Shown in pieces: positions 1 to 52,087 of a DNA stretch of 52,087 nucleotides. Numbering within the stretch: position 1 is the stretch's first letter; each line of letters starts with the position of its first letter. The notes under the pieces are model-generated. The model was not told the origin of the DNA and did not search any database. It saw nothing but the letters and a program-made list of their open reading frames with translations. The translations under genes were made by a program, and so were the position numbers. This stretch comes from an uncultured Selenomonas sp. Its GTDB lineage: Bacteria > Bacillota > Negativicutes > Selenomonadales > Selenomonadaceae. The stretch lies in assembly GCA_934202005.1 (NCBI GenBank), contig CAKPXP010000013.1, positions 1 through 52,087 of the forward strand, written 5' to 3'.

Positions 1-1476
1 GCGTGGAACGATCTCTCGACGAGCGCCTCGACCGCGAGCAACCGCACGGCCGTCATCGAGAAGGGCAACGTGCTCGCCGACCGCATCAAGACAGCGTCGC
101 AGCAGCTGCAGGAGCAGATCAACGCCCAGTATGAGGACATGAGCCTCAGCGTCACGCAGATCAACGACTACACGGATCAGCTCGTCAAGCTCAACCAGAA
201 TATCATGACGACCGAGGCGACGGGCGCGAGCGCGAACGACCTCCGCGACCAGCGCGATCTCATCGTCGACAACCTCTCGAAATACATGAACCTCAACGTC
301 TACGAGGACGACAACGGCATGTACTCCGTCGTCTCGAACGGCATCACGATGGTGAACGGCATCAACAAGCTCACGCTCGAGATGTCCTCTGCCATAGAGA
401 ACGATCAGTACGGCATCAGCGACTACACCGTCAACATCAAGGAGTCCGGCATCGCTTTTCTCCCGACGAACGGCAGCATGAAGGCGCAGATGGACACGAT
501 CGCCGAGGACAAGGGCTATCTCGACCAGATGGCGAACATCGCGGGCTTCATGCTCACGACGTTCAATACCATGCACCAGCAGGGCGCGGGCATCGACGGC
601 ACGGACAGCAGCCTCGCGGAGTACTACACGGACGGCAACGGCAAGAAGTACACGGACGCCGCGATGACGACGGAGTACACGGGCCCGAGCTACGGTGAGA
701 ACTTCTGGGGCGACAACAACACGCTCTACACCTGGGACGCAGAAAACAGCTGCATCAAGGCGACGAAGGTCGAGAAGCTCAAGCATGAGACGAACTTCAC
801 GGAAACGAAGAATGCTGACGGCACCGTGACGCGGACACCGAAAGTCACGCTGAGCGGCACGGGGACGTCGTCTGCGCTCGACGGCATCAACATCATCAAC
901 GCGCTCACGGTGAACACCGCCATCTCGTCGACGGGCGGACAGAACATCATCGCCGCGCGCAAGCTCACGGTCGAGCAGACGACGGATGACAACGGCAAGC
1001 TCGGCGCCTACGAGGTCGCGCTGAACGGCTCGGGTGACGGCACGAACGCGACGAACCTCTCGACACTCATCAACATGGACCAGGATAACGTCCACTCGAC
1101 GGCGAACGTCGTCTACAGCAACGGAACGGCGTCCTTCATGGACACGACGACCGCGGCGGATAAGATCACGGCGACGCTCAAGAACAACATGGTGAGCCGA
1201 TCCCTCGACAAGGACTCCGTCAACGCCTACTACTCCGCGATGGTCTCGAAGCTCGGCAGCGACTCGGAGTCCCTCGACGACAAGGCGGACGCGCAGGACA
1301 ATCTCATCACGCAGATCACGAACTGGCGCTCCTCGACCTCCGGCGTCGACTGGAACGAGGAACTTTCCAATATGATCATGTTCCAGCAGGGATACAGCGC
1401 CTGCTCCCGCTGCCTCACGACGATGGACGAGATGCTCGACAAGCTCATCAACTCCACCGGCACAGTCGGCAGGTAA
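1..1476 (+). CDS. flgK: Flagellar hook-associated protein 1 (FlgK), C-terminal part
   Basis: The reading frame is open from base 1, so the gene starts left of the window; 491 residues of its C-terminal part are present. FlgK forms the junction between hook and filament outside the cell. The visible part begins in the helical region with a coiled-coil-like stretch (LQEQINAQYEDMSLSVTQIN), passes a variable Ser/Thr/Asn-rich middle, and ends with the typical axial-protein C-terminus (WNEELSNMIMFQQGYSACSR, then MDEMLDKLINS) that packs into the rod-hook-filament core. It lies 32 bases before flgL, the usual Firmicute order. Identification rests on the C-terminal motif and on the neighbours. Confidence 0.93.
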   Translation, partial: AWNDLSTSASTASNRTAVIEKGNVLADRIKTASQQLQEQINAQYEDMSLSVTQINDYTDQLVKLNQNIMTTEATGASANDLRDQRDLIVDNLSKYMNLNVYEDDNGMYSVVSNGITMVNGINKLTLEMSSAIENDQYGISDYTVNIKESGIAFLPTNGSMKAQMDTIAEDKGYLDQMANIAGFMLTTFNTMHQQGAGIDGTDSSLAEYYTDGNGKKYTDAAMTTEYTGPSYGENFWGDNNTLYTWDAENSCIKATKVEKLKHETNFTETKNADGTVTRTPKVTLSGTGTSSALDGINIINALTVNTAISSTGGQNIIAARKLTVEQTTDDNGKLGAYEVALNGSGDGTNATNLSTLINMDQDNVHSTANVVYSNGTASFMDTTTAADKITATLKNNMVSRSLDKDSVNAYYSAMVSKLGSDSESLDDKADAQDNLITQITNWRSSTSGVDWNEELSNMIMFQQGYSACSRCLTTMDEMLDKLINSTGTVGR

Positions 1477-1508
1477 TCCGGTTTTGAGAAACTAGAGAGG
1501 TGGCATCC

Positions 1509-2840
1509 ATGTCAATCAGAGTCAGCAGCAACCAGATGGTTTACAACTATAAAAAGCAGCTCAACGACGCGAACTCCCGCAAGGACAAGCTCCTCGAGCA
1601 GGGCGACGGCAGCAAGTTGCACCGCCCGTCCGACGACTCCGTCGCCTACACGAAATACCTGCGCTACGACACCTCGCAGCAGGAGAACGAGCAGTACCAG
1701 GAGAACGTGAGCACGGGCGTCTCGTGGATGAAGGCATCCGACGCCGCGCTCGTCTCCATGACGGACATCCAGACGACGTTCAAGGAAAAGACCGTCGCCG
1801 CCGCGAACGGCGACAAGACGAACGAAGACATGGCCGCCATCGGCAAGGAGATGGAGGCGGAGATTCAGGAACTCGTCTCCCTCGGCAACACGCAGCAGGG
1901 CGACCGTTACCTCTTCGCGGGGCAGAAGGACACGACGCAGCCGTTCTCCCTCTCGGAGAAAACGGTCAGCCGCGGCCTCGCCAAGACGCTCTCGGAAAAA
2001 GCGGCGAACTACTTCAGCGGGGACGAAGGCGTCGGCACTACGGGCAGCCTCCAGCAGATGCTCACGCTTGAGGGCGACGATGGCAACACCTACTACCTCA
2101 ACACGGAGGACGGCTACATCTACACGAAGGATTTCGTCGACAGCGGCTATCAGCAGAAGATCGCGGAGAACGCCGATGCCGTCGTTGACCGTGATACCGA
2201 CGCGGTAGGCAAGCTCGACAAGTGGTCTGGCGGTAAGGACGTATCGACATACTTCAAGAATACAGGCGAGATCATTGATGCGGCCGCGAATGAAAAGTAT
2301 CCCTTATCTGGAAACGGTATGAAGTTCAAGTTCACCACCATCGAGCAGAAAATCGCCACTTACCAGGGCGACGACAAATACATCTCGATGACGAAGAAGA
2401 ACGGCACGACGGAGCCGGTTGCTGACACGGTCAATGTCACGGGACAGGAGATCTGGGGCACGGACATCTTCGATAACGCAAGCTCCGGCAACGCACCGTC
2501 CGGCACGGCGATGCTCAACGAGATGCTCACGGTGCAGAAGCAGGTCACGAGCGCGAATTTCAACTGGCTCACGGACGATGGGCAGACCATCTCCGACCAG
2601 GCGCATGCGACGACCGTCACGACGGAGACAAGGCTCGGCGCGCGCCAGCAGCTCTACAACTCCGTCGCAACGATGCTCGACAACCAGAAAGTCCTCATCA
2701 AGCAGGATATCACGGACGTGAGCTCTGTCGATGTCGCGGCGCTCGCGACGAAGCTCATGGAGGAGCAGACTGTCTACAACATGAGCCTCGCGCTCGGCGC
2801 GCGCATCCTGCCGCAGTCGCTCGCGGACTATCTGAGCTGA
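1509..2840 (+). CDS. flgL: Flagellar hook-associated protein 3 (FlgL)
   Basis: Second hook-filament junction protein, exported by the flagellar type III system. The 443-residue product starts MSIRVSSNQMVYNYKKQLND, the flagellin-like N-terminal helix, and ends with VYNMSLALGARILPQSLADY, the flagellin-like C-terminal helix. LGNTQQGDRYLFAGQKDTTQ (about residue 122) is the characteristic FlgL motif. It is longer than the roughly 300 residues of enteric FlgL; the extra length lies in the central exposed region. A GTG at 1500 is in frame, but an AGAGGTGG ribosome binding site six bases before the ATG at 1509 decides the start. Confidence 0.94.
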   Translation: MSIRVSSNQMVYNYKKQLNDANSRKDKLLEQGDGSKLHRPSDDSVAYTKYLRYDTSQQENEQYQENVSTGVSWMKASDAALVSMTDIQTTFKEKTVAAANGDKTNEDMAAIGKEMEAEIQELVSLGNTQQGDRYLFAGQKDTTQPFSLSEKTVSRGLAKTLSEKAANYFSGDEGVGTTGSLQQMLTLEGDDGNTYYLNTEDGYIYTKDFVDSGYQQKIAENADAVVDRDTDAVGKLDKWSGGKDVSTYFKNTGEIIDAAANEKYPLSGNGMKFKFTTIEQKIATYQGDDKYISMTKKNGTTEPVADTVNVTGQEIWGTDIFDNASSGNAPSGTAMLNEMLTVQKQVTSANFNWLTDDGQTISDQAHATTVTTETRLGARQQLYNSVATMLDNQKVLIKQDITDVSSVDVAALATKLMEEQTVYNMSLALGARILPQSLADYLS

Positions 2841-2954
2841 CGCGCGGCGTATGACGCTGCTCGGGGATGGGAAAGCACGCAGGAGCGATAGATTTCCTTT
2901 TCATTAAATTTGCAGGAACAGCAGGGATCCGCCAGGGAGAAGGGGAAACATACC

Positions 2955-3539
2955 ATGTTGAGATTGAACATCCGCATGACGCAGCCGATGATCGGCATCC
3001 ACACGCAGCTCGGCAAGCTCGAGGCGCACTCGACGCCCGCGCGCCTCTCGACGGAGAACCGCCAGGCGCGCTCGAACAAGGGATGGACGCAGTGCCGCGT
3101 GGACATCGACTCCTACCCGAGCCGCCACAGCTACGGCTATGACAGCCACGCGGACTTCGCCGCGGAGCACGGGCAGCAGGGTTTCTCGGACCTCGCGCAG
3201 TCGACGTCGGGGCACACGCAGCAGGCGTGGTCGCTCATCGAGAACGCGGCGAAGCCGGGCACCGACATGATCCACCAGATCTACGAGGGCCGCATCACCG
3301 ACTTCATCAACAAGGGGAAGAACCGCCACATCGTCGCGGAGCTCATCCCCGATCCGAAGATTACCGTGCATCAGAGCGAGCTCACAGGCACGATCGACAC
3401 CGGCGATGTCACAGAGCATGTAGATGCGGACGCCTTCGCCAAGACGCATTTCACGCCGGGGCAGGTGGAGACCTATCTCAAGCAGAAGGGATCAGTACAT
3501 CAATGGGTCACGGAAGACCGCTACGACATATACGCCTAG
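2955..3539 (+). CDS. DUF6470 (YviE-like) flagellar-operon protein
   Basis: Protein of 194 residues between flgL and fliW, the position held by yviE in Bacillus subtilis. It begins MLRLNIRMTQPMIGIHTQLG and continues with LEAHSTPARLS, a pattern recalled from the DUF6470 family (bacterial proteins of unknown function in flagellar clusters). The middle is rich in Gly, Ser, His and Gln (SYGYDSHADFAAEHGQQG) and looks poorly structured. There is no signal peptide or membrane segment. The start is the ATG behind GGGAGAAGGGG. A role in export or assembly of late flagellar parts is inferred only from position. Confidence 0.72.
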   Translation: MLRLNIRMTQPMIGIHTQLGKLEAHSTPARLSTENRQARSNKGWTQCRVDIDSYPSRHSYGYDSHADFAAEHGQQGFSDLAQSTSGHTQQAWSLIENAAKPGTDMIHQIYEGRITDFINKGKNRHIVAELIPDPKITVHQSELTGTIDTGDVTEHVDADAFAKTHFTPGQVETYLKQKGSVHQWVTEDRYDIYA

Positions 3540-3570
3540 GCGCTGCCGGGCGTGATTGGGAGGCAGATTC

Positions 3571-4026
3571 ATGAAAAAAGTCCAAACCGTGCGTTTCGGT
3601 GACCTCGATGTCGACGAAAAAAGCATCGTCCATTTCGCGCAGGGCATCCCAGCCTTCGAGGAGGAGCACGACTTCATCCTCATTCCCTATGACGAGGAGA
3701 GCCCTTACCTGTTCCTGCAATCCTGCCGGACGCCGGATCTCGCATTTCTCATGACGGACCCGTACCTCTTCTTCAAGGACTACGAGTTCGAGATCGATGA
3801 CGCGACGGAAAAAAAGCTCGGGCTTCAAAGCCCTGAGGACGTCGCCGTCTACGTGTTGCTCACGATCCCGGGCGGCAGCATCAAGGACATGACGGCCAAC
3901 CTCATGGCGCCCGTCATCATCAACCAGAACACGCTCGATGCCGTGCAGCTCGTGCTCGAGAAGAGCACCTACCAGACGAAGCATCGTCTGTTCCAGCAGG
4001 ATGCCGCCGGGAAGGAGGCGCGCTGA
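3571..4026 (+). CDS. fliW: Flagellar assembly factor FliW
   Basis: FliW binds flagellin and the RNA-binding protein CsrA in turn: when flagellin is exported, free FliW sequesters CsrA and relieves repression of flagellin translation. The 151-residue product shows the family features FGDLDVDEKSIVHFAQGIPAFEE near the N-terminus (quoted in part: GIPAFEEEHDFILIPYDEE), then SPYLFLQSCRTPDLAFLM and VLLTIPGGSIKDMTANLMAP. An in-frame TTG at 3556 exists, but the GGGAGG site at about 3556-3562 points to the ATG at 3571. Its stop overlaps the csrA start (TGATG), so the two partners are probably translationally coupled. Confidence 0.95.
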   Translation: MKKVQTVRFGDLDVDEKSIVHFAQGIPAFEEEHDFILIPYDEESPYLFLQSCRTPDLAFLMTDPYLFFKDYEFEIDDATEKKLGLQSPEDVAVYVLLTIPGGSIKDMTANLMAPVIINQNTLDAVQLVLEKSTYQTKHRLFQQDAAGKEAR

Positions 4027-4250
4027 TGCTCGTACTCACCCGCAAACCCAAGCAGCAGATCATGGTGGGCGATGACATCGTCCTCAACATCGTCGAGGTA
4101 CAGGGCGATAACGTCCGCATCGCCATCGACGCGCCGCGCTCGGTCAAGATCTACCGCGGCGAGATCTACCACGCCATCCAGGAGGAGAACAAGCAGGCAG
4201 CCGCCCCGGTGCCGATGAACCTCGACCTCAAGGGCGCGTTGCCAAAGTGA
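4026..4250 (+). CDS. csrA: Translational regulator CsrA
   Basis: Small dimeric RNA-binding protein that blocks ribosome access at GGA motifs in leaders. The 74 residues contain the CsrA core: MLVLTRKPKQQIMVGDDIVL, then VRIAIDAPRSVKIYRGEIY with the C-terminal RNA-contact arginine of the VxIxRGEI(Y) segment, and a tail enriched in Gln/Ala. The start codon overlaps the fliW stop by one base. In Bacillus the flagellin gene hag follows; here it is absent from the window and flaG follows instead, which makes flaG a possible direct target. Confidence 0.97.
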   Translation: MLVLTRKPKQQIMVGDDIVLNIVEVQGDNVRIAIDAPRSVKIYRGEIYHAIQEENKQAAAPVPMNLDLKGALPK

Positions 4251-4362
4251 CCCGTACTACGTGAAAGCGCCAGCCGCGCAGCACATTTTAGGCCGCGCCT
4301 TTGGATTTTACAATATATCAAGTTCATGGACTGACATCATCATATCTACGGAGGGATATCAA
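4251..4362 (+). promoter_or_regulatory. Leader between csrA and flaG with repeated GGA motifs
   Basis: 112 bases without a gene. It holds GGA triplets at about 4303, 4328 and 4350, the last inside the flaG ribosome binding site (ACGGAGGGAT). TACAAT at 4309-4314 could be a -10 element, but its -35 (TTTTAG) is poor. Multiple GGA motifs with one in the Shine-Dalgarno sequence is the arrangement CsrA uses on the Bacillus hag leader. Control here is inference. Confidence 0.35.
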
Positions 4363-4854
4363 ATGATTGGAAAAGTACAGGATCTTGTCTCGGCCGCCGT
4401 CGTCATCGGCGCGACGGAGTCAACGCCAGGCATCAATGAAACGGCAGCGTCTGAGGCTGCTTCGTCGACGGCGAGCCAGGATCAGCAGACGCAGCAGGAT
4501 ATGGCGGAGACGCCGGCGGCCTCGCTTGATATCCTCAGTGAGGTCAAGAATGCTGCAAGCGCCACAGACGGCGTGCAGGACGGCAAAACAGACAAGGAAA
4601 AGCAGGACGGTGATCCCGACAGAAAGCTCGACGAGAAATCCGTGAACTACATCACGGAGGAGCTCAACAAGCTCATGAGCCGCATCAACTGCAACCTGGA
4701 ATTCCAGTATCACAAGGAAGTCGACATGATGTCGGTGAAGATGCTCGACAAGAAGACGGGCGACGTCCTCAAGGAAGTCCCGCCGGAGGCGCTCATCAAA
4801 CATATGATCAAAGCGAAGGATTGGCTCGGTGCCTTCCTTGACAAGACAGTATAA
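4363..4854 (+). CDS. flaG: FlaG family flagellar protein
   Basis: Protein of 163 residues. The N-terminal half is acidic, rich in Ala, Ser, Thr and Gln, and probably disordered. The C-terminal part (from about residue 92) is the FlaG domain: VNYITEELNKLMSRINCNL, EFQYHKEVDMMSVKMLDKKT, then VLKEVPPEALIKHMIKAKDW. FlaG influences filament length in other bacteria. A GTG at 4261 is in frame, but the strong CGGAGGGAT site seven bases before the ATG at 4363 fixes the start. fliD follows 21 bases downstream, so flaG, fliD, fliS and the fliT-like gene form a run. Confidence 0.88.
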   Translation: MIGKVQDLVSAAVVIGATESTPGINETAASEAASSTASQDQQTQQDMAETPAASLDILSEVKNAASATDGVQDGKTDKEKQDGDPDRKLDEKSVNYITEELNKLMSRINCNLEFQYHKEVDMMSVKMLDKKTGDVLKEVPPEALIKHMIKAKDWLGAFLDKTV

Positions 4855-4875
4855 GCACGAAAAGGAGGAAGCACT

Positions 4876-6960
4876 ATGTCAACGAGAGGAATCTACGGAC
4901 TCTCCGGCTCCGGCATCGACGTCGACTCGATGGTCAAGGTCGGCATGATGACGAAGCAGAGCCAGTACGACAAGATGTACAAGCAGGAAGTCAAGAACGA
5001 GTGGCTCAAGGAAGCGTACAGCGACCTGTACAGCGATCTCAACACGTTCAACACGACGACGCTCTCGAGCTACAAGATGAGCTCGAAGACGAGCCCGATG
5101 CTCGCCTCGAGCTCCGCCTCGACGGTCGCGACGGCGACGGCGAACGCTGATGCCGCCTCGATGTCGCATACGGTCAACGTCTCGGCGCTCGCCTCGAATG
5201 CCTACCTTTTGACGGGCGAGGAGAATCTCACGCGCGCGAACACGAGCGACAGCGCCAAGACGAGCATCTACCTCAAGGACATGCTCTTTACCGAAGCGCA
5301 GCAGACGGATCTGAAAAATAAGCTCAACGCGGACAGCACGCTCGGCACGCAGACGCTCGTGAGCTTCGACATCGCGGACGGAACGGGCGCGAACGCCACG
5401 TCGAAGACCATCTCGTTCACCTATAACGACATCTTCTCGAGCGGGCAGACGCTCAACGACCTCGTCTCGAAGATCAACGCCTCGGGCGTCAACATCAAAG
5501 CGTCGTTCGACAACACGAACGATGCCTTCTCCCTCTATCAGAAGACAGGCGGCGAGGCCAACAAGATCATCCTCTCCGTCGCCAATGACGGCTCGGATGC
5601 CTCGGCCAACGGCAAGACGCTGCTCGGCAATCTCAACCTCCACAGCGTGACGAACACGACGGATGCAAACGGCAACCGCACGAGCACGCTCTCGGCAAGC
5701 GAGATCGATCTCGATGCCGTGACGACGGGCACGAGCGAGGTCGGCGGCACGCAGGCGTCCTATACGAGCGCGACGAAGACGACGAGCGACGCGTTGCTCT
5801 CGACGCTCTTCAAGGCGCAGGACGGCAGCAAGTCCGCAACGTTCACCGTCAATGGGAAGACCGTTACCATCGACGATATCACGACGAAGAAGGTCAGCGA
5901 TCTCATCGATGCCATCAATGGCAGCAGCGCCGGCGTCACAGCGTCGCTCGCGCCGGACGGGCAGCTCACCGTGGCCTCGGATGACAATACCGCAAAAGTG
6001 ACCTTCGGTGTCTCGAGCAGTGCGACGGACGCCGCGTCCGCGAACGGGCGCTCCCTGCTCAACGGGCTGAACTTCGTCTCGGGCAAAGAGCTCACGGCAG
6101 ATACTCACGGTGCTTCGACTGCAGGCACGAGCGCGACCGCGACCATCGACGGCAAGAAATACACGTCAGACACCGGCAAGGTCACGGTCGGCGGCGTCAC
6201 CTACACGCTGAACGCCATGGGAGCGACGACCGTCTCCGTATCGCAGGACACTGACACGCTCGTCAAGAACGTCCAGTCGTTCGTCGACGACTACAACAAG
6301 ATGATCGACGCGCTCAACACGAAGTATTACGAGAAGCAGTACAGCGACTACGGCGTCCTCACGAAATCGCAGGAAAGCGCGATGACGGCCGACCAGATCA
6401 CGAAGTGGAACGAAAAGGCGAAATCCGGCCTGCTCTACCACGACCAGACGCTCGGCAAGGTCATCAGCTCTATGCGCCAGGCGCTCTACACGCCCGTCGA
6501 CTCCGTCACCAGCAACTACAACACGATGATGTCCATCGGCATCACCTCCTCGACGGATCAGGGCCATATCAGGCTCGATACCGACAAGCTCAAGAAGGCG
6601 CTCGCCGCCGATCCTGACTGCGTGCGCCAGCTCTTCGCGAGCAGCGGCGACGTCACGACGACGGATGCGGACGGCACGACGAAGACCACGACCGACTACG
6701 ACAAGGAGGGCGTCCTCAACCGCATCTCCGACGCACTCCACACGAACCTCAAGACGATGAAGAGCTACGCGGGCAGCTCCACGGAGACATCCGACGGTAG
6801 CACGCTCGGCACGCTCATCGAGAACCTCAAGACGAAGATGTCGGACTTCAAGACGCAGATGGACGCATTTGAGAATGCGCTCTATGACAAATACGACGCG
6901 ATGGAGACCGCCATCCAGCAGCTCAGCACGCAGCTCGGCTACATCACGGGCGGCAACTGA
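4876..6960 (+). CDS. fliD: Flagellar filament cap protein FliD
   Basis: FliD caps the growing filament and catalyses flagellin insertion. The 694-residue product starts MSTRGIYGLSGSGIDVDSMV (the conserved GSGIDVDxMV motif) and has the C-terminal cap domain with VQSFVDDYNKMIDALNTKYY, GKVISSMRQALYTPVDSVTS and LRRxLF-like KALAADPDCVRQLFASSGDV. It ends in a helical coiled-coil region (MSDFKTQMDAFENALYDKYD). It is longer than enteric FliD (about 470 residues) because the middle holds two related flagellin-IN-like segments, each ending in a similar tail (DASANGKTLLGNLNL and DAASANGRSLLNGLNF). AAAGGAGG precedes the ATG. Confidence 0.94.
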   Translation: MSTRGIYGLSGSGIDVDSMVKVGMMTKQSQYDKMYKQEVKNEWLKEAYSDLYSDLNTFNTTTLSSYKMSSKTSPMLASSSASTVATATANADAASMSHTVNVSALASNAYLLTGEENLTRANTSDSAKTSIYLKDMLFTEAQQTDLKNKLNADSTLGTQTLVSFDIADGTGANATSKTISFTYNDIFSSGQTLNDLVSKINASGVNIKASFDNTNDAFSLYQKTGGEANKIILSVANDGSDASANGKTLLGNLNLHSVTNTTDANGNRTSTLSASEIDLDAVTTGTSEVGGTQASYTSATKTTSDALLSTLFKAQDGSKSATFTVNGKTVTIDDITTKKVSDLIDAINGSSAGVTASLAPDGQLTVASDDNTAKVTFGVSSSATDAASANGRSLLNGLNFVSGKELTADTHGASTAGTSATATIDGKKYTSDTGKVTVGGVTYTLNAMGATTVSVSQDTDTLVKNVQSFVDDYNKMIDALNTKYYEKQYSDYGVLTKSQESAMTADQITKWNEKAKSGLLYHDQTLGKVISSMRQALYTPVDSVTSNYNTMMSIGITSSTDQGHIRLDTDKLKKALAADPDCVRQLFASSGDVTTTDADGTTKTTTDYDKEGVLNRISDALHTNLKTMKSYAGSSTETSDGSTLGTLIENLKTKMSDFKTQMDAFENALYDKYDAMETAIQQLSTQLGYITGGN
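5398..6073 (+). repeat. Two diverged flagellin-IN-like repeats inside fliD
   Basis: Two segments of about 80 residues, encoded near 5398-5640 and 5833-6073, have the same plan: a beta motif (KTISFTYND / ATFTVNGKT), a helix with LNDLVSKINAS / VSDLIDAINGS, a beta pair, and a closing tail (SDASANGKTLLGNLNL / TDAASANGRSLLNGLNF). The similarity is at protein level and the DNA has diverged, so this looks like an old duplication of surface-exposed domains. Confidence 0.6.
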
Positions 6961-7028
6961 GCATAGCATAGCGCGCGGCGGTGGTGCTGCGGCTCTTTCG
7001 GACATGGCGAACACAGGAGGAATCACGA

Positions 7029-7442
7029 ATGGTAAACAATGCGGCTGAGGCCTACAAGCGCCAGCAGATTATGACAGCGACGCCGGAGGCACTGACGCTC
7101 ATGCTCTACAACGGCTGCCTGAAATTCATCGACGAGGGCATCCAGGGCGTCAAGGAGAAACAATGGGAGGCGGCGAACAACTCCCTGCAGAAGGCGCAGA
7201 ATATCATCTCCGAGTTCCGCATCACGCTCGACATGGACTATGAGATCTCCCATCAGCTCATGCCGCTCTACAACTACACCTACGACCGCCTCGTCGAGGG
7301 CAACATCAAGAGCGACGTCGCCATGCTCGAAGAGGCGAAGGGTATCATCAAGGAGCTGCGGGATGCCTGGGCACAGGCGATGAAAAAGGCGCGCAAGGAA
7401 AAGGGCACGCAGGGCGTGCAGAACGGCAGCTACGTCGGCTGA
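7029..7442 (+). CDS. fliS: Flagellin export chaperone FliS
   Basis: FliS binds the C-terminus of unexported flagellin in the cytoplasm and prevents early polymerisation. The 137-residue product has the family pattern: AAEAYKRQQIMTATPEALTL near the N-terminus, LMLYNGCLKFIDEGI, AQNIISEFRITLDMDYEISH and LMPLYNYTYDRLVEGNI. The start is the ATG behind ACAGGAGGAA. It follows fliD by 68 bases and precedes a FliT-like gene by 25 bases, the usual fliD-fliS-fliT order. Confidence 0.95.
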   Translation: MVNNAAEAYKRQQIMTATPEALTLMLYNGCLKFIDEGIQGVKEKQWEAANNSLQKAQNIISEFRITLDMDYEISHQLMPLYNYTYDRLVEGNIKSDVAMLEEAKGIIKELRDAWAQAMKKARKEKGTQGVQNGSYVG

Positions 7443-7467
7443 GACGGCAGGCGGAAGGAGCATCCAC

Positions 7468-7824
7468 ATGAACGAACAGGCAGCGCAGCTGGCGGCGGCA
7501 CGCCGCGACTGGCAGCTCTACCATACGCTCTCCGGGGAGCTGCTGAAATTCATCTCGCGGGGAGACATCGACGAGTTCCTCTCGCTCACCCAGCAGCGCA
7601 CGGCGCTCGTCGAGCGCATGAAGAAGAACCCGCAGACGGAGGCGTATCGCAAGACCGCGGAATGCCAGGCGCTCATCGAGAAGATCAAGCCGCTCGACAT
7701 GCAGCTCATCTACAAGGCGAAAAGCTGGCTCAACAAGAGCCGGCGCCAGAACGCCACCGTGCACGCATACGACCTCACAGCGGCCATCAACCCCATCGGC
7801 AACCTCTTCAACAAACGGTACTGA
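7468..7824 (+). CDS. FliT-like flagellar chaperone
   Basis: Helical protein of 118 residues (LYHTLSGELLKFISRGDIDE, then FLSLTQQRTALVERMKKNP). The pattern of a helix, a short charged turn and a second helix with a QRxxLV motif, together with the place directly after fliS, fits the FliT group, which guards the filament cap protein FliD before export. Sequence conservation in this family is weak, so the name rests mostly on position and size. It ends the flagellar run; a terminator follows 20 bases after the stop. Confidence 0.68.
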   Translation: MNEQAAQLAAARRDWQLYHTLSGELLKFISRGDIDEFLSLTQQRTALVERMKKNPQTEAYRKTAECQALIEKIKPLDMQLIYKAKSWLNKSRRQNATVHAYDLTAAINPIGNLFNKRY

Positions 7825-7843
7825 TGGCGCGGACGGCCCATCG

Positions 7844-7878
7844 GCAGGCATCTTTTCCGGGTGCCTGCTTTTCTTTTA
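7844..7878 (+). terminator. Terminator of the flagellar operon
   Basis: Stem GCAGGCA (7844-7850) / TGCCTGC (7862-7868) followed by the T-rich run TTTTCTTTTA. The last four bases of this run (TTTA) are one copy of the duplication flanking the mobile element that follows. Confidence 0.8.
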
Positions 7879-8039
7879 GGAACCGCTGATTAAATGAGGT
7901 GCTCCGGATTTACGTGGATGCGCTGTATCTCTCTAGGAGACAAACCGCAGGCGTAGCTGAAGCTACGCTGAGGATTTGTTGACGACGAGAGGACAGTGCA
8001 GACACGTGAAGACGGAGTGCCGAATTAATCAGTGGTTCC
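7879..8039 (+). mobile_element. Small non-autonomous element (MITE-like), copy 1, 161 bp
   Basis: The left end GGAACCGCTGATTAAAT and the right end ATTAATCAGTGGTTCC are inverted repeats. The element is flanked by TTTA on both sides (7875-7878 and 8040-8043). The same ends and much of the interior recur at 38529-38636 and, inverted, at 45478-45654. It has no coding capacity. The interior carries a perfect hairpin, GCGTAGCT (7951-7958) / AGCTACGC (7961-7968). It sits between the flagellar terminator and uxaC. The transposase that mobilises it is not in the window. Confidence 0.85.
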
Positions 8040-8175
8040 TTTATTCCGCGGAGAGAGGCTGCGATGCTCTGCCTGCAGGCACCGCGCATGTTTGGCGCGC
8101 AAGCAGGATTTTCCCGCCGTGCGGAGAATAAAGTAAGAAGAGAAACAGGAAACAAAGCAAAGGGGGGCTTTCCCA

Positions 8176-9594
8176 ATGAAACGCTTCATGGACGAGGATT
8201 TCCTGCTCGAGAGCGAGACGGCGCAGCGGCTTTACCACGAGCATGCGGCAAAGATGCCGATCCTCGACTTCCACTCGCATGTGAATCCGCGCGAGATCGC
8301 CGAGGACACGCGCTACCGGAATCTCGCGGAGGCCTGGCTCACGGCGGATCACTACAAATGGCGCCTCATGCGCACGGACGGCGTGGAGGAGAAATACATC
8401 ACGGGCGGCAGGGCGGCAGGCCGCGACCGCTTCCAGAAATTCGCTGAGATGATGCCGCGCGCCATCGGCAATCCGATGTACGCCTGGGTGCATCTCGAGC
8501 TCCTGCGCTATTTCCACTCGCGCGTGCCGCTCTCGGGCGAGACGGCGGAAGAGGTCTGGCAGCAGGCGGGCATCGCGCTCGCCGAGCCTGATATGACGGC
8601 GTGCGGCGTGCTCAAAAAGTCGCACGTGCGCCTGCTCGCGACCGTCGACGACCCCGCGGACGATCTCAAGTGGCACACGACCATCCGCGCGGATGGCTGC
8701 GAGACGGCGGTGCTGCCGACGTTCCGCGTGGACGCCATCCTCGACATCGCGGCGGACGACTGGCAGAACTACATGCTCTACAGCCTCGGCGCGGCCGCCG
8801 ATACGGACATCACGACGATGGAGGATGTGCGGACGGCCATCGTGCGCCGCCTTGACGCGTTCGCTGCGCAGGGATGCCGCCTCGTCGACGCCGGCGTCGC
8901 CTGCGTGCGCTACTACGAGGCGGAGGAGTACGAGCTCGACGATATCGTCGGCAAATACCTCAATGGCAAGGGTACGCCAACGCCGCTCGAACAGGAGAAA
9001 TACCGCTCGGCTGTCCTCCTGCTGCTCGGCAAGGAGTGCAGCCGCCGCGGCTGGGTGCTCGAGCTCCACTACGGCGCGCTGCGCAACGTCAATACGAAGC
9101 GCTTCGCGCAGTTCGGCACGGCGGCGGGCTTCGACTGCATCTCCTCGCGCGACTCCGCCGAGGGCATCACGCGCCTGTTCGACGCGCTCGACCGCCTCGA
9201 GTGCCTGCCGCGCACCATCCTCTACCCGGCGAACCCCGCGGACAACGCCGTCATCGGCTCCATCCTCGGCGCGTTCCCCGGCGAGGGCATCCGCGGCAAG
9301 GTGCAGCAGGGGGCGGCCTGGTGGTTCAACAACACGCGATCCGGCATCGAGGCGCAGCTCACGAGCCTCGCGGGCCTCGGCCTGCTCGGCACGACCGTTG
9401 GTACGGTCACGGACTCGCGCTCGCTGTTCTCATTCCCGCGTCATGAGTACTACCGCCGCATCCTCTGCAACTTCATCGGCGGTCTCGTCGAGCGCGGCGA
9501 GTACCCGGACGACGAGAAGCAGCTCGCGCGGCTCGTCGAGGACATCTGCTACGGCAACGCCGCGAGATTTATCGGAATCGATAAGAATCAATGA
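8176..9594 (+). CDS. uxaC: Glucuronate isomerase
   Basis: Converts D-glucuronate to D-fructuronate and D-galacturonate to D-tagaturonate, the first step of hexuronate breakdown. The 472-residue product matches the family length. It shows the metal-site motif DFHSHVNPREI (about residues 31-41) of the amidohydrolase-like fold, MRTDGVEEKYITGG, FHSRVPLSGETAEEVW, LHYGALRNVNTKRFAQFG, then QQGAAWWFNNTRSGIEAQL and FSFPRHEYYRRILC near the C-terminus. A strong AAGGGGGG site precedes the ATG. No other hexuronate gene is next to it. The unknown gene at 9610 follows after 15 bases and is probably cotranscribed. No clear promoter is seen in 8044-8175. Confidence 0.95.
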   Translation: MKRFMDEDFLLESETAQRLYHEHAAKMPILDFHSHVNPREIAEDTRYRNLAEAWLTADHYKWRLMRTDGVEEKYITGGRAAGRDRFQKFAEMMPRAIGNPMYAWVHLELLRYFHSRVPLSGETAEEVWQQAGIALAEPDMTACGVLKKSHVRLLATVDDPADDLKWHTTIRADGCETAVLPTFRVDAILDIAADDWQNYMLYSLGAAADTDITTMEDVRTAIVRRLDAFAAQGCRLVDAGVACVRYYEAEEYELDDIVGKYLNGKGTPTPLEQEKYRSAVLLLLGKECSRRGWVLELHYGALRNVNTKRFAQFGTAAGFDCISSRDSAEGITRLFDALDRLECLPRTILYPANPADNAVIGSILGAFPGEGIRGKVQQGAAWWFNNTRSGIEAQLTSLAGLGLLGTTVGTVTDSRSLFSFPRHEYYRRILCNFIGGLVERGEYPDDEKQLARLVEDICYGNAARFIGIDKNQ

Positions 9595-9609
9595 ATAAGG
9601 AGTTTTGAC

Positions 9610-10200
9610 ATGGCAAAGACGAAGGAAGAACTGGCCGCCGCTGAAGAAAAAGAAGCCCAGGCCACGGAGACGAAGAAGACACCCGATGGGAAGAAGGACG
9701 AGAAACGAGAGGAGAAAAAGACAGAGACGGCGCGCCGCGCTACCCGCGGCGGGAAGACGGGCGTCGAGAGCAACACGAAGGCCCTCGACTTCCAGGAGTT
9801 CCTCGTGGACAACAACATCAACGTGTTCAGCACGGAGTCGCTCGAGGACGAGTACCAGACCGTCATGTTCCGCTCGCGCATCGAGGCCAAGGGGCAGATC
9901 CTGCCGATGGCCATCCTTATCGACACGAGTCTCTTCACCATCATCCGCACGCAGATCGTCACGGGCATTACGGCGGACAAGCGGCCGCGCCTTGAGCACT
10001 ACCTCAATGAGCTCAATACGCAGTACAAGATTTTCAAATACTATCTGCGCGACGATGGCGTCATCTACCTCGACATCTGTCTGCCGTATGTCGATGAGAC
10101 GTTCGACAGCAAGATGATCCAGCTCATGCTCAGCATCCTCGTGCAGCACCTCGAGGCGAGTTACGACGACCTCATGGCGGAGGTCTGGAAAAAGGCATGA
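9610..10200 (+). CDS. Unknown protein with a possible YbjN-like domain
   Basis: Protein of 196 residues. Residues 1-60 are extremely rich in Lys, Glu, Ala and Thr and are probably disordered. The rest is a compact alpha/beta domain with FQEFLVDNNINVFSTESLED, ILPMAILIDTSLFTIIRTQI, YKIFKYYLRDDGVIYLDICL and MIQLMLSILVQHLEASYDDL. The alternation of strands and the closing long helices resemble YbjN / type III-chaperone-like folds, but I cannot confirm this by eye. No signal peptide or membrane segment is seen. The gene lies 15 bases after uxaC and ends before a bidirectional terminator. Confidence 0.6.
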   Translation: MAKTKEELAAAEEKEAQATETKKTPDGKKDEKREEKKTETARRATRGGKTGVESNTKALDFQEFLVDNNINVFSTESLEDEYQTVMFRSRIEAKGQILPMAILIDTSLFTIIRTQIVTGITADKRPRLEHYLNELNTQYKIFKYYLRDDGVIYLDICLPYVDETFDSKMIQLMLSILVQHLEASYDDLMAEVWKKA

Positions 10201-10254
10201 GCGGCGCTTGATGCGGCTGCGCGGTCGCAGCTGCGCCTGTGTCAGGCAGAAAAT

Positions 10255-10304
10255 AAAATGGCTGTCCCCACCCGATGTGGCATCGGTGTGGGGGCAGCCA
10301 TTTT
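10255..10304. terminator. Bidirectional terminator
   Basis: Long inverted repeat: AAAATGGCTGTCCCCAC on the left and GTGGGGGCAGCCATTTT on the right, with a second short stem CGATG/CATCG in the loop. A-tract and T-tract on the two sides let it serve both the unknown gene on the plus strand and the symporter on the minus strand. Confidence 0.85.
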
Positions 10305-10355
10305 GTTTCATGGAACACTGGCGTCATGCAGCGCTTTGCATATCTGCGCGCCGTG

Positions 10356-11561
10356 TCAGGCGCGCTGGTATTTTTTCTCCGTCTCGTTGATGACGCAGGC
10401 GACGGCGGCGTCGCCCGTGATGTTGAGGCAGGTGCGGAACATGTCGAGGATGCGGTCGATGCCGGCGACGAGCGCGAGGCCCTCGAGCGGCAGGCCGACG
10501 GACTGGAGCACCATCGCGAGCATGATGAGGCCTGCGCCCGGCACGCCCGCCGTGCCGATGGAGGCGAGCGTGCCCGTGAGGACGATCATCGCCATCTGGC
10601 CGAAGGAGAGGTCGACGCCGAAGACGTTCGCGACGAAGAGGGAGCAGATGCCCATGTAGACGGCGGTGCCGTCCATGTTGATCGTCGCGCCGAGCGGCAG
10701 GACGAACGAAGTGACCTCGCGCGAGACGCCGAGCTTCTCCTGCGTGTTCTTCATGTTGACGGGCAGTGTGCCCGCCGAGCTGCAGGTCGTGAACGCGATC
10801 ATCATCGCCTCGCTCATGCCCTTGAAGAACGCGAGCGGCGTGTGGCCGCCCCAGACGCGCGCGAGCGTCGAGTAGACGCCGACGGCGTGGATGGCGGAGC
10901 CGATGGCCATGCAGCCGATGACGGAGAGGAGCGGCAGCAGCACGGAGGGGCCGTTCGCCGCGACGACGGGCAGCAGCAGGCAGAAGACGCCGATGGGCGA
11001 GATGGCCATGACCATCGCGATGATCTTGTAGCAGACCTCGGCGCAGGCGTCGAAGAAGCTGATGAGCGTCTTCGCGCGCTCGCCGCCGACCTGCAGGATG
11101 CCGACGCCGACGAAGAGCGCGAAGATGATGATGGGCAGGATGTCAGCCTTGGCCATGGAGGCGACGGGGTTCGCCGGGATCATCGCGACGAGCACCTGCA
11201 TGAGAGACGGCGCCTTCTTGACCTCGACGGCGGCGTCGCTCGTCATGCTCATGCCGATGCCCGGATGGAAGAGCCCCGCGACGGCGAAGCCGATGAGGAT
11301 GGCGATGGCCGTCGTGCAGAGGTAGATGACGATGGTCTTGATGCCGATGCGGCCGAGTTTCTTCGTGTCGCCGATGCTCGTCATGCCGACGATGAGCGAG
11401 GTGAAGACGACGGGCACGATCATCATCTTGATGAGGTTGATGAACATCGTGCCGATGGGCGCGATCCACCACTTGATGAAGGGCAGCGCGTCCGGCCCCG
11501 CGATGAGCCCGACGACGACGGACAGCACGAGGGCGAGGAAGATCTTGACGGATAAATTCAT
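10356..11561 (-). CDS. Dicarboxylate/amino acid:cation symporter (GltP/DctA family)
   Basis: Inner-membrane sodium- or proton-coupled carrier of the DAACS family, 401 residues and highly hydrophobic, with about eight helices and two re-entrant hairpins. Visible motifs are IGTMFINLIKMMIVPVVFTS, the serine-rich hairpin FTTCSSAGTLPVNM, ATINMDGTAVYMGI (the NMDGT motif), IGTAGVPGAGLIML and the substrate-site helix DRILDMFRTCLNITGDAAVA. The substrate (glutamate, aspartate, succinate or similar) cannot be fixed by eye. A GTG at 11570 is in frame, but the AAAGGAG site at about 11571-11577 lies the right distance from the ATG at 11561. It is monocistronic and divergent from rpsB. Confidence 0.92.
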   Translation of the reverse strand: MNLSVKIFLALVLSVVVGLIAGPDALPFIKWWIAPIGTMFINLIKMMIVPVVFTSLIVGMTSIGDTKKLGRIGIKTIVIYLCTTAIAILIGFAVAGLFHPGIGMSMTSDAAVEVKKAPSLMQVLVAMIPANPVASMAKADILPIIIFALFVGVGILQVGGERAKTLISFFDACAEVCYKIIAMVMAISPIGVFCLLLPVVAANGPSVLLPLLSVIGCMAIGSAIHAVGVYSTLARVWGGHTPLAFFKGMSEAMMIAFTTCSSAGTLPVNMKNTQEKLGVSREVTSFVLPLGATINMDGTAVYMGICSLFVANVFGVDLSFGQMAMIVLTGTLASIGTAGVPGAGLIMLAMVLQSVGLPLEGLALVAGIDRILDMFRTCLNITGDAAVACVINETEKKYQRA

Positions 11562-11717
11562 AGAGACCACTCCTTTGCATGTTTTGTATTGTTGTGACTA
11601 TCTTTATTATACGTTGGAAATGAAAGACTGTCTATGGAATATTTCGTCAATTGTCAGCAGTGGGAGGAGGGAGCGCTGGCGCGGCGTCGGAAGCCTGAAA
11701 AATATTTTCCGCGGTGA

Positions 11718-11746
11718 TTGTTTTCCGGAGGTTCCTATGATATAAT
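11718..11746 (+). promoter_or_regulatory. Promoter of rpsB
   Basis: TTGTTT (11718-11723), a 17-base spacer and a perfect TATAAT (11741-11746). This places the start site about 100 bases before rpsB. Confidence 0.75.
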
Positions 11747-11752
11747 GACCAA

Positions 11753-11854
11753 CGGTGTTAGAAAAAGCATGCGGGCGGATGGCTGCCCTGTGCCGCGAAG
11801 CGGTGGCGCAGCCGATGAAGCACGCAGAAGAAAACAACAGGAGGTGCACCAATC
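11753..11854 (+). promoter_or_regulatory. rpsB leader with stem-loop
   Basis: Untranslated leader of about 100 bases. It contains a strong stem at 11781-11813 (GGCTGC paired with GCAGCC around an inner CCGC/GCGG stem). Ribosomal protein S2 leaders are autoregulatory in several bacteria; that this hairpin binds S2 is inference. AACAGGAGGTG is the ribosome binding site. Confidence 0.45.
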
Positions 11855-12589
11855 ATGGCAGTGATTTCCATGAAACAGTTACTCGAAGCAGGCGTCCATT
11901 TCGGACATCAGACGCGCCGCTGGAACCCGAAGATGGCGAAGTACATCTTCACGGAGCGCAACGGCATCTATATCATCGACCTGCAGAAGACGGTCAAGAA
12001 GGTGGACGAGGCTTACGCGTTCCTGCGCAGCGTCGCTGAGGAGGGCAAGAGCGTCCTCTTCGTCGGCACGAAGAAGCAGGCGCAGGAGTCCATCAAGACC
12101 GAGGCGGAGCGCGCCGGTCAGTTCTATGTCAACGAGCGCTGGCTCGGCGGCATGATGACGAACTTCCAGACGATCGAGAAGCGCGTGAAGCGTCTCAAGG
12201 AGCTCGAGGCGATGGAAGAGGACGGCACGTTCGATGTCCTCACGAAGAAAGAGGTTCAGGTGCTCCGTCACGAGATGGAGAAGCTCGAGAAGTATCTCGG
12301 CGGCATCAAAGAGATGAAGAAGCTGCCGGGCGCGCTCTTCGTCGTCGATCCGCGCAAGGAGCGCATCGCCGTCGCTGAGGCGCGCAAGCTCCATATCCCC
12401 ATCGTCGCCATCGTCGATACGAACTGCGACCCGGATGAGATCGACTATGTCATCCCGGGCAACGATGACGCGATCCGCGCCGTCAAGCTCCTCACGGGCA
12501 AGATGGCAGACGCTGTACTCGAGGGCCGTCAGGGCGCCGATGGCAGCGAGGAGGCTCCGGCTGCTGAGGCGGCAAAGGACGCTGAGTAA
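11855..12589 (+). CDS. rpsB: Small-subunit ribosomal protein S2
   Basis: Structural protein of the 30S subunit, 244 residues, the normal length. It shows [20 protein letters not shown] at the N-terminus, [57 protein letters not shown] and [20 protein letters not shown] followed by [13 protein letters not shown]. The C-terminus is an Ala/Glu-rich tail. It is the first gene of the rpsB-tsf-pyrH-frr block, conserved in order in bacteria. Confidence 0.98.
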
Positions 12590-12615
12590 TCAAGTCATCA
12601 AGAATAGAACCTAGG

Positions 12616-12652
12616 ACGGGGTAAGGGATGTTATCCCTTGCCTCGTTTTTTT
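12616..12652 (+). terminator. Terminator or attenuator between rpsB and tsf
   Basis: Stem ACGGGGTAAGGGAT / ATCCCTTGCCTCGT with one mismatch, followed by a run of seven T. It should reduce read-through from rpsB into tsf. Confidence 0.8.
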
Positions 12653-12692
12653 GAGGTAAGACGAAAGCAAGGTACGACAAGGAGGAAATACA

Positions 12693-13559
12693 ATGGCAAT
12701 TACGGCTGCAATGGTAAAGGATCTGCGCGAGAAGACGGGCGCGGGCATGATGGACTGCAAGAAGGCGCTGACGGCGACGAACGGCGATGCGAAGGCGGCC
12801 ATCGACTGGCTGCGCGAGAAGGGCATCTCCAAGGCGGAGAAGAAGGCCAGCCGCATCGCTGCAGAGGGTGCAGTCGCAGCGTACATCACGGAGGACGCGA
12901 AGGTCGGCGTGCTCGTAGAGATCAACTGCGAGACGGACTTCGCCGCGGGCAACGAGAAGTTCAAGGCGCTCGAGGCGAAGATCGCGAAGCACATCGCTGA
13001 GACGGCGCCGCAGGATCTCGACGCGCTCAACGCGAGCGAGATCGACGGCAAGCAGGTCTCTGCGCTCATCACGGACGCGACGGCGACGATCGGCGAGAAG
13101 ATCTCCCTGCGCCGCTTCGTGCGCTACGAGAGCGCGGGCAAGCTCGCGAGCTACATCCACATGGGCGGCAAGATCGGCGTGCTCGTGAACCTCACGGGCG
13201 GCAGCGACGAGCTCGGCAAGGATGTCGCGATGCAGATCGCGGCGGCGAACCCGATCGCCATCGATGAGACGGGTGTGCCGGCAGAGGTTGTCGAGCACGA
13301 GAAGGAAGTCGCGCGCAAGCAGGCCGAGGAAGAGGGCAAGCCCGCGAAGATCATCGACCGCATCGTCGAGGGTCGCATCAAGAAGTATTACAAGGAAGTC
13401 TGCCTCGATCAGCAGATCTTCGTCAAGGATCCGGATAAGACGATCTCGGACATCCTCGGCGGCGAGAAAGTCGTGGAGTTCACGCGCTTCCAGCTCGGTG
13501 AGGGCATTGAGAAGAAGCAGGAGGACTTCGCGGCAGAGGTCAAGGCGCAGATGCAGTAA
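12693..13559 (+). CDS. tsf: Elongation factor Ts
   Basis: Nucleotide exchange factor that regenerates EF-Tu-GTP. The 288-residue product begins MAITAAMVKDLREKTGAGMM followed by DCKKAL, the EF-Tu contact region, then EKKASRIAAEG, VLVEINCETDFAAGNEKF (the second conserved TDFV-like signature) and, in the C-terminal part, FVRYESAGKLASYIHMGGKI. Full length with the coiled-coil insertion expected for bacterial EF-Ts. GGAGGAAATACA precedes the ATG. A terminator follows about 40 bases after the stop. Confidence 0.98.
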   Translation: MAITAAMVKDLREKTGAGMMDCKKALTATNGDAKAAIDWLREKGISKAEKKASRIAAEGAVAAYITEDAKVGVLVEINCETDFAAGNEKFKALEAKIAKHIAETAPQDLDALNASEIDGKQVSALITDATATIGEKISLRRFVRYESAGKLASYIHMGGKIGVLVNLTGGSDELGKDVAMQIAAANPIAIDETGVPAEVVEHEKEVARKQAEEEGKPAKIIDRIVEGRIKKYYKEVCLDQQIFVKDPDKTISDILGGEKVVEFTRFQLGEGIEKKQEDFAAEVKAQMQ

Positions 13560-13599
13560 GCGCCCTGCCCGCTGCGGCGGGCTGATACATGATGAAAAG

Positions 13600-13661
13600 A
13601 GAGGCTGTTGCACAGAAGACGGCGCTCCCGGCGGGAGCAGGAGGTGCGGCAGCCTCTTTTT
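13600..13661 (+). terminator. Terminator after tsf
   Basis: Outer stem AGAGGCTG (13600-13607) with CAGCCTCT, plus GCAC/GTGC and an inner stem GCTCCCG/CGGGAGC, followed by TTTTT. Confidence 0.78.
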
Positions 13662-13803
13662 GAGGAATGACGCACGGAAGCCGCGTGCGGCGGCAGCGCG
13701 GTGCGGAGAATTTGATGGAGGCGGCAGGAGTTTCCCGCTTTCCGTCGAATGAACATACTAGATAGGTTTCAGTCGTTGCTTGGACTGGATGGAGGTTTTT
13801 GTT

Positions 13804-14529
13804 TTGGAAACAGCGAAATATAAACGCGTCGTCCTGAAGCTCAGCGGTGAGTCGCTCGCGGGCGACCAGGGCTTCGGCATCAATCCGGTGGTCGTCGAGG
13901 ATATCGCGGCCCAGGTGAAGCAGGTACGCGAGCACGGCATCGATGTCGCCATCGTCGTGGGCGGCGGCAATATCTGGCGCGGCCTCGCGGGCTCCGCAAA
14001 GGGCATGGATCGCGCGACGGCGGACTACATGGGCATGATGGCGACGGTCATGAACGCGCTGGCACTCCAGGACGCGCTTGAAAAGATCGAGGTCGACACG
14101 CGCGTGCAGACGGCCATCGAGATGCGTCAGGTCGCTGAGCTCTACATCCGCCGCAAGGCCATCCGCCACATGGAGAAGGGCCGCGTCGTCATCTTCGGCG
14201 CGGGCACGGGCAATCCGTATTTCTCCACGGACACGACGGCGGCGCTGCGCGCGGCGGAGATCGAGGCCGATGTCATCCTCATGGCGAAAAAGGGCACGGA
14301 CGGCATCTACGACCGCGATCCGAACAAGTACAAGGACGCGAAGAAGTTCGAGGCGCTCGCCTACATCGAGATCCTCAACAAGGGCCTCGCGGTCATGGAC
14401 TCGACGGCGACCTCGCTCTGCATGGACAACAAGATTCCTCTCGTCGTGTTCAACATCGACGACCACAAGAACATCGTTCGCGCCGCGCTCGGCGAGAATA
14501 TCGGAACGACAGTAGGAGGAAACGTATAA
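13804..14529 (+). CDS. pyrH: UMP kinase
   Basis: Phosphorylates UMP to UDP; hexameric, amino-acid-kinase fold. The 241-residue product shows [15 protein letters not shown] (phosphate loop), [50 protein letters not shown] and [17 protein letters not shown]. Upstream ATG codons at 13780 and 13789 are in frame, but GGAGG at 13791-13795 is ideally placed for the TTG at 13804 and overlaps the second ATG, so TTG is chosen. The frr start follows the stop directly. Confidence 0.95.
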
Positions 14530-15087
14530 ATGGTGAAGGACATCCTTTCCTCGCACGAGGAACGAATGAAGAAGACAATCGAGGCGGCGAAGCATGAATT
14601 CGCCAGCCTGCGCGCGGGCCGCGCGACGCCGTCGCTGCTCGACAAGGTGCTCGTCGACTACTACGGCGCGCCGACGCCTGTGAACCAGGTCGCGAAGGTC
14701 ACGGTGCCGGAACCGCGCATGATCATGATCCAGCCGTGGGAGAAGTCCATCCTCCACGACATCGAGGTTGCGATCATGAAGTCGGATCTCGGGCTCAATC
14801 CGAACTCGGACGGCACGGCCATCCGTCTGACGATCCCGCAGCTCACGCAGGAGCGCCGCCAGGAGCTCGTGAAAGCCGTGAACAAGAAGGCGGAGGAGGC
14901 GAAAGTCGCCCTGAGGAACATCCGCCGCGACGGCAACGAGGAGATGAAGAAGCTCGAGAAGGGCAAGGAGATCACCGAGGATGAGTCGAAGCGCGGCCAG
15001 GAAAGCATGCAGAAGCTCGTCGACAAGTATATCAAGCAGGTCGACGCGGCGCGCGAGGCGAAGGAGAAAGAGGTTCTCGAGGTCTGA
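14530..15087 (+). CDS. frr: Ribosome recycling factor
   Basis: Splits post-termination ribosomes together with EF-G. The 185 residues are the standard length. Motifs are HEERMKKTIEAAKHEFASLR, AGRATPSLLDKVLVDYYGAP, PEPRMIMIQPWEKSILHDIE and LGLNPNSDGTAIRLTIPQLT, then ERRQELVK and the long coiled coil. It begins immediately after the pyrH stop, with AGTAGGAGGAAA as its ribosome binding site inside the end of pyrH. Its stop overlaps the start of the next small gene. Confidence 0.98.
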   Translation: MVKDILSSHEERMKKTIEAAKHEFASLRAGRATPSLLDKVLVDYYGAPTPVNQVAKVTVPEPRMIMIQPWEKSILHDIEVAIMKSDLGLNPNSDGTAIRLTIPQLTQERRQELVKAVNKKAEEAKVALRNIRRDGNEEMKKLEKGKEITEDESKRGQESMQKLVDKYIKQVDAAREAKEKEVLEV

Positions 15088-15308
15088 TGGCGGCGCTATC
15101 CTATGTCGGCCGTCCCTTCTCCTCGGTAGAGCCGGAGCTGCGCGCTGCCGGCACGCCTTACCAGCTGGAGAGAACACGCCCTGTGCGTGATTTTTTCAAG
15201 ACAGATGAGTGCTGTCTCTACGTCGTCCGCGAGCGTGAGCTCCCGGACGGCACGCTCGCGCTGGTCCTTGCGGCCAGCCTCCAGACATCGTCTGAGATCG
15301 ACCTTTGA
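15087..15308 (+). CDS. Small unknown protein between frr and ferredoxin
   Basis: Protein of 73 residues whose ATG overlaps the frr stop (TGATG), which suggests translational coupling. It starts MAALSYVGRPFSSVEPELRA and ends with a beta-rich segment (CCLYVVRERELPDGTLALVL). It carries a Cys-Cys pair but no metal motif, signal or membrane segment. No family is recognised. GC-rich third positions match its neighbours, which supports real coding. Confidence 0.55.
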   Translation: MAALSYVGRPFSSVEPELRAAGTPYQLERTRPVRDFFKTDECCLYVVRERELPDGTLALVLAASLQTSSEIDL

Positions 15309-15324
15309 AAGGAGGTGTCCTGAT

Positions 15325-15495
15325 ATGGCTTACAAGATTGGTGATGACTGCATTTCCTGCGGCTCCTGCGCGGCTACCTGCCCGGTGGAGGCGATCAGCG
15401 AGGGTGCGGAGCACTACGAGATCGACGAGGAGAAGTGCGTCGAGTGCGGCGCTTGCGCTGCCGGCTGCCCGGTGTCCGCGATTTCGGCTCCGTGA
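15325..15495 (+). CDS. Clostridial-type 2[4Fe-4S] ferredoxin
   Basis: Small electron carrier of 56 residues. Two cluster motifs, CISCGSCAATCPVEAI (from residue 9) and CVECGACAAGCPVSAI (from residue 37), each give C-x2-C-x2-C-x3-CP, so two [4Fe-4S] clusters are expected. AAAGGAGGTG precedes the ATG. It is the last gene before a strong terminator and probably shares the pyrH-frr transcript. Its redox partner cannot be told from the context. Confidence 0.95.
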   Translation: MAYKIGDDCISCGSCAATCPVEAISEGAEHYEIDEEKCVECGACAAGCPVSAISAP

Positions 15496-15502
15496 TGGAC
15501 GG

Positions 15503-15533
15503 CCCCTCCTGACCGGAGCGTCAGGAGGGGTTT
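15503..15533 (+). terminator. Terminator after ferredoxin
   Basis: Perfect stem CCCCTCCTGAC (15503-15513) / GTCAGGAGGGG (15520-15530) followed by TTTG. The 188 bases from here to uppS hold no gene and only a weak promoter candidate (TTCCCT, 18 bases, TACACT near 15650). Confidence 0.8.
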
Positions 15534-15721
15534 GTGCGTATGGGGAATTCCCTTCGGTACGCACTGGGGAAGCACTGTGTGCGTTCACTGCCTGCATCTG
15601 CGCAGAGCGGCGGGCGCAGGCGGTGGTTCCCTTGTCTTATGTATGGATGATACACTGCGGCGCGCGGGCTTCGGGGGCTGGTCTCTAGGAAGAGCGCCGC
15701 GCGGTAGCTGGAGGGATAAAT

Positions 15722-16516
15722 ATGTGGAAGAAGATTTTGGGCCTCGGGACACCGAAACAAGAAAAGGATCTGGTGGCGCTCTACGATCGCGTGCCGCAGG
15801 AGAAGCGGCCGCGCCATATCGCCGTCATCATGGACGGCAACGGACGCTGGGCGGAGGGAAAGGGCCTCATCCGCACGGCAGGCCATCGTGCGGGCGTCGG
15901 AACCCTGCTTGACATCGTGCAGGTATGCGTCGATCTCGGCATCGAGGTGCTGACGGTCTACGCGTTCTCGACGGAGAACTGGAAGCGGCCGCGCCCCGAG
16001 GTGGATTTCCTCATGAGCCTTTTCTCCGAGGTGCTCGAGAAGGAAATCCAAAGGATGGAGAGAGATCATGTGCGCCTGCGGTTCCTCGGCCGCGAGGATG
16101 GCATGTCAGAGAAGTTGCTCGGCGAGATGCGCGCGGCGGAGGCGCGCCTCGCGGGAAACGACGGCCTGCAGTTCAACATCGCGGCGAACTACGGCGGACA
16201 GGATGAGATTCTGCGCGCGGCACGAACGCTCGCGGTGCGCGCGCGCGCGGGAGAGATCGCGCCGGAGGATATCGACGAGGCGATGTTTGCGGGCGCGCTT
16301 GATACGGCGGGCCAGCCGCCCGTCGACCTCGTGATCCGCACGAGCGGCGACCTGCGGCTGAGCAATTTCTTGCTCTGGCAGTCGGCGTACGCGGAGTTCT
16401 GGTTCACGGAGACGAACTGGCCGGATTTCACGCCCGAGGAGTTCGTCGGCGCGCTCATCGACTTCGCGCACCGCAGACGGCGCTTCGGCGGTCTGAACCC
16501 GTCTGAGGGGAAATGA
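15722..16516 (+). CDS. uppS: Isoprenyl (undecaprenyl diphosphate) synthase
   Basis: Cis-prenyltransferase that makes the undecaprenyl carrier for cell-wall and LPS units. The 264-residue product has RHIAVIMDGNGRWA with the catalytic Asp at about residue 38, TAGHRAGVGTLLDIVQVC, LTVYAFSTENWKRPRPEVDF, FNIAANYGGQDEIL and the C-terminal substrate site DLVIRTSGDLRLSNFLLWQS, followed by AYAEFWFTETNWPDF. GCTGGAGGG precedes the ATG. It heads the uppS-cdsA-dxr-rseP-ispG-proS run. Confidence 0.97.
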   Translation: MWKKILGLGTPKQEKDLVALYDRVPQEKRPRHIAVIMDGNGRWAEGKGLIRTAGHRAGVGTLLDIVQVCVDLGIEVLTVYAFSTENWKRPRPEVDFLMSLFSEVLEKEIQRMERDHVRLRFLGREDGMSEKLLGEMRAAEARLAGNDGLQFNIAANYGGQDEILRAARTLAVRARAGEIAPEDIDEAMFAGALDTAGQPPVDLVIRTSGDLRLSNFLLWQSAYAEFWFTETNWPDFTPEEFVGALIDFAHRRRRFGGLNPSEGK

Positions 16517-16585
16517 GCGTTCCACGCGGATATATGGATACGGATCCGGTCCTGCCGGTATCGCAATGAGAAAAGGAGCGGTTTT

Positions 16586-17413
16586 TTGCTGACAAGAATC
16601 ATCACTGGTGTCGTCGGTATCGCGCTGGCGGCATTCATCATCCAGACGGGCGGCGCGCTCTTCAGCGCGTTCGCGCTCGTGCTATCCCTCGTCGCCTGGT
16701 TCGAGTATGTGCGCGCGTTCGCGCACAAGGGCATCCGCGGCGCGTTCGCGCTCGGCGTGCTCGGTCTCGTGCTGCTCTGGGGCTGCGCGTGGCTCGGCAA
16801 CGCCGAGGAGACGATGGCGGTCACGACGGGCATCGTGCTTTTGATCCTGCTTGAGAGCGTGCTGCTGCACGGCAGGTTTTCCTTCGAGGACGCGGCGGTC
16901 TCGGTCGCGGGCGTGCTCTATTTCGGCTATCCGTTCTCGCACATGGTGCTGCTACGCTTCGCGGGCGAGGGCCAGACGCTCATGACGCCGCTCGGCGCGT
17001 TTGATTTTGGCTGTGCGATGATCTGGGTCATGTTCATCGGCACCTGGGCGAGCGATACGTTCGCGTACTTCGTCGGCTCGGCCATCGGTGCGCACAAGCT
17101 CTGTCCGACCATCAGTCCGAACAAGACGGTCGAGGGCTTCCTCGGCTCGGTCGTCGGCACGACGGCGTCCGTCGCGGGGCTCGGCGTCTTTTTCGGCCTG
17201 CCCGTGCTCGAGATGGCGGGGCTCGGCCTCGCGCTCTCGGTGCTCGCGACGCTCGGCGATCTCGTGGAGTCTGTGGCGAAGCGCTATACGGGCATCAAGG
17301 ACTCGGGGAATATCATCCCGGGGCACGGCGGCGTCTGGGACCGTTTTGACAGCGTGCTTTTTACGGCACCTGCGGTGTACTATTTCGCTGTGCTCGTGCT
17401 CATGAATGATTGA
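16586..17413 (+). CDS. cdsA: Phosphatidate cytidylyltransferase
   Basis: Makes CDP-diacylglycerol from phosphatidate and CTP in the inner membrane. The 275-residue product is strongly hydrophobic with about eight membrane segments. The family signature is at the C-terminus: LGDLVESVAKRYTGIKDSGN followed by IIPGHGGVWDRFDS, which carries the metal-binding Asp residues. WASDTFAYFVGSAIGAHKL and SPNKTVEGFLGS are also typical. The start is a TTG behind AAAAGGAGCGG. Its end overlaps upstream in-frame codons of dxr. Confidence 0.96.
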   Translation: MLTRIITGVVGIALAAFIIQTGGALFSAFALVLSLVAWFEYVRAFAHKGIRGAFALGVLGLVLLWGCAWLGNAEETMAVTTGIVLLILLESVLLHGRFSFEDAAVSVAGVLYFGYPFSHMVLLRFAGEGQTLMTPLGAFDFGCAMIWVMFIGTWASDTFAYFVGSAIGAHKLCPTISPNKTVEGFLGSVVGTTASVAGLGVFFGLPVLEMAGLGLALSVLATLGDLVESVAKRYTGIKDSGNIIPGHGGVWDRFDSVLFTAPAVYYFAVLVLMND

Positions 17414-17426
17414 GGAGGTGATGGGG

Positions 17427-18590
17427 TTGAAGCAACTGGCAGTCTTGGGATCGACGGGTTCCATCGGCACGCAGACGCTCGAGGTCGTGCGCCGTCACCC
17501 GGAGCTCTTCCACATCGCGGTGCTCGCGGCGAATACGAGCGATGAGCTCTTCGCCGCGCAGGTTGAGGAGTTCGAGCCGGAGCTCGCGGTGCTCGCCGAT
17601 GAGGCGGCCTACGGGCGGCTCAGGGAGCGGCTCGCGGGCAAGGCGGCGCGCACGCAGCTCGCGGGCGGCCGCCAGGCGTTCATCGACGCGGCGGGGTATC
17701 CGGGCGTCGATGTGGTCGTGACGTCGATGATGGGCTTCTCCGGGCTCGCGCCGACGCTGCGCGCCATCGAGACGGGCAAGGATATCGCGCTCGCGAATAA
17801 GGAGACGCTTGTCGTCGCGGGCGAGCTCATCATGCGGCGCGCGCAGGAGTGCGGCGTGCGTGTGCTGCCCGTAGACAGTGAGCACTGCGCCTTTTTCCAG
17901 TGCCTCCAGGGGGAGCGGCGAGAGAGCATCGAAAAGCTCCTGCTCACTTGCTCGGGCGGCCCGTTCCGCGGCAAGAAGCGCGCGGAGCTCGCGCACGCGA
18001 CGGTCGCCGAGGTGCTCGCGCATCCGACCTGGAACATGGGGAAGAAGATCACCGTCGACTCGGCCTCGCTCGTCAACAAGGGGCTCGAGGTCATCGAGGC
18101 AAAGTGGCTCTACGGTGTGGACTACGATCAGATCCAGGTGGTCGTGCATCCGCAGAGCATCGTGCACTCGATGGTGGCGTTCCGAGACGGTGCCGTCATC
18201 GCGCAGCTCGGCGCGCCTGATATGAAGCTCCCCATCCAGTATGCGCTGACGTATCCTTCCAGGCAGCCGTCCACGTTCGAGCGGCTCGATTTCTGGAAGA
18301 TGCAGGCGCTCACGTTCGAGCGGCCGGACACGGAGACGTTCCGCGGGCTCGCGTTCGCCTACGAGGCGGGGCGCGCGGGCGGCACGCTGCCCTGCACGTT
18401 CAACGCGGCGAACGAGGTCGCGGTCGCCGCGTTCCTGCGCGGCGAGATCCATTTCCTCGATATCTACGACATCATCGAGCAGACGATGAGCGCGCGTCCG
18501 GCGCGTCAGGTAACAGCGCTCGACGATCTCTTTGCCGAGGATGAGGCGGCGCGGCGCTATGCCGCGTCCCTGCTGAAGAAAGGACGGTGA
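17427..18590 (+). CDS. dxr: 1-deoxy-D-xylulose 5-phosphate reductoisomerase
   Basis: Second step of the MEP isoprenoid pathway (DXP to MEP, NADPH). The 387-residue product begins KQLAVLGSTGSIGTQTLEVV, the NADPH site, and continues with ALANKETLVVAGELIM, LPVDSEHCAFFQCLQGE, LTCSGGPFRG, WNMGKKITVDSASLVNKGLE and VVVHPQSIVHSMVAFRDGAV. In-frame ATGs at 17406 and 17421 exist, but GAGGAGG at 17412-17418 is correctly spaced only for the TTG at 17427. ispG, another MEP-pathway gene, lies two genes downstream. Confidence 0.96.
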   Translation: MKQLAVLGSTGSIGTQTLEVVRRHPELFHIAVLAANTSDELFAAQVEEFEPELAVLADEAAYGRLRERLAGKAARTQLAGGRQAFIDAAGYPGVDVVVTSMMGFSGLAPTLRAIETGKDIALANKETLVVAGELIMRRAQECGVRVLPVDSEHCAFFQCLQGERRESIEKLLLTCSGGPFRGKKRAELAHATVAEVLAHPTWNMGKKITVDSASLVNKGLEVIEAKWLYGVDYDQIQVVVHPQSIVHSMVAFRDGAVIAQLGAPDMKLPIQYALTYPSRQPSTFERLDFWKMQALTFERPDTETFRGLAFAYEAGRAGGTLPCTFNAANEVAVAAFLRGEIHFLDIYDIIEQTMSARPARQVTALDDLFAEDEAARRYAASLLKKGR

Positions 18591-18594
18591 AGCT

Positions 18595-19638
18595 ATGGTA
18601 CTCACCATCGCGGCGGCGGTATTCGTCTTCGGCCTGCTCGTGCTCGTGCATGAGCTCGGCCATTTCGTCACGGCGAAGCTCACGGGCATGCGCGTCGACG
18701 AGTTCGCCATCGGCTTCGGCCCGCAGCTCCTCGCGGTAAAGCGCGGGGAGACGGTCTACTCCCTGCGCGCTGTGCCGCTCGGCGGCTTCAACAACATCGC
18801 GGGCATGGATCCGGAGGCGGAGGACGACGCAGGGGAGCGCGGCTACGCGCGCAAGTCCGTCTGGGCGCGCATGCTCGTGATCCTCGCGGGCAGTGCGATG
18901 AATTTCCTTCTGCCTGTGTTCCTCTACTGGGGGGTATTTTTCTTCTCGGGTGTCGCGACGCCGAGTACGGAGCCTGTGCTCGGCATGGTGCTCCCTGACA
19001 GGCCCGCGGCGCAGGCGGGGCTCCTCGCGGGCGACCGCGTGCTCTCCGTCGACGGTGCGCCCGTCGGGAGCTGGCAGGAGTTCGCGTCGGCCGTCCAGCA
19101 GGGCGGGGAGGGCACGAGCCATGCGCTCGTGATCTCTCGCGATGGCGAGGAACAGGAGCTTTCCGTATCGCCTGCCTATGACAAGACATCTGAGCGCGCG
19201 ATGATCGGCGTCATGAGCTCCGCGACGATGGAGCATCCGGGCGCCGTGCGATCCGCGCAGCTCGCCGTGCAGAAGACGGGATCCGTCATCTACATGATGG
19301 TCTACGAGCTCTACAAGATCATCTTGAAGCTCTCCGGAGCGGAGCTCGCGGGGCCCATCGGCGTCGCGCAGATGGCAGGCCAGGTCGCGCAGATGGGGTT
19401 TGTGCCGCTGCTCAATTTCACGGCGTTTCTGAGCCTCAACCTGGCCATCATCAACCTGTTGCCAATTCCGGCGCTCGACGGCGGCCATTTCGTCGGGCTC
19501 TGCGTCGAGGCGGTCATCGGCCGTCCGATGGGGCCACGCTTCACGTACTACGCGCAGCGCGTCGGCATCGCGTTGCTCGTGTTGCTCATGGTGTTCGCGA
19601 CGAAGAACGACATCGTGCGCGTATTTTTAGGAGGCTGA
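18595..19638 (+). CDS. rseP: Site-2 membrane protease RseP
   Basis: Intramembrane zinc metalloprotease that cleaves membrane-bound regulators such as anti-sigma factors. The 347-residue protein has the zinc motif HELGH at residues 19-23 in the first membrane segment and the third ligand in LLPIPALDGGHFVGL near the C-terminus. A single PDZ domain (about residues 120-200; RPAAQAGLLAGDRVLSVDG) lies between membrane segments, shorter than the two-PDZ E. coli protein and typical of Firmicutes. It starts four bases after dxr. Confidence 0.95.
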   Translation: MVLTIAAAVFVFGLLVLVHELGHFVTAKLTGMRVDEFAIGFGPQLLAVKRGETVYSLRAVPLGGFNNIAGMDPEAEDDAGERGYARKSVWARMLVILAGSAMNFLLPVFLYWGVFFFSGVATPSTEPVLGMVLPDRPAAQAGLLAGDRVLSVDGAPVGSWQEFASAVQQGGEGTSHALVISRDGEEQELSVSPAYDKTSERAMIGVMSSATMEHPGAVRSAQLAVQKTGSVIYMMVYELYKIILKLSGAELAGPIGVAQMAGQVAQMGFVPLLNFTAFLSLNLAIINLLPIPALDGGHFVGLCVEAVIGRPMGPRFTYYAQRVGIALLVLLMVFATKNDIVRVFLGG

Positions 19639-19641
19639 CGT

Positions 19642-20718
19642 ATGACGGAGTATCAGAGGAAGAAGACGCGGCAGATCCACATCGGCCCCGTCGCCATCGG
19701 CGGCGGCGCGCCCATCTCTGTCCAGTCCATGACGAATACGAAGACGGCGGACACGGAGGCGACGCTTGCGCAGATCCGCGCGCTCGCGCAGGCGGGCTGC
19801 GATATCGTGCGCCTCGCCGTGCCGGATATGGCGGCGGCGAAGAATCTCGGCAGCATCCTCGCGGCATCGCCCGTGCCGCTCGTCGCGGACATCCATTTCG
19901 ACTACAAGCTCGCGCTCGAGGCCATCGCGCAGGGCATCCACGCGCTGCGATTGAATCCCGGCAACATCGGCGGGCCGGAGAAGGTCGCGGCCGTTGCGGC
20001 GGCCGCGAAAAAGGCGCACATCCCCATCCGCATCGGCGTCAACGCGGGCTCGCTCGATAAGCGTCTGCTCAAAGAGTACGGCGGCGTCACGGCGGAGGCG
20101 CTCGTCGCGTCCGCGCTCGAGCATGTGCGCCTGCTCGAGCAGGAGGGCTTCTACGACATGAAGATCTCGCTCAAGGCGCATGACGTGCCGCTGACGCTTG
20201 CGGCCTACCGCCTCATGAGCGAGACGGTCGACTATCCGCTGCACCTCGGCATCACTGAGGCGGGCACGGTGCGCACGGGCGTCATCAAGTCCGCCGTCGG
20301 CATCGGCGCACTGCTCGCCGAGGGCATCGGCGACACGCTGCGCATCTCGCTCACGGGCGACCCCGTGCCGGAGGTGCGCGTCGGCCGTGAGATCTTAAAG
20401 TCCCTCGGCCTGCGCGCCTACGGGCCGACGCTCGTCGCCTGCCCAACCTGCGGCCGCACGAGCATCGACCTGCCCGCAATCGCGGCCGAGGTCGAAAAGA
20501 AGCTCGCAGGAGTCGCAGAGCCCATCGAGGTCGCCGTCATGGGCTGTGTCGTCAACGGCCCCGGCGAGGCGCGCGGCGCCGATGTCGGCATCGCGGGCGG
20601 CAAGGGCGAGGGCCTCGTGTTCCGCAAGGGGGAGATCCTCCGCAAGGTCCCCGAGTGCGAGCTCGTGCCCGAGCTTTTCAAGGAAATCGACAGAATCATA
20701 GAGGAGCGAAAGAAGTAA
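19642..20718 (+). CDS. ispG: 4-hydroxy-3-methylbut-2-enyl diphosphate synthase (IspG)
   Basis: Iron-sulfur enzyme of the MEP pathway that converts MEcPP to HMBPP. The 358 residues match the bacterial short form. Motifs are [80 protein letters not shown] and the cluster region [11 protein letters not shown] plus [20 protein letters not shown], which carry the three Cys ligands. Its stop overlaps the proS start (TAATG). Confidence 0.97.
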
Positions 20719-22433
20719 TGAGAGCATCCAGTCTATATGCACCAACCCTTCGGAATACGCCCGCAGAGGCGGAGATCGTCAGCCATCAGCTCATGTACCG
20801 CGCGGGGCTCATCCGCAAGGTCGCGGGCGGCATGTACACGTTCCTGCCGCTCGGCTGGCGCGTCATCCGCAAGATCGAGCAGATCGTCCGCGAGGAGATG
20901 GACGCCGCGGGCGGCCAGGAGGTCATGATGCCCATCCTGCAGCCCGCCGAGCTCTGGGAAGAGAGCGGCCGCTGGGCCGCCTACGGCGATGAGATGATGC
21001 GCATGAAGGACCGCCACGGCAGGGACTTCTGCCTCGGCCCGACGCACGAGGAGATGATCACCGACCTCGTGCGCGACGAGGTCAGGAGCTACAAGCAGCT
21101 GCCGCTTATGCTCTACCAGATCCAGGACAAGTTCCGCGACGAGCGCCGCCCGCGCTTCGGCCTCATGCGCAGCCGCGAATTCATCATGAAGGATCTCTAC
21201 TCCTTCGATAAAGACGTCGAGGGCATGAACGTCTCCTATCAGAAGATGTACGACGCCTACACGAACATCTACAACCGTATGGGCCTTGCGTTCCGCCCCG
21301 TCGAGGCCGACAACGGCGCCATCGGCGGCGGGCACTCCCACGAGTTCACCGTGCTCGCCGACGCCGGCGAGTCGAACATCGCCTACTGCCCGCACTGCGA
21401 CTACGCCGCGAGCGACGAAAAGGCGGAGCTCGCGCCGATCAGCGCGCCCGCTGAGGACGCGCTGCCGCTCGAGAAGGTCGCGACGCCCGGCACGAACACC
21501 ATCGAGAGCCTCTGCAGCTTCCTCCAGATCCCCGCGGAAAAGACCATCAAGGCCGTGGCCTACCAGACGGACGCGGACGAGCTCGTGCTCGTCTTCCTGC
21601 GCGGCGACCACGAGGTCAACGAGGTCAAGGTCATCAACCAGATCGAGGGCGCGCTCGAGCTGCGCATGGCGGACGAGGAGATCATCCGTGCGGCGGGCGG
21701 CTGCCCCGGCTTCATGGGCCCCATCGGCATCAAGAAAGGCACGCGCATCCTCGTCGACGCGAGCGTCATGGGCCTCCATAACGCCGTCACGGGCGCGAAC
21801 GAGCAGGATGTCCACTATAAGAACGTCAACCCCGCGCGCGACTTCGACGCCGCGGCCATCACCGTCACGGATCTGCGCATGGTGCGGGAGGGCGATCCCT
21901 GCCCGCGCTGCGGCACGCAGCTCAAGATGACGCGCGGCATCGAGGCCGGACAGGTCTTCACGCTCGGCACGAAATACAGCGCGGCGATGGGCGCGACGTT
22001 CCTCGACGAGCAGGGCAAGGAGCAGCCGCTCTACATGGGCTGCTACGGCATCGGCATCGGCCGCACGATGGCCGCCGCCATCGAGCAGAACAACGACGAG
22101 CAGGGCATCATCTGGCCGCGCGCCATCGCGCCCTATGAAGTCGTCGTCGTCGCCGTCAATGCGAAAAAAGACGACCAGCTCGCCTACGCCGAGGCCATCT
22201 ACGAGGAATGCCAGGCCGCGCACATCGACACACTGCTCGACGATCGCAAGGAGCGCGCGGGCGTCAAGTTCAAGGACTGCGACCTCATCGGCTACCCCGT
22301 CCGCATCACCATCGGCCCGAAGGCCGTCGAGGCGGGCGACATCGAGGTCAAGGTCAGGAAGACCGGCGAGGTCTACCACTTCACGCGCGAGGGCTACCTG
22401 GCGAAGGTGCGGGAGCTGCTTGAAAAACTCTAA
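20718..22433 (+). CDS. proS: Prolyl-tRNA synthetase, bacterial type
   Basis: Class II synthetase that charges tRNA-Pro. The 571-residue protein starts [20 protein letters not shown]. Class II motifs are visible: the motif 2 region [20 protein letters not shown] followed by EF, and motif 3 [16 protein letters not shown] YbaK-type editing insertion lies at about residues 225-400 ([32 protein letters not shown]). It ends with the anticodon-binding domain ([20 protein letters not shown]). The start ATG overlaps the ispG stop by one base; an earlier in-frame ATG inside ispG is not used. Confidence 0.97.
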
Positions 22434-22447
22434 GAAACCTGATAAAA

Positions 22448-22484
22448 TAAAGACAAACGATATTTTTATCGTTTGTCTTTTTTG
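22448..22484 (+). terminator. Terminator after proS
   Basis: Stem AAAGACAAACGATA / TATCGTTTGTCTTT around a short T-rich loop, ending in a run of six T. It closes the uppS-proS operon. Confidence 0.9.
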
Positions 22485-22514
22485 ATTTTTGAGAGAGTAA
22501 AGAAGGAAAACAGT

Positions 22515-23651
22515 ATGTATGCGCAGCAACGACTCTACTTCCTGGATCATCTCAAATGGTTCATCATCTGGCTCATGGTCGTCTTTCATGCCGCGATGTG
22601 CTACATGGCGTTCGCGCCGCAGTGGTGGTACGTCGTCGACAGCCGGGAGCCGGTCTTTTCAGCGACGGTGTTCATCTGCTGGGCGGACATCTTCATCATG
22701 CCAGTCATGTTCTTCATCTCGGGGTACTTCGGCCTGCAGTCGCTCGTGCGCCACGAAGAGAAGGAGTTCTGGCGGCGCAAGCTCTGGCGCATCGTGCTGC
22801 CGTGGCTCTTCGGCGTGCTTTTCATCGCGCCGCCCGTGACCTATCTCATTCTCGCGAGCCGTTCCGCGCCGATGGATTTCTGGACGTTTTACACGACGCT
22901 TTTCTGGGGCCCGCTTTACGAGCAGGCGCAGTACTGGTACCTCGGCGCCCTGCTGGCGCTCTACGTGTTGCTGACGCTCGCCGTGCGCCTCTTCCCCGCA
23001 CTGCGCGTGCGCAGCGCAGCGCCTGTGCGGCGGCAGGGACGCCTGTTCCTCGCGCTGTTTCTCCTGACGTTCCTGAGCATCGGCGTGCTGGGCTCCTATC
23101 TGTCGCCGGACCTCTGGCAGCCATTTTTCTACGTGCTCGTATTGCAACCCGTGCGCATCCCGACGTATCTCATTTTCTTCTTCCTCGGCGCGCATGCCTT
23201 CCGGCAGCGCTGGTTCGCCGCCGCTGGCTACACGCCGACAAATCCTCTCTGGCTTGTTGGATGTTTCCTCTTCAGCGCGCTCTACCTCTGGCAGCGTTTC
23301 ACGTTGCCCGCGCTCGGGGCTTCCGCACAGGTCATCGCTTGGACCAACGCCTTTTGTCAGGCCGCGTTCATTTGGACGGCGACGCTCGGCCTCCTCGGCT
23401 TCTTCCAAAGATATCTAGGGCGGACGACGCCGCTGCGCGCCCGTCTTTCAGAGACTTCTTACGGCGTCTATTACCTGCACATGGCGGTGCTGTTCCCCGT
23501 CGTCTGGGCAGCGAGGAGCATAAACCTAGGCGTCTACTTCAAATACGCGCTCGTCTGCCTCGTCACGTTGCTCATCTGCGATTTCCTCGCGCGCTACGGA
23601 CTTTCCCATCTGTCGGCGTTTGCCCTGAGGAAGGGTGCAGATAAAGGATGA
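22515..23651 (+). CDS. Acyltransferase family 3 membrane protein
   Basis: Integral membrane protein of 378 residues with about ten hydrophobic segments. The N-terminus YFLDHLKWFIIWLMVVFHAA has the His in a transmembrane helix typical of the Acyl_transf_3 family (OafA, WecH, MdoC). An Arg/His-rich loop and SETSYGVYYLHMAVLFPVVW near the C-terminus are further family features. Such proteins transfer acetyl or other acyl groups to sugars or lipids at the membrane; the substrate cannot be told. The ATG at 22515 follows AAAGAAGG; an upstream GTG frame extension is not supported. Confidence 0.85.
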   Translation: MYAQQRLYFLDHLKWFIIWLMVVFHAAMCYMAFAPQWWYVVDSREPVFSATVFICWADIFIMPVMFFISGYFGLQSLVRHEEKEFWRRKLWRIVLPWLFGVLFIAPPVTYLILASRSAPMDFWTFYTTLFWGPLYEQAQYWYLGALLALYVLLTLAVRLFPALRVRSAAPVRRQGRLFLALFLLTFLSIGVLGSYLSPDLWQPFFYVLVLQPVRIPTYLIFFFLGAHAFRQRWFAAAGYTPTNPLWLVGCFLFSALYLWQRFTLPALGASAQVIAWTNAFCQAAFIWTATLGLLGFFQRYLGRTTPLRARLSETSYGVYYLHMAVLFPVVWAARSINLGVYFKYALVCLVTLLICDFLARYGLSHLSAFALRKGADKG

Positions 23652-23697
23652 GGTGAGGGATAGGAAGAAATCTGACGCTCCGAGGGAATGATTGTGC

Positions 23698-23742
23698 GAA
23701 AAATCGCCGCAGGCTGAGTATTGCAAGCCTGCGGCGATTTTT
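23698..23742. terminator. Bidirectional terminator
   Basis: Inverted repeat of 17 bases: AAAAATCGCCGCAGGCT / AGCCTGCGGCGATTTTT, between the convergent acyltransferase and HD-GYP genes. Confidence 0.9.
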
Positions 23743-23782
23743 ACACGGAACCCTTTCCGTGATTGTCCGCGGATATGGGAAG

Positions 23783-24847
23783 TTATTTCGGATTGTACTC
23801 CGTGATCTTGATATCGGGATGATCGTTGAGATTGATGAGCCGGTCCTTCGTGATCTCGATGACCGGCAGGGCGGCGAAGTCGTTGGGGAACGCGGCAATC
23901 TTGCCTTTCGAGCCGTCGGAGAGCACGACGCGCGAGCCGAGGAACGCGTCCTTGATGCGCGTGAGCACGGGGACGCAGACAGCGGGGTCGAGCGTCGTGT
24001 ACATCTGCTGCGTGAAGTACTCGATGGCGGCGAACGGCGTGCGCTTGACATAGCCCTCGCGCTCCGTCGTGATGTTGTCATAGATGTCGGCGACGGCGAT
24101 GATGCGCGCGTATTCGTGGATGTCTGTGCCCTTGCAGTTGAAGGGGAAGCCGGAGCCGTCCATGCGCTCATGGTGCTGCATGGCGGTGAGCTTGACGCCG
24201 TCGGAGAGGCCGCCGACGCTCGCGAGGATATGATGGCCGTCGACGGTATGCTGGATGTAGCGCTCGTAGTCCTCGCCTTTGAGGTTCTCAATGTTCTTGT
24301 CGAGCAACCGCTGATCGAACTTCGTCTTGCCGATGTCATGCAGGAAACCGGCGAGCATGATATCTTTCGCCTTTTCCGCATCGAAGTGCAGCCACTTCGC
24401 GATGACACCCGCGAGGATGGAGACGCGCAGCGAGTGGTTGTAGACGTCGGCTGCGAGATGGTTGAGCTCGTAGAGATAGTCGATGGCGCCGCTGCTCTTC
24501 GCGAGCGGTGTGATCTGCTTCGTCACGACGGCGTTTGTCTCGGAGACAGGGACATTTCCCGTCTCGCGCACCTCGTCGATGATGCGCCGCGCCGCGCTCA
24601 CGACGCTCTTGTAGTCCTTGAGGAACGCGTTGCCGCGGTTGAAGATGGCGGCGACGGCCTGATAGTTCTTGCTGAGCTCGTATTCATCCTTGACATAGAC
24701 GACGGGGATATTTAGAAACGTCAGACGCGTGATATGCGCTTTGGTCAGCAGGGTGTTTTCGGAAAGAATGACGACCATGTCGTCGTTGACCAGAGTCCGG
24801 GCAAGAATCATGCCGGGCTTGAGGTCTTCTACGGAAACAGCACGCAT
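23783..24847 (-). CDS. HD-GYP domain protein, probable c-di-GMP phosphodiesterase
   Basis: Protein of 354 residues. The N-terminal part (RAVSVEDLKPGMILARTLVN) is a DUF3391-like leader found in HD-GYP proteins. The catalytic domain has NHSLRVSILAGVIAKWL, the metal motif GFLHDIGKTKFDQRLL, HHILASV, MQHHERMDGSGFP and ARIIAVADIYDNIT. The signature reads GFP instead of GYP, a common conservative variant. It probably breaks down cyclic di-GMP and may counteract the GGDEF protein in this window. It is monocistronic; AAGGAGGGATTC precedes the ATG. Confidence 0.9.
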   Translation of the reverse strand: MRAVSVEDLKPGMILARTLVNDDMVVILSENTLLTKAHITRLTFLNIPVVYVKDEYELSKNYQAVAAIFNRGNAFLKDYKSVVSAARRIIDEVRETGNVPVSETNAVVTKQITPLAKSSGAIDYLYELNHLAADVYNHSLRVSILAGVIAKWLHFDAEKAKDIMLAGFLHDIGKTKFDQRLLDKNIENLKGEDYERYIQHTVDGHHILASVGGLSDGVKLTAMQHHERMDGSGFPFNCKGTDIHEYARIIAVADIYDNITTEREGYVKRTPFAAIEYFTQQMYTTLDPAVCVPVLTRIKDAFLGSRVVLSDGSKGKIAAFPNDFAALPVIEITKDRLINLNDHPDIKITEYNPK

Positions 24848-25070
24848 GATGAATCCCTCCTTGAAGATTCGTTTCTTCTATATTAATTCGCCTTTTTTGA
24901 CGCATTCCCTGCTGATTTTCAAAAATGAGACGAATGAACCAAAAACATCTATCTGTGGCTCGTCATGGTTCCGAAGGCGGTTATTTGCCTCAGATGTATG
25001 AAAAAGCAAGGATTCTGCAGGATTTGCAAGTAAAAGGATGTAAATTTGTAAAATCCAAGTTCTTTTCCCG

Positions 25071-25120
25071 TTTCATATTTTACTGTGTAAAAGTATAATA
25101 GAATGCATGAGATTGCATTC
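25071..25120 (+). promoter_or_regulatory. Promoter and inverted repeat before the binding lipoprotein
   Basis: TTTCAT, 17 bases, perfect TATAAT at 25094-25099. Immediately after it, where transcription would begin, is GAATGCA/TGCATTC (25101-25120), a perfect 7-bp inverted repeat with a 6-base spacer that could be a repressor site. The rest of the gap from 24848 shows only the HD-GYP ribosome binding site. Confidence 0.6.
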
Positions 25121-25142
25121 GATTCAATGGGGAGGAAGTTCT

Positions 25143-25955
25143 ATGATGAATTGGAAGAAAATCGCCGCGTTCGGTCTGGCGGCTGTGATGACGGCGGCGC
25201 TGGTCACGGGCTGCGGCGGGCAGCAGGCGGCGAAGGATGGCGCAGGCTCCGGCGACAAGGGGAAGATCGTCGTCGGTCTCGATGATAATTTCCCGCCGAT
25301 GGGCTTCAAGGACGAGAACAACGAGATCGTCGGCTTCGATGTCGATCTCGCGAAGGAGGCGTCGAAGCGCCTGGGCCGCGAGGTGGAGTTCAAGGCCATC
25401 GACTGGTCGAGCAAGGAGGCCGAGCTCAAGAGCGGCCGCGTGAACGTGCTCTGGAACGGCCTCGACATCACGGAGAAGCGCAAGGAGAACATGCTCTTTT
25501 CCGAGCCGTATATGGATAACCGCCAGATCATCTTCGTGAAGAAGGGCCGCACGGACATCAAGGATGAGCAGAGCCTCGCGGGCAAGGCCATCGGCACGCA
25601 GAGCGCGAGCACGGCGGAGGAGTACCTCGACAAGACGGATTTCTATAAGAAGGATGTCAAGGAGGTCAAGAAGTACGCAGACTTCGTCTCGGCGTTCATG
25701 GATCTCGAGAACGGCCGCATCGACGCCGTCATCGGCGATGAGATCGTCGGCCGTTACTACATGAGCAAGCATCCGGACAGCATCGAGGCCGTCGATGTCG
25801 CGATCGGCCCTGTGAGTACGTTCGGCATCGCGTTCGCGAAGGACAACCAGCAGCTGCGCGACGAGGTGCAGAAGGTGCTCGACGAGATGAAGGCCGACGG
25901 CACAATGGCCAAGATTTCCGAGAAGTGGTTCGGCAAGGATATCACGAAGAAGTAA
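25143..25955 (+). CDS. Amino-acid ABC transporter substrate-binding lipoprotein
   Basis: Family 3 extracellular solute-binding protein of 270 residues. It has a lipoprotein signal with lipobox LVTGC at about residue 27. The mature part shows IVVGLDDNFPPMGFKDENNE, IVGFDVDLAKEASKRLGREV, NVLWNGLDITEKRKENMLFS, EPYMDNRQIIFVKKG, LAGKAIGTQSASTAEEYL and the closing DEMKADGTMAKISEKWFGKD, all typical of cystine/glutamine/polar amino-acid binding proteins. No permease or ATPase gene adjoins it, so it is an orphan that must use a transporter encoded elsewhere. Confidence 0.93.
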   Translation: MMNWKKIAAFGLAAVMTAALVTGCGGQQAAKDGAGSGDKGKIVVGLDDNFPPMGFKDENNEIVGFDVDLAKEASKRLGREVEFKAIDWSSKEAELKSGRVNVLWNGLDITEKRKENMLFSEPYMDNRQIIFVKKGRTDIKDEQSLAGKAIGTQSASTAEEYLDKTDFYKKDVKEVKKYADFVSAFMDLENGRIDAVIGDEIVGRYYMSKHPDSIEAVDVAIGPVSTFGIAFAKDNQQLRDEVQKVLDEMKADGTMAKISEKWFGKDITKK

Positions 25956-25974
25956 AGAGGCATAGGAGCAAGCG

Positions 25975-26002
25975 GCAGGCAGCGAGGAGCTGCCTGCTTT
26001 TT
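25975..26002 (+). terminator. Terminator after the binding lipoprotein
   Basis: Perfect stem GCAGGCAGC (25975-25983) / GCTGCCTGC (25989-25997) followed by TTTTT. Confidence 0.85.
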
Positions 26003-26027
26003 CTGTTGATTTCTGTGACTGGGACGC

Positions 26028-26056
26028 TGGACAAATCCGTTATTTTGAATTATTAT
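26028..26056 (+). promoter_or_regulatory. Promoter of the hemerythrin gene
   Basis: TGGACA (26028-26033), 17 bases, TATTAT (26051-26056), 38 bases before the start codon. Confidence 0.65.
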
Positions 26057-26094
26057 CAAGGTGAGTTTGAGTAGGGAAGAAAGGTTGTGGGGTT

Positions 26095-26565
26095 ATGAAG
26101 TATGAATTCACGAAGGACTTCCTGACGGGGATAGAATTCATCGATAAGGAACATGCAAGGCTGTTCGAGCTCGCGAATGAGACGTATGATTTGCTGCACG
26201 ATGAGCTGGTCACGGATAAGTATGACCGCATCGTGAATCTCATCGAGGAACTGCGTGATTATACGAAGACGCATTTCGCGCATGAAGAGGAGTTCATGCA
26301 GAGCATTTCGTTCCAGTATATCTGGAGCGAGAAGCATCAGCATCTGACCTTTATCGAGAAGCTCGACGGCATCGATAGGGAGAAGCTCGATGACCATCAG
26401 GAGGCCTATATCCTCGATGTGCTCGATTTCCTCGCGAAGTGGCTCACGGGCCATATCCGCGGCGCGGATGCGCGCATCGGTGCCGCGGTGCGCGCGATGG
26501 ACGCCGAGACGCGGGCGAAGGCCGACGCGAAGGCGGCGGAGCTGCTCGAAAAGATCGAGGGATGA
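26095..26565 (+). CDS. Bacteriohemerythrin
   Basis: Non-heme di-iron oxygen-binding protein of 156 residues. The metal ligands can be placed in IEFIDKEHARLFELAN (His near residue 20), THFAHEEEFM, EKHQHLTFIEKL and LAKWLTGHIRGADARI, the expected H-HxxxE-HxxxH-HxxxxD pattern. In anaerobes such proteins store or sense oxygen and assist detoxification. It has its own promoter and a terminator, so it is monocistronic. Rubrerythrin, another oxygen-defence gene, lies about 3.4 kb away. Confidence 0.93.
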   Translation: MKYEFTKDFLTGIEFIDKEHARLFELANETYDLLHDELVTDKYDRIVNLIEELRDYTKTHFAHEEEFMQSISFQYIWSEKHQHLTFIEKLDGIDREKLDDHQEAYILDVLDFLAKWLTGHIRGADARIGAAVRAMDAETRAKADAKAAELLEKIEG

Positions 26566-26640
26566 CGGCGTGTCCGCGGGGCGGTCGCGTCTGACAGCGG
26601 GCGCGGCAAAAGGGCGCTCCCGCAAAAAAGCGCATGACAG

Positions 26641-26685
26641 AAGGGCCGGATGCAAATGCGAAAGAGGCATTTGCGTCCGGCCCTT
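26641..26685. terminator. Bidirectional terminator between hemerythrin and pdxT
   Basis: 19-base arms with one mismatch: AAGGGCCGGATGCAAATGC / GCATTTGCGTCCGGCCCTT with a 7-base loop, between convergent genes. Confidence 0.82.
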
Positions 26686-26734
26686 TGCAGCGCGTTGCTG
26701 GGAGGCGCTGTATTTGTGGGGCATGTTTTGAAGT

Positions 26735-27331
26735 TCAGGAAGCGATCATCGAGAGGAAGGCCGCGTGGAGACGCGTGTCGGTGCCGAGTTCCGGATGGAA
26801 GGCGAGGCCGATCTGCTGGCCGTAGCGCACGGCGACGATGTTGCCGTCGACGCGTGCGAGGACGTCGACCTCCGGCGCGGCTTCCTCGATGAAGGGCGCC
26901 CGGATGAAGCGCATGGGGAAGTCGCCGAGGCCCTTGATCTCGCCCTTGGTGGAGAAGCTGCCGAGCTGGCGGCCGTAGGCGTTGCGGCGCACGCGCACGG
27001 GCAGCGTGCCAAAGCTGGGGTAGGGGCATTTGTCGCGCGTCGCGCTCCTGGCGAGCAGGATGAGGCCCGCGCAGGTCGCGAGGACGGGGAGACCGCCTGC
27101 AATCTTTTCCCGCAGCGGCTCGTACATGCCGAGGTCGCTCAGGAGCTTTTTCTGCGTGGTGCTTTCGCCGCCGGGGAGGACGAGGCCGTCGAGCGGCGCG
27201 GCGAGGTCGCTTTTCTCGCGCAGTTCATGGCACGCTGCGCCGAGCGACTGGAGCATCTTTTCGTGCTCGATGAAGGCGCCTTGCAGCGCGAGCACGCCGA
27301 TCTGCGGCTTCTTGGCCGCCTGCGCGCTCAT
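26735..27331 (-). CDS. pdxT: Pyridoxal 5'-phosphate synthase, glutaminase subunit
   Basis: Supplies ammonia from glutamine to PdxS. The 198-residue product has [33 protein letters not shown], the nucleophile region [41 protein letters not shown] and the catalytic His/Glu in [16 protein letters not shown]. Its ATG overlaps the pdxS stop by four bases (ATGA), so the two subunits are coupled. Confidence 0.96.
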
Positions 27332-28215
27332 TTACCGCGCTCCGCCATGAGGGTGGCAATCTCGTCCGCGTTGATGCCCACCATGGCCTCGCCGAGGTTT
27401 TCCGAGAGCTTCGCGATGAGAGCGGCGTCCGTGTAGTTCGTGACGGCCTTGACGATGGCCGCCGCGCGCTTCGCGGGGTCGCCGGATTTGAAGATGCCGG
27501 AGCCGACGAAGACGCCTTCCGCGCCGAGCTGCATCATGAGCGCGGCGTCCGCGGGCGTCGCGATGCCGCCGGCAGCGAAGTTCACGACGGGCAGGCGGCC
27601 ACTGTCATGGACGGTTTTCACGAGCGCGTAGGGGACCTGGAATTCCTTGGCGGCCTCGAAGAGCTCGTCCTCGCGCAGGGAGGCGACGCGCGCGAGTTCC
27701 TGGTTGATCTTCCGCATGTGGTGTACGGCCTGCACGACGTCGCCCGTGCCCGGCTCGCCTTTCGTGCGGATCATGGACGCGCCTTCGGCGATGCGGCGCA
27801 GGGCTTCGCCGAGGTCGCGCGCGCCGCAGACGAACGGCACGCGGAACTTCGTCTTGTCGATGTGGTAGATGTCATCGGCGGGCGTGAGGACTTCGCTCTC
27901 GTCGATGTAGTCGATCTCGATGGCCTGCAGGATCTGCGCCTCGACGAAATGGCCGATGCGGCATTTCGCCATGACAGGGATGGAGACGGCCTGTTGGATG
28001 CCCTCGATCATCGCGGGATCGCTCATGCGCGAGACGCCGCCAGCCGCGCGGATGTCGGCGGGGATGCGCTCGAGCGCCATGACGGCGCAGGCGCCGGCGG
28101 CCTCGGCGATCTTCGCCTGCTCCGGCGTCGTGACGTCCATGATGACGCCGCCCTTGAGCATCTGGGCGAGCTGCTTGTTGAGTTCATACTGATCCTGCTG
28201 CTTGTTTTCTGCCAT
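27328..28215 (-). CDS. pdxS: Pyridoxal 5'-phosphate synthase, synthase subunit
   Basis: Makes pyridoxal phosphate from ribose 5-phosphate, glyceraldehyde 3-phosphate and ammonia. The 295 residues are the normal length: [106 protein letters not shown] and [20 protein letters not shown]. The frame is open further upstream to 28383, but AAAGGAG nine bases before the ATG at 28215 fixes the start. Confidence 0.97.
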
Positions 28216-28365
28216 CTGAGACAACTCCTTTGTATGAAAGGAAAGGCGGACGCCTTTCTCCGGGGAGGCGCGTTTGCCGCGTCTCCTTTGTGCTTTGCTT
28301 GATGTGCTCTTATCGTAGCAGGATGCTGGCGATATTGAAATAGCCAATTTACGATTAAAATAAAA

Positions 28366-28398
28366 TGCCAGGTGCGGAGACACGCACCGTATCTGGCA
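28366..28398 (-). terminator. Terminator-like hairpin upstream of pdxST
   Basis: Read on the minus strand the sequence is TGCCAG...GGTGCG, loop, CGCACC-type arm...CTGGCA, followed by TTTTATTTT (about 28357-28365). This is the shape of an intrinsic terminator pointing toward pdxS from about 150 bases upstream, with no minus-strand gene before it. It may be a leader attenuator or may stop transcription arising from the divergent promoter region. Confidence 0.5.
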
Positions 28399-28402
28399 TA
28401 TT

Positions 28403-28432
28403 TCGACAAGGAAATCTGGAATATGATATAAT
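28403..28432 (+). promoter_or_regulatory. Promoter of the SGNH hydrolase gene
   Basis: TCGACA (28403-28408), 18 bases, and an extended -10 element TGATATAAT ending at 28432, 40 bases before the start codon. Confidence 0.72.
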
Positions 28433-28472
28433 CAGAATAGGAAAGATTTGACCAGAGAAAGCAGGTGAGCGT

Positions 28473-29816
28473 ATGAGGCGCTTGAGATATTGGAAGGCGG
28501 CTGCGGCGGGCGGGCTGCTCGTGGCCGCATTTTTCGGAGCGGTGTCGTGGCAGCTGGGGCCGCTGGCGGAGCAGGCGCGGCCCTCGACGCTGGCGCCGCT
28601 CACGGGCCTGGAGGAGTCGAGCGAGGAGGCGCCGCTCTCCTATGCGCCGATGCTCTCCTGGGACAAGGATACGCAGGCGGTCGTCTACGAGCTCGAGGTC
28701 TATGCCGACGCAGCGGCGAAGCATCGCATTTTCCGTACGCGGCAGGTGTATACGAACCACTATCAGCTGCCGCTGCGCACGTTTGCGGGCAAGTGGCTCG
28801 GCAAGCCGCTCTATTGGCGCGTGCGTTCCCTCGGCTTCGACGGGGAGCCTGTGAGCGCTTACAGCAAGCTCGCGACGCTCTATACGGCAGAGACGGTGCC
28901 CGAGCTCGATCATCCGCTGATTCTCGCGCAAAGCGATACGGGCAACGGCACGACGCTGCTCTATCCCGTCTATGACTGGGTGGGGCTCGCCGGCGCGGCG
29001 GGGTATGAGATCGAGCTCTATGCGGGGACGGGCGCGCAGGCGCTCTCTCTGCCGCCCGTGGCGGTGTTCCATGCGGACATCACGGAGCTCTATGACCCGG
29101 AGCCGCGCATCGGCACGTATTCCTGGCGCGTGCGCGCGCTCGATGAGGCGGGGGCGCCGCTCGGCTCCTGGTCGCCGCTGCAGACGTTCCGCACGGAGCC
29201 CGAAGACCATTGGGAGACGGCGGTGCTCGGCGACAGCATCAGCCACGGCGGCGGCCATTATTCGTTCAGCCCGTCGGATTTCGAGTTCAGCTGGCTCTCG
29301 TATCTCGATTTTCCGGCCGTCAATCTCTCGGCGAGCGGCGATCTGAGCTCGATGACGCTCGCGCGCTTCTCGCGCGATGTGCTGCCGTTCCACCCGCGGT
29401 ATCTCATGATCTTCACGGGGACGAACAGCCTGCGGGCGGGCGAGGATCCCGCGCGCGTCATCCATGACCTCGAGCAGATGAAGGTGCTCGCCCTCTCGCA
29501 CGGGATCGCGCCGATCTTCCTCACATTGCCGCCCATCAATCCCGCGAACATCCAGCATGTGTTCGGCGAGCCGACGGCGGAGGACTGGCAGTGGCGCTTC
29601 GAGGCGGTCAATGAGTATATCCGCGGTCAGGCGCATATCGATGTGGCAGAGGCCTTTGTCTGCCCTGACGGCGTCCTGCCGACGGAGCTTGCGCTCGATG
29701 GCCTGCATCCCGATGTCGACGGCAAGCGCATCATCGGCGCGTGCGTCAACGAGCATTGGGCCGAGGTGAGACGGGACGCGGACGCGCAGCTGCGCGCCTA
29801 CCGGGAGGCACGCTGA
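28473..29816 (+). CDS. SGNH/GDSL hydrolase with N-terminal fibronectin-like domains
   Basis: Protein of 447 residues. Residues 6-27 form a hydrophobic signal anchor. Two beta-rich modules follow (about 60-130 and 150-245), each with a WRVRSL/WRVRAL motif, similar to fibronectin-type domains. The C-terminal hydrolase shows all blocks of the family: VLGDSISHGG with the nucleophile Ser, a Gly in NLSASGDLSS, FTGTNSLRAG with the Asn, and DGLHPDVDGKR with Asp and His. The likely site is the periplasm or cell envelope; the ester substrate is unknown. The gene is monocistronic. Confidence 0.86.
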   Translation: MRRLRYWKAAAAGGLLVAAFFGAVSWQLGPLAEQARPSTLAPLTGLEESSEEAPLSYAPMLSWDKDTQAVVYELEVYADAAAKHRIFRTRQVYTNHYQLPLRTFAGKWLGKPLYWRVRSLGFDGEPVSAYSKLATLYTAETVPELDHPLILAQSDTGNGTTLLYPVYDWVGLAGAAGYEIELYAGTGAQALSLPPVAVFHADITELYDPEPRIGTYSWRVRALDEAGAPLGSWSPLQTFRTEPEDHWETAVLGDSISHGGGHYSFSPSDFEFSWLSYLDFPAVNLSASGDLSSMTLARFSRDVLPFHPRYLMIFTGTNSLRAGEDPARVIHDLEQMKVLALSHGIAPIFLTLPPINPANIQHVFGEPTAEDWQWRFEAVNEYIRGQAHIDVAEAFVCPDGVLPTELALDGLHPDVDGKRIIGACVNEHWAEVRRDADAQLRAYREAR

Positions 29817-29849
29817 ACGGCGGGCGGGAAATCCATCGCATATAAAAAC

Positions 29850-29877
29850 GGCAGCCAGATGACTGGCTGCCATTTTT
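29850..29877 (+). terminator. Terminator after the SGNH hydrolase
   Basis: Perfect stem GGCAGCCAG / CTGGCTGCC with a 4-base loop, flanked by AAAA and ATTTTT, so it may also act leftward. Confidence 0.88.
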
Positions 29878-29954
29878 GATGGGGACTATCAATGATAGGA
29901 TGGTGTAAATCTTGATGTATCGGGAATGTTAGGCGCAGATGTCACGCGGCGAGA

Positions 29955-30500
29955 TCACTCGCCGAAATAGCGGTCGAAGAGCCCCTTGAAGCCGCGGCCG
30001 TGGCGTGCCTCGTCCTTGGCCATCTCGTGCACCGTGTCATGCACAGCGTCGAGGCCGAGCTGCTTTGCGAGCGTTGCGAGCTCTTTCTTGCCGGCGCAGG
30101 CGCCGTGCTCAGCGTCGATGCGCATCGTGAGGTTCTTCTTCGTGGAGTTCGTGAGGACTTCGCCGAGGAGCTCCGCGAACTTCGCGGCGTGCTCAGCCTC
30201 TTCGAACGCATAGCGCTTGTAGGCCTCGGCGATTTCCGGATAGCCCTCGCGATCCGCCTGGCGGCTCATCGCGAGATACATGCCGACCTCAGAGCACTCG
30301 CCCGTGAAGTTCTGGCGCAGGCCCTCGAGGATGCGCGGATCGACGTCCTTGGCCGTGCCGACATGATGTTCATCCGCGAACGTCATCTCGCCGGACTGCT
30401 CGACGAACTTCGCTGCCGGAGCATGGCAGATGGGGCATTCCGCCGGAGCCTGCTCGCCCTCGTAGACATAACCACAGACAGTGCAAACGAATTTTTTCAT
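29955..30500 (-). CDS. Rubrerythrin with N-terminal rubredoxin domain
   Basis: Protein of 181 residues. The N-terminal rubredoxin domain has [20 protein letters not shown] followed by CHAP, giving two CxxC iron ligand pairs. It is followed by a ferritin-like four-helix domain with E-x2-H di-iron ligands ([53 protein letters not shown]). Rubredoxin ahead of the ferritin domain is the reverse-rubrerythrin order used as an NADH-linked peroxidase in anaerobes. It should remove hydrogen peroxide. ATG 30500 has TTAGGAGGG ahead. Confidence 0.94.
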
Positions 30501-30579
30501 GGTAAAGCCCTCCTAAAAAATATGCATCGCGCCGCTTTGCTCACTGGATGGCGCTGTGTGAACTTGTTTCGATGGCTTT

Positions 30580-30608
30580 ATTATAGGGCAAGGGCGGCAG
30601 CAGGGAAA
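30580..30608 (-). promoter_or_regulatory. Promoter of the rubrerythrin gene
   Basis: On the minus strand a perfect TATAAT (plus-strand ATTATA, 30580-30585) lies 80 bases before the start codon. The -35 (TTTCCC, 17-base spacing) is weak. Confidence 0.5.
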
Positions 30609-30738
30609 CGACCGGATTTCTCGATTGAGGGAAGATATCTCCTGTATGCCGCTGTTTTCTTTCATTTTCCATTGCAGGCACAGAATTTCAAAATTTATTA
30701 TCAACAGATAATTATTATTCAAACAAAAGGAAAGAAGG

Positions 30739-30767
30739 TTTGCTTCCCTGCTTATAGATGATATAAT
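30739..30767 (+). promoter_or_regulatory. Promoter of tsaE-tsaB-rimI
   Basis: Extended -10 TGATATAAT ending at 30767, with a weak -35 TTTGCT at 30739-30744. The start is about 50 bases before tsaE. The gap 30501-30819 otherwise holds an AT-rich stretch without a gene. Confidence 0.6.
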
Positions 30768-30819
30768 GGGAAATCAGAAGAATGTTCATCGATGATTATC
30801 AGGAGTGGATAGAACCGAA

Positions 30820-31296
30820 ATGTTTACGAGAATCACGCGGTCGGCGGCAGAAACGGCACAGCTTGCGCAGATGGTGGGCAAAAAACTGCATGAGGGGACG
30901 GTTGTCTGCCTCGATGGAGACCTCGGCGCGGGCAAGACGCTGTTCGTGCAGAATGTGGCGAAGATGCTCGGCGTCGAGGGAGAGGTCACGAGTCCGACGT
31001 TCAACCTCATGAATGTCTATGAAGGCATCTGCCGCGTCTATCATTTCGACCTCTATCGGCTGGATTGCGCCGCTGAGCTGGAGGACATCGGGTTCTATGA
31101 GTATACGGAGGATCCCGATGGCATTGTCTTTATCGAGTGGTCGGATAAGTTCCCCGAGGAACTGCCCGATGATTATCTTTCCATCCGCATCGACCGGCTG
31201 GCGGAGGATGCGGCGGCGCGGTGCATCACGTTCCGCGCGGTCGGTGAGGAGTATCAGGACGATTTGAAGGAGCTGGATGAGTTTTGCCGATTCTGA
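30820..31296 (+). CDS. tsaE: tRNA threonylcarbamoyladenosine biosynthesis ATPase TsaE
   Basis: ATPase partner in making the t6A37 modification of tRNAs that read ANN codons. The 158-residue product has the P-loop VVCLDGDLGAGKTLFVQNVA, VTSPTFNLMNVYEG, YHFDLYRLDCAAELEDIGF and a DGIVFIEWSDKFPEELPDD segment, the classical TsaE pattern. A GTG at 30805 is in frame but sits on the AGGAG sequence, so the ATG at 30820 is preferred. tsaB overlaps its end by 13 bases. Confidence 0.95.
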   Translation: MFTRITRSAAETAQLAQMVGKKLHEGTVVCLDGDLGAGKTLFVQNVAKMLGVEGEVTSPTFNLMNVYEGICRVYHFDLYRLDCAAELEDIGFYEYTEDPDGIVFIEWSDKFPEELPDDYLSIRIDRLAEDAAARCITFRAVGEEYQDDLKELDEFCRF

Positions 31297-32087
31297 GCAT
31301 GGATACATCAACCCAGGTGTCGAGCGTCGCCGTGCTGGCGCGCGGACAGCTGGCCGCGGAGATCACGATGCAGGCGCGGCTCACGCATTCTGAGACGCTG
31401 ATGCCGCATGTCGCGCAGGCGCTCGCGATGGCGGGCGTCAAAAAGGAGGCGCTCACGGGCATCGCCGTGAGCATTGGCCCTGGCTCGTTCACGGGGCTGC
31501 GCATCGGCCTCGCGGCGGCGAAGGCGATGAGCTACGCGCTTTCAGTCCCGCTCGTCGGCATCTCGAGCCTCGAGGCGCTGGCGCTCCACTACGCCGTGCC
31601 GGGCGTCTCGATCCTCGCGCTCATGGATGCGCAGAAGAAGAACGCCTATGTCGAGGAGCTGCATTGGGAGACCGCGGGGGCGGGGCTGCGTCTCCTGGTG
31701 GATGCCCCCGTCTCTGTGCGGCCGCTCGCGGAGGCTGTGGCGCGGGCGGAGGCGCTCGCGTCAGCGGGCCGCACGGTCGTGCTGCTTGGCGATATCGTGC
31801 AGAAGCGCGTCGCGGGGAAGGTCGCGCTGCCCGCAGGCATCCTCGTGCCGCCGCCGCAGCTCCTGCTGCCGCGGGCCGCGCATGTTGCGTGGCTCGGCAG
31901 CCAGCGCCTCGCGGCGGGCGAGGCAGACAACGTCATGGATCTCGAGCCCATCTATCTCCGCCGCAGCGAGGCGGAGGTGCTCTTCGAGCAGCATCATCCG
32001 GAGCGCGCGGCGCTCGAGGTGGACGAGCAGGCGGCGCGCGCGCTCGAGGCGCGCGAGCGCCACGGCACGCGCGAGGTGTCGCGATGA
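31284..32087 (+). CDS. tsaB: tRNA threonylcarbamoyladenosine biosynthesis protein TsaB
   Basis: Scaffold subunit of the t6A complex, with an ASKHA fold. The 267-residue protein begins MPILSMDTSTQVSSVAVLAR and shows HSETLMPHVAQALAMAGV, GIAVSIGPGSFTGLRIGLAA, AKAMSYALSVPLVGISSLEA and ILALMDAQKKNAYVEELHW. The start is a TTG inside tsaE, 13 bases before the tsaE stop. rimI starts in the TGA of tsaB (ATGA), so the three genes are tightly coupled. The usual fourth partner, tsaD, is not next to them in this window. Confidence 0.95.
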   Translation: MPILSMDTSTQVSSVAVLARGQLAAEITMQARLTHSETLMPHVAQALAMAGVKKEALTGIAVSIGPGSFTGLRIGLAAAKAMSYALSVPLVGISSLEALALHYAVPGVSILALMDAQKKNAYVEELHWETAGAGLRLLVDAPVSVRPLAEAVARAEALASAGRTVVLLGDIVQKRVAGKVALPAGILVPPPQLLLPRAAHVAWLGSQRLAAGEADNVMDLEPIYLRRSEAEVLFEQHHPERAALEVDEQAARALEARERHGTREVSR

Positions 32088-32536
32088 GGCTCGCGTTCCG
32101 GCAGATGGTGCCGGAGGATGCGGATGCCGTCGCGCGCGTGGAGGCGGCGAGCTTCCCCGTGCCGTGGTCGCGGGAGTCGTTCTGGCGGGAGGCGTCGAAC
32201 GAGCATACCTGCTATGTGCTCGCCTGTGACGAGACGGCCGCGGAGCCGGTCATCGGCTATGCCGGCTGCTGGATTCTCGCGGGCGAGGCGCAGATCACGA
32301 ACGTTGCGATCCTGCCCGCGTATCGCGGCCAGGGCATCGGCACGCAGCTCATGGCCGCCGTCATCGCGGCGGCAAAAGAGCGCGGGGCGACGGCGATGAC
32401 GCTCGAGGTGCGTCCGTCAAACGCACCCGCGCTCGCGCTTTATCATCACTACGGCTTCCGCGAGGCCGGCCGCCGCAAGGGGTATTACAGCGACAACGGC
32501 GAGGACGCCATCATCATGTGGAACACGAAGCTATGA
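32084..32536 (+). CDS. rimI: Ribosomal protein S18-alanine N-acetyltransferase (RimI)
   Basis: GNAT-fold acetyltransferase of 150 residues. The motif A acetyl-CoA loop is ITNVAILPAYRGQGIGTQLM, followed by MTLEVRPSNAPALALYHHYG and FREAGRRKGYYSDNGEDAII, the RimI pattern. FPVPWSRESFWREASN near the N-terminus is also typical. The start overlaps the tsaB stop by four bases. The tsaE-tsaB-rimI order is common in Firmicutes. The end faces the convergent glycosyltransferase 41 bases away with no visible terminator. Confidence 0.94.
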   Translation: MRLAFRQMVPEDADAVARVEAASFPVPWSRESFWREASNEHTCYVLACDETAAEPVIGYAGCWILAGEAQITNVAILPAYRGQGIGTQLMAAVIAAAKERGATAMTLEVRPSNAPALALYHHYGFREAGRRKGYYSDNGEDAIIMWNTKL

Positions 32537-32577
32537 AGAAGTGTGCAGAATGTCCCCATGACGGCGCTGCTCCCGCC

Positions 32578-33657
32578 TCAGCATCTCCCCAGCATTTCAG
32601 AGAGTTTTTCCGCAACGTCTGCCGGCGCGATGGCCGCCATGCAGGCGTTGTTTTTCTTTTTGCAGCGCGTGCGGCAGCAGGCGTTGCAGGGATAGGGGCT
32701 CTCGATGAAAGTGTGGCCGCTCGTGAGCGGGCCGTAGATGGCGGGGCTCGTCGGGCCCCAGAGGGAGAGCGTCGGCGTGCCGACGGCCTCGGCGATGTAG
32801 AGGGGGCCGGTGTCGCCCGTGAGCAGCAGCGCGGCGCTCTTCATGAGGGCCGCGAGCTCGAGGAGGCCGGTCTCGCCCGCGATGGAGAGCGAGGGACGCG
32901 CGCCTCCGATGGCGCGCTGCGCTTCCTCGATGAAGGGGCGGTCGCCCTTGGCGCCCGTAAAGACGATCTGCACCTGCTCCGGCACGGCGCGCAGCGCCTC
33001 GCCGAAGCGGGCTGGCGGCCAGTTCTTGTCCGGCCAGGTCGTGCGCACGCAGACGATGAGGATGGGGCGCGCGGTGTCGATGCCGTGCGCGGCCCAGAAG
33101 TCCGCCGCAAAGCCCGCGAGCGCGGGCGGCAGACAGAGCACGGGGCCGGGGCGCAGCGTTTCCTGCGGGAAGCCGAGCGGCGCGAGCGCCGTGTAGTAGC
33201 GGCGGATCTTGTGCGGGTCGGGGATATCGGGGGCTATCTCCGTCATGAAGAGGGGGTTGCCCTCGTGGCGCTCGTGGATGCCGATGCGCCGCGGTGCCTT
33301 GGAGAGGCGCGTGAGGAGCCCCGTGAGGAAGAGGCCCTGCAGGTCGAGCGCGATGTCGAAGGTGTAGGGTGCGAGCAGCGCCCGAGCTTTCTTGAGCTCC
33401 CGCCAGCAGGTGCGCAGCCTGAGGTGCGCGCCCGCTTCATCGATGGGCCGCCGGTCGAAGACGAGCAGGCGGTCGATGTCGGGATTCGTTTCGAGCAATG
33501 TGCTCGCGGGCGGGCTCGCGAGCCAGGTGATCTCGGCGTCCGGCGCGAGCCGCCTGAGGTTGTGCACGACGGTCGTCGTATGCAGGACGTCGCCGATGGA
33601 GCTCAGGCGGACGATGAGGATGCGGGCCCGGGGTGGGAGCGCGGATGAATTTCTCAT
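32578..33657 (-). CDS. Glycosyltransferase family 9 (ADP-heptose:LPS heptosyltransferase type)
   Basis: Protein of 359 residues. It begins ARILIVRLSSIGDVLHTTTV, the family start, and shows DIALDLQGLFLTGLLTRLSK, a central RPILIVCVRTTWPDKNWPPA, then FTGAKGDRPFIEEA, SAALLLTGDTGPLYIAEAVG, TPTLSLWGPTSPAIYGPL and the Cys-rich tail SPYPCNACCRTRCKKKNNAC. Enzymes of this family add heptose or related sugars to the LPS core, which fits a Gram-negative Firmicute. The frame is open to 33732, but AAGAAGG before the ATG at 33657 decides the start. Confidence 0.9.
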   Translation of the reverse strand: MRNSSALPPRARILIVRLSSIGDVLHTTTVVHNLRRLAPDAEITWLASPPASTLLETNPDIDRLLVFDRRPIDEAGAHLRLRTCWRELKKARALLAPYTFDIALDLQGLFLTGLLTRLSKAPRRIGIHERHEGNPLFMTEIAPDIPDPHKIRRYYTALAPLGFPQETLRPGPVLCLPPALAGFAADFWAAHGIDTARPILIVCVRTTWPDKNWPPARFGEALRAVPEQVQIVFTGAKGDRPFIEEAQRAIGGARPSLSIAGETGLLELAALMKSAALLLTGDTGPLYIAEAVGTPTLSLWGPTSPAIYGPLTSGHTFIESPYPCNACCRTRCKKKNNACMAAIAPADVAEKLSEMLGRC

Positions 33658-33703
33658 GCAGGGAACCTTCTTTTTATGATAGAATATAAAGATAGTTTCT
33701 ATT

Positions 33704-33732
33704 ACTTTAGCATAACGTCGGTGTTTATGCAA
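33704..33732 (-). promoter_or_regulatory. Possible promoter of the glycosyltransferase gene
   Basis: Minus strand: TTGCAT, 17 bases, TAAAGT preceded by TGC (an extended -10). The layout is the same as the 6S RNA promoter but the -10 is weaker. Confidence 0.42.
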
Positions 33733-33752
33733 AAAACGGAGGAGGCAGCATC

Positions 33753-36700
33753 GTGCTCAAGGACATCACCATCAGATCGCTCGCGAATGACTCTGCATAT
33801 GAGCGGGGCGTGCGCTATTATCAGCAGGGGCGTGTCCTCGATTTCACGCAGAAGGAGAACGGCGTCTACCGCGCCCGCGTGGAGGGGAAGAAGGCGTACA
33901 AGGTCGAGGTTCGTCTCTCAAAAAAGGGCGACGGCGTCGAGGACTATTCCTGCAACTGCCCCGCGGCGGAGCTCTATCTCGGCGCCTGCAAGCACACGGT
34001 GGCGGTGCTCAAGGAGATCCAGGATGCGCAGAGAAGCCAGGCGCAGATGGGCCGGTCGGACGGTACGCGGCTCTTCCATCTTTTCCGCCGGGAGGGCAGC
34101 AGCGCGCCGACGGCACGGGAAGCGACCTACCTGCACCTCGTGCCGCGCCTCTTCCTCTCGGAGGAGTTCGGCCGCGTGGTGAAATGGCTCGAGTTCCGCG
34201 TCGGTGTCGACAAGCTCTACGTCGTGCGCAATCTCCGCCTCTTCCTCGAGGAGGTGGAGGCGGGCGCGCAGATCGATATGGGCAAGAATCTCTCGTTTTC
34301 CGCCGCCTCCATGCATTTTGCCGATGCGCTTTCCGAGCAGCTCTGGCAGATGCTCGTTGACGCGCGCCATGAGGAGATGGATATGCTCGCCTATAGCTCT
34401 CCCTTTGCCTCCTATCGCACGCAGGGGACGAGCTATCTCTTCGACCAGAAGAAATGCAAGTTGACGCCGGGGCTTTTCGAGAAATTTCTCACCATCCTCG
34501 GTGATGCGCCCTGTGAGGTGCGGTTCAACGAGGAGGAGAGCGAAGAGATGCGCGTGCGCCACGAGCGGCCGGAGCTCTCCGTGACACTCTCGGACCTCGG
34601 GCAGAAGGGGGCGGCGCTGACGCTCCAGACGGAAGGCCTGGCCATGCTTGACAGTGAGGCCCGCTACCTCTATACGCCGGGCACCATCTACGCCGTCGAT
34701 GCGCCTTACGCGCAGGCTGTGCGCCCGCTCCTCGAGGCCTTCCGCTACTCGGACCGCCTCGCGCTCGCGCGCCAGGAGGTCGAGCCGTTCCTCCGCCGGG
34801 TGCTGCCGGCCGTCGAGGCGGTCGCCGATGTCCAGGTGGATCAGCGCTTCCTCGAGCGGTTCGAGCTCGCGCCGCTGCGCGCGCAGCTTTATTTCGACTA
34901 CCACGGCGAGGGCATCGAGGCGCGGCCCGTCTTTTCCTATGAGGCAGCGTCCTTCAACCCGCTCGTCGACGAGGGGCCCGCGCAGGCGCAGGGCGCGCGC
35001 ATCCTCGTGCGCAACGACCGCGAGGAGCGGGATATCCTGAATTATTTCGCGGCCTACGGCTTTACGCAGGAGGGGAATGTCTACGTCCAGCCGGACGAGG
35101 AGAAAAGCTACGACTTCCTCACGGAGGCGCTGCCCGCGCTCGCGGAAAAGGCGGACATCTTCTACGCGGATGCGTTCCAGAAGAAGCCCGTGCAGCGCCT
35201 GCCGCAGCTCACGGCGGGCGTGTCTGTGAGCGACGACAACCTGCTCGAGGTCACGTTCCAGGGCTCGGATATGTCCATCGACGAGCTCGTCGGCATCCTG
35301 CAGGATTACCGGCAGAAGCGCCGCTACCACCGGCTGAAGGACGGCACGTTCGTGACGCTCGGCGAGCAGCAGCTCTCCGCGCTCGCGGATTTCGTCGAGA
35401 ATACGGGCCTCGCGAAAAAGGGCGCGCGGGACGGCGAGCGCGCCCTGTTGCCGCTCTCGAACGCGATGTACCTCGACGCGCTCGCGCGCGACGAGGACGG
35501 CCTGCGCCTCGAGCGCAGCAAGAAGTTCCGCCGCATCGTGCGCGACATCCGGGATCCGCAGGACGCGGACACAGACGTCGAGGTGCCGGAAGCGCTCGCG
35601 CCCGTGCTGCGCGACTACCAGGTCACGGGCCTCTCCTGGCTCTCTTCGCTCGCGGCCTACGGGCTCGGCGGCATCCTCGCCGACGACATGGGGCTCGGCA
35701 AGACGCTGCAGGTCATCGCGTTCCTGCTCGCGCATCGGGACGAGGCCGCGCCGCCCTCGCTCGTCGTCGCGCCGACCTCGCTCGTCTACAACTGGCTCGA
35801 CGAGATTGAACGCTTCGCGCCGGAGCTGCGCGCCCGCGTCATCGCCGGCACGAAGAAGGAGCGGGAGGAGGCGCTCGCCTCTACGGGCGAGGACTGCGAT
35901 GTGCTCATCACGACGTATAACATGCTCAAGCGCGACATCAAGGAGTACGCGGGCCGCACGTTCCGCTACGCGTTCCTCGACGAGGCGCAGCACATCAAGA
36001 ACCCAGCGACGCAGAACGCCAAGGCCGTCAAGAAGCTCCGCGCGGGCGGCCGCTTCGCGCTCACGGGCACGCCGATCGAGAACACGCTCACAGAGCTTTG
36101 GTCGATCTTCGATTTCCTCATGCCGGGCTACTTGCTCACGCACCAGAGCTTCAAGGCGCGCTACGAGGTGCCCATCGTGCGCGAGGAGAACGCACGCGCG
36201 CTGAAGAACCTCAGGCGCCACGTCGAGCCCTTCATCCTGCGCCGCCTGAAAAAGGATGTGCTCAAGGAGCTCCCCGACAAGATCGAGCGCCGCATGATGT
36301 GCGAGATGACACCGCAGCAGGAGAAGCTCTACCGCGCCTGGCTGCTGCAGGGGCAGAAGGAATTCCGTGCGCTGCTCAAGGAGCGCGGCCTCGACGGCAA
36401 CCGCATGAAGATCCTCGCGCTGCTCACGCGCCTGCGCCAGATCGCCTGCGATCCCGCGCTCTTCCTCGAGGACTATGCGGGCGGCTCGGGCAAGCTCGAC
36501 CTGCTCGAGGAGATCGTCGGGGAGGCCGTGGCGGGCGGGCACAGGCTGCTCATCTTCTCCCAGTTCACGACGATGCTCGCGCACGTCGGCGAGCGTCTCA
36601 CACGCATCGGCGTCTTGTATCTCTACCTCGACGGCAGCACGCCGTCCCTCGAGCGCCTGCGGCTCGTCAAGGAGTTCAACGGCAGTGGCCGCGCACCGGT

Positions 36701-37001
36701 CTTCCTCATCTCGCTCAAGGCGGGCGGCACGGGGCTCAACCTCACGGGCGCCGATATGGTCATCCACTGCGACCCGTGGTGGAATCCCGCCGTCGAGGAC
36801 CAGGCCACCGACCGCGCCTACCGCCTCGGCCAGCAGAAGAACGTCCAGGTCGTGAAGCTCATCACGAAGGACACGATCGAGGAGAAGATCTACAAGCTGC
36901 AGCAGCGGAAGAAATCCCTCATCGACCAGATGATCCAGCCGGGCGAGACGTTCCTCGCGAAGCTCACCGATGAGGAGATCGCGGCGCTGTTCGAGAAGTG
37001 A
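33753..37001 (+). CDS. SWIM zinc-finger SNF2 family helicase
   Basis: DNA-dependent ATPase of 1082 residues. Residues about 50-90 form a SWIM finger (YSCNCPAAELYLGACKHTVA: CxC...CxH). A long SNF2-associated region runs to about residue 600. The motor follows: GGILADDMGLGKTLQVIAFL (motif I), LITTYNMLKRD, FLDEAQHIKNPATQNAKAVK (motif II), FALTGTPIENTLTELWSIFD (motif III), then the C-terminal lobe with LLIFSQFTTMLAHVGE, LISLKAGGTGLNLTGADMVI and DQATDRAYRLGQQKNVQVVK. The start is a GTG behind ACGGAGGAGG. Probably acts in DNA repair or recombination; dinB lies 15 bases downstream. Confidence 0.93.
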   Translation: MLKDITIRSLANDSAYERGVRYYQQGRVLDFTQKENGVYRARVEGKKAYKVEVRLSKKGDGVEDYSCNCPAAELYLGACKHTVAVLKEIQDAQRSQAQMGRSDGTRLFHLFRREGSSAPTAREATYLHLVPRLFLSEEFGRVVKWLEFRVGVDKLYVVRNLRLFLEEVEAGAQIDMGKNLSFSAASMHFADALSEQLWQMLVDARHEEMDMLAYSSPFASYRTQGTSYLFDQKKCKLTPGLFEKFLTILGDAPCEVRFNEEESEEMRVRHERPELSVTLSDLGQKGAALTLQTEGLAMLDSEARYLYTPGTIYAVDAPYAQAVRPLLEAFRYSDRLALARQEVEPFLRRVLPAVEAVADVQVDQRFLERFELAPLRAQLYFDYHGEGIEARPVFSYEAASFNPLVDEGPAQAQGARILVRNDREERDILNYFAAYGFTQEGNVYVQPDEEKSYDFLTEALPALAEKADIFYADAFQKKPVQRLPQLTAGVSVSDDNLLEVTFQGSDMSIDELVGILQDYRQKRRYHRLKDGTFVTLGEQQLSALADFVENTGLAKKGARDGERALLPLSNAMYLDALARDEDGLRLERSKKFRRIVRDIRDPQDADTDVEVPEALAPVLRDYQVTGLSWLSSLAAYGLGGILADDMGLGKTLQVIAFLLAHRDEAAPPSLVVAPTSLVYNWLDEIERFAPELRARVIAGTKKEREEALASTGEDCDVLITTYNMLKRDIKEYAGRTFRYAFLDEAQHIKNPATQNAKAVKKLRAGGRFALTGTPIENTLTELWSIFDFLMPGYLLTHQSFKARYEVPIVREENARALKNLRRHVEPFILRRLKKDVLKELPDKIERRMMCEMTPQQEKLYRAWLLQGQKEFRALLKERGLDGNRMKILALLTRLRQIACDPALFLEDYAGGSGKLDLLEEIVGEAVAGGHRLLIFSQFTTMLAHVGERLTRIGVLYLYLDGSTPSLERLRLVKEFNGSGRAPVFLISLKAGGTGLNLTGADMVIHCDPWWNPAVEDQATDRAYRLGQQKNVQVVKLITKDTIEEKIYKLQQRKKSLIDQMIQPGETFLAKLTDEEIAALFEK

Positions 37002-37016
37002 AAGGAGGGACAGGCG

Positions 37017-38183
37017 ATGGGGAAGGAGCAGAAAGCCCGCGTCATCTTCCACGTTGATATGGATGCCTTTTTTGCCTCCGTCGAGCAGCGCGACCATCCG
37101 GAGTACCGGGGCAAGCCGCTCGTCATCGGCGGACTCTCGGGGCGCGGCGTCGTCTCGACGTGCTCCTATGAGGCGCGCCGTTACGGCGTGCATTCGGCGA
37201 TGCCGATGGGAGAGGCGCAGCGGCGCTGTCCGCAGGCGGTCTTCCTCCCGGGAGACTACGTGCGCTACCGCGCGGTGTCGGCGGAGGTCTTCCAGGTTTT
37301 TACCGCGTTCGCACCCGTTGTCGAGTCGCTCTCCATCGACGAAGCATTCCTCGACGTGACGGGCATGGAGCGGCTCATCGAGAGCCCGCGCGCCTACGCC
37401 GTGCAGCTCAAGGAGACGATCTGCCGCGAGGTCGGCCTCGTCGCCTCCATCGGCATCGCGCCGAACAAGTTCCTCGCGAAGATCGCCTCGGATCTTGAGA
37501 AGCCGGACGGCCTCGTCGTCGTGCCAACGGACGAGGCGGGCGTGCGCGCGTTCCTCTGGCCGCTCCCCGTACGCCGCATCTGGGGCGTTGGCGAGAAGAC
37601 GGCCCGGCACCTTGCGGCGCTCCATGTGCGCACGGTCGGCGACCTCGCGTGCATGGATCCCGCGCGGCTGCGGGCGCAGTTCGGCGCGAAGACGGCGGCG
37701 CAGCTGCACGCGCTCTCCCTCGGCCTCGATGACCGTCCCGTCGCGCCGCGCGGCGAGGCGAAGTCCATTGGCAAGGAGGAAACCTTTGCCCGCGACCTCC
37801 GGCGTCAGGAGGACATCGATGGCGTGCTGCTGCGCCTCGCCGAGCAGGTGGGCTGGCGCCTGCGCCGCGCGGGGAAGAAGGCGCGCACGATCCAGATCAA
37901 GGTCCGGCGCGGCGACTTTGCGACCTGGACGCGCAGCCGCACGCTCGCCGCGCCGACCTGCTACGACGAGGATATCTATGAAGCAGCCGTTACGCTCTAC
38001 CGTGCGCTCGCGCCTGCGGGCGGCATCCGCCTGCTCGGCATCAGCGCGCAGAACTTCGGCGCGGCGGAGGAGCTCTCGCTCTTCGACGCTGAGCGGCCGC
38101 AGAAAAAGGAAAACCTCTACCGGGCCATCGACGGGCTCAAGCAGAGGTTCGGAGAGAATATCATTGGGCACGGGCACATCTGA
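37017..38183 (+). CDS. dinB: DNA polymerase IV (Y family)
   Basis: Error-prone translesion polymerase. The 388-residue protein has the catalytic motif HVDMDAFFASVEQRDHPEYR, VVSTCSYEARRYGVHSAMPM, ESLSIDEAFLDVTGMERL (SIDEAFLD, second metal site), VASIGIAPNKFLAKIASDLE and a helix-hairpin-helix region WGVGEKTARHLAALHVRTVG, then the little-finger domain. No clear beta-clamp peptide is seen at the end, although EELSLFD (near residue 362) may serve. It is probably cotranscribed with the SNF2 gene, suggesting a DNA-damage role for both. Confidence 0.96.
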   Translation: MGKEQKARVIFHVDMDAFFASVEQRDHPEYRGKPLVIGGLSGRGVVSTCSYEARRYGVHSAMPMGEAQRRCPQAVFLPGDYVRYRAVSAEVFQVFTAFAPVVESLSIDEAFLDVTGMERLIESPRAYAVQLKETICREVGLVASIGIAPNKFLAKIASDLEKPDGLVVVPTDEAGVRAFLWPLPVRRIWGVGEKTARHLAALHVRTVGDLACMDPARLRAQFGAKTAAQLHALSLGLDDRPVAPRGEAKSIGKEETFARDLRRQEDIDGVLLRLAEQVGWRLRRAGKKARTIQIKVRRGDFATWTRSRTLAAPTCYDEDIYEAAVTLYRALAPAGGIRLLGISAQNFGAAEELSLFDAERPQKKENLYRAIDGLKQRFGENIIGHGHI

Positions 38184-38218
38184 GGCACAGGGTACATCAT
38201 ACTGTATACAAATACGCG

Positions 38219-38254
38219 AATAGGGCTTGCCGATCTACATCAGCAAGCCCTATT
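38219..38254. terminator. Inverted repeat between dinB and 6S RNA 3' ends
   Basis: Perfect 12-bp arms AATAGGGCTTGC (38219-38230) / GCAAGCCCTATT (38243-38254), 36 bases after the dinB stop and abutting the T-tract that ends the 6S RNA. It may stop transcripts from both sides, but lacks a strong T-run on the plus strand. Confidence 0.6.
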
Positions 38255-38448
38255 AAAAAAGGGGTCCAAAATGCCGTTTGCTCACTATGTCGAAAACCCG
38301 CGAAATCGCAGGTGGGTACCCTAAGTCCGGCTTTCGTTACTCGTAACTTGCGATACAACGTCCACAGGAGTCAAATCGGGTTCCCTAGAAAAAGTGTAGG
38401 TTCGACATAATCAGAAGCTCACGCACACCCCAGGCGGTCCCTTCTTTA
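38255..38448 (-). ncRNA. ssrS: 6S RNA
   Basis: RNA of about 194 nucleotides on the minus strand, with its own promoter and a 3' run of six U. The 5' part contains CUGGGGUGUGCGUGAGC, which matches E. coli 6S CUGAGAUGUUCGCAAGC at 12 of 17 positions, with four of the five differences being transitions. The 3' part has CGGCAUUUUGGA against E. coli CGGCAUCUCGGA. The two pair as CUGGGGUG/CAUUUUGG, with G-U pairs keeping the stem. A second long helix, UUAUGUCGAA with UUCGACAUAG, closes the inner part. Outermost, GGG/CCC and AAGAAA/UUUUUU close the rod. 6S RNA binds the housekeeping RNA polymerase and mimics an open promoter. The 5' end is inferred from the promoter. Confidence 0.87.
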
Positions 38449-38454
38449 GTAGGT

Positions 38455-38483
38455 ACTATAGCATAAAAAAATTCTGAATGCAA
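38455..38483 (-). promoter_or_regulatory. Promoter of 6S RNA
   Basis: Minus strand: TTGCAT (plus 38478-38483), exactly 17 bases, TATAGT (plus 38455-38460) preceded by TGC, giving an extended -10. Confidence 0.8.
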
Positions 38484-38528
38484 GACTTGACAGGAACGGA
38501 TGAGGGGGAATAATAAGGAAATCCTTTA

Positions 38529-38636
38529 GGAAGCGCTGATTAAATGAGGTGCCCTGAATTTGCGTAGATGCGCTGTATCTCTCTAGGAGACAGTGCAGAT
38601 GCGTAAAGGCAGGGTGCCGAATTAATCAGTGATTCC
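38529..38636 (+). mobile_element. Small non-autonomous element (MITE-like), copy 2, 108 bp
   Basis: Same ends as copy 1: GGAAGCGCTGATTAAAT on the left, ATTAATCAGTGATTCC on the right. Flanked by TTTA at 38525-38528 and 38637-38640. It lacks the internal hairpin block of the other copies; the junction (GGAGACAGTGCAG) is explained by loss of about 53 bp between two GACA repeats. The right-hand TTTA contains the stop codon of the UPF0756 gene on the minus strand. Confidence 0.85.
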
Positions 38637-38637
38637 T

Positions 38638-39093
38638 TTAGCGAAAATGCGTCATGAGATTCATGACGAAGTAGGTGAAGCCGCCTGCGATGAGCGGGCC
38701 GACCGCGACGCCCTTGAACGCGATGACGCCGGCCATCGTGCCGATGATGAGCGCGGGGATGAGCTCGGTGGTCGTCGTGAGCAGCTTCAGCCCGCCGCCG
38801 CCGGCGACGGCCGCGAGCAGCCCCGCGAGCACCGCTACGACGCCGATCGGCGTCTTGAAGGAGTCGATCATCGTCTGGAGCGTGATCTCTCCCGTGGCAA
38901 TCGGCACGAGGATTGCCGCCGTGAGCAGGATGATGCCCCAGTGGAGCCCGTGACTGCCGAGCGCCGTGAGCGCCGTGCCGAGCCCGAGCACCTTAAGCGC
39001 GAGCACGATGCCCGTCGCGTAGACCACCGTCATGTTGTGGCCGATGAGCGAGAGCAGCAGCACGGCGCCGAGTGTGATGTATTCCGTAGCCAA
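38638..39093 (-). CDS. UPF0756 (DUF441, YeaL-like) membrane protein
   Basis: Small integral membrane protein of 151 residues with four to five hydrophobic segments. It shows ILLTAAILVPIATGEI, SFKTPIGVVAVLAGLLAAVA, GGGGLKLL, ELIPALIIGTMAGVIAFKGV and AVGPLIAGGFTYFVMNLM, the pattern of the DUF441/UPF0756 family. Its function is unknown. No ATG is available near the expected start; TTG at 39093 follows AAAGGAAAGG with good spacing and gives the family length, while the ORF runs open to 39147. The stop TAA lies in the target duplication of the mobile element next to it. Confidence 0.82.
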   Translation of the reverse strand: MATEYITLGAVLLLSLIGHNMTVVYATGIVLALKVLGLGTALTALGSHGLHWGIILLTAAILVPIATGEITLQTMIDSFKTPIGVVAVLAGLLAAVAGGGGLKLLTTTTELIPALIIGTMAGVIAFKGVAVGPLIAGGFTYFVMNLMTHFR

Positions 39094-39175
39094 AGAATCG
39101 CCTTTCCTTTCTTTGCCGGTGCAAGTTCTAAAGAATCGCTGCTTCATTCAGCAGTTCCCGAAACTTGCGCTGAGG

Positions 39176-39204
39176 TGTACATTTCAAGCAAAAAATATTA
39201 TAAT
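39176..39204 (+). promoter_or_regulatory. Promoter of the small gene at 39239
   Basis: TGTACA (39176-39181), 17 bases, perfect TATAAT (39199-39204), 34 bases before the start codon. Confidence 0.68.
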
Positions 39205-39238
39205 GGAAAAAACCGCAAATGAAAAGGAGTAAAATTTC

Positions 39239-39556
39239 ATGGAACATACATACAGCGTAGCCGTCAGCTATGGCAAGGACGTCGGCTGGATCTGCTATGA
39301 CGAGGACGCGAAAAAGGCAGAGGTTCATCTCGCAAACGAGGAGGGGCGGAAAAAAGCGGAGGACTTCCTCCGGCAGCCGCTGACTCTCGAGGTGCCTCAT
39401 GAGACGCTCATGGATTTCACGCAGGAGACCATCGACCCGCAGGGAGACCGGGCGAGCTTCGAACTCGCGCTCACGCGCCTTTGGGAGGCGACGCAGGTGC
39501 ATGTTGACTGGAGCCGTCCCGTCGAATATGTGAAGACACATCCGCGGTACGAGTAA
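39239..39556 (+). CDS. Small unknown protein
   Basis: Protein of 105 residues with MEHTYSVAVSYGKDVGWICY at the start and an acidic, Lys-rich middle (DAKKAEVHLANEEGRKKAED). No Cys motif, signal or membrane segment is seen. It has a good promoter and an AAAGGAG ribosome binding site, and the reading frame has the same G+C-rich third positions as neighbouring genes, so it is probably real. No family is recognised. It ends six bases before a very long palindrome. Confidence 0.62.
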   Translation: MEHTYSVAVSYGKDVGWICYDEDAKKAEVHLANEEGRKKAEDFLRQPLTLEVPHETLMDFTQETIDPQGDRASFELALTRLWEATQVHVDWSRPVEYVKTHPRYE

Positions 39557-39561
39557 GCAGG

Positions 39562-39609
39562 ATAGACGCAGGAATGCCGCCGGTACACCGGCGGCATTCC
39601 TGCGTCTAT
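39562..39609. terminator. Perfect 23-bp palindrome between convergent genes
   Basis: The left arm 39562-39584 begins ATAGACGCAGGAATG; the right arm 39587-39609 is its exact complement; the spacer is the two bases AC. It has no T-tract. The position between the convergent small gene and the sigma-factor gene suggests termination, but the length and perfection are unusual. Confidence 0.6.
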
Positions 39610-39630
39610 GGGGGAGTGTGCGTTAGAAGC

Positions 39631-40326
39631 TCATGAGGCGCGGGCAATGGCACTTTCCTCAGTGCTGTGCAGCTTGAGCGCGATTTCGAAGAAATGGCTC
39701 ATCGTCGCTATGTCCAGATCGTCGTTGCCCTGGACATAGCGGAGGATGGCCCTGCGGCAGCGCTGCAGGGCGTTGTCGACAGATTTCACGTTGCGTCCCA
39801 TGCGCTGGGCGATGAGCTCGTAGCTCTCACCGTAGAGACGGGAGAGGAAGACATCGTAGTCGTACGGCGTGAAGATGTGCTCGAAGAGCAGGCGGCAGCG
39901 CTCGTAATCCTCGTAGGTGATGAGTGCTTGTATGGGCGTGCGGAGCTTATCATCGATGAGCGTGTCGAGCCAGCTCGCGCGCTCGTTGTCCTCGTAAATC
40001 GCGACGTCGAGAGAGAGCGCTTGGCTTAGGATCCTGTGCTTGCAGCGGTGCGCGGCCTTGATGGCCGAGATGCACTGGCAGCGGATGCAGCGCACGGCAA
40101 AGGAAGTAAAGCTCGCGCCGCAGGACGGTTGGAAATCCCGCAGGGCCTTGAAGAGACCGATGCGTCCTTCCTGGAGCAGGTCGTCGCGCTCCTGCCCGTC
40201 GATATAGAATGTGCGGCAGGTAGCGAAGACCAACCCCTCGAAGTGGAGGATCAACTGAGAGCCGAGCGTGCTGTCACCTGTTCGCTGATATATGGAAATT
40301 GCTTCTGCGACACTGTTCTCTGCCAT
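39631..40326 (-). CDS. SigH-like RNA polymerase sigma factor
   Basis: Sigma-70 family protein of 231 residues, the size of Bacillus SigH. Region 2 is clear: LHFEGLVFATCRTFYIDGQE, RDDLLQEGRIGLFKALRDFQ, GASFTSFAVRCIRCQCISAI and KAAHRCKHRILSQALSLD. Region 4 helix-turn-helix is SRLYGESYELIAQRMGRNVK followed by SVDNALQRCRRAILRYV. SigH controls sporulation entry in Bacillus and competence in other Firmicutes; its targets here are unknown. A tail of about 25 residues follows region 4. GGGGATCC lies before the ATG. Confidence 0.88.
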   Translation of the reverse strand: MAENSVAEAISIYQRTGDSTLGSQLILHFEGLVFATCRTFYIDGQERDDLLQEGRIGLFKALRDFQPSCGASFTSFAVRCIRCQCISAIKAAHRCKHRILSQALSLDVAIYEDNERASWLDTLIDDKLRTPIQALITYEDYERCRLLFEHIFTPYDYDVFLSRLYGESYELIAQRMGRNVKSVDNALQRCRRAILRYVQGNDDLDIATMSHFFEIALKLHSTEESAIARAS

Positions 40327-40379
40327 TTGAGATCGGATCCCCTTTATTTGAATGCAATCATTTCTTAACTATTTTCTTT

Positions 40380-40388
40380 ATTATAGCA
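40380..40388 (-). promoter_or_regulatory. Extended -10 promoter of the sigma-factor gene
   Basis: Minus strand TGCTATAAT (TATAAT is plus ATTATA 40380-40385), 54 bases before the start codon. No good -35 is seen, which is usual for extended -10 promoters. Confidence 0.55.
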
Positions 40389-40548
40389 TAACAAAAAGGT
40401 AGATAATATGGACAATTGTTGTATCGACTATGTGAAAATGTGATGTGCAACAGAATGGGAAATTATTATAAGTTAAAAGACCTAAGATAATTAGCGATTA
40501 TACGCTTATTTTACAAGTGAGATTTAATTCAATGGGCAATAAGTCTAT

Positions 40549-40577
40549 TTTAGATTAGATAGATATGATGATATAAC
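40549..40577 (+). promoter_or_regulatory. Promoter of the AraC-type gene
   Basis: TTTAGA (40549-40554), 17 bases, TATAAC (40572-40577) with TGA just before. It implies a very short leader and supports the start at 40599 over 40581. The region 40400-40548 is AT-rich without a gene. Confidence 0.55.
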
Positions 40578-40598
40578 GCGATGAGAGGAGCGACGCAG

Positions 40599-41429
40599 AT
40601 GCAGGAATATAGCTATGAGGGAGGAGAGAGCAGTCTGGAACTCATGCCGACGAGCATCGGTCAGGAGGATTGCAGGCCGGGGCATTCCTTCGGCCCTGGA
40701 GAGCGGAATACCTATTTGATTCACTATGTACTGCGCGGTTGCGGTATTTTCTGCGTGGACGGCAGGAAGTATCATGTGGGGACAGGGGAGGCATTCCTCA
40801 TCTGTCCGCGAGAACTCGTCTATTACGAGGCGGATGCCAAGACGCCGTGGTCGTATATGTGGATCGGCTTTTCTGGTTTCAAGGCGGCGGAATGCATCGG
40901 CGAGACCATCCTGCCGGAACGGCGCGTCTTCCGATATAGTGACGAGGAGCTTTGCCATTGTCAGCAGCGCATGCTCGAGGCGCTCCAAGCGGATACGGGA
41001 CGCGAGCTGATGATGGCGAGCGTGCTGTACGAGTACCTGTATCTCCTGCTGCGTCACTACGGGCGTTCGACGCGGCGCGAGAATGTGATCCGCTACGGCA
41101 ACCACTATGTGAAGAAAATCAAGGACTATATCGCCTCCAGCTATGCAGAGGGGATACAAATCAGCGATGTAGCGGCGTATTTGCAAGTAGACCGCAGTTA
41201 TCTCTACCGCCTATTCAAGGAGGAGACAGGAAAATCTCTCCAGGAGTATCTCATTGAGTTCCGTCTGAGGAAAGCCTGTGAACTGCTGCGGACGACGTCG
41301 TATTCCATCGGTGCCGTGGCCTGTTCCGTTGGCTATGCGGATCCCCTTTATTTCACACGCCTGTTCCACAAGCGGGTCGGCATGTCGCCGACGGTGTACC
41401 GTTGCGGACGGGAGATGGCGCGCGAATAG
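40599..41429 (+). CDS. AraC family transcriptional regulator
   Basis: Protein of 276 residues. The N-terminal cupin-type ligand domain is at about 10-110 (YLIHYVLRGCGIFCVDGRKY, TGEAFLICPRELVYYEADAK, WSYMWIGFSGFKA), the AraC_binding pattern usually linked to sugar sensing. The C-terminal double helix-turn-helix is at about 175-270 (ISDVAAYLQVDRSYLYRLFK, EYLIEFRLRKACELLRTTSY, IGAVACSVGYADPLYFTRLF, KRVGMSPTVYR). The ATG at 40599 has GAGAGGAG ahead; an in-frame ATG at 40581 overlaps that site. The regulated genes and ligand are unknown; hcp is next but has a separate operator. Confidence 0.92.
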   Translation: MQEYSYEGGESSLELMPTSIGQEDCRPGHSFGPGERNTYLIHYVLRGCGIFCVDGRKYHVGTGEAFLICPRELVYYEADAKTPWSYMWIGFSGFKAAECIGETILPERRVFRYSDEELCHCQQRMLEALQADTGRELMMASVLYEYLYLLLRHYGRSTRRENVIRYGNHYVKKIKDYIASSYAEGIQISDVAAYLQVDRSYLYRLFKEETGKSLQEYLIEFRLRKACELLRTTSYSIGAVACSVGYADPLYFTRLFHKRVGMSPTVYRCGREMARE

Positions 41430-41439
41430 TTTGGGCGGT

Positions 41440-41453
41440 GTAACATCTGTTAC
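41440..41453 (+). promoter_or_regulatory. Palindromic operator before hcp
   Basis: GTAACA-TC-TGTTAC, a perfect 6-bp inverted repeat 81 bases before the hcp start. A possible -10 (TAAGAT) lies about 24 bases downstream. Such palindromes fit CRP/FNR-family regulators, and hcp genes are often controlled by the nitrosative-stress regulator HcpR of this family. No such regulator is encoded here, so the assignment is inference. Confidence 0.5.
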
Positions 41454-41534
41454 GGCACTGGCGGCTCCTACATGGTAAGATGAGGCCATAGATAACGAAG
41501 CGAGTTTTTGGAGAGCTTGGAAGGAGCGGTTACG

Positions 41535-43175
41535 ATGGAAAACGCTATGTTTTGTTTTCAGTGTCAGGAGACGGCGGGCTGCAAGGGCTGCACGCGCGTC
41601 GGTGTCTGCGGGAAGAAGCCGGAGGTCGCCCGCATGCAGGATCTGCTCATCTATGTGACGAAGGGGCTCGCCGCCGTGACGACGCGCCTGCGCGCCGAGG
41701 GAAAGGAGATCCCGCAGGAGGTCAACCATCTCATCACGCAGAATCTCTTCGTCACCATCACGAACGCGAACTTCGATCGCGAGGCCATCGCGGCGCGCGT
41801 CGCGGAGACGCTCGAGGTGAAGGAACAGCTGCTCGGCGAGCTCCTCGACCGTTCGGATCTGCCGGAGGCGGCCCTCTGGCGGGACAAGGAAGACGCGTTC
41901 GATGCGAAGGCGCAGTCATCCGCGGTCGGCGTGCTCGCGACGCAGAATGAGGACATCCGCAGCCTGCGCGAGCTCATCACCTACGGGCTCAAGGGCCTCG
42001 CGGCGTATCTGCATCACGCGAACATGCTCGGCGAGGAGCGTGAGGACATCGACGCGTTCCTGCAGAAGGCGCTCGCGTGCCTCCTCGACGATACGGCGAC
42101 GGCGGACGACCTCACGGCGCTCACGCTCGAGACGGGCGAATGGGGCGTCGAGGGCATGGCGGCGCTCGACAAGGCGAACACGGAGCACTACGGCAATCCT
42201 GAGATCACGAAGGTGACGCTCGGCGTGCGCAAGAATCCGGCCATCCTCATCTCCGGCCACGATCTGCACGACCTCGAGATGCTGCTCGAGCAGACGCAGG
42301 GCACGGGCGTCGATGTCTACACGCACGGCGAGATGCTGCCTGCGCACTACTATCCGGCGTTCAAGAAGTACGAGAACTTCGTCGGCAATTACGGCAACGC
42401 CTGGTGGAAGCAGAAAGAGGAGTTCGAGGCGTTCGGCGGCCCCGTGCTGCTCACGACGAACTGCCTCGTGCCGCCGAAGGAGAGCTATCGTGAACGCATC
42501 TTCACGACGGGGGCTGTCGGCTATCCCGGCTGCCCGCACATCGAGACACGCGCAGACGGTACGAAGGACTTCACGCCGCTCATCGAGCTCGCGAAGAAGT
42601 GCCCCGCGCCGCAGGAGCTCGAGCAGGGCGAGATCGTCGGCGGCTTCGCGCACGAACAGGTCTTCGCGCTCGCGGATAAGGTCGTCGATGCCGTGAAGAG
42701 CGGCGCCATCAAGAAGTTCGTCGTCATGGCGGGCTGTGACGGCCGCCAGAAGAGCCGCGAGTACTACGCGGAGTTCGCGAAGGCGCTGCCGAAGGATACG
42801 GTCATCCTCACAGCGGGCTGCGCGAAGTACAAGTACATCAAGCTCGGTCTCGGCGACATCGGCGGCATTCCGCGCGTGCTCGACGCCGGACAGTGCAACG
42901 ACTCGTACAGCCTCGCGCTCATCGCGCTCAAGCTCAAGGAAGTCTTCGGCCTCGCGGACGTCAACGAGCTGCCGATTGCCTACAACATCGCCTGGTATGA
43001 GCAGAAGGCCGTCATCGTCCTGCTCGCGCTGCTCCACCTCGGCGTGAAGAACATCCACCTCGGCCCGACGCTGCCGGCGTTCCTCTCGCCGAACGTCGCG
43101 AAGGTGCTTGTCGAGAACTTCGGCATCGGCGGCATCACGACGGTCGAGGAGGATCTGAAGACGCTGATCGGCTGA
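41535..43175 (+). CDS. hcp: Hydroxylamine reductase / hybrid-cluster protein
   Basis: Iron-sulfur protein of 546 residues involved in nitric oxide and hydroxylamine detoxification. The N-terminal cluster motif is [20 protein letters not shown] with a following CGK. Hybrid-cluster ligands are visible in [62 protein letters not shown] and [20 protein letters not shown]. The length matches the class with four Cys in the N-terminal CxxC-x7-CxxC-x5-C region. The frame is open to 41508, but GGAAGGAG and the conserved N-terminus point to the ATG at 41535. Its electron donor could be a ferredoxin. Confidence 0.96.
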
Positions 43176-43204
43176 GCGAAGTCCTTTCATAAGAAATCCT
43201 ATAG

Positions 43205-43255
43205 AAAAACAGGGCGGGCGCAAAGTGAAAAACACTTTGCGCCCACCCTGTTTTT
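43205..43255. terminator. Bidirectional terminator between hcp and ferredoxin
   Basis: AAAAACAGGG-C-GGGCGCAAAGTG and its complement around a 5-base A-rich loop, flanked by A5 and T5. It serves hcp on the plus strand and the ferredoxin gene on the minus strand. Confidence 0.9.
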
Positions 43256-43337
43256 GTTGCGCGAAGATAGATGCAGATGGATATTGGCTGGCGCGCAGGC
43301 TGTGGCATCAGCTCCGCACACAGCAAGATAGCGCCGC

Positions 43338-43529
43338 CTATTGCGGCTGTACTGAGATGGCGCCAACAGGACAATCGAGGGCGGCGTCCATGACATCGTC
43401 GAGATCCTGGGGGAAGACGTAGCCGCCCTGCGCGCGGTGCTGCGCCGTGAGGGAAAAGATCTGCGGACAGACATCGACACACATGCCGCAACCGACGCAG
43501 CGCGCTTCCTCCACAGTGACACGCATCAT
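43338..43529 (-). CDS. Single-cluster [4Fe-4S] ferredoxin
   Basis: Protein of 63 residues with CVGCGMCVDVCPQIFSL (from about residue 11) and a remote DCPVGAISV, the Fer4_13-type pattern for one [4Fe-4S] cluster. The start ATG overlaps the stop of the upstream GGDEF gene (ATGA), so it is likely translationally coupled to a signalling protein; a second in-frame ATG at 43526 is possible. It faces hcp across a terminator, so a link to Hcp as electron donor would be functional only, not transcriptional. Confidence 0.92.
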   Translation of the reverse strand: MMRVTVEEARCVGCGMCVDVCPQIFSLTAQHRAQGGYVFPQDLDDVMDAALDCPVGAISVQPQ

Positions 43530-45406
43530 GGAGTCTCCTCGTGCGCCGCTTCCGTGTAGTCTTGTACGATCAGTGCGAGGCGATGCGCTTCCTTGCCTGT
43601 CTCCACGAGGTTGCAGGCGTGCGCAGCGACCATATTGCCGTCCTCTCTGACAAGTTCACAGGCGAGATATTCCTGCCCTGCGGGCGATAGGGAGGGCAGG
43701 GGGCAGCTGCGGCAGGGCAGGCTCCGGCCATGCAGGAGTTTGTAGCAGGGCGTATCCAGGGCGATTCCTGTGTCAGCCGGGCGCATGGTGCGCCCGACAT
43801 AGACGGGGATCATCGTTTCCTTGTCGACGACATAGACGAGCCCTGGCAGGTGATCGAGGATGTCGTGCAGGATGCGCAGATTCTTGCGCAAGTGCTTGGA
43901 GGTGTCGGATGGGAGCAGGATATTGCCGAGCAGTACAGAGAAGACGTTGAGACTGCGGATGAGCTCGGGCGTGATGCGCATGGAGTGCGTGCTCTCGACG
44001 CCGATGCAGCCTGTGGTAGCCTCTCCCTGTGTGATGAGGGAATAGGCATAGGCACCGAGGTGGCAGTTGGGGAGCGGCGTGTCTTCCTGCGCCTGTTTGG
44101 CCGTGTCTTCGCAGATGGCCATGACGCCGTAGGCCGTCGGCTTTGCATGCCGGAGAATCAGCGTACGACGCCTGGTGAGGCAATCCGGCGTGACATTCTT
44201 GAGCAGAGCGCCATTGGGGCCGAGCCATTCATAGGCATCCTGGTAGGCGCCTGTCTCGAGGTCGCAGCGCGCGATGACGATGCGGTCGAAGTTGTAGAGG
44301 CGTCCGAGCAGGCCGAGTGCGTAGTCGATGGTCGCCTCGGCGCTGTTGGTTTCATAGAAGATCTGCAGGATGAACTCCGCCATATTGTCCTGGAAGGCCT
44401 TCATCTGCAGGTCGAGGGTGCTTTCGGGATCGCGCTGGCTTTTGATCTGCGGCGCCTGGTAGATCTTGTTTTCGTAGATGCGGAACTGATTTTTCCCGCG
44501 GCTCTTCGCCTCGTAGAGCGCGCGATCGGCATGCTTGAAAAGCTCGCGGTAGGTGAGTCCGTGGTCGGGGTAGAGGGCGATGCCCATGCTGATGGAGAAC
44601 GGGAGGCGTCGCCCCTCCGCGCAGTAGTCGTGATGCATGGCCTCGATGAGCTCGGCGCAATGACGGCGGACGCCGTCGAGATTTGCGGTATGCGGCAGGA
44701 GGACGACGAACTCATCGCCGCCGATGCGCCCCTTGATGTCTGAGTGGCGGAAATGATGCTTGATGGTATGGCCCATTTTCGCGAGGACACCATCGCCGAA
44801 CAAGTGTCCGAAATTATCATTGATGGCCTTGAATCCATCGGCATCGAGCAGCAGCATCATGGCGGCGTCGTGCTCGGGAGAGAGCATCGAGAGGCTGGCC
44901 TCCATATGGCGGATGGCGGCATCCTTCGTGAGGAGCCCGGTGAGGCTATCGTAATCGGCCCTTTGCTGCAGACGGTGCTGCCAGAGCTTCTGCGCCTGTA
45001 TGCTGCGCAGTTTCCCAAAGGCTATCATGGGGCGCGCCCCCTCGAAATACGTCAGCAGATGCACCTCTGCCCAGAGGTATTTATTCTTGTGGTGACGGAT
45101 GCGCAATTTGCAGCTCGCCTTGCGGATGGAATCGTCCGTCGGTGCCTGCTCCTGGAATAGGGTGTGCAGATAGGTGTGCAGCAGGGGACGGTCATCTGGA
45201 TGCAGGAATTCCTGCGTCCAGAGCATCGTGGAGGCCTGACAGACCTCCGGCGGGAGATCGTGGAATTTCCGCGGTACGGGCTGGTGGAACGTAACGATGT
45301 CGCGGGTGAGATCCCAGCGGAAATAGAGATGCTGATCGAGGCTATTGAGTTTGTGAAATATGTTTTCCGTAAATGCAGAGGGAATCATAGTGCGTGCGTC
45401 ATTCAT
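43526..45406 (-). CDS. PAS-GGDEF-GAF-PAS sensor diguanylate cyclase
   Basis: Cytoplasmic protein of 626 residues without membrane segments. Residues about 20-145 are a PAS_3-like domain (LYFRWDLTRDIVTFHQPVPR; LRIRHHKNKYLWAEVHL). The GGDEF domain at about 150-315 has DYDSLTGLLTKDAAIRHME, LLLDADGFKAINDNFGHLFG, an intact IKGRIGGDEFVVLLP and FSISMGIALYPDHGLT. A GAF-like domain follows (about 345-505), then a short PAS-like domain with DTPCYKLLHGRSLPCRSCPL, three Cys that could bind metal or sense redox. It should make cyclic di-GMP. The order, with sensors after the cyclase, is unusual. The ferredoxin gene overlaps its stop. Confidence 0.88.
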   Translation of the reverse strand: MNDARTMIPSAFTENIFHKLNSLDQHLYFRWDLTRDIVTFHQPVPRKFHDLPPEVCQASTMLWTQEFLHPDDRPLLHTYLHTLFQEQAPTDDSIRKASCKLRIRHHKNKYLWAEVHLLTYFEGARPMIAFGKLRSIQAQKLWQHRLQQRADYDSLTGLLTKDAAIRHMEASLSMLSPEHDAAMMLLLDADGFKAINDNFGHLFGDGVLAKMGHTIKHHFRHSDIKGRIGGDEFVVLLPHTANLDGVRRHCAELIEAMHHDYCAEGRRLPFSISMGIALYPDHGLTYRELFKHADRALYEAKSRGKNQFRIYENKIYQAPQIKSQRDPESTLDLQMKAFQDNMAEFILQIFYETNSAEATIDYALGLLGRLYNFDRIVIARCDLETGAYQDAYEWLGPNGALLKNVTPDCLTRRRTLILRHAKPTAYGVMAICEDTAKQAQEDTPLPNCHLGAYAYSLITQGEATTGCIGVESTHSMRITPELIRSLNVFSVLLGNILLPSDTSKHLRKNLRILHDILDHLPGLVYVVDKETMIPVYVGRTMRPADTGIALDTPCYKLLHGRSLPCRSCPLPSLSPAGQEYLACELVREDGNMVAAHACNLVETGKEAHRLALIVQDYTEAAHEETP

Positions 45407-45477
45407 GGGGAGATCCTTTCCGAGCCTAGGAAGTCAAGTACAGGGAAACGCTGATCTATGCGCGCCTCGCTATTTAA

Positions 45478-45654
45478 GGAATCACTGATTCATTCGGTAC
45501 CCTGCCTTTGCGTATCTACACTGTCCTCTCGTCGTCGACAAATCCTCAGCGCAAAACGCGATGGAGCGTTTTGCCGCTACGCTTCCGGTTTGTCTCCTAG
45601 AGAGATACAGCGCATCCGCGTAAATCCGGAGCACCTCATTTGATCAGTGCTTTC
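45478..45654 (-). mobile_element. Small non-autonomous element (MITE-like), copy 3, 177 bp
   Basis: Inverted relative to copies 1 and 2. Plus-strand ends are GGAATCACTGATT (left) and TGATCAGTGCTTTC (right). Flanked by TTAA at 45474-45477 and 45655-45658. The interior matches copy 1 (GTTTGTCTCCTAGAGAGATA and CTGTCCTCTCGTCGTCGACA), but its hairpin block is GCAAAACGC (45551-45559) / GCGTTTTGC (45566-45574) instead of the GCGTAGCT stem. It lies 71 bases upstream of the GGDEF start codon. Confidence 0.83.
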
Positions 45655-45894
45655 TTAAAGCACGCGATGTTCGTTGCAACCAGCGATTTCTGTCATCCGT
45701 CATGTTTGTCCAGAGGACCAAATGTCTGTAAACAAACCTTATTATACAAGGCTTGGGACGAATTATCTATAGGTAAAAGAGAGAACCTTTGCTGCATTTG
45801 TGAAAAAAAAGATGGATTGCCCCGAGGAATGCCGTTTTTTACTGGCTCATTTTCGGTCAGGAAGGCGTCTGCTCGCCTGGAGGGGGAAAGAAAT
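45655..45894. other. Gene-free AT-richer stretch upstream of the GGDEF gene
   Basis: No convincing gene is present. On the minus strand a TATAAT (plus 45741-45746) with a weak TAGATA 17 bases away (plus 45764-45769) could be the GGDEF promoter. If so, mobile element copy 3 lies inside the roughly 330-base leader. Short open frames here have no ribosome binding site and differ in base use from the neighbouring genes. Confidence 0.35.
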
Positions 45895-45936
45895 ATCCCC
45901 TGTTCATGGCATGTCTCTTTGCCCTGAACAGGGGAT
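45895..45936 (-). terminator. Terminator of the aldose epimerase-like gene
   Basis: Perfect 12-bp arms ATCCCCTGTTCA / TGAACAGGGGAT. On the minus strand the stem is followed by ATTTCTTT. It lies about 130 bases after the epimerase stop. Confidence 0.62.
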
Positions 45937-46065
45937 GGTTGTTCGTACGTGCTGTGCGCCAGAGCGTAAATCGCTGGATTATCGCATGATCCAGGAGACG
46001 AAATAGAGCACGAGCGGGATTGTCACTTGAAAAAAGGAAGCGTCCCTGTGTCTTGCGTTTGCTGC

Positions 46066-46944
46066 TTATTCGCCGATGATGATGTCGTAAGCGGCGTGGA
46101 AGGTCTCGCCGGGAGCGAGGTGCTGCGTGCCCTCGCGCGCGGCGAATTCCCCGTCGTAGTCCTCGTAGTCGCCGTGGCCGAACCAGGGCTCGATGCAGAC
46201 GAATGGCGCGCCGCCCTGGTTCGGCGACCAGATGCCGAGCCAGGGGAAGCCCTCCGTCGTCACCGTGAGCGATTTTTCTGAGCGGCGCGAGCACAGCGTC
46301 ACACGTCGGGAGCGGAGACCGTGGAAGGCGAGGACATCGTCGCGGAAGAGTTCGTAGGAGAGCGGCAGGCGGTCGCCCTCGAGGTGGAATCCCGCGCGAT
46401 GCGTGAAAGTGCCCTGCGCGTTCGTCAGCAGGGAGACGGCGTCCTCCGCGGTGTCGAACGCGAGGTAAGCATCCGAGAACTCCTCGCCGCGCACGATGGG
46501 GCAGCGGTAGGCGCCGTGCGCGCCGATCGAGAACGGCATCTCCGTCTCGCCCTCGTTCTCGACCTCCCAGGTGACGCGCACGGCGCTGCCATGGAGCGCG
46601 TAGCCGATGTGCAGGACGAACTTTCAAGGGTAGCGCGCGAGGCTCTCCTCGCTCCAGCGGAGCACGAAGCGGATGCTGTCCGGATGGCGCTCCTCCAGGG
46701 CGAACTCCGAGATGCGACCGAGCCCGTGTCCGGGCAGTTCATACGTCTTGCCGTCCACGCGGTACTGCCCGCCGTGCAGTTTGCCGACGATCGGAAAGAG
46801 GATGGGGGAGGAGTATTTCCACCAGGCGGGATCGCCGCCCCAAAGGTATTCCGTCTCGTCCGCGCGCTCCTTGATGGAGCGCAGCTCCGCCCCGTGGCTG
46901 CGCACGAGCACGCAGAGCGTTTCGTTTTCCAAAGTGTAGAGCAT
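46066..46944 (-). pseudogene. Aldose 1-epimerase family gene interrupted by one in-frame TGA
   Basis: One continuous frame of 292 codons plus stop, broken only by TGA at 46624-46626 (codon 107). Before it: GAELRSIKERADETEYLWGG, YSSPILFPIVGKLHGGQYRV, YELPGHGLGRISEFALEE and EESLARYP. After it: KFVLHIGYALHGSAVRVTWE, MPFSIGAHGAYRCPIVRGEE, then FVCIEPWFGHGDYEDYDGEF. These are the beta-sandwich motifs of the GalM/YeaD-like group, including the catalytic His and Glu. Family members usually have an aromatic residue at the stop position (YPF/YPY). No frameshift is needed. It could be a recent nonsense mutation or a sequence error. GGAGGC precedes the ATG. Confidence 0.78.
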
Positions 46945-47171
46945 GTGTCTTGCCTCCGTATATATAGTTCCCGTCTATCGTAGCAGATTCATACGGAAAA
47001 TGTTTTCAGAGTCCGAAAAGAGCGTGAGTGCCAGAATGTTCAGGTTGGTGGGATCTGTATGTCTGGCAATCATCGCTCTTGCATGGAAAGGGGATTCAAG
47101 ATAAGATAGAAGAAAAGGCGGGCGGCTGCTCGTGTGAGATAGTATGAAAAGCGAAAAGGAGAGAAGCATCC

Positions 47172-47438
47172 GTGAGTATCTATGAATATCAGACCAAGGG
47201 CACCTGCTCGAAAAAAATCACCGTGGAGCTAGACGGCAAGACAATCCGGCACGTTGCGTTCGAAGGCGGCTGCAACGGCAACCTCAAAGGCATCGCGCAG
47301 CTCGTCGCGGGCATGGACATCGATTTCGTCATTGGACGCTGCAAGGGCAATACCTGCGGCCCGCGCTCGACGTCCTGCCCCGACCAGCTCGCGCATGCGC
47401 TCGAGGAGGCGTATGCCGCCGAGCAGGCGGGAAAATGA
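47172..47438 (+). CDS. TIGR03905-type TSCPD domain protein
   Basis: Protein of 88 residues with YEYQTKGTCSKKITVELDGK, HVAFEGGCNGNLKGIAQLVA, IGRCKGNTCGPRSTSCPDQL, the TSCPD motif, and a closing helix. The Cys residues (four conserved) could bind a metal. The TSCPD domain is also found at the C-terminus of some ribonucleotide reductases; the role of the small stand-alone form is not known. The start is a GTG behind AAAGGAGAG. The PHP phosphatase gene starts 19 bases downstream, so they are probably one transcript. Confidence 0.88.
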   Translation: MSIYEYQTKGTCSKKITVELDGKTIRHVAFEGGCNGNLKGIAQLVAGMDIDFVIGRCKGNTCGPRSTSCPDQLAHALEEAYAAEQAGK

Positions 47439-47457
47439 GCCGCGGGGAGGCAGCGCT

Positions 47458-48225
47458 ATGATATTCGACAGCCACAGTCATACGCGGTTCTCCGCGGACT
47501 CTGAGATGGAGGCGCGCGCCGCGCTGCGCGCCGCGGAGGCGCTTGGCATAGGACTCGTATTCACGGAGCATCTCGACGTGGATTTTCCGGGCGAGGATGA
47601 CTTTACGTTCGATCCCGCCGCCTACTGGGAGACGTATGCGCCGCTGCGCGGCGCGCGCCTGCGCCTCGGCGTCGAGGTCGGCATGACGCCGGAGACATGC
47701 GCGGCGAGCCGCGCGTTCGTCGCGCGTGCGCCCTTCGATCTCGTCATCGGCTCGATTCATGTACTGGACGGGCAGGATCTCTACTATCCAGCCTACTATG
47801 GGGCGCATGCGAAGGAGGAGGCCTATGCCGCCTATTTCGCGCAGATGGCCGCGTGTCTGAAGACGCATGACTTCATCGACGTACTCGGCCATATCGACTA
47901 CATCGCGCGCTACGCGACCTACGCGAATCCGGAGCTATCCTATGGCGCGTTCCAGGAGGCCGTCGACGCGGTGCTGCGGGCGGCGGTCGAGACGGACACC
48001 GTGCTCGAGCTCAACACGCGGCGCCTCGGCGAGCGCCGCGCCGTCAAGGAGCTCGTGCCCATCTACACGCGCTACCGCGAGCTCGGCGGCCGCTATGTGA
48101 CGCTCGGTTCGGACGCGCATGTTGCAGAGGCCATCGGCGCGCATTTCGCCGCGGCCGAGGAGCTCGCCGCGGCCACGCGTCTCCGCATCGTGACCTTCAA
48201 GGAGCGACATATGGAACTGCTCTAA
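47458..48225 (+). CDS. PHP-domain histidinol-phosphatase family protein
   Basis: Protein of 255 residues. PHP metal motifs are visible: FDSHSHTRFSADSEMEARAA near the N-terminus (HxH), VFTEHLDVDFPG, LGVEVGMTPE, FDLVIGSIHVLDGQDLYYPA, DVLGHIDYIARYATYANPEL and YVTLGSDAHVAEAIGAHFAA (DAH). This fits HisK-type histidinol phosphatases, but related PHP proteins act on other phosphate esters and no histidine gene adjoins it. The start is the ATG behind CGGGGAGGCAG. Confidence 0.85.
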   Translation: MIFDSHSHTRFSADSEMEARAALRAAEALGIGLVFTEHLDVDFPGEDDFTFDPAAYWETYAPLRGARLRLGVEVGMTPETCAASRAFVARAPFDLVIGSIHVLDGQDLYYPAYYGAHAKEEAYAAYFAQMAACLKTHDFIDVLGHIDYIARYATYANPELSYGAFQEAVDAVLRAAVETDTVLELNTRRLGERRAVKELVPIYTRYRELGGRYVTLGSDAHVAEAIGAHFAAAEELAAATRLRIVTFKERHMELL

Positions 48226-48269
48226 GGAAGCGCCGGACGTATCGGTAACTCCGTAAAACAGGGCGGCGC

Positions 48270-48298
48270 TTGCAATGGGCGGGGAAACACGCTACAAT
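48270..48298 (+). promoter_or_regulatory. Promoter of scfA
   Basis: TTGCAA (48270-48275), exactly 17 bases, TACAAT (48293-48298), 43 bases before the start codon. Confidence 0.75.
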
Positions 48299-48341
48299 AA
48301 AGACAGTATTTTCCATCTGGAAAGGCAAAGGGGGATTACAA

Positions 48342-48479
48342 GTGAAGCACATTCAGACGGTCAACAAGCCGACGATGCAGAAATCGCTCAAGACGGGCGG
48401 CTGCGGCGAGTGCCAGGCATCCTGCCAGTCCGCGTGCAAGACGAGCTGCACGGTTGGCAATCAGGTTTGCGAGAAGTAA
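48342..48479 (+). CDS. scfA: SCIFF ribosomal-peptide precursor (six cysteines in forty-five residues)
   Basis: Exactly 45 residues with six Cys (positions 21, 24, 28, 32, 36 and 43): HIQTVNKPTMQKSLKTGG leader, then CGECQASCQSACKTSCTVGN and QVCEK. This is the SCIFF family, a nearly universal clostridial peptide whose Cys are crosslinked by a radical SAM enzyme to form a thioether. The start is a GTG behind AAAGGGGG. The maturase scfB is the next gene. The final role of the mature peptide is unknown. Confidence 0.95.
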   Translation: MKHIQTVNKPTMQKSLKTGGCGECQASCQSACKTSCTVGNQVCEK

Positions 48480-48494
48480 GAGATCTTGCGGTGG

Positions 48495-48530
48495 AGGCTG
48501 CCGCGTCCGTGCGGGCGCGGCAGCCTTTTG
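48495..48530 (+). terminator. Terminator between scfA and scfB
   Basis: Stem AGGCTGCCGCG (48495-48505) / CGCGGCAGCCT (48516-48526) followed by TTTT. It would give much more peptide message than maturase message. Confidence 0.78.
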
Positions 48531-48545
48531 ATGATTTTATATAGC

Positions 48546-48590
48546 ATGGGACCTATGTGTCAGGTGGCCTCGCCGCGGCAGCGGTCCCAT
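48546..48590 (+). promoter_or_regulatory. Leader hairpin directly before the scfB ribosome binding site
   Basis: ATGGGACC (48546-48553) pairs with GGTCCCAT (48583-48590) around a GC-rich loop. It ends at the AGAGGAG ribosome binding site of scfB. Confidence 0.45.
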
Positions 48591-48602
48591 AGAGGAGAAC
48601 GA

Positions 48603-49991
48603 ATGAAAGCGAAAATCCATAAATTCGAGCAGAACGGCACCTACATCCTGCTCGATGTCAACAGCGGTGCCGTCCACGTCATCGACAAGATGATCTACGA
48701 TCTCATGGACACGTTCACGGGAGAAAACGACGAGGAGACCATCCGCGCCTGGGCGCACGCGTACCCCGAGGCGGACATCCGCGAGGCGCTCGGCGAGCTC
48801 CACGAGCTCATGGCGCGCGAGGAGCTCTTCGCGCCGGACATCGACGTCCCGCCGACGTTCCGCCAGCACGGCCTCGTCAAGTCCCTCTGCCTCATGGTCG
48901 CACAGGACTGCAACCTGCGCTGCAAGTATTGCTTCGGCGACGGCGGCAGCTACGGTCAGGAGCGCGCGGTCATGACGCCCGAGGTCGGGCGTGAGGCCAT
49001 CGACTTCCTCATCGAGAAAAGTGGCCCGCGCAAGCACTGCGAGGTCGACTTCTTCGGCGGCGAGCCGCTCATGAACATGAAGACGGTCAAGGCGGTCACG
49101 GCCTACGCGCGGCAGAAGGAGCAGGAGACGGGGAAGCGGTTCAAGCTCACGCTCACGACGAACGGCATGTTGCTCAACGACGAAAACATCGCGTGGCTCA
49201 ATGAGAACGATTTCTCCCTCGTGCTCTCGCTCGACGGACGCAAGGAGGTCAATGATGCCATGCGCCCCGACGTCGGCGGACACGGCACGTACGACCGCAT
49301 CGTGGAGCATTTCCGCCGCTGCGCCTTGAGCCGCAAGGGCGGGAACTACGACTACCGCGGCGTCTACACCTATCTGCGCGGCACCTATACGCATAACAAC
49401 CTCGATTTTACGAATGACGTGCTCTCCATGCATGACGCCGGTTTCGACATCCTCTCGCTCGAGCCGGTCGTTCTGAAAGACAGCCCCTATGCCATCACTG
49501 AGGAGGATCTGCCGCGCATTTACGCGGAGTACGACCGCCTCGTCGACGCTTACATGGAGCGCCGACGCGCGGGCCGCGGGTTCTGGTTCTTCCACTTCAA
49601 CATGGATCTTTCAAACGGCCCCTGCGTCGCGAAGCGCCTTTCGGGCTGCGGCGCGGGCCATGAGTATTTCGCCGTCGCGGAAAACGGCGATCTCTATCCC
49701 TGCCATCAGTTCGTCGGCCGCGAGGGCTACCGCCTCGGCTCGCTCCGCGAGGGCGTCACGCGTCCGGAGCTCTCGCAGTACTTCCGCGAGAGCCACGTGC
49801 TCAACAAGGAGAAATGCCGCGACTGCTGGGCACGGTTCTTCTGCTCGGGCGGCTGCCACGCGAACGCCGATCTCTTCCACGGCGATATCCGCGAGCCGTA
49901 CGAGATCGGCTGCGCCATCCAGAAGAAACGTCTTGAGTGCGCGATCCTCGTGCAGTCGCTGCTCGCACTCGAGAACAATAAGAAAGAATAA
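48603..49991 (+). CDS. scfB: SCIFF radical SAM maturase
   Basis: Radical SAM/SPASM protein of 462 residues that crosslinks the Cys of the SCIFF peptide. The N-terminal peptide-recognition region is about residues 1-90 (MKAKIHKFEQNGTYILLDVN, a RiPP recognition element-like start). The radical SAM cluster motif is MVAQDCNLRCKYCFGDGGSY (CxxxCxxC), followed by VDFFGGEPLMN, LTLTTNGMLL and FSLVLSLDGRKEVNDAMRP. The SPASM domain holds auxiliary cluster Cys: SGCGAGHEYFAVAENGDLYP, CHQF, CRDCWARFFCSGGCHANADL. GAGGAG precedes the ATG at 48603; an upstream in-frame extension is not supported. Confidence 0.95.
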   Translation: MKAKIHKFEQNGTYILLDVNSGAVHVIDKMIYDLMDTFTGENDEETIRAWAHAYPEADIREALGELHELMAREELFAPDIDVPPTFRQHGLVKSLCLMVAQDCNLRCKYCFGDGGSYGQERAVMTPEVGREAIDFLIEKSGPRKHCEVDFFGGEPLMNMKTVKAVTAYARQKEQETGKRFKLTLTTNGMLLNDENIAWLNENDFSLVLSLDGRKEVNDAMRPDVGGHGTYDRIVEHFRRCALSRKGGNYDYRGVYTYLRGTYTHNNLDFTNDVLSMHDAGFDILSLEPVVLKDSPYAITEEDLPRIYAEYDRLVDAYMERRRAGRGFWFFHFNMDLSNGPCVAKRLSGCGAGHEYFAVAENGDLYPCHQFVGREGYRLGSLREGVTRPELSQYFRESHVLNKEKCRDCWARFFCSGGCHANADLFHGDIREPYEIGCAIQKKRLECAILVQSLLALENNKKE

Positions 49992-50019
49992 GATGCATAA
50001 ATAGCATTTATAATAGGAA

Positions 50020-50060
50020 CCGCGCAAGGCCGAAAATCACCGGTATGCGCGGCTCTTTTT
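50020..50060 (+). terminator. Terminator after scfB
   Basis: CCGCGCA (50020-50026) pairs with TGCGCGG (50046-50052), with an inner CCG/CGG-type pairing, followed by CTCTTTTT. Confidence 0.7.
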
Positions 50061-50107
50061 CGTCTGGAAGCTGGCTGATGTAATTGCTGATGTTTATGAT
50101 AAATACG

Positions 50108-50137
50108 TTGACAATCCGCGTCAGAATATTGTATGAT
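50108..50137 (+). promoter_or_regulatory. Strong promoter of gap
   Basis: Perfect TTGACA (50108-50113), 18 bases, TATGAT (50132-50137). Confidence 0.82.
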
Positions 50138-50143
50138 TAGACA

Positions 50144-50271
50144 TGTAAGAGCTTTGCCGGAGAAAAGCGGCAAAGCACTGCTGTGTAGTTTCGGCAGAGC
50201 GGTTTCGCGCTGCCCGAAATATCCGGTCTGAGAGCCGGGAACTTCTATATTTTTTAGGGGGTATTTTTCAA
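50144..50271 (+). promoter_or_regulatory. Structured leader of gap
   Basis: Leader of about 128 bases with three hairpins in a row: GCTTTGCCG/CGGCAAAGC (50151-50176, perfect), TTTCGGCAG/CTGCCCGAAA (50189-50219, one bulge) and TCCGG/CCGGGA (50222-50240), then TATATTTTTTAGGGGG with the ribosome binding site. It could stabilise the message or regulate it. No known riboswitch is recognised. Confidence 0.5.
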
Positions 50272-51288
50272 ATGGCAGTAAAAGTTGCTATCAATGGTTT
50301 TGGTCGTATCGGCCGTCTCGCGTTCCGCCAGATGTTCGACGCTGAGGGTTATGAAGTTGTCGCGATCAACGACCTCACGAGCCCGAAGATGCTCGCTTAC
50401 CTGCTGAAGTACGATTCTTCCCAGGGCAAGTATGAGTATGCGGACACGGTTGAGGCTGGCGAGGACAGCATCACGGTCAAGGGCAAGACGATCAAGATCT
50501 ATGCCGAGAAAGATGCAAAGAACATCCCCTGGGCGAAGCATGATGTAGACGTCGTTCTCGAGTGCACGGGCTTCTACACGTCCAAGGAGAAGGCTTCCGC
50601 ACATCTCGAAGCTGGCGCTAAGAAAGTCGTCATCTCCGCTCCGGCAGGCAAAGACCTCCCGACGATCGTGTTCAACACGAACCACAAGTCCATCCCGGCG
50701 GGCACGAAGATCATCTCCGCTGCTTCCTGCACGACGAACTGCCTCGCTCCGATGGCAAAGGCTCTGAATGACCTCGCTCCGATCCAGAGCGGCATCATGC
50801 AGACGATTCATGCGTTCACGGGCGACCAGATGACGCTCGATGGCCCGCAGCGCAAGGGCAACCTCCGCCGCAGCCGCGCAGCTTCCGAGAACATCGTTCC
50901 GACGTCCTCCGGTGCTGCAAAGGCCATCGGCCTCGTCCTTCCGGAACTCGATGGCAAGCTCATCGGTGCTGCACAGCGCGTTCCGACCCCGACGGGCTCC
51001 ACGACGCTCCTCTACGCTGTCGTCAAGGGCAACGTCACGGTTGACCAGGTCAACGCTCAGATGAAGAAGGAGTCCACGGAGTCCTTCGGTTACAACACGG
51101 ACGACATCGTCTCCAAGGATGTCGTCGGCATGCGCTACGGCTCCCTCTTCGATGCTACGCAGACGATGGTCAGCCCGATGGCGGATGGCAATACGCTCGT
51201 TCAGGTTGTTTCCTGGTACGACAACGAGAACAGCTACACGAGCCAGATGGTTCGCACGATCAAGTACTTCGCTGAGGAAGTCAAGTAA
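50272..51288 (+). CDS. gap: Glyceraldehyde 3-phosphate dehydrogenase, type I
   Basis: NAD-dependent glycolytic enzyme of 338 residues. It has [20 protein letters not shown] (nucleotide fold), [40 protein letters not shown], the catalytic [55 protein letters not shown] and [19 protein letters not shown]. Codon use differs from most neighbours, with more GCT, GTT and TCC, as expected for a very highly expressed gene. pgk follows after about 200 bases, the usual gap-pgk order. Confidence 0.97.
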
Positions 51289-51323
51289 TCTCTGATCGAC
51301 AGCTGAATCAAGACTAAGATCTC

Positions 51324-51364
51324 TAGAGGTCCGGCCGAAGTTTGGGCCGGGCCTCTAATCTTTT
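51324..51364 (+). terminator. Terminator between gap and pgk
   Basis: TAGAGG and CCGGCC pair with GGCCGG and CCTCTA around a 8-base loop, followed by ATCTTTT. Partial termination would separate gap and pgk levels. The 120 bases from here to pgk show no clear promoter. Confidence 0.75.
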
Positions 51365-51484
51365 ATGGGGAGTCCGTCTGCGCTGATATGGAGCACGCCG
51401 GATCATCCCCTGCGGGGCAGTGCATCTGGCATCTGTGGCGGCACTGCTCCGGGCATAAAGTTTCCTATGGAGGCGTAATACAGA

Positions 51485-52087
51485 ATGGACAAGAAAACCA
51501 TCAAAGATGTAGACGTCAACGGCAAGAAGGTCTTCGTTCGCGTAGACTACAACGTCCCGTTCGATGCAGAACAGAACATCACGAATGACACGCGCATGGT
51601 GCGCACGCTGCCGACGCTCAACTACCTGCTCGACCACGGTGCGGCGCTCGTGCTCGCCTGCCACATCGGCCGTCCGACGGAGGCGCGCGAGCCGCAGTTC
51701 TCGACGAAGCACCTCGTCAAGCACCTCTCCGAGCTGCTCGGCCGCGACGTCAAGTGGGCGTCCGACTGCATCGGCGCTGAGGCAGACGCAGCGAAGGCCG
51801 CGCTGAAGCCGGGCGATGTCCTGCTCCTCGAGAACCTCCGCTACCACAAGGAAGAGAAGAAGAACGACCCCGAGTTCGCGAAGCAGCTCGCTTCCGGCTG
51901 CGACCTCGCGGTCGATGACGCGTTCGGCGTCTCCCACCGCGCGCATGCCTCGAACGCAGGCGTGCCGAAGTACCTCGAGACGGTCGCCGGCTTCCTCATG
52001 GAGAAGGAAATCAACTACATCGGCAAGACGCTCGAGAATCCGCAGCGTCCGTTCGTCGCCATCATCGGCGGCGCGAAGGTCTCCGAC
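51485..52087 (+). CDS. pgk: Phosphoglycerate kinase, N-terminal part
   Basis: The frame is open to the window end; 201 residues of the N-terminal domain are present. Phosphoglycerate kinase makes ATP from 1,3-bisphosphoglycerate. Motifs are KKVFVRVDYNVPFDAEQNIT (substrate site), DTRMVRTLPTLNYLLDHGA, LACHIGRPTEAREPQFST (HIGRP where most enzymes have HLGRP), LLLENLRYHKEEKKNDPEFA, VDDAFGVSHRAHASNAGVP and IIGGAKVSD, the start of the nucleotide-domain hinge. GGAGGCG lies before the ATG. Confidence 0.96.
   Translation, partial: MDKKTIKDVDVNGKKVFVRVDYNVPFDAEQNITNDTRMVRTLPTLNYLLDHGAALVLACHIGRPTEAREPQFSTKHLVKHLSELLGRDVKWASDCIGAEADAAKAALKPGDVLLLENLRYHKEEKKNDPEFAKQLASGCDLAVDDAFGVSHRAHASNAGVPKYLETVAGFLMEKEINYIGKTLENPQRPFVAIIGGAKVSD

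Follow-up and report, generated by a model that had tools for sequence, protein, structure and literature searches.

What holds a miniature mobile element together other than the ends by which it moves? The stretch of Selenomonas DNA analysed here (52,087 nucleotides; 'the window') carries three short, related sequences between inverted terminal repeats. Long hairpins are a common feature of bacterial MITEs, but their importance can seldom be judged independently of the inverted repeats. The present family allows the distinction: its ends change in the manner of DNA sites and its core in that of a folded strand, and one core occurs on two kinds of ends. We conclude, with a probability of roughly 0.7, that the three elements belong to an IS5-mobilised family of the Negativicutes whose core is selected as a folded strand and whose ends are exchangeable. 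The family is very large, and comparison of its copies indicates that the hairpin shape of the middle is kept while the sequence and the mobile ends change.

Three mobile elements in the window

The sizes of 161, 108 and 177 bp given in a first-pass annotation for the three elements (e1, e2 and e3; Table 1) agree with the sequence read at the three places, and the target duplications that it listed (TTTA, TTTA and TTAA) are all exact over 4 bp. Also as claimed, the elements lack coding capacity, with no open reading frame of ≥100 amino acids inside any of them. The proposed end pattern, GGAAxCRCTGATTAA, holds for the ends generally, but not for one end of e3, which has two mismatches (GAAAGCACTGATCAA). 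Within the window, GGAANCRCTGATTMA is matched exactly at element ends only (7879, 8025, 38529, 38622 and 45478); when up to three mismatches are allowed there are 21 matches versus 11.3 expected, a number reached in 2 of 100 shuffles. The interiors share the similarity that had been noticed, at 85–94% in BLAST matches (e1/e3, 94% over 72 nt and 85% over 74 nt; e1/e2, 91% over 64 nt and 85% over 48 nt). The orientation of e3 is opposite to that of e1 and e2, and the centre of e2 is missing, apparently deleted between two GACA repeats. A default repeat search of the three element stretches returned no inverted repeat, presumably because the hairpin is imperfect, and a plasmid collection gave no match to the elements. 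A terminator-like hairpin (7843–7869) lies directly ahead of e1.

Table 1 Features of the three elements and of an empty site in the window
Feature	Position	Strand	Remarks
e1 left target duplication TTTA	7875..7878	.	exact; in T-tract of terminator-like hairpin
e1, full-length element, 161 bp	7879..8039	+	core 5'→3' on + strand; sequence, BLAST, covariance model
e1 left terminal inverted repeat GGAACCGCTGATTAA	7879..7893	+	pattern match
e1 structured core	7900..8020	+	covariance model R1, 127 bits; e1 in training set
Tandem G·A mismatch site 1	7907..7908, with 8011–8012	+	e1
Tandem G·A mismatch site 2	7917..7918, with 8001–8002	+	e1
Tandem G·A mismatch site 3	7937..7938, with 7981–7982	+	adjoins invariant G–C (7936/7983)
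Site 4, G·A / bulge / A·G	7947..7949, with 7970–7971	+	e1
e1 right terminal inverted repeat GGAACCACTGATTAA	8025..8039	-	pattern match
e1 right target duplication TTTA	8040..8043	.	exact
Empty site, single CTTA	28309..28312	.	G001 has 177-bp copy flanked on both sides by CTTA
e2 left target duplication TTTA	38525..38528	.	exact
e2, 108-bp copy without centre	38529..38636	+	sequence, BLAST; 46.5 bits with covariance model
e2 right target duplication TTTA	38637..38640	.	exact; includes TAA stop of DUF441 gene
DUF441 gene	38638–39147	-	TAA stop within e2 right duplication
e3 left target duplication TTAA	45474..45477	.	exact
e3, 177-bp subtype, longer central hairpin	45478..45654	-	sequence, BLAST, covariance model
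e3 right target duplication TTAA	45655..45658	.	exact

The suspected abundance of the elements genome-wide was borne out in the nearest of the genomes compared (G001), which has 162 exact ends compared with 0 for the backwards control pattern. The empty-site comparison proposed in the first pass found what transposition predicts: e1 and e2 are missing from G001, where each has an empty site with a single target, and the window provides the reciprocal case (Table 1). e3 is also missing from G001, in surroundings too diverged for its insertion site to be read. Across the window, G001 and G036, an exact 4-bp duplication flanks 59 of the 89 copies whose ends could be paired, compared with a permutation mean of 13.0 and a maximum of 25 in 5,000. 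Pairing of the ends followed a rule and drew on 80 short loci and eight longer sources; copies with unpaired ends or a repeated flank-plus-start key (for example, L116, L171 and L175) were left out, and the mispaired L169 and L186 are counted as failures within the 89. In another genome, G193, the duplication is exact in 39 of 70 copies.

Insertion sequences and the ends they share

A transposase with the same ends, which had been predicted to exist or to have existed elsewhere, was found in a related genome. There, locus L061 contains a full-length IS5-family insertion sequence (522–1784, 1,263 bp) with element-type ends and a TTAA duplication; its transposase has 333 amino acids and scores 318 bits with NF033581 (cut-off, 140). 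G001 retains a relic of an NF033581-type insertion sequence, with ends as in the elements. The empty sites and an insertion sequence with matching ends were both as predicted, and therefore support the mobile-element reading; at the level of sequence comparison, e1, e2 and e3 are confirmed as MITEs, non-autonomous mobile elements that would use the enzymes of other elements. Of the opposing possibility, a structural repeat that is not mobile, the immobility falls and the structure stands: the interior is a structure kept by compensatory changes. A plain MITE reading does not predict such a structure in the interior.

The correspondence between elements and insertion sequences is looser elsewhere. 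G193 has a 71%-identical transposase without stops (L468; NF033581, 309 bits), bounded by GGAATCACTGATAAA on one side (GATAAA, like the G193 elements) and GGAAACACTGAAAAA on the other, with flanks TTAA/CTAA that do not form an exact duplication. IS5_4 transposase matches occur in 6 of 14 and 4 of 18 element-bearing genomes, several of them broken or partial, and no second end was found for the IS5_4 copies in L080, L082 and L084. The insertion sequence of G002 ends in GATTTAA and the elements of that genome in GATTAA or GATGAAA, which counts against a strict match of ends. When four elements were compared with four insertion sequences by blastn, the ends matched over 12–17 nt (best E = 3e-5); the best match beyond the ends (E = 0.028) was 16 nt between the centre of e1 and the G001 relic.

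In G009, G033 and G081, the same core lies between GGGCGTGTTGATTAA ends. G081 also has an insertion sequence whose ends are identical to these and which encodes a broken DUF4096 transposase (PF13340, 91.8 bits); its relative in G023 scores 136.8 bits with NF033580 (cut-off, 110). Insertion sequences with GGGCGTGTTGA-type ends are present in G081 and G023, and none was recognised around isolated GGGCGTGTTGA ends of G009 and G033. Next to the insertion sequence of G081 lies approximately the last 80 nt of an element, with one end and no covariance-model match; the whole elements of G081 with GGGCGTGTTGATTAA ends lie elsewhere in the genome (L267). By these comparisons, one core carries the ends of two IS5 subgroups, NF033581-type and DUF4096-type.

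The folded core and its strand

Aligned copies indicate that the core of around 130 nt between the ends is one long hairpin with four tandem G·A sites, kept by compensatory change. e1 is a single hairpin of around 160 nt, with a fold of −102.8 kcal/mol for the core strand versus −73.7 kcal/mol for the other strand; DNA parameters leave the order of the strands unchanged (−45.9 versus −35.3). Both sides have changed in 33 of 50 stem pairs, and 95.0% of cells are paired, a value reached in none of 500 shuffles and compared with 35–47% in slid controls. G·A sites 1, 2 and 4 are kept in 35–38 of 38 rows and site 3 in 30 of 38; in genera outside the training set, sites 2–4 are kept in 18–24 of 27 rows and site 1 in 13–14 of 27. 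The 27 rows were taken from 44 (loci L282–L307) after removal of one reverse-strand duplicate, and among them are weak model matches (f28, f30 and f31; L296, L301, L303 and L304) that may represent another kind of repeat and on which no conclusion is based. The hand-picked sets of 38 and 29 copies were spread over genomes, and most of their members lie within a 123-copy set.

Among genomes of the class, a covariance model of the core matches 103 of 380, in 32 of 102 genera, and one genome has at least 120 copies. The controls were the window, in which the model finds exactly e1, e2 and e3 at E ≤ 0.01 (e1 being in the training set), and five loci (43.5 kb) without a full element, in which it finds nothing at E ≤ 0.1. 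Against Rfam 15, e1 gave a single match at chance level (E = 0.28), which was rejected, and elements of ten distant loci gave none at E ≤ 0.5. A literature search on Selenomonas and Negativicutes found no report of MITEs or palindromic repeats.

Reconstruction of changes on a tree shows the core to be one-sided, at least as read from these alignments: an excess of G·U favours one strand, on internal branches only and not in the end repeats. Changes from Watson–Crick pairs to G·U, A·C and other states are near equal on terminal branches (60, 59 and 61), whereas G·U and A·C stand at 45 and 15 on internal branches (median p = 0.0012). By region, the internal counts are 41 and 10 in the core versus 3 and 4 in the terminal repeats, the latter a contrast that rests on few events (15 pairs); slid controls have no effect. 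The analysis covered 112 of the 123 copies, after copies that were shorter than 140 nt, duplicated or contained N had been dropped, and used a tree of 160-nt sequences, between which recombination is possible. A cruder count without a tree, over 66 copies of G001 and the window, gives 158 G·U and 80 A·C; as the excess is present even among such near copies, the case for neutral recent change depends on the tree.

Two other sources of the bias were considered. A role as a cruciform would involve both strands and was set aside, given that the G·U/A·C bias is one-sided. C-to-T damage of an exposed strand is disfavoured by the changes on terminal branches (C>T, 43; G>A, 37) and on internal branches (A>G, 13; T>C, 6).

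Selection of the core as single-stranded DNA, for example as a one-strand hairpin that pairs the ends or recruits a host factor during replication or transposition, is unlikely but has several results in its favour. Single-stranded DNA also tolerates G·T and G·A better than A·C, and the strand-specific fold holds with DNA parameters, so that these two points do not tell RNA apart from single-stranded DNA. Selection shows on lineages that propagate but is not seen on resident copies, as a role in mobility would predict. Orientation relative to flanking genes is unbiased in G193 (13 sense and 19 antisense, p = 0.38; of 70 copies, 18 lacked a usable neighbour and one was in a gene, in 40 stretches chosen around model matches), and 8 sense and 15 antisense copies were counted among 44 in mixed genomes; a role in co-transcription is therefore not visible there. 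However, G·U fills 228 cells and A·C 29, an excess more typical of RNA, and we know of no strand-specific single-stranded intermediate in IS5-type transposition.

It is rather improbable that these are ordinary MITEs in which only the terminal repeats matter, with an interior palindrome inherited from a founder and its pairing kept by template-switch (quasipalindrome) correction instead of selection. Such an account explains the mobility and the IS5 ends fully, and long hairpins are described as usual in bacterial MITEs (PMC2229807, PMC10969869). Correction should erase mismatches, but the G·A sites persist across genera and in other families; nor would it account for the accumulation of G·U on one strand, on internal branches and in the core but not the terminal repeats, or for a core that occurs with two kinds of ends. 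It is very improbable that the core is an RNA gene or cis-regulator useful to the host, captured by transposon ends and then kept site by site: the core is structured, favours one strand, spans the class and is nearly always intergenic by crude gene call (43 of 44 copies in mixed genomes; 1 of 70 inside a gene in G193), but a site-by-site role predicts constraint on resident copies, and terminal-branch changes look neutral, copies are polymorphic between close genomes and no Rfam family matches the copies scanned.

Proposed propagation and known systems

According to the preferred reading, of an IS5-mobilised family with a selected core, the DNA ends look like exchangeable vehicles, and selection would act on the core in the form of a folded single strand, which is most likely RNA. 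The elements would be moved in trans by IS5-family DDE transposases, which would recognise the terminal repeats of about 15 bp and duplicate a 4-bp TTAA-like target. The RNA form would arise when an element is co-transcribed with a neighbouring gene, and copies that keep the fold would leave more descendants. With selection acting on the core, the ends would be exchangeable and could be replaced by the ends of any resident IS5-type insertion sequence. As a guess, the folded strand might recruit a host RNA-binding protein or nuclease and so make insertions into transcribed intergenic regions tolerable.

More tentatively, the family may be a class-wide structured RNA that travels as the cargo of miniature transposons, with a constant rod-like core bearing four tandem G·A sites and with interchangeable ends from at least two subgroups of resident IS5-type elements (possibly with a third type of end in genus g13). 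If so, it would be in logic a bacterial counterpart of SINEs, an RNA parasitising the enzymes of others, yet moved as DNA. The question of whether MITE cores are functional in themselves becomes testable, with hundreds of natural copies and a defined motif available for probing and assays. This large repeat family of Selenomonas and relatives, without an Rfam 15 match in the scanned copies, could also be annotated.

Among known repeats, RUP and BOX of Streptococcus pneumoniae are described as having terminal repeats similar to the ones on a resident insertion sequence (PMC3049150), as the present elements do. Unlike the present elements, RUP, BOX and SPRITE are reported to be uncommon in species other than S. 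pneumoniae and S. mitis (BOX-type repeats also in S. suis), and the word 'compensatory' is absent from that paper (PMC3049150). ERIC/IRU and Correia/NEMIS, by their descriptions, are similar in size (100–200 bp) and in target duplications; they form hairpin transcripts, proposed as RNase targets in co-transcribed RNA, and no constant core with exchanged ends is mentioned in those accounts (PMC2229807, PMC3049150). The bcr1–bcr3 repeats of the Bacillus cereus group are likewise described as high-copy, intergenic and MITE-like, and bcr10 and bcr18 as transcribed with a conserved secondary structure (PMC3446304); the set is described for one species group, whereas the present core spans a class in which matching insertion sequences are present. 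There is also a likeness to IS5-derived MITEs (NF033581), with terminal repeats common to an autonomous IS5-family element of related genomes, TTAA-like 4-bp duplications, no transposase, high copy number and intergenic positions. The present elements differ from these in that the interior has no convincing match to the four insertion sequences beyond the ends, and in that its structure is conserved across genera and two kinds of IS5 ends.

Copies in the window and evidence of mobility

Three copies in the window (e1–e3) are mutually homologous when compared with one another, and the positions, GGAAxCRCTGATTAA ends and 4-bp target duplications that the first-pass annotation had ascribed to a dispersed family of non-autonomous elements (MITEs) were all reproduced. 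The lone end-like sequence before e3 may be what is left of an older element.

Elements and neighbouring features in the window
Feature	Position	Strand	Remark
Terminator-like hairpin	7843-7869		e1 inserted in its T-tract
e1	7879-8039	+	161 bp
Glucuronate isomerase gene			downstream of e1
6S RNA gene	38259-38439	-	RF00013, 63 bits
e2	38529-38636	+	108 bp; shortened, centre missing; ~90 bp upstream of the 6S RNA gene, on its promoter side
DUF441 gene			flanks e2 opposite the 6S RNA gene; stop codon inside the duplicated TTTA
Lone end-like GGAAACGCTGATCTA	45444-45458		partnerless; 20 bp before e3
e3	45478-45654	-	177 bp; subtype with longer central hairpin and opposite orientation
GGDEF gene		-	e3 upstream of it

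Empty sites, which had been proposed as the sign of transposition, occur in G001, the nearest to the window of the genomes compared (23% of sampled 31-mers are common to both). G001 is uninterrupted at the e1 site, with a single TTTA, and at the e2 site, with a single target copy in which TTCA replaces TTTA; e3 is also missing, from a diverged intergenic region in which the target site is unreadable. Reciprocally, a 177-bp copy in G001 (contig C11, L114 8226-8402) with CTTA duplicated is absent from the window, the counterpart of which has a single CTTA at 28309-28312. Exact 4-bp duplications flank 59 of the 89 copies with pairable ends (3 from the window, 63 from G001 and 23 from G036), as against a mean of 13.0 and a maximum of 25 in 5000 rounds of random flank pairing; a length of 2 nt fits 4 copies, 3 nt fits 2 and 5 to 9 nt fits 0. 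TTAA is the most frequent target (24/59), and 39 of 70 copies in G193 have an exact 4-bp duplication. As mobile DNA, the element shows the features of a MITE that were examined here.

Insertion sequences and probable exchange of ends

A full-length insertion sequence with the same ends, which the annotation had proposed to look for, is present in G009 (L061 522-1784, 1263 bp). It is bounded by GGAAACACTGATTAA and GGAAATACTGATTAA with TTAA duplicated, and its transposase is a 333-aa DDE protein (NF033581, IS5_4; score 318 bits, family cut-off 140). A relic of 465 bp in G001 has these ends too and is flanked by TTAA; its transposase match covers 34 C-terminal residues (E 4e-6), and an element has inserted immediately next to it. 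The G193 transposase is 71% identical and has no stops; its insertion sequence ends in GGAATCACTGATAAA on one side and GGAAACACTGAAAAA on the other, with TTAA and CTAA as flanks. Whole or partial transposase matches were found in 6 of 14 and 4 of 18 element-bearing genomes in two surveys. From our reading of a few genomes, the end variants of a genome often appear to match its resident insertion sequence: elements and resident insertion sequences share GATTAA in G009 and G001, and GATAAA in G026, G190 and G193. G002 shows a mismatch, with GATTTAA in the insertion sequence versus GATTAA and GATGAAA in the two elements inspected.

The ~130-nt interior between the terminal repeats (the core) also occurs with other ends. 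In G009 and G033, a core 72-75% identical to e1 across ~145 nt is bounded by TA followed by GGGCGTGTTGATTAA, replacing GGAAxCRCTGATTAA; G033 contains both kinds of element. G081, congeneric with G009, has elements with such ends (L267). It also has an insertion sequence of 802 bp whose ends are exactly of the GGGCGTGTTGATTAA type, which has duplicated TA and encodes a broken transposase containing a DUF4096 domain; the final ~80 nt of an element adjoin it. The insertion sequence and L012, an element of G009, have identical ends over 15-17 nt, and a relative in G023 has GGGCGTGTTGAAAAA ends and a transposase scored as IS5_3 (NF033580). Because the same core occurs with two end types and insertion sequences have those ends, the sequences indicate that the core is carried by ends from two kinds of IS5 element. 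A third type of end, GGTGCTGGTGGTAAAA, is a single case in genus g13.

In L064 483-512 (G001, contig C1), the 15-bp end is tandemly duplicated and the whole element is flanked by TTGA; L012 has a similar duplication of the other end type. Such duplicated ends are a possible step in end exchange. Elements of G036 with the same kind of ends form size classes of 279, 66-67 and 44 bp (L062 506-784, L190, L191, L192-L195), the largest carrying an extra insert and the small ones barely more than ends.

A folded core with a one-strand bias

With its TTTA flanks, e1 is predicted to form a single hairpin of -102.8 kcal/mol (z -15.0); the predicted value for its complement is -73.7 kcal/mol (z -11.6). 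A structural alignment of 38 copies, taken from the window and 13 genomes, has 95.0% of cells paired (0 of 500 shuffles were as high); both sides have changed at 33 of 50 pairs, and sliding the partner lowers pairing to 35-47%. In contrast to the variable sequence of the paired stems, the unpaired sites are conserved: two tandem G.A/A.G places in the outer stem are kept in 35, 37, 35 and 36 of the 38 copies, a G.A/A.G and one bulge close to the loop in 36 and 38, and the G.A/A.G flanking the inner stem in 30 and 30. The A.G of the inner stem is replaced by C.A in six copies, and the adjoining G-C is invariant (38/38). Two further element families in G009 and G033 have only the core centre in common with these copies, and different surrounding stem sequences: one has GGGCGTGTTGA ends (L226 150-311, L230 162-323 and L238 2490-2651, in G009 and G033), the other GGAAACG ends (L065 1307-1465, L032 and L050, in G009).

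Single transitions from a G-C or A-U pair yield G.U or A.C, which swap on the opposite strand, and equal counts are expected if the folded strand is unselected. A tree built from 112 copies placed 60 changes to G.U and 59 to A.C on terminal branches, and 45 and 15 on internal ones (median Fisher p 0.0012, maximum 0.005, with random tie-breaking); changes to other mismatches numbered 61 and 25, respectively. The bias remained when the ambiguous segment 50-55 was left out (p 0.005), when the terminal repeats were (51 versus 45 terminal, 41 versus 10 internal; p 0.002) and when both were (p 0.011). Slid controls, with the partner shifted along the alignment, showed no G.U/A.C effect, and the terminal repeats alone, with few events, showed no bias (internal, 3 G.U versus 4 A.C). 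The bias is located in the core, not in the terminal repeats. We interpret this as neutral decay of resident copies, with propagating lineages keeping the core strand folded. Tree-free counts, which count shared inheritance repeatedly, gave 228 G.U and 29 A.C in the 38 copies, 160 and 23 in segments set purely by geometry, 158 and 80 one-sided departures among 66 copies from the window and G001, and 166 and 14 within 70 G193 copies. Folded RNA and single-stranded DNA fit the bias alike, as DNA parameters give the same strand order (-45.9 for the core strand, -35.3 for the other).

Distribution and relation to known repeats

BLAST matched e1 in 14 of 60 relatives. A covariance model built on the core alone (E<=0.001 per genome, strict filters) matched 103 of 380 genomes of the Negativicutes in 32 of 102 genera, 77 of them in the family of the window and 26 in ten other families (best E there, 1e-20 in f11 and f15, and 3e-18 in f4). 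Copies per genome reached at least 120 in G193, 87 in G168 and 50 in G046; a pattern scan of named genomes gave at least 120 stretches. Untrained genera supplied 27 aligned rows (26 loci), of which 20 come from other families. In this alignment, which is fitted to the model, tandem G.A sites 2, 3 and 4 of the hairpin are kept in 21, 22 and 24 of 27 rows and site 1 in only 14, with 64 G.U versus 21 A.C.

Hosts among the matches listed for the pattern scan include Selenomonas, Mitsuokella, Anaerovibrio and Schwartzia, together with a rumen genome that carries the label Desulfovibrio. The last, from goat rumen, has a full element (L308 2118-2277, core 128 bits), reflecting either a mis-binned contig or transfer. 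Weaker matches in f28, f30 and f31 (L301, L303, L304 and L296) have a hairpin with CTAGGCG or similar plus CGCAGATGG or similar, and may be a separate structured repeat. On G193 contig C1, identical-scoring copies form two close pairs, with 239 bp between the members of one (907264/907503) and 266 bp between those of the other (1568847/1569113).

Rfam 15 models gave no match to the element copies scanned. Stable hairpins and terminal repeats resembling insertion sequences are common in bacterial MITEs, according to passages of PMC10969869, PMC2229807 and PMC3049150, and passages of PMC3446304 describe conserved structure in some bcr repeats. Set against those descriptions, the element differs in its constant core, of which one strand is favoured, and in ends that appear exchangeable.
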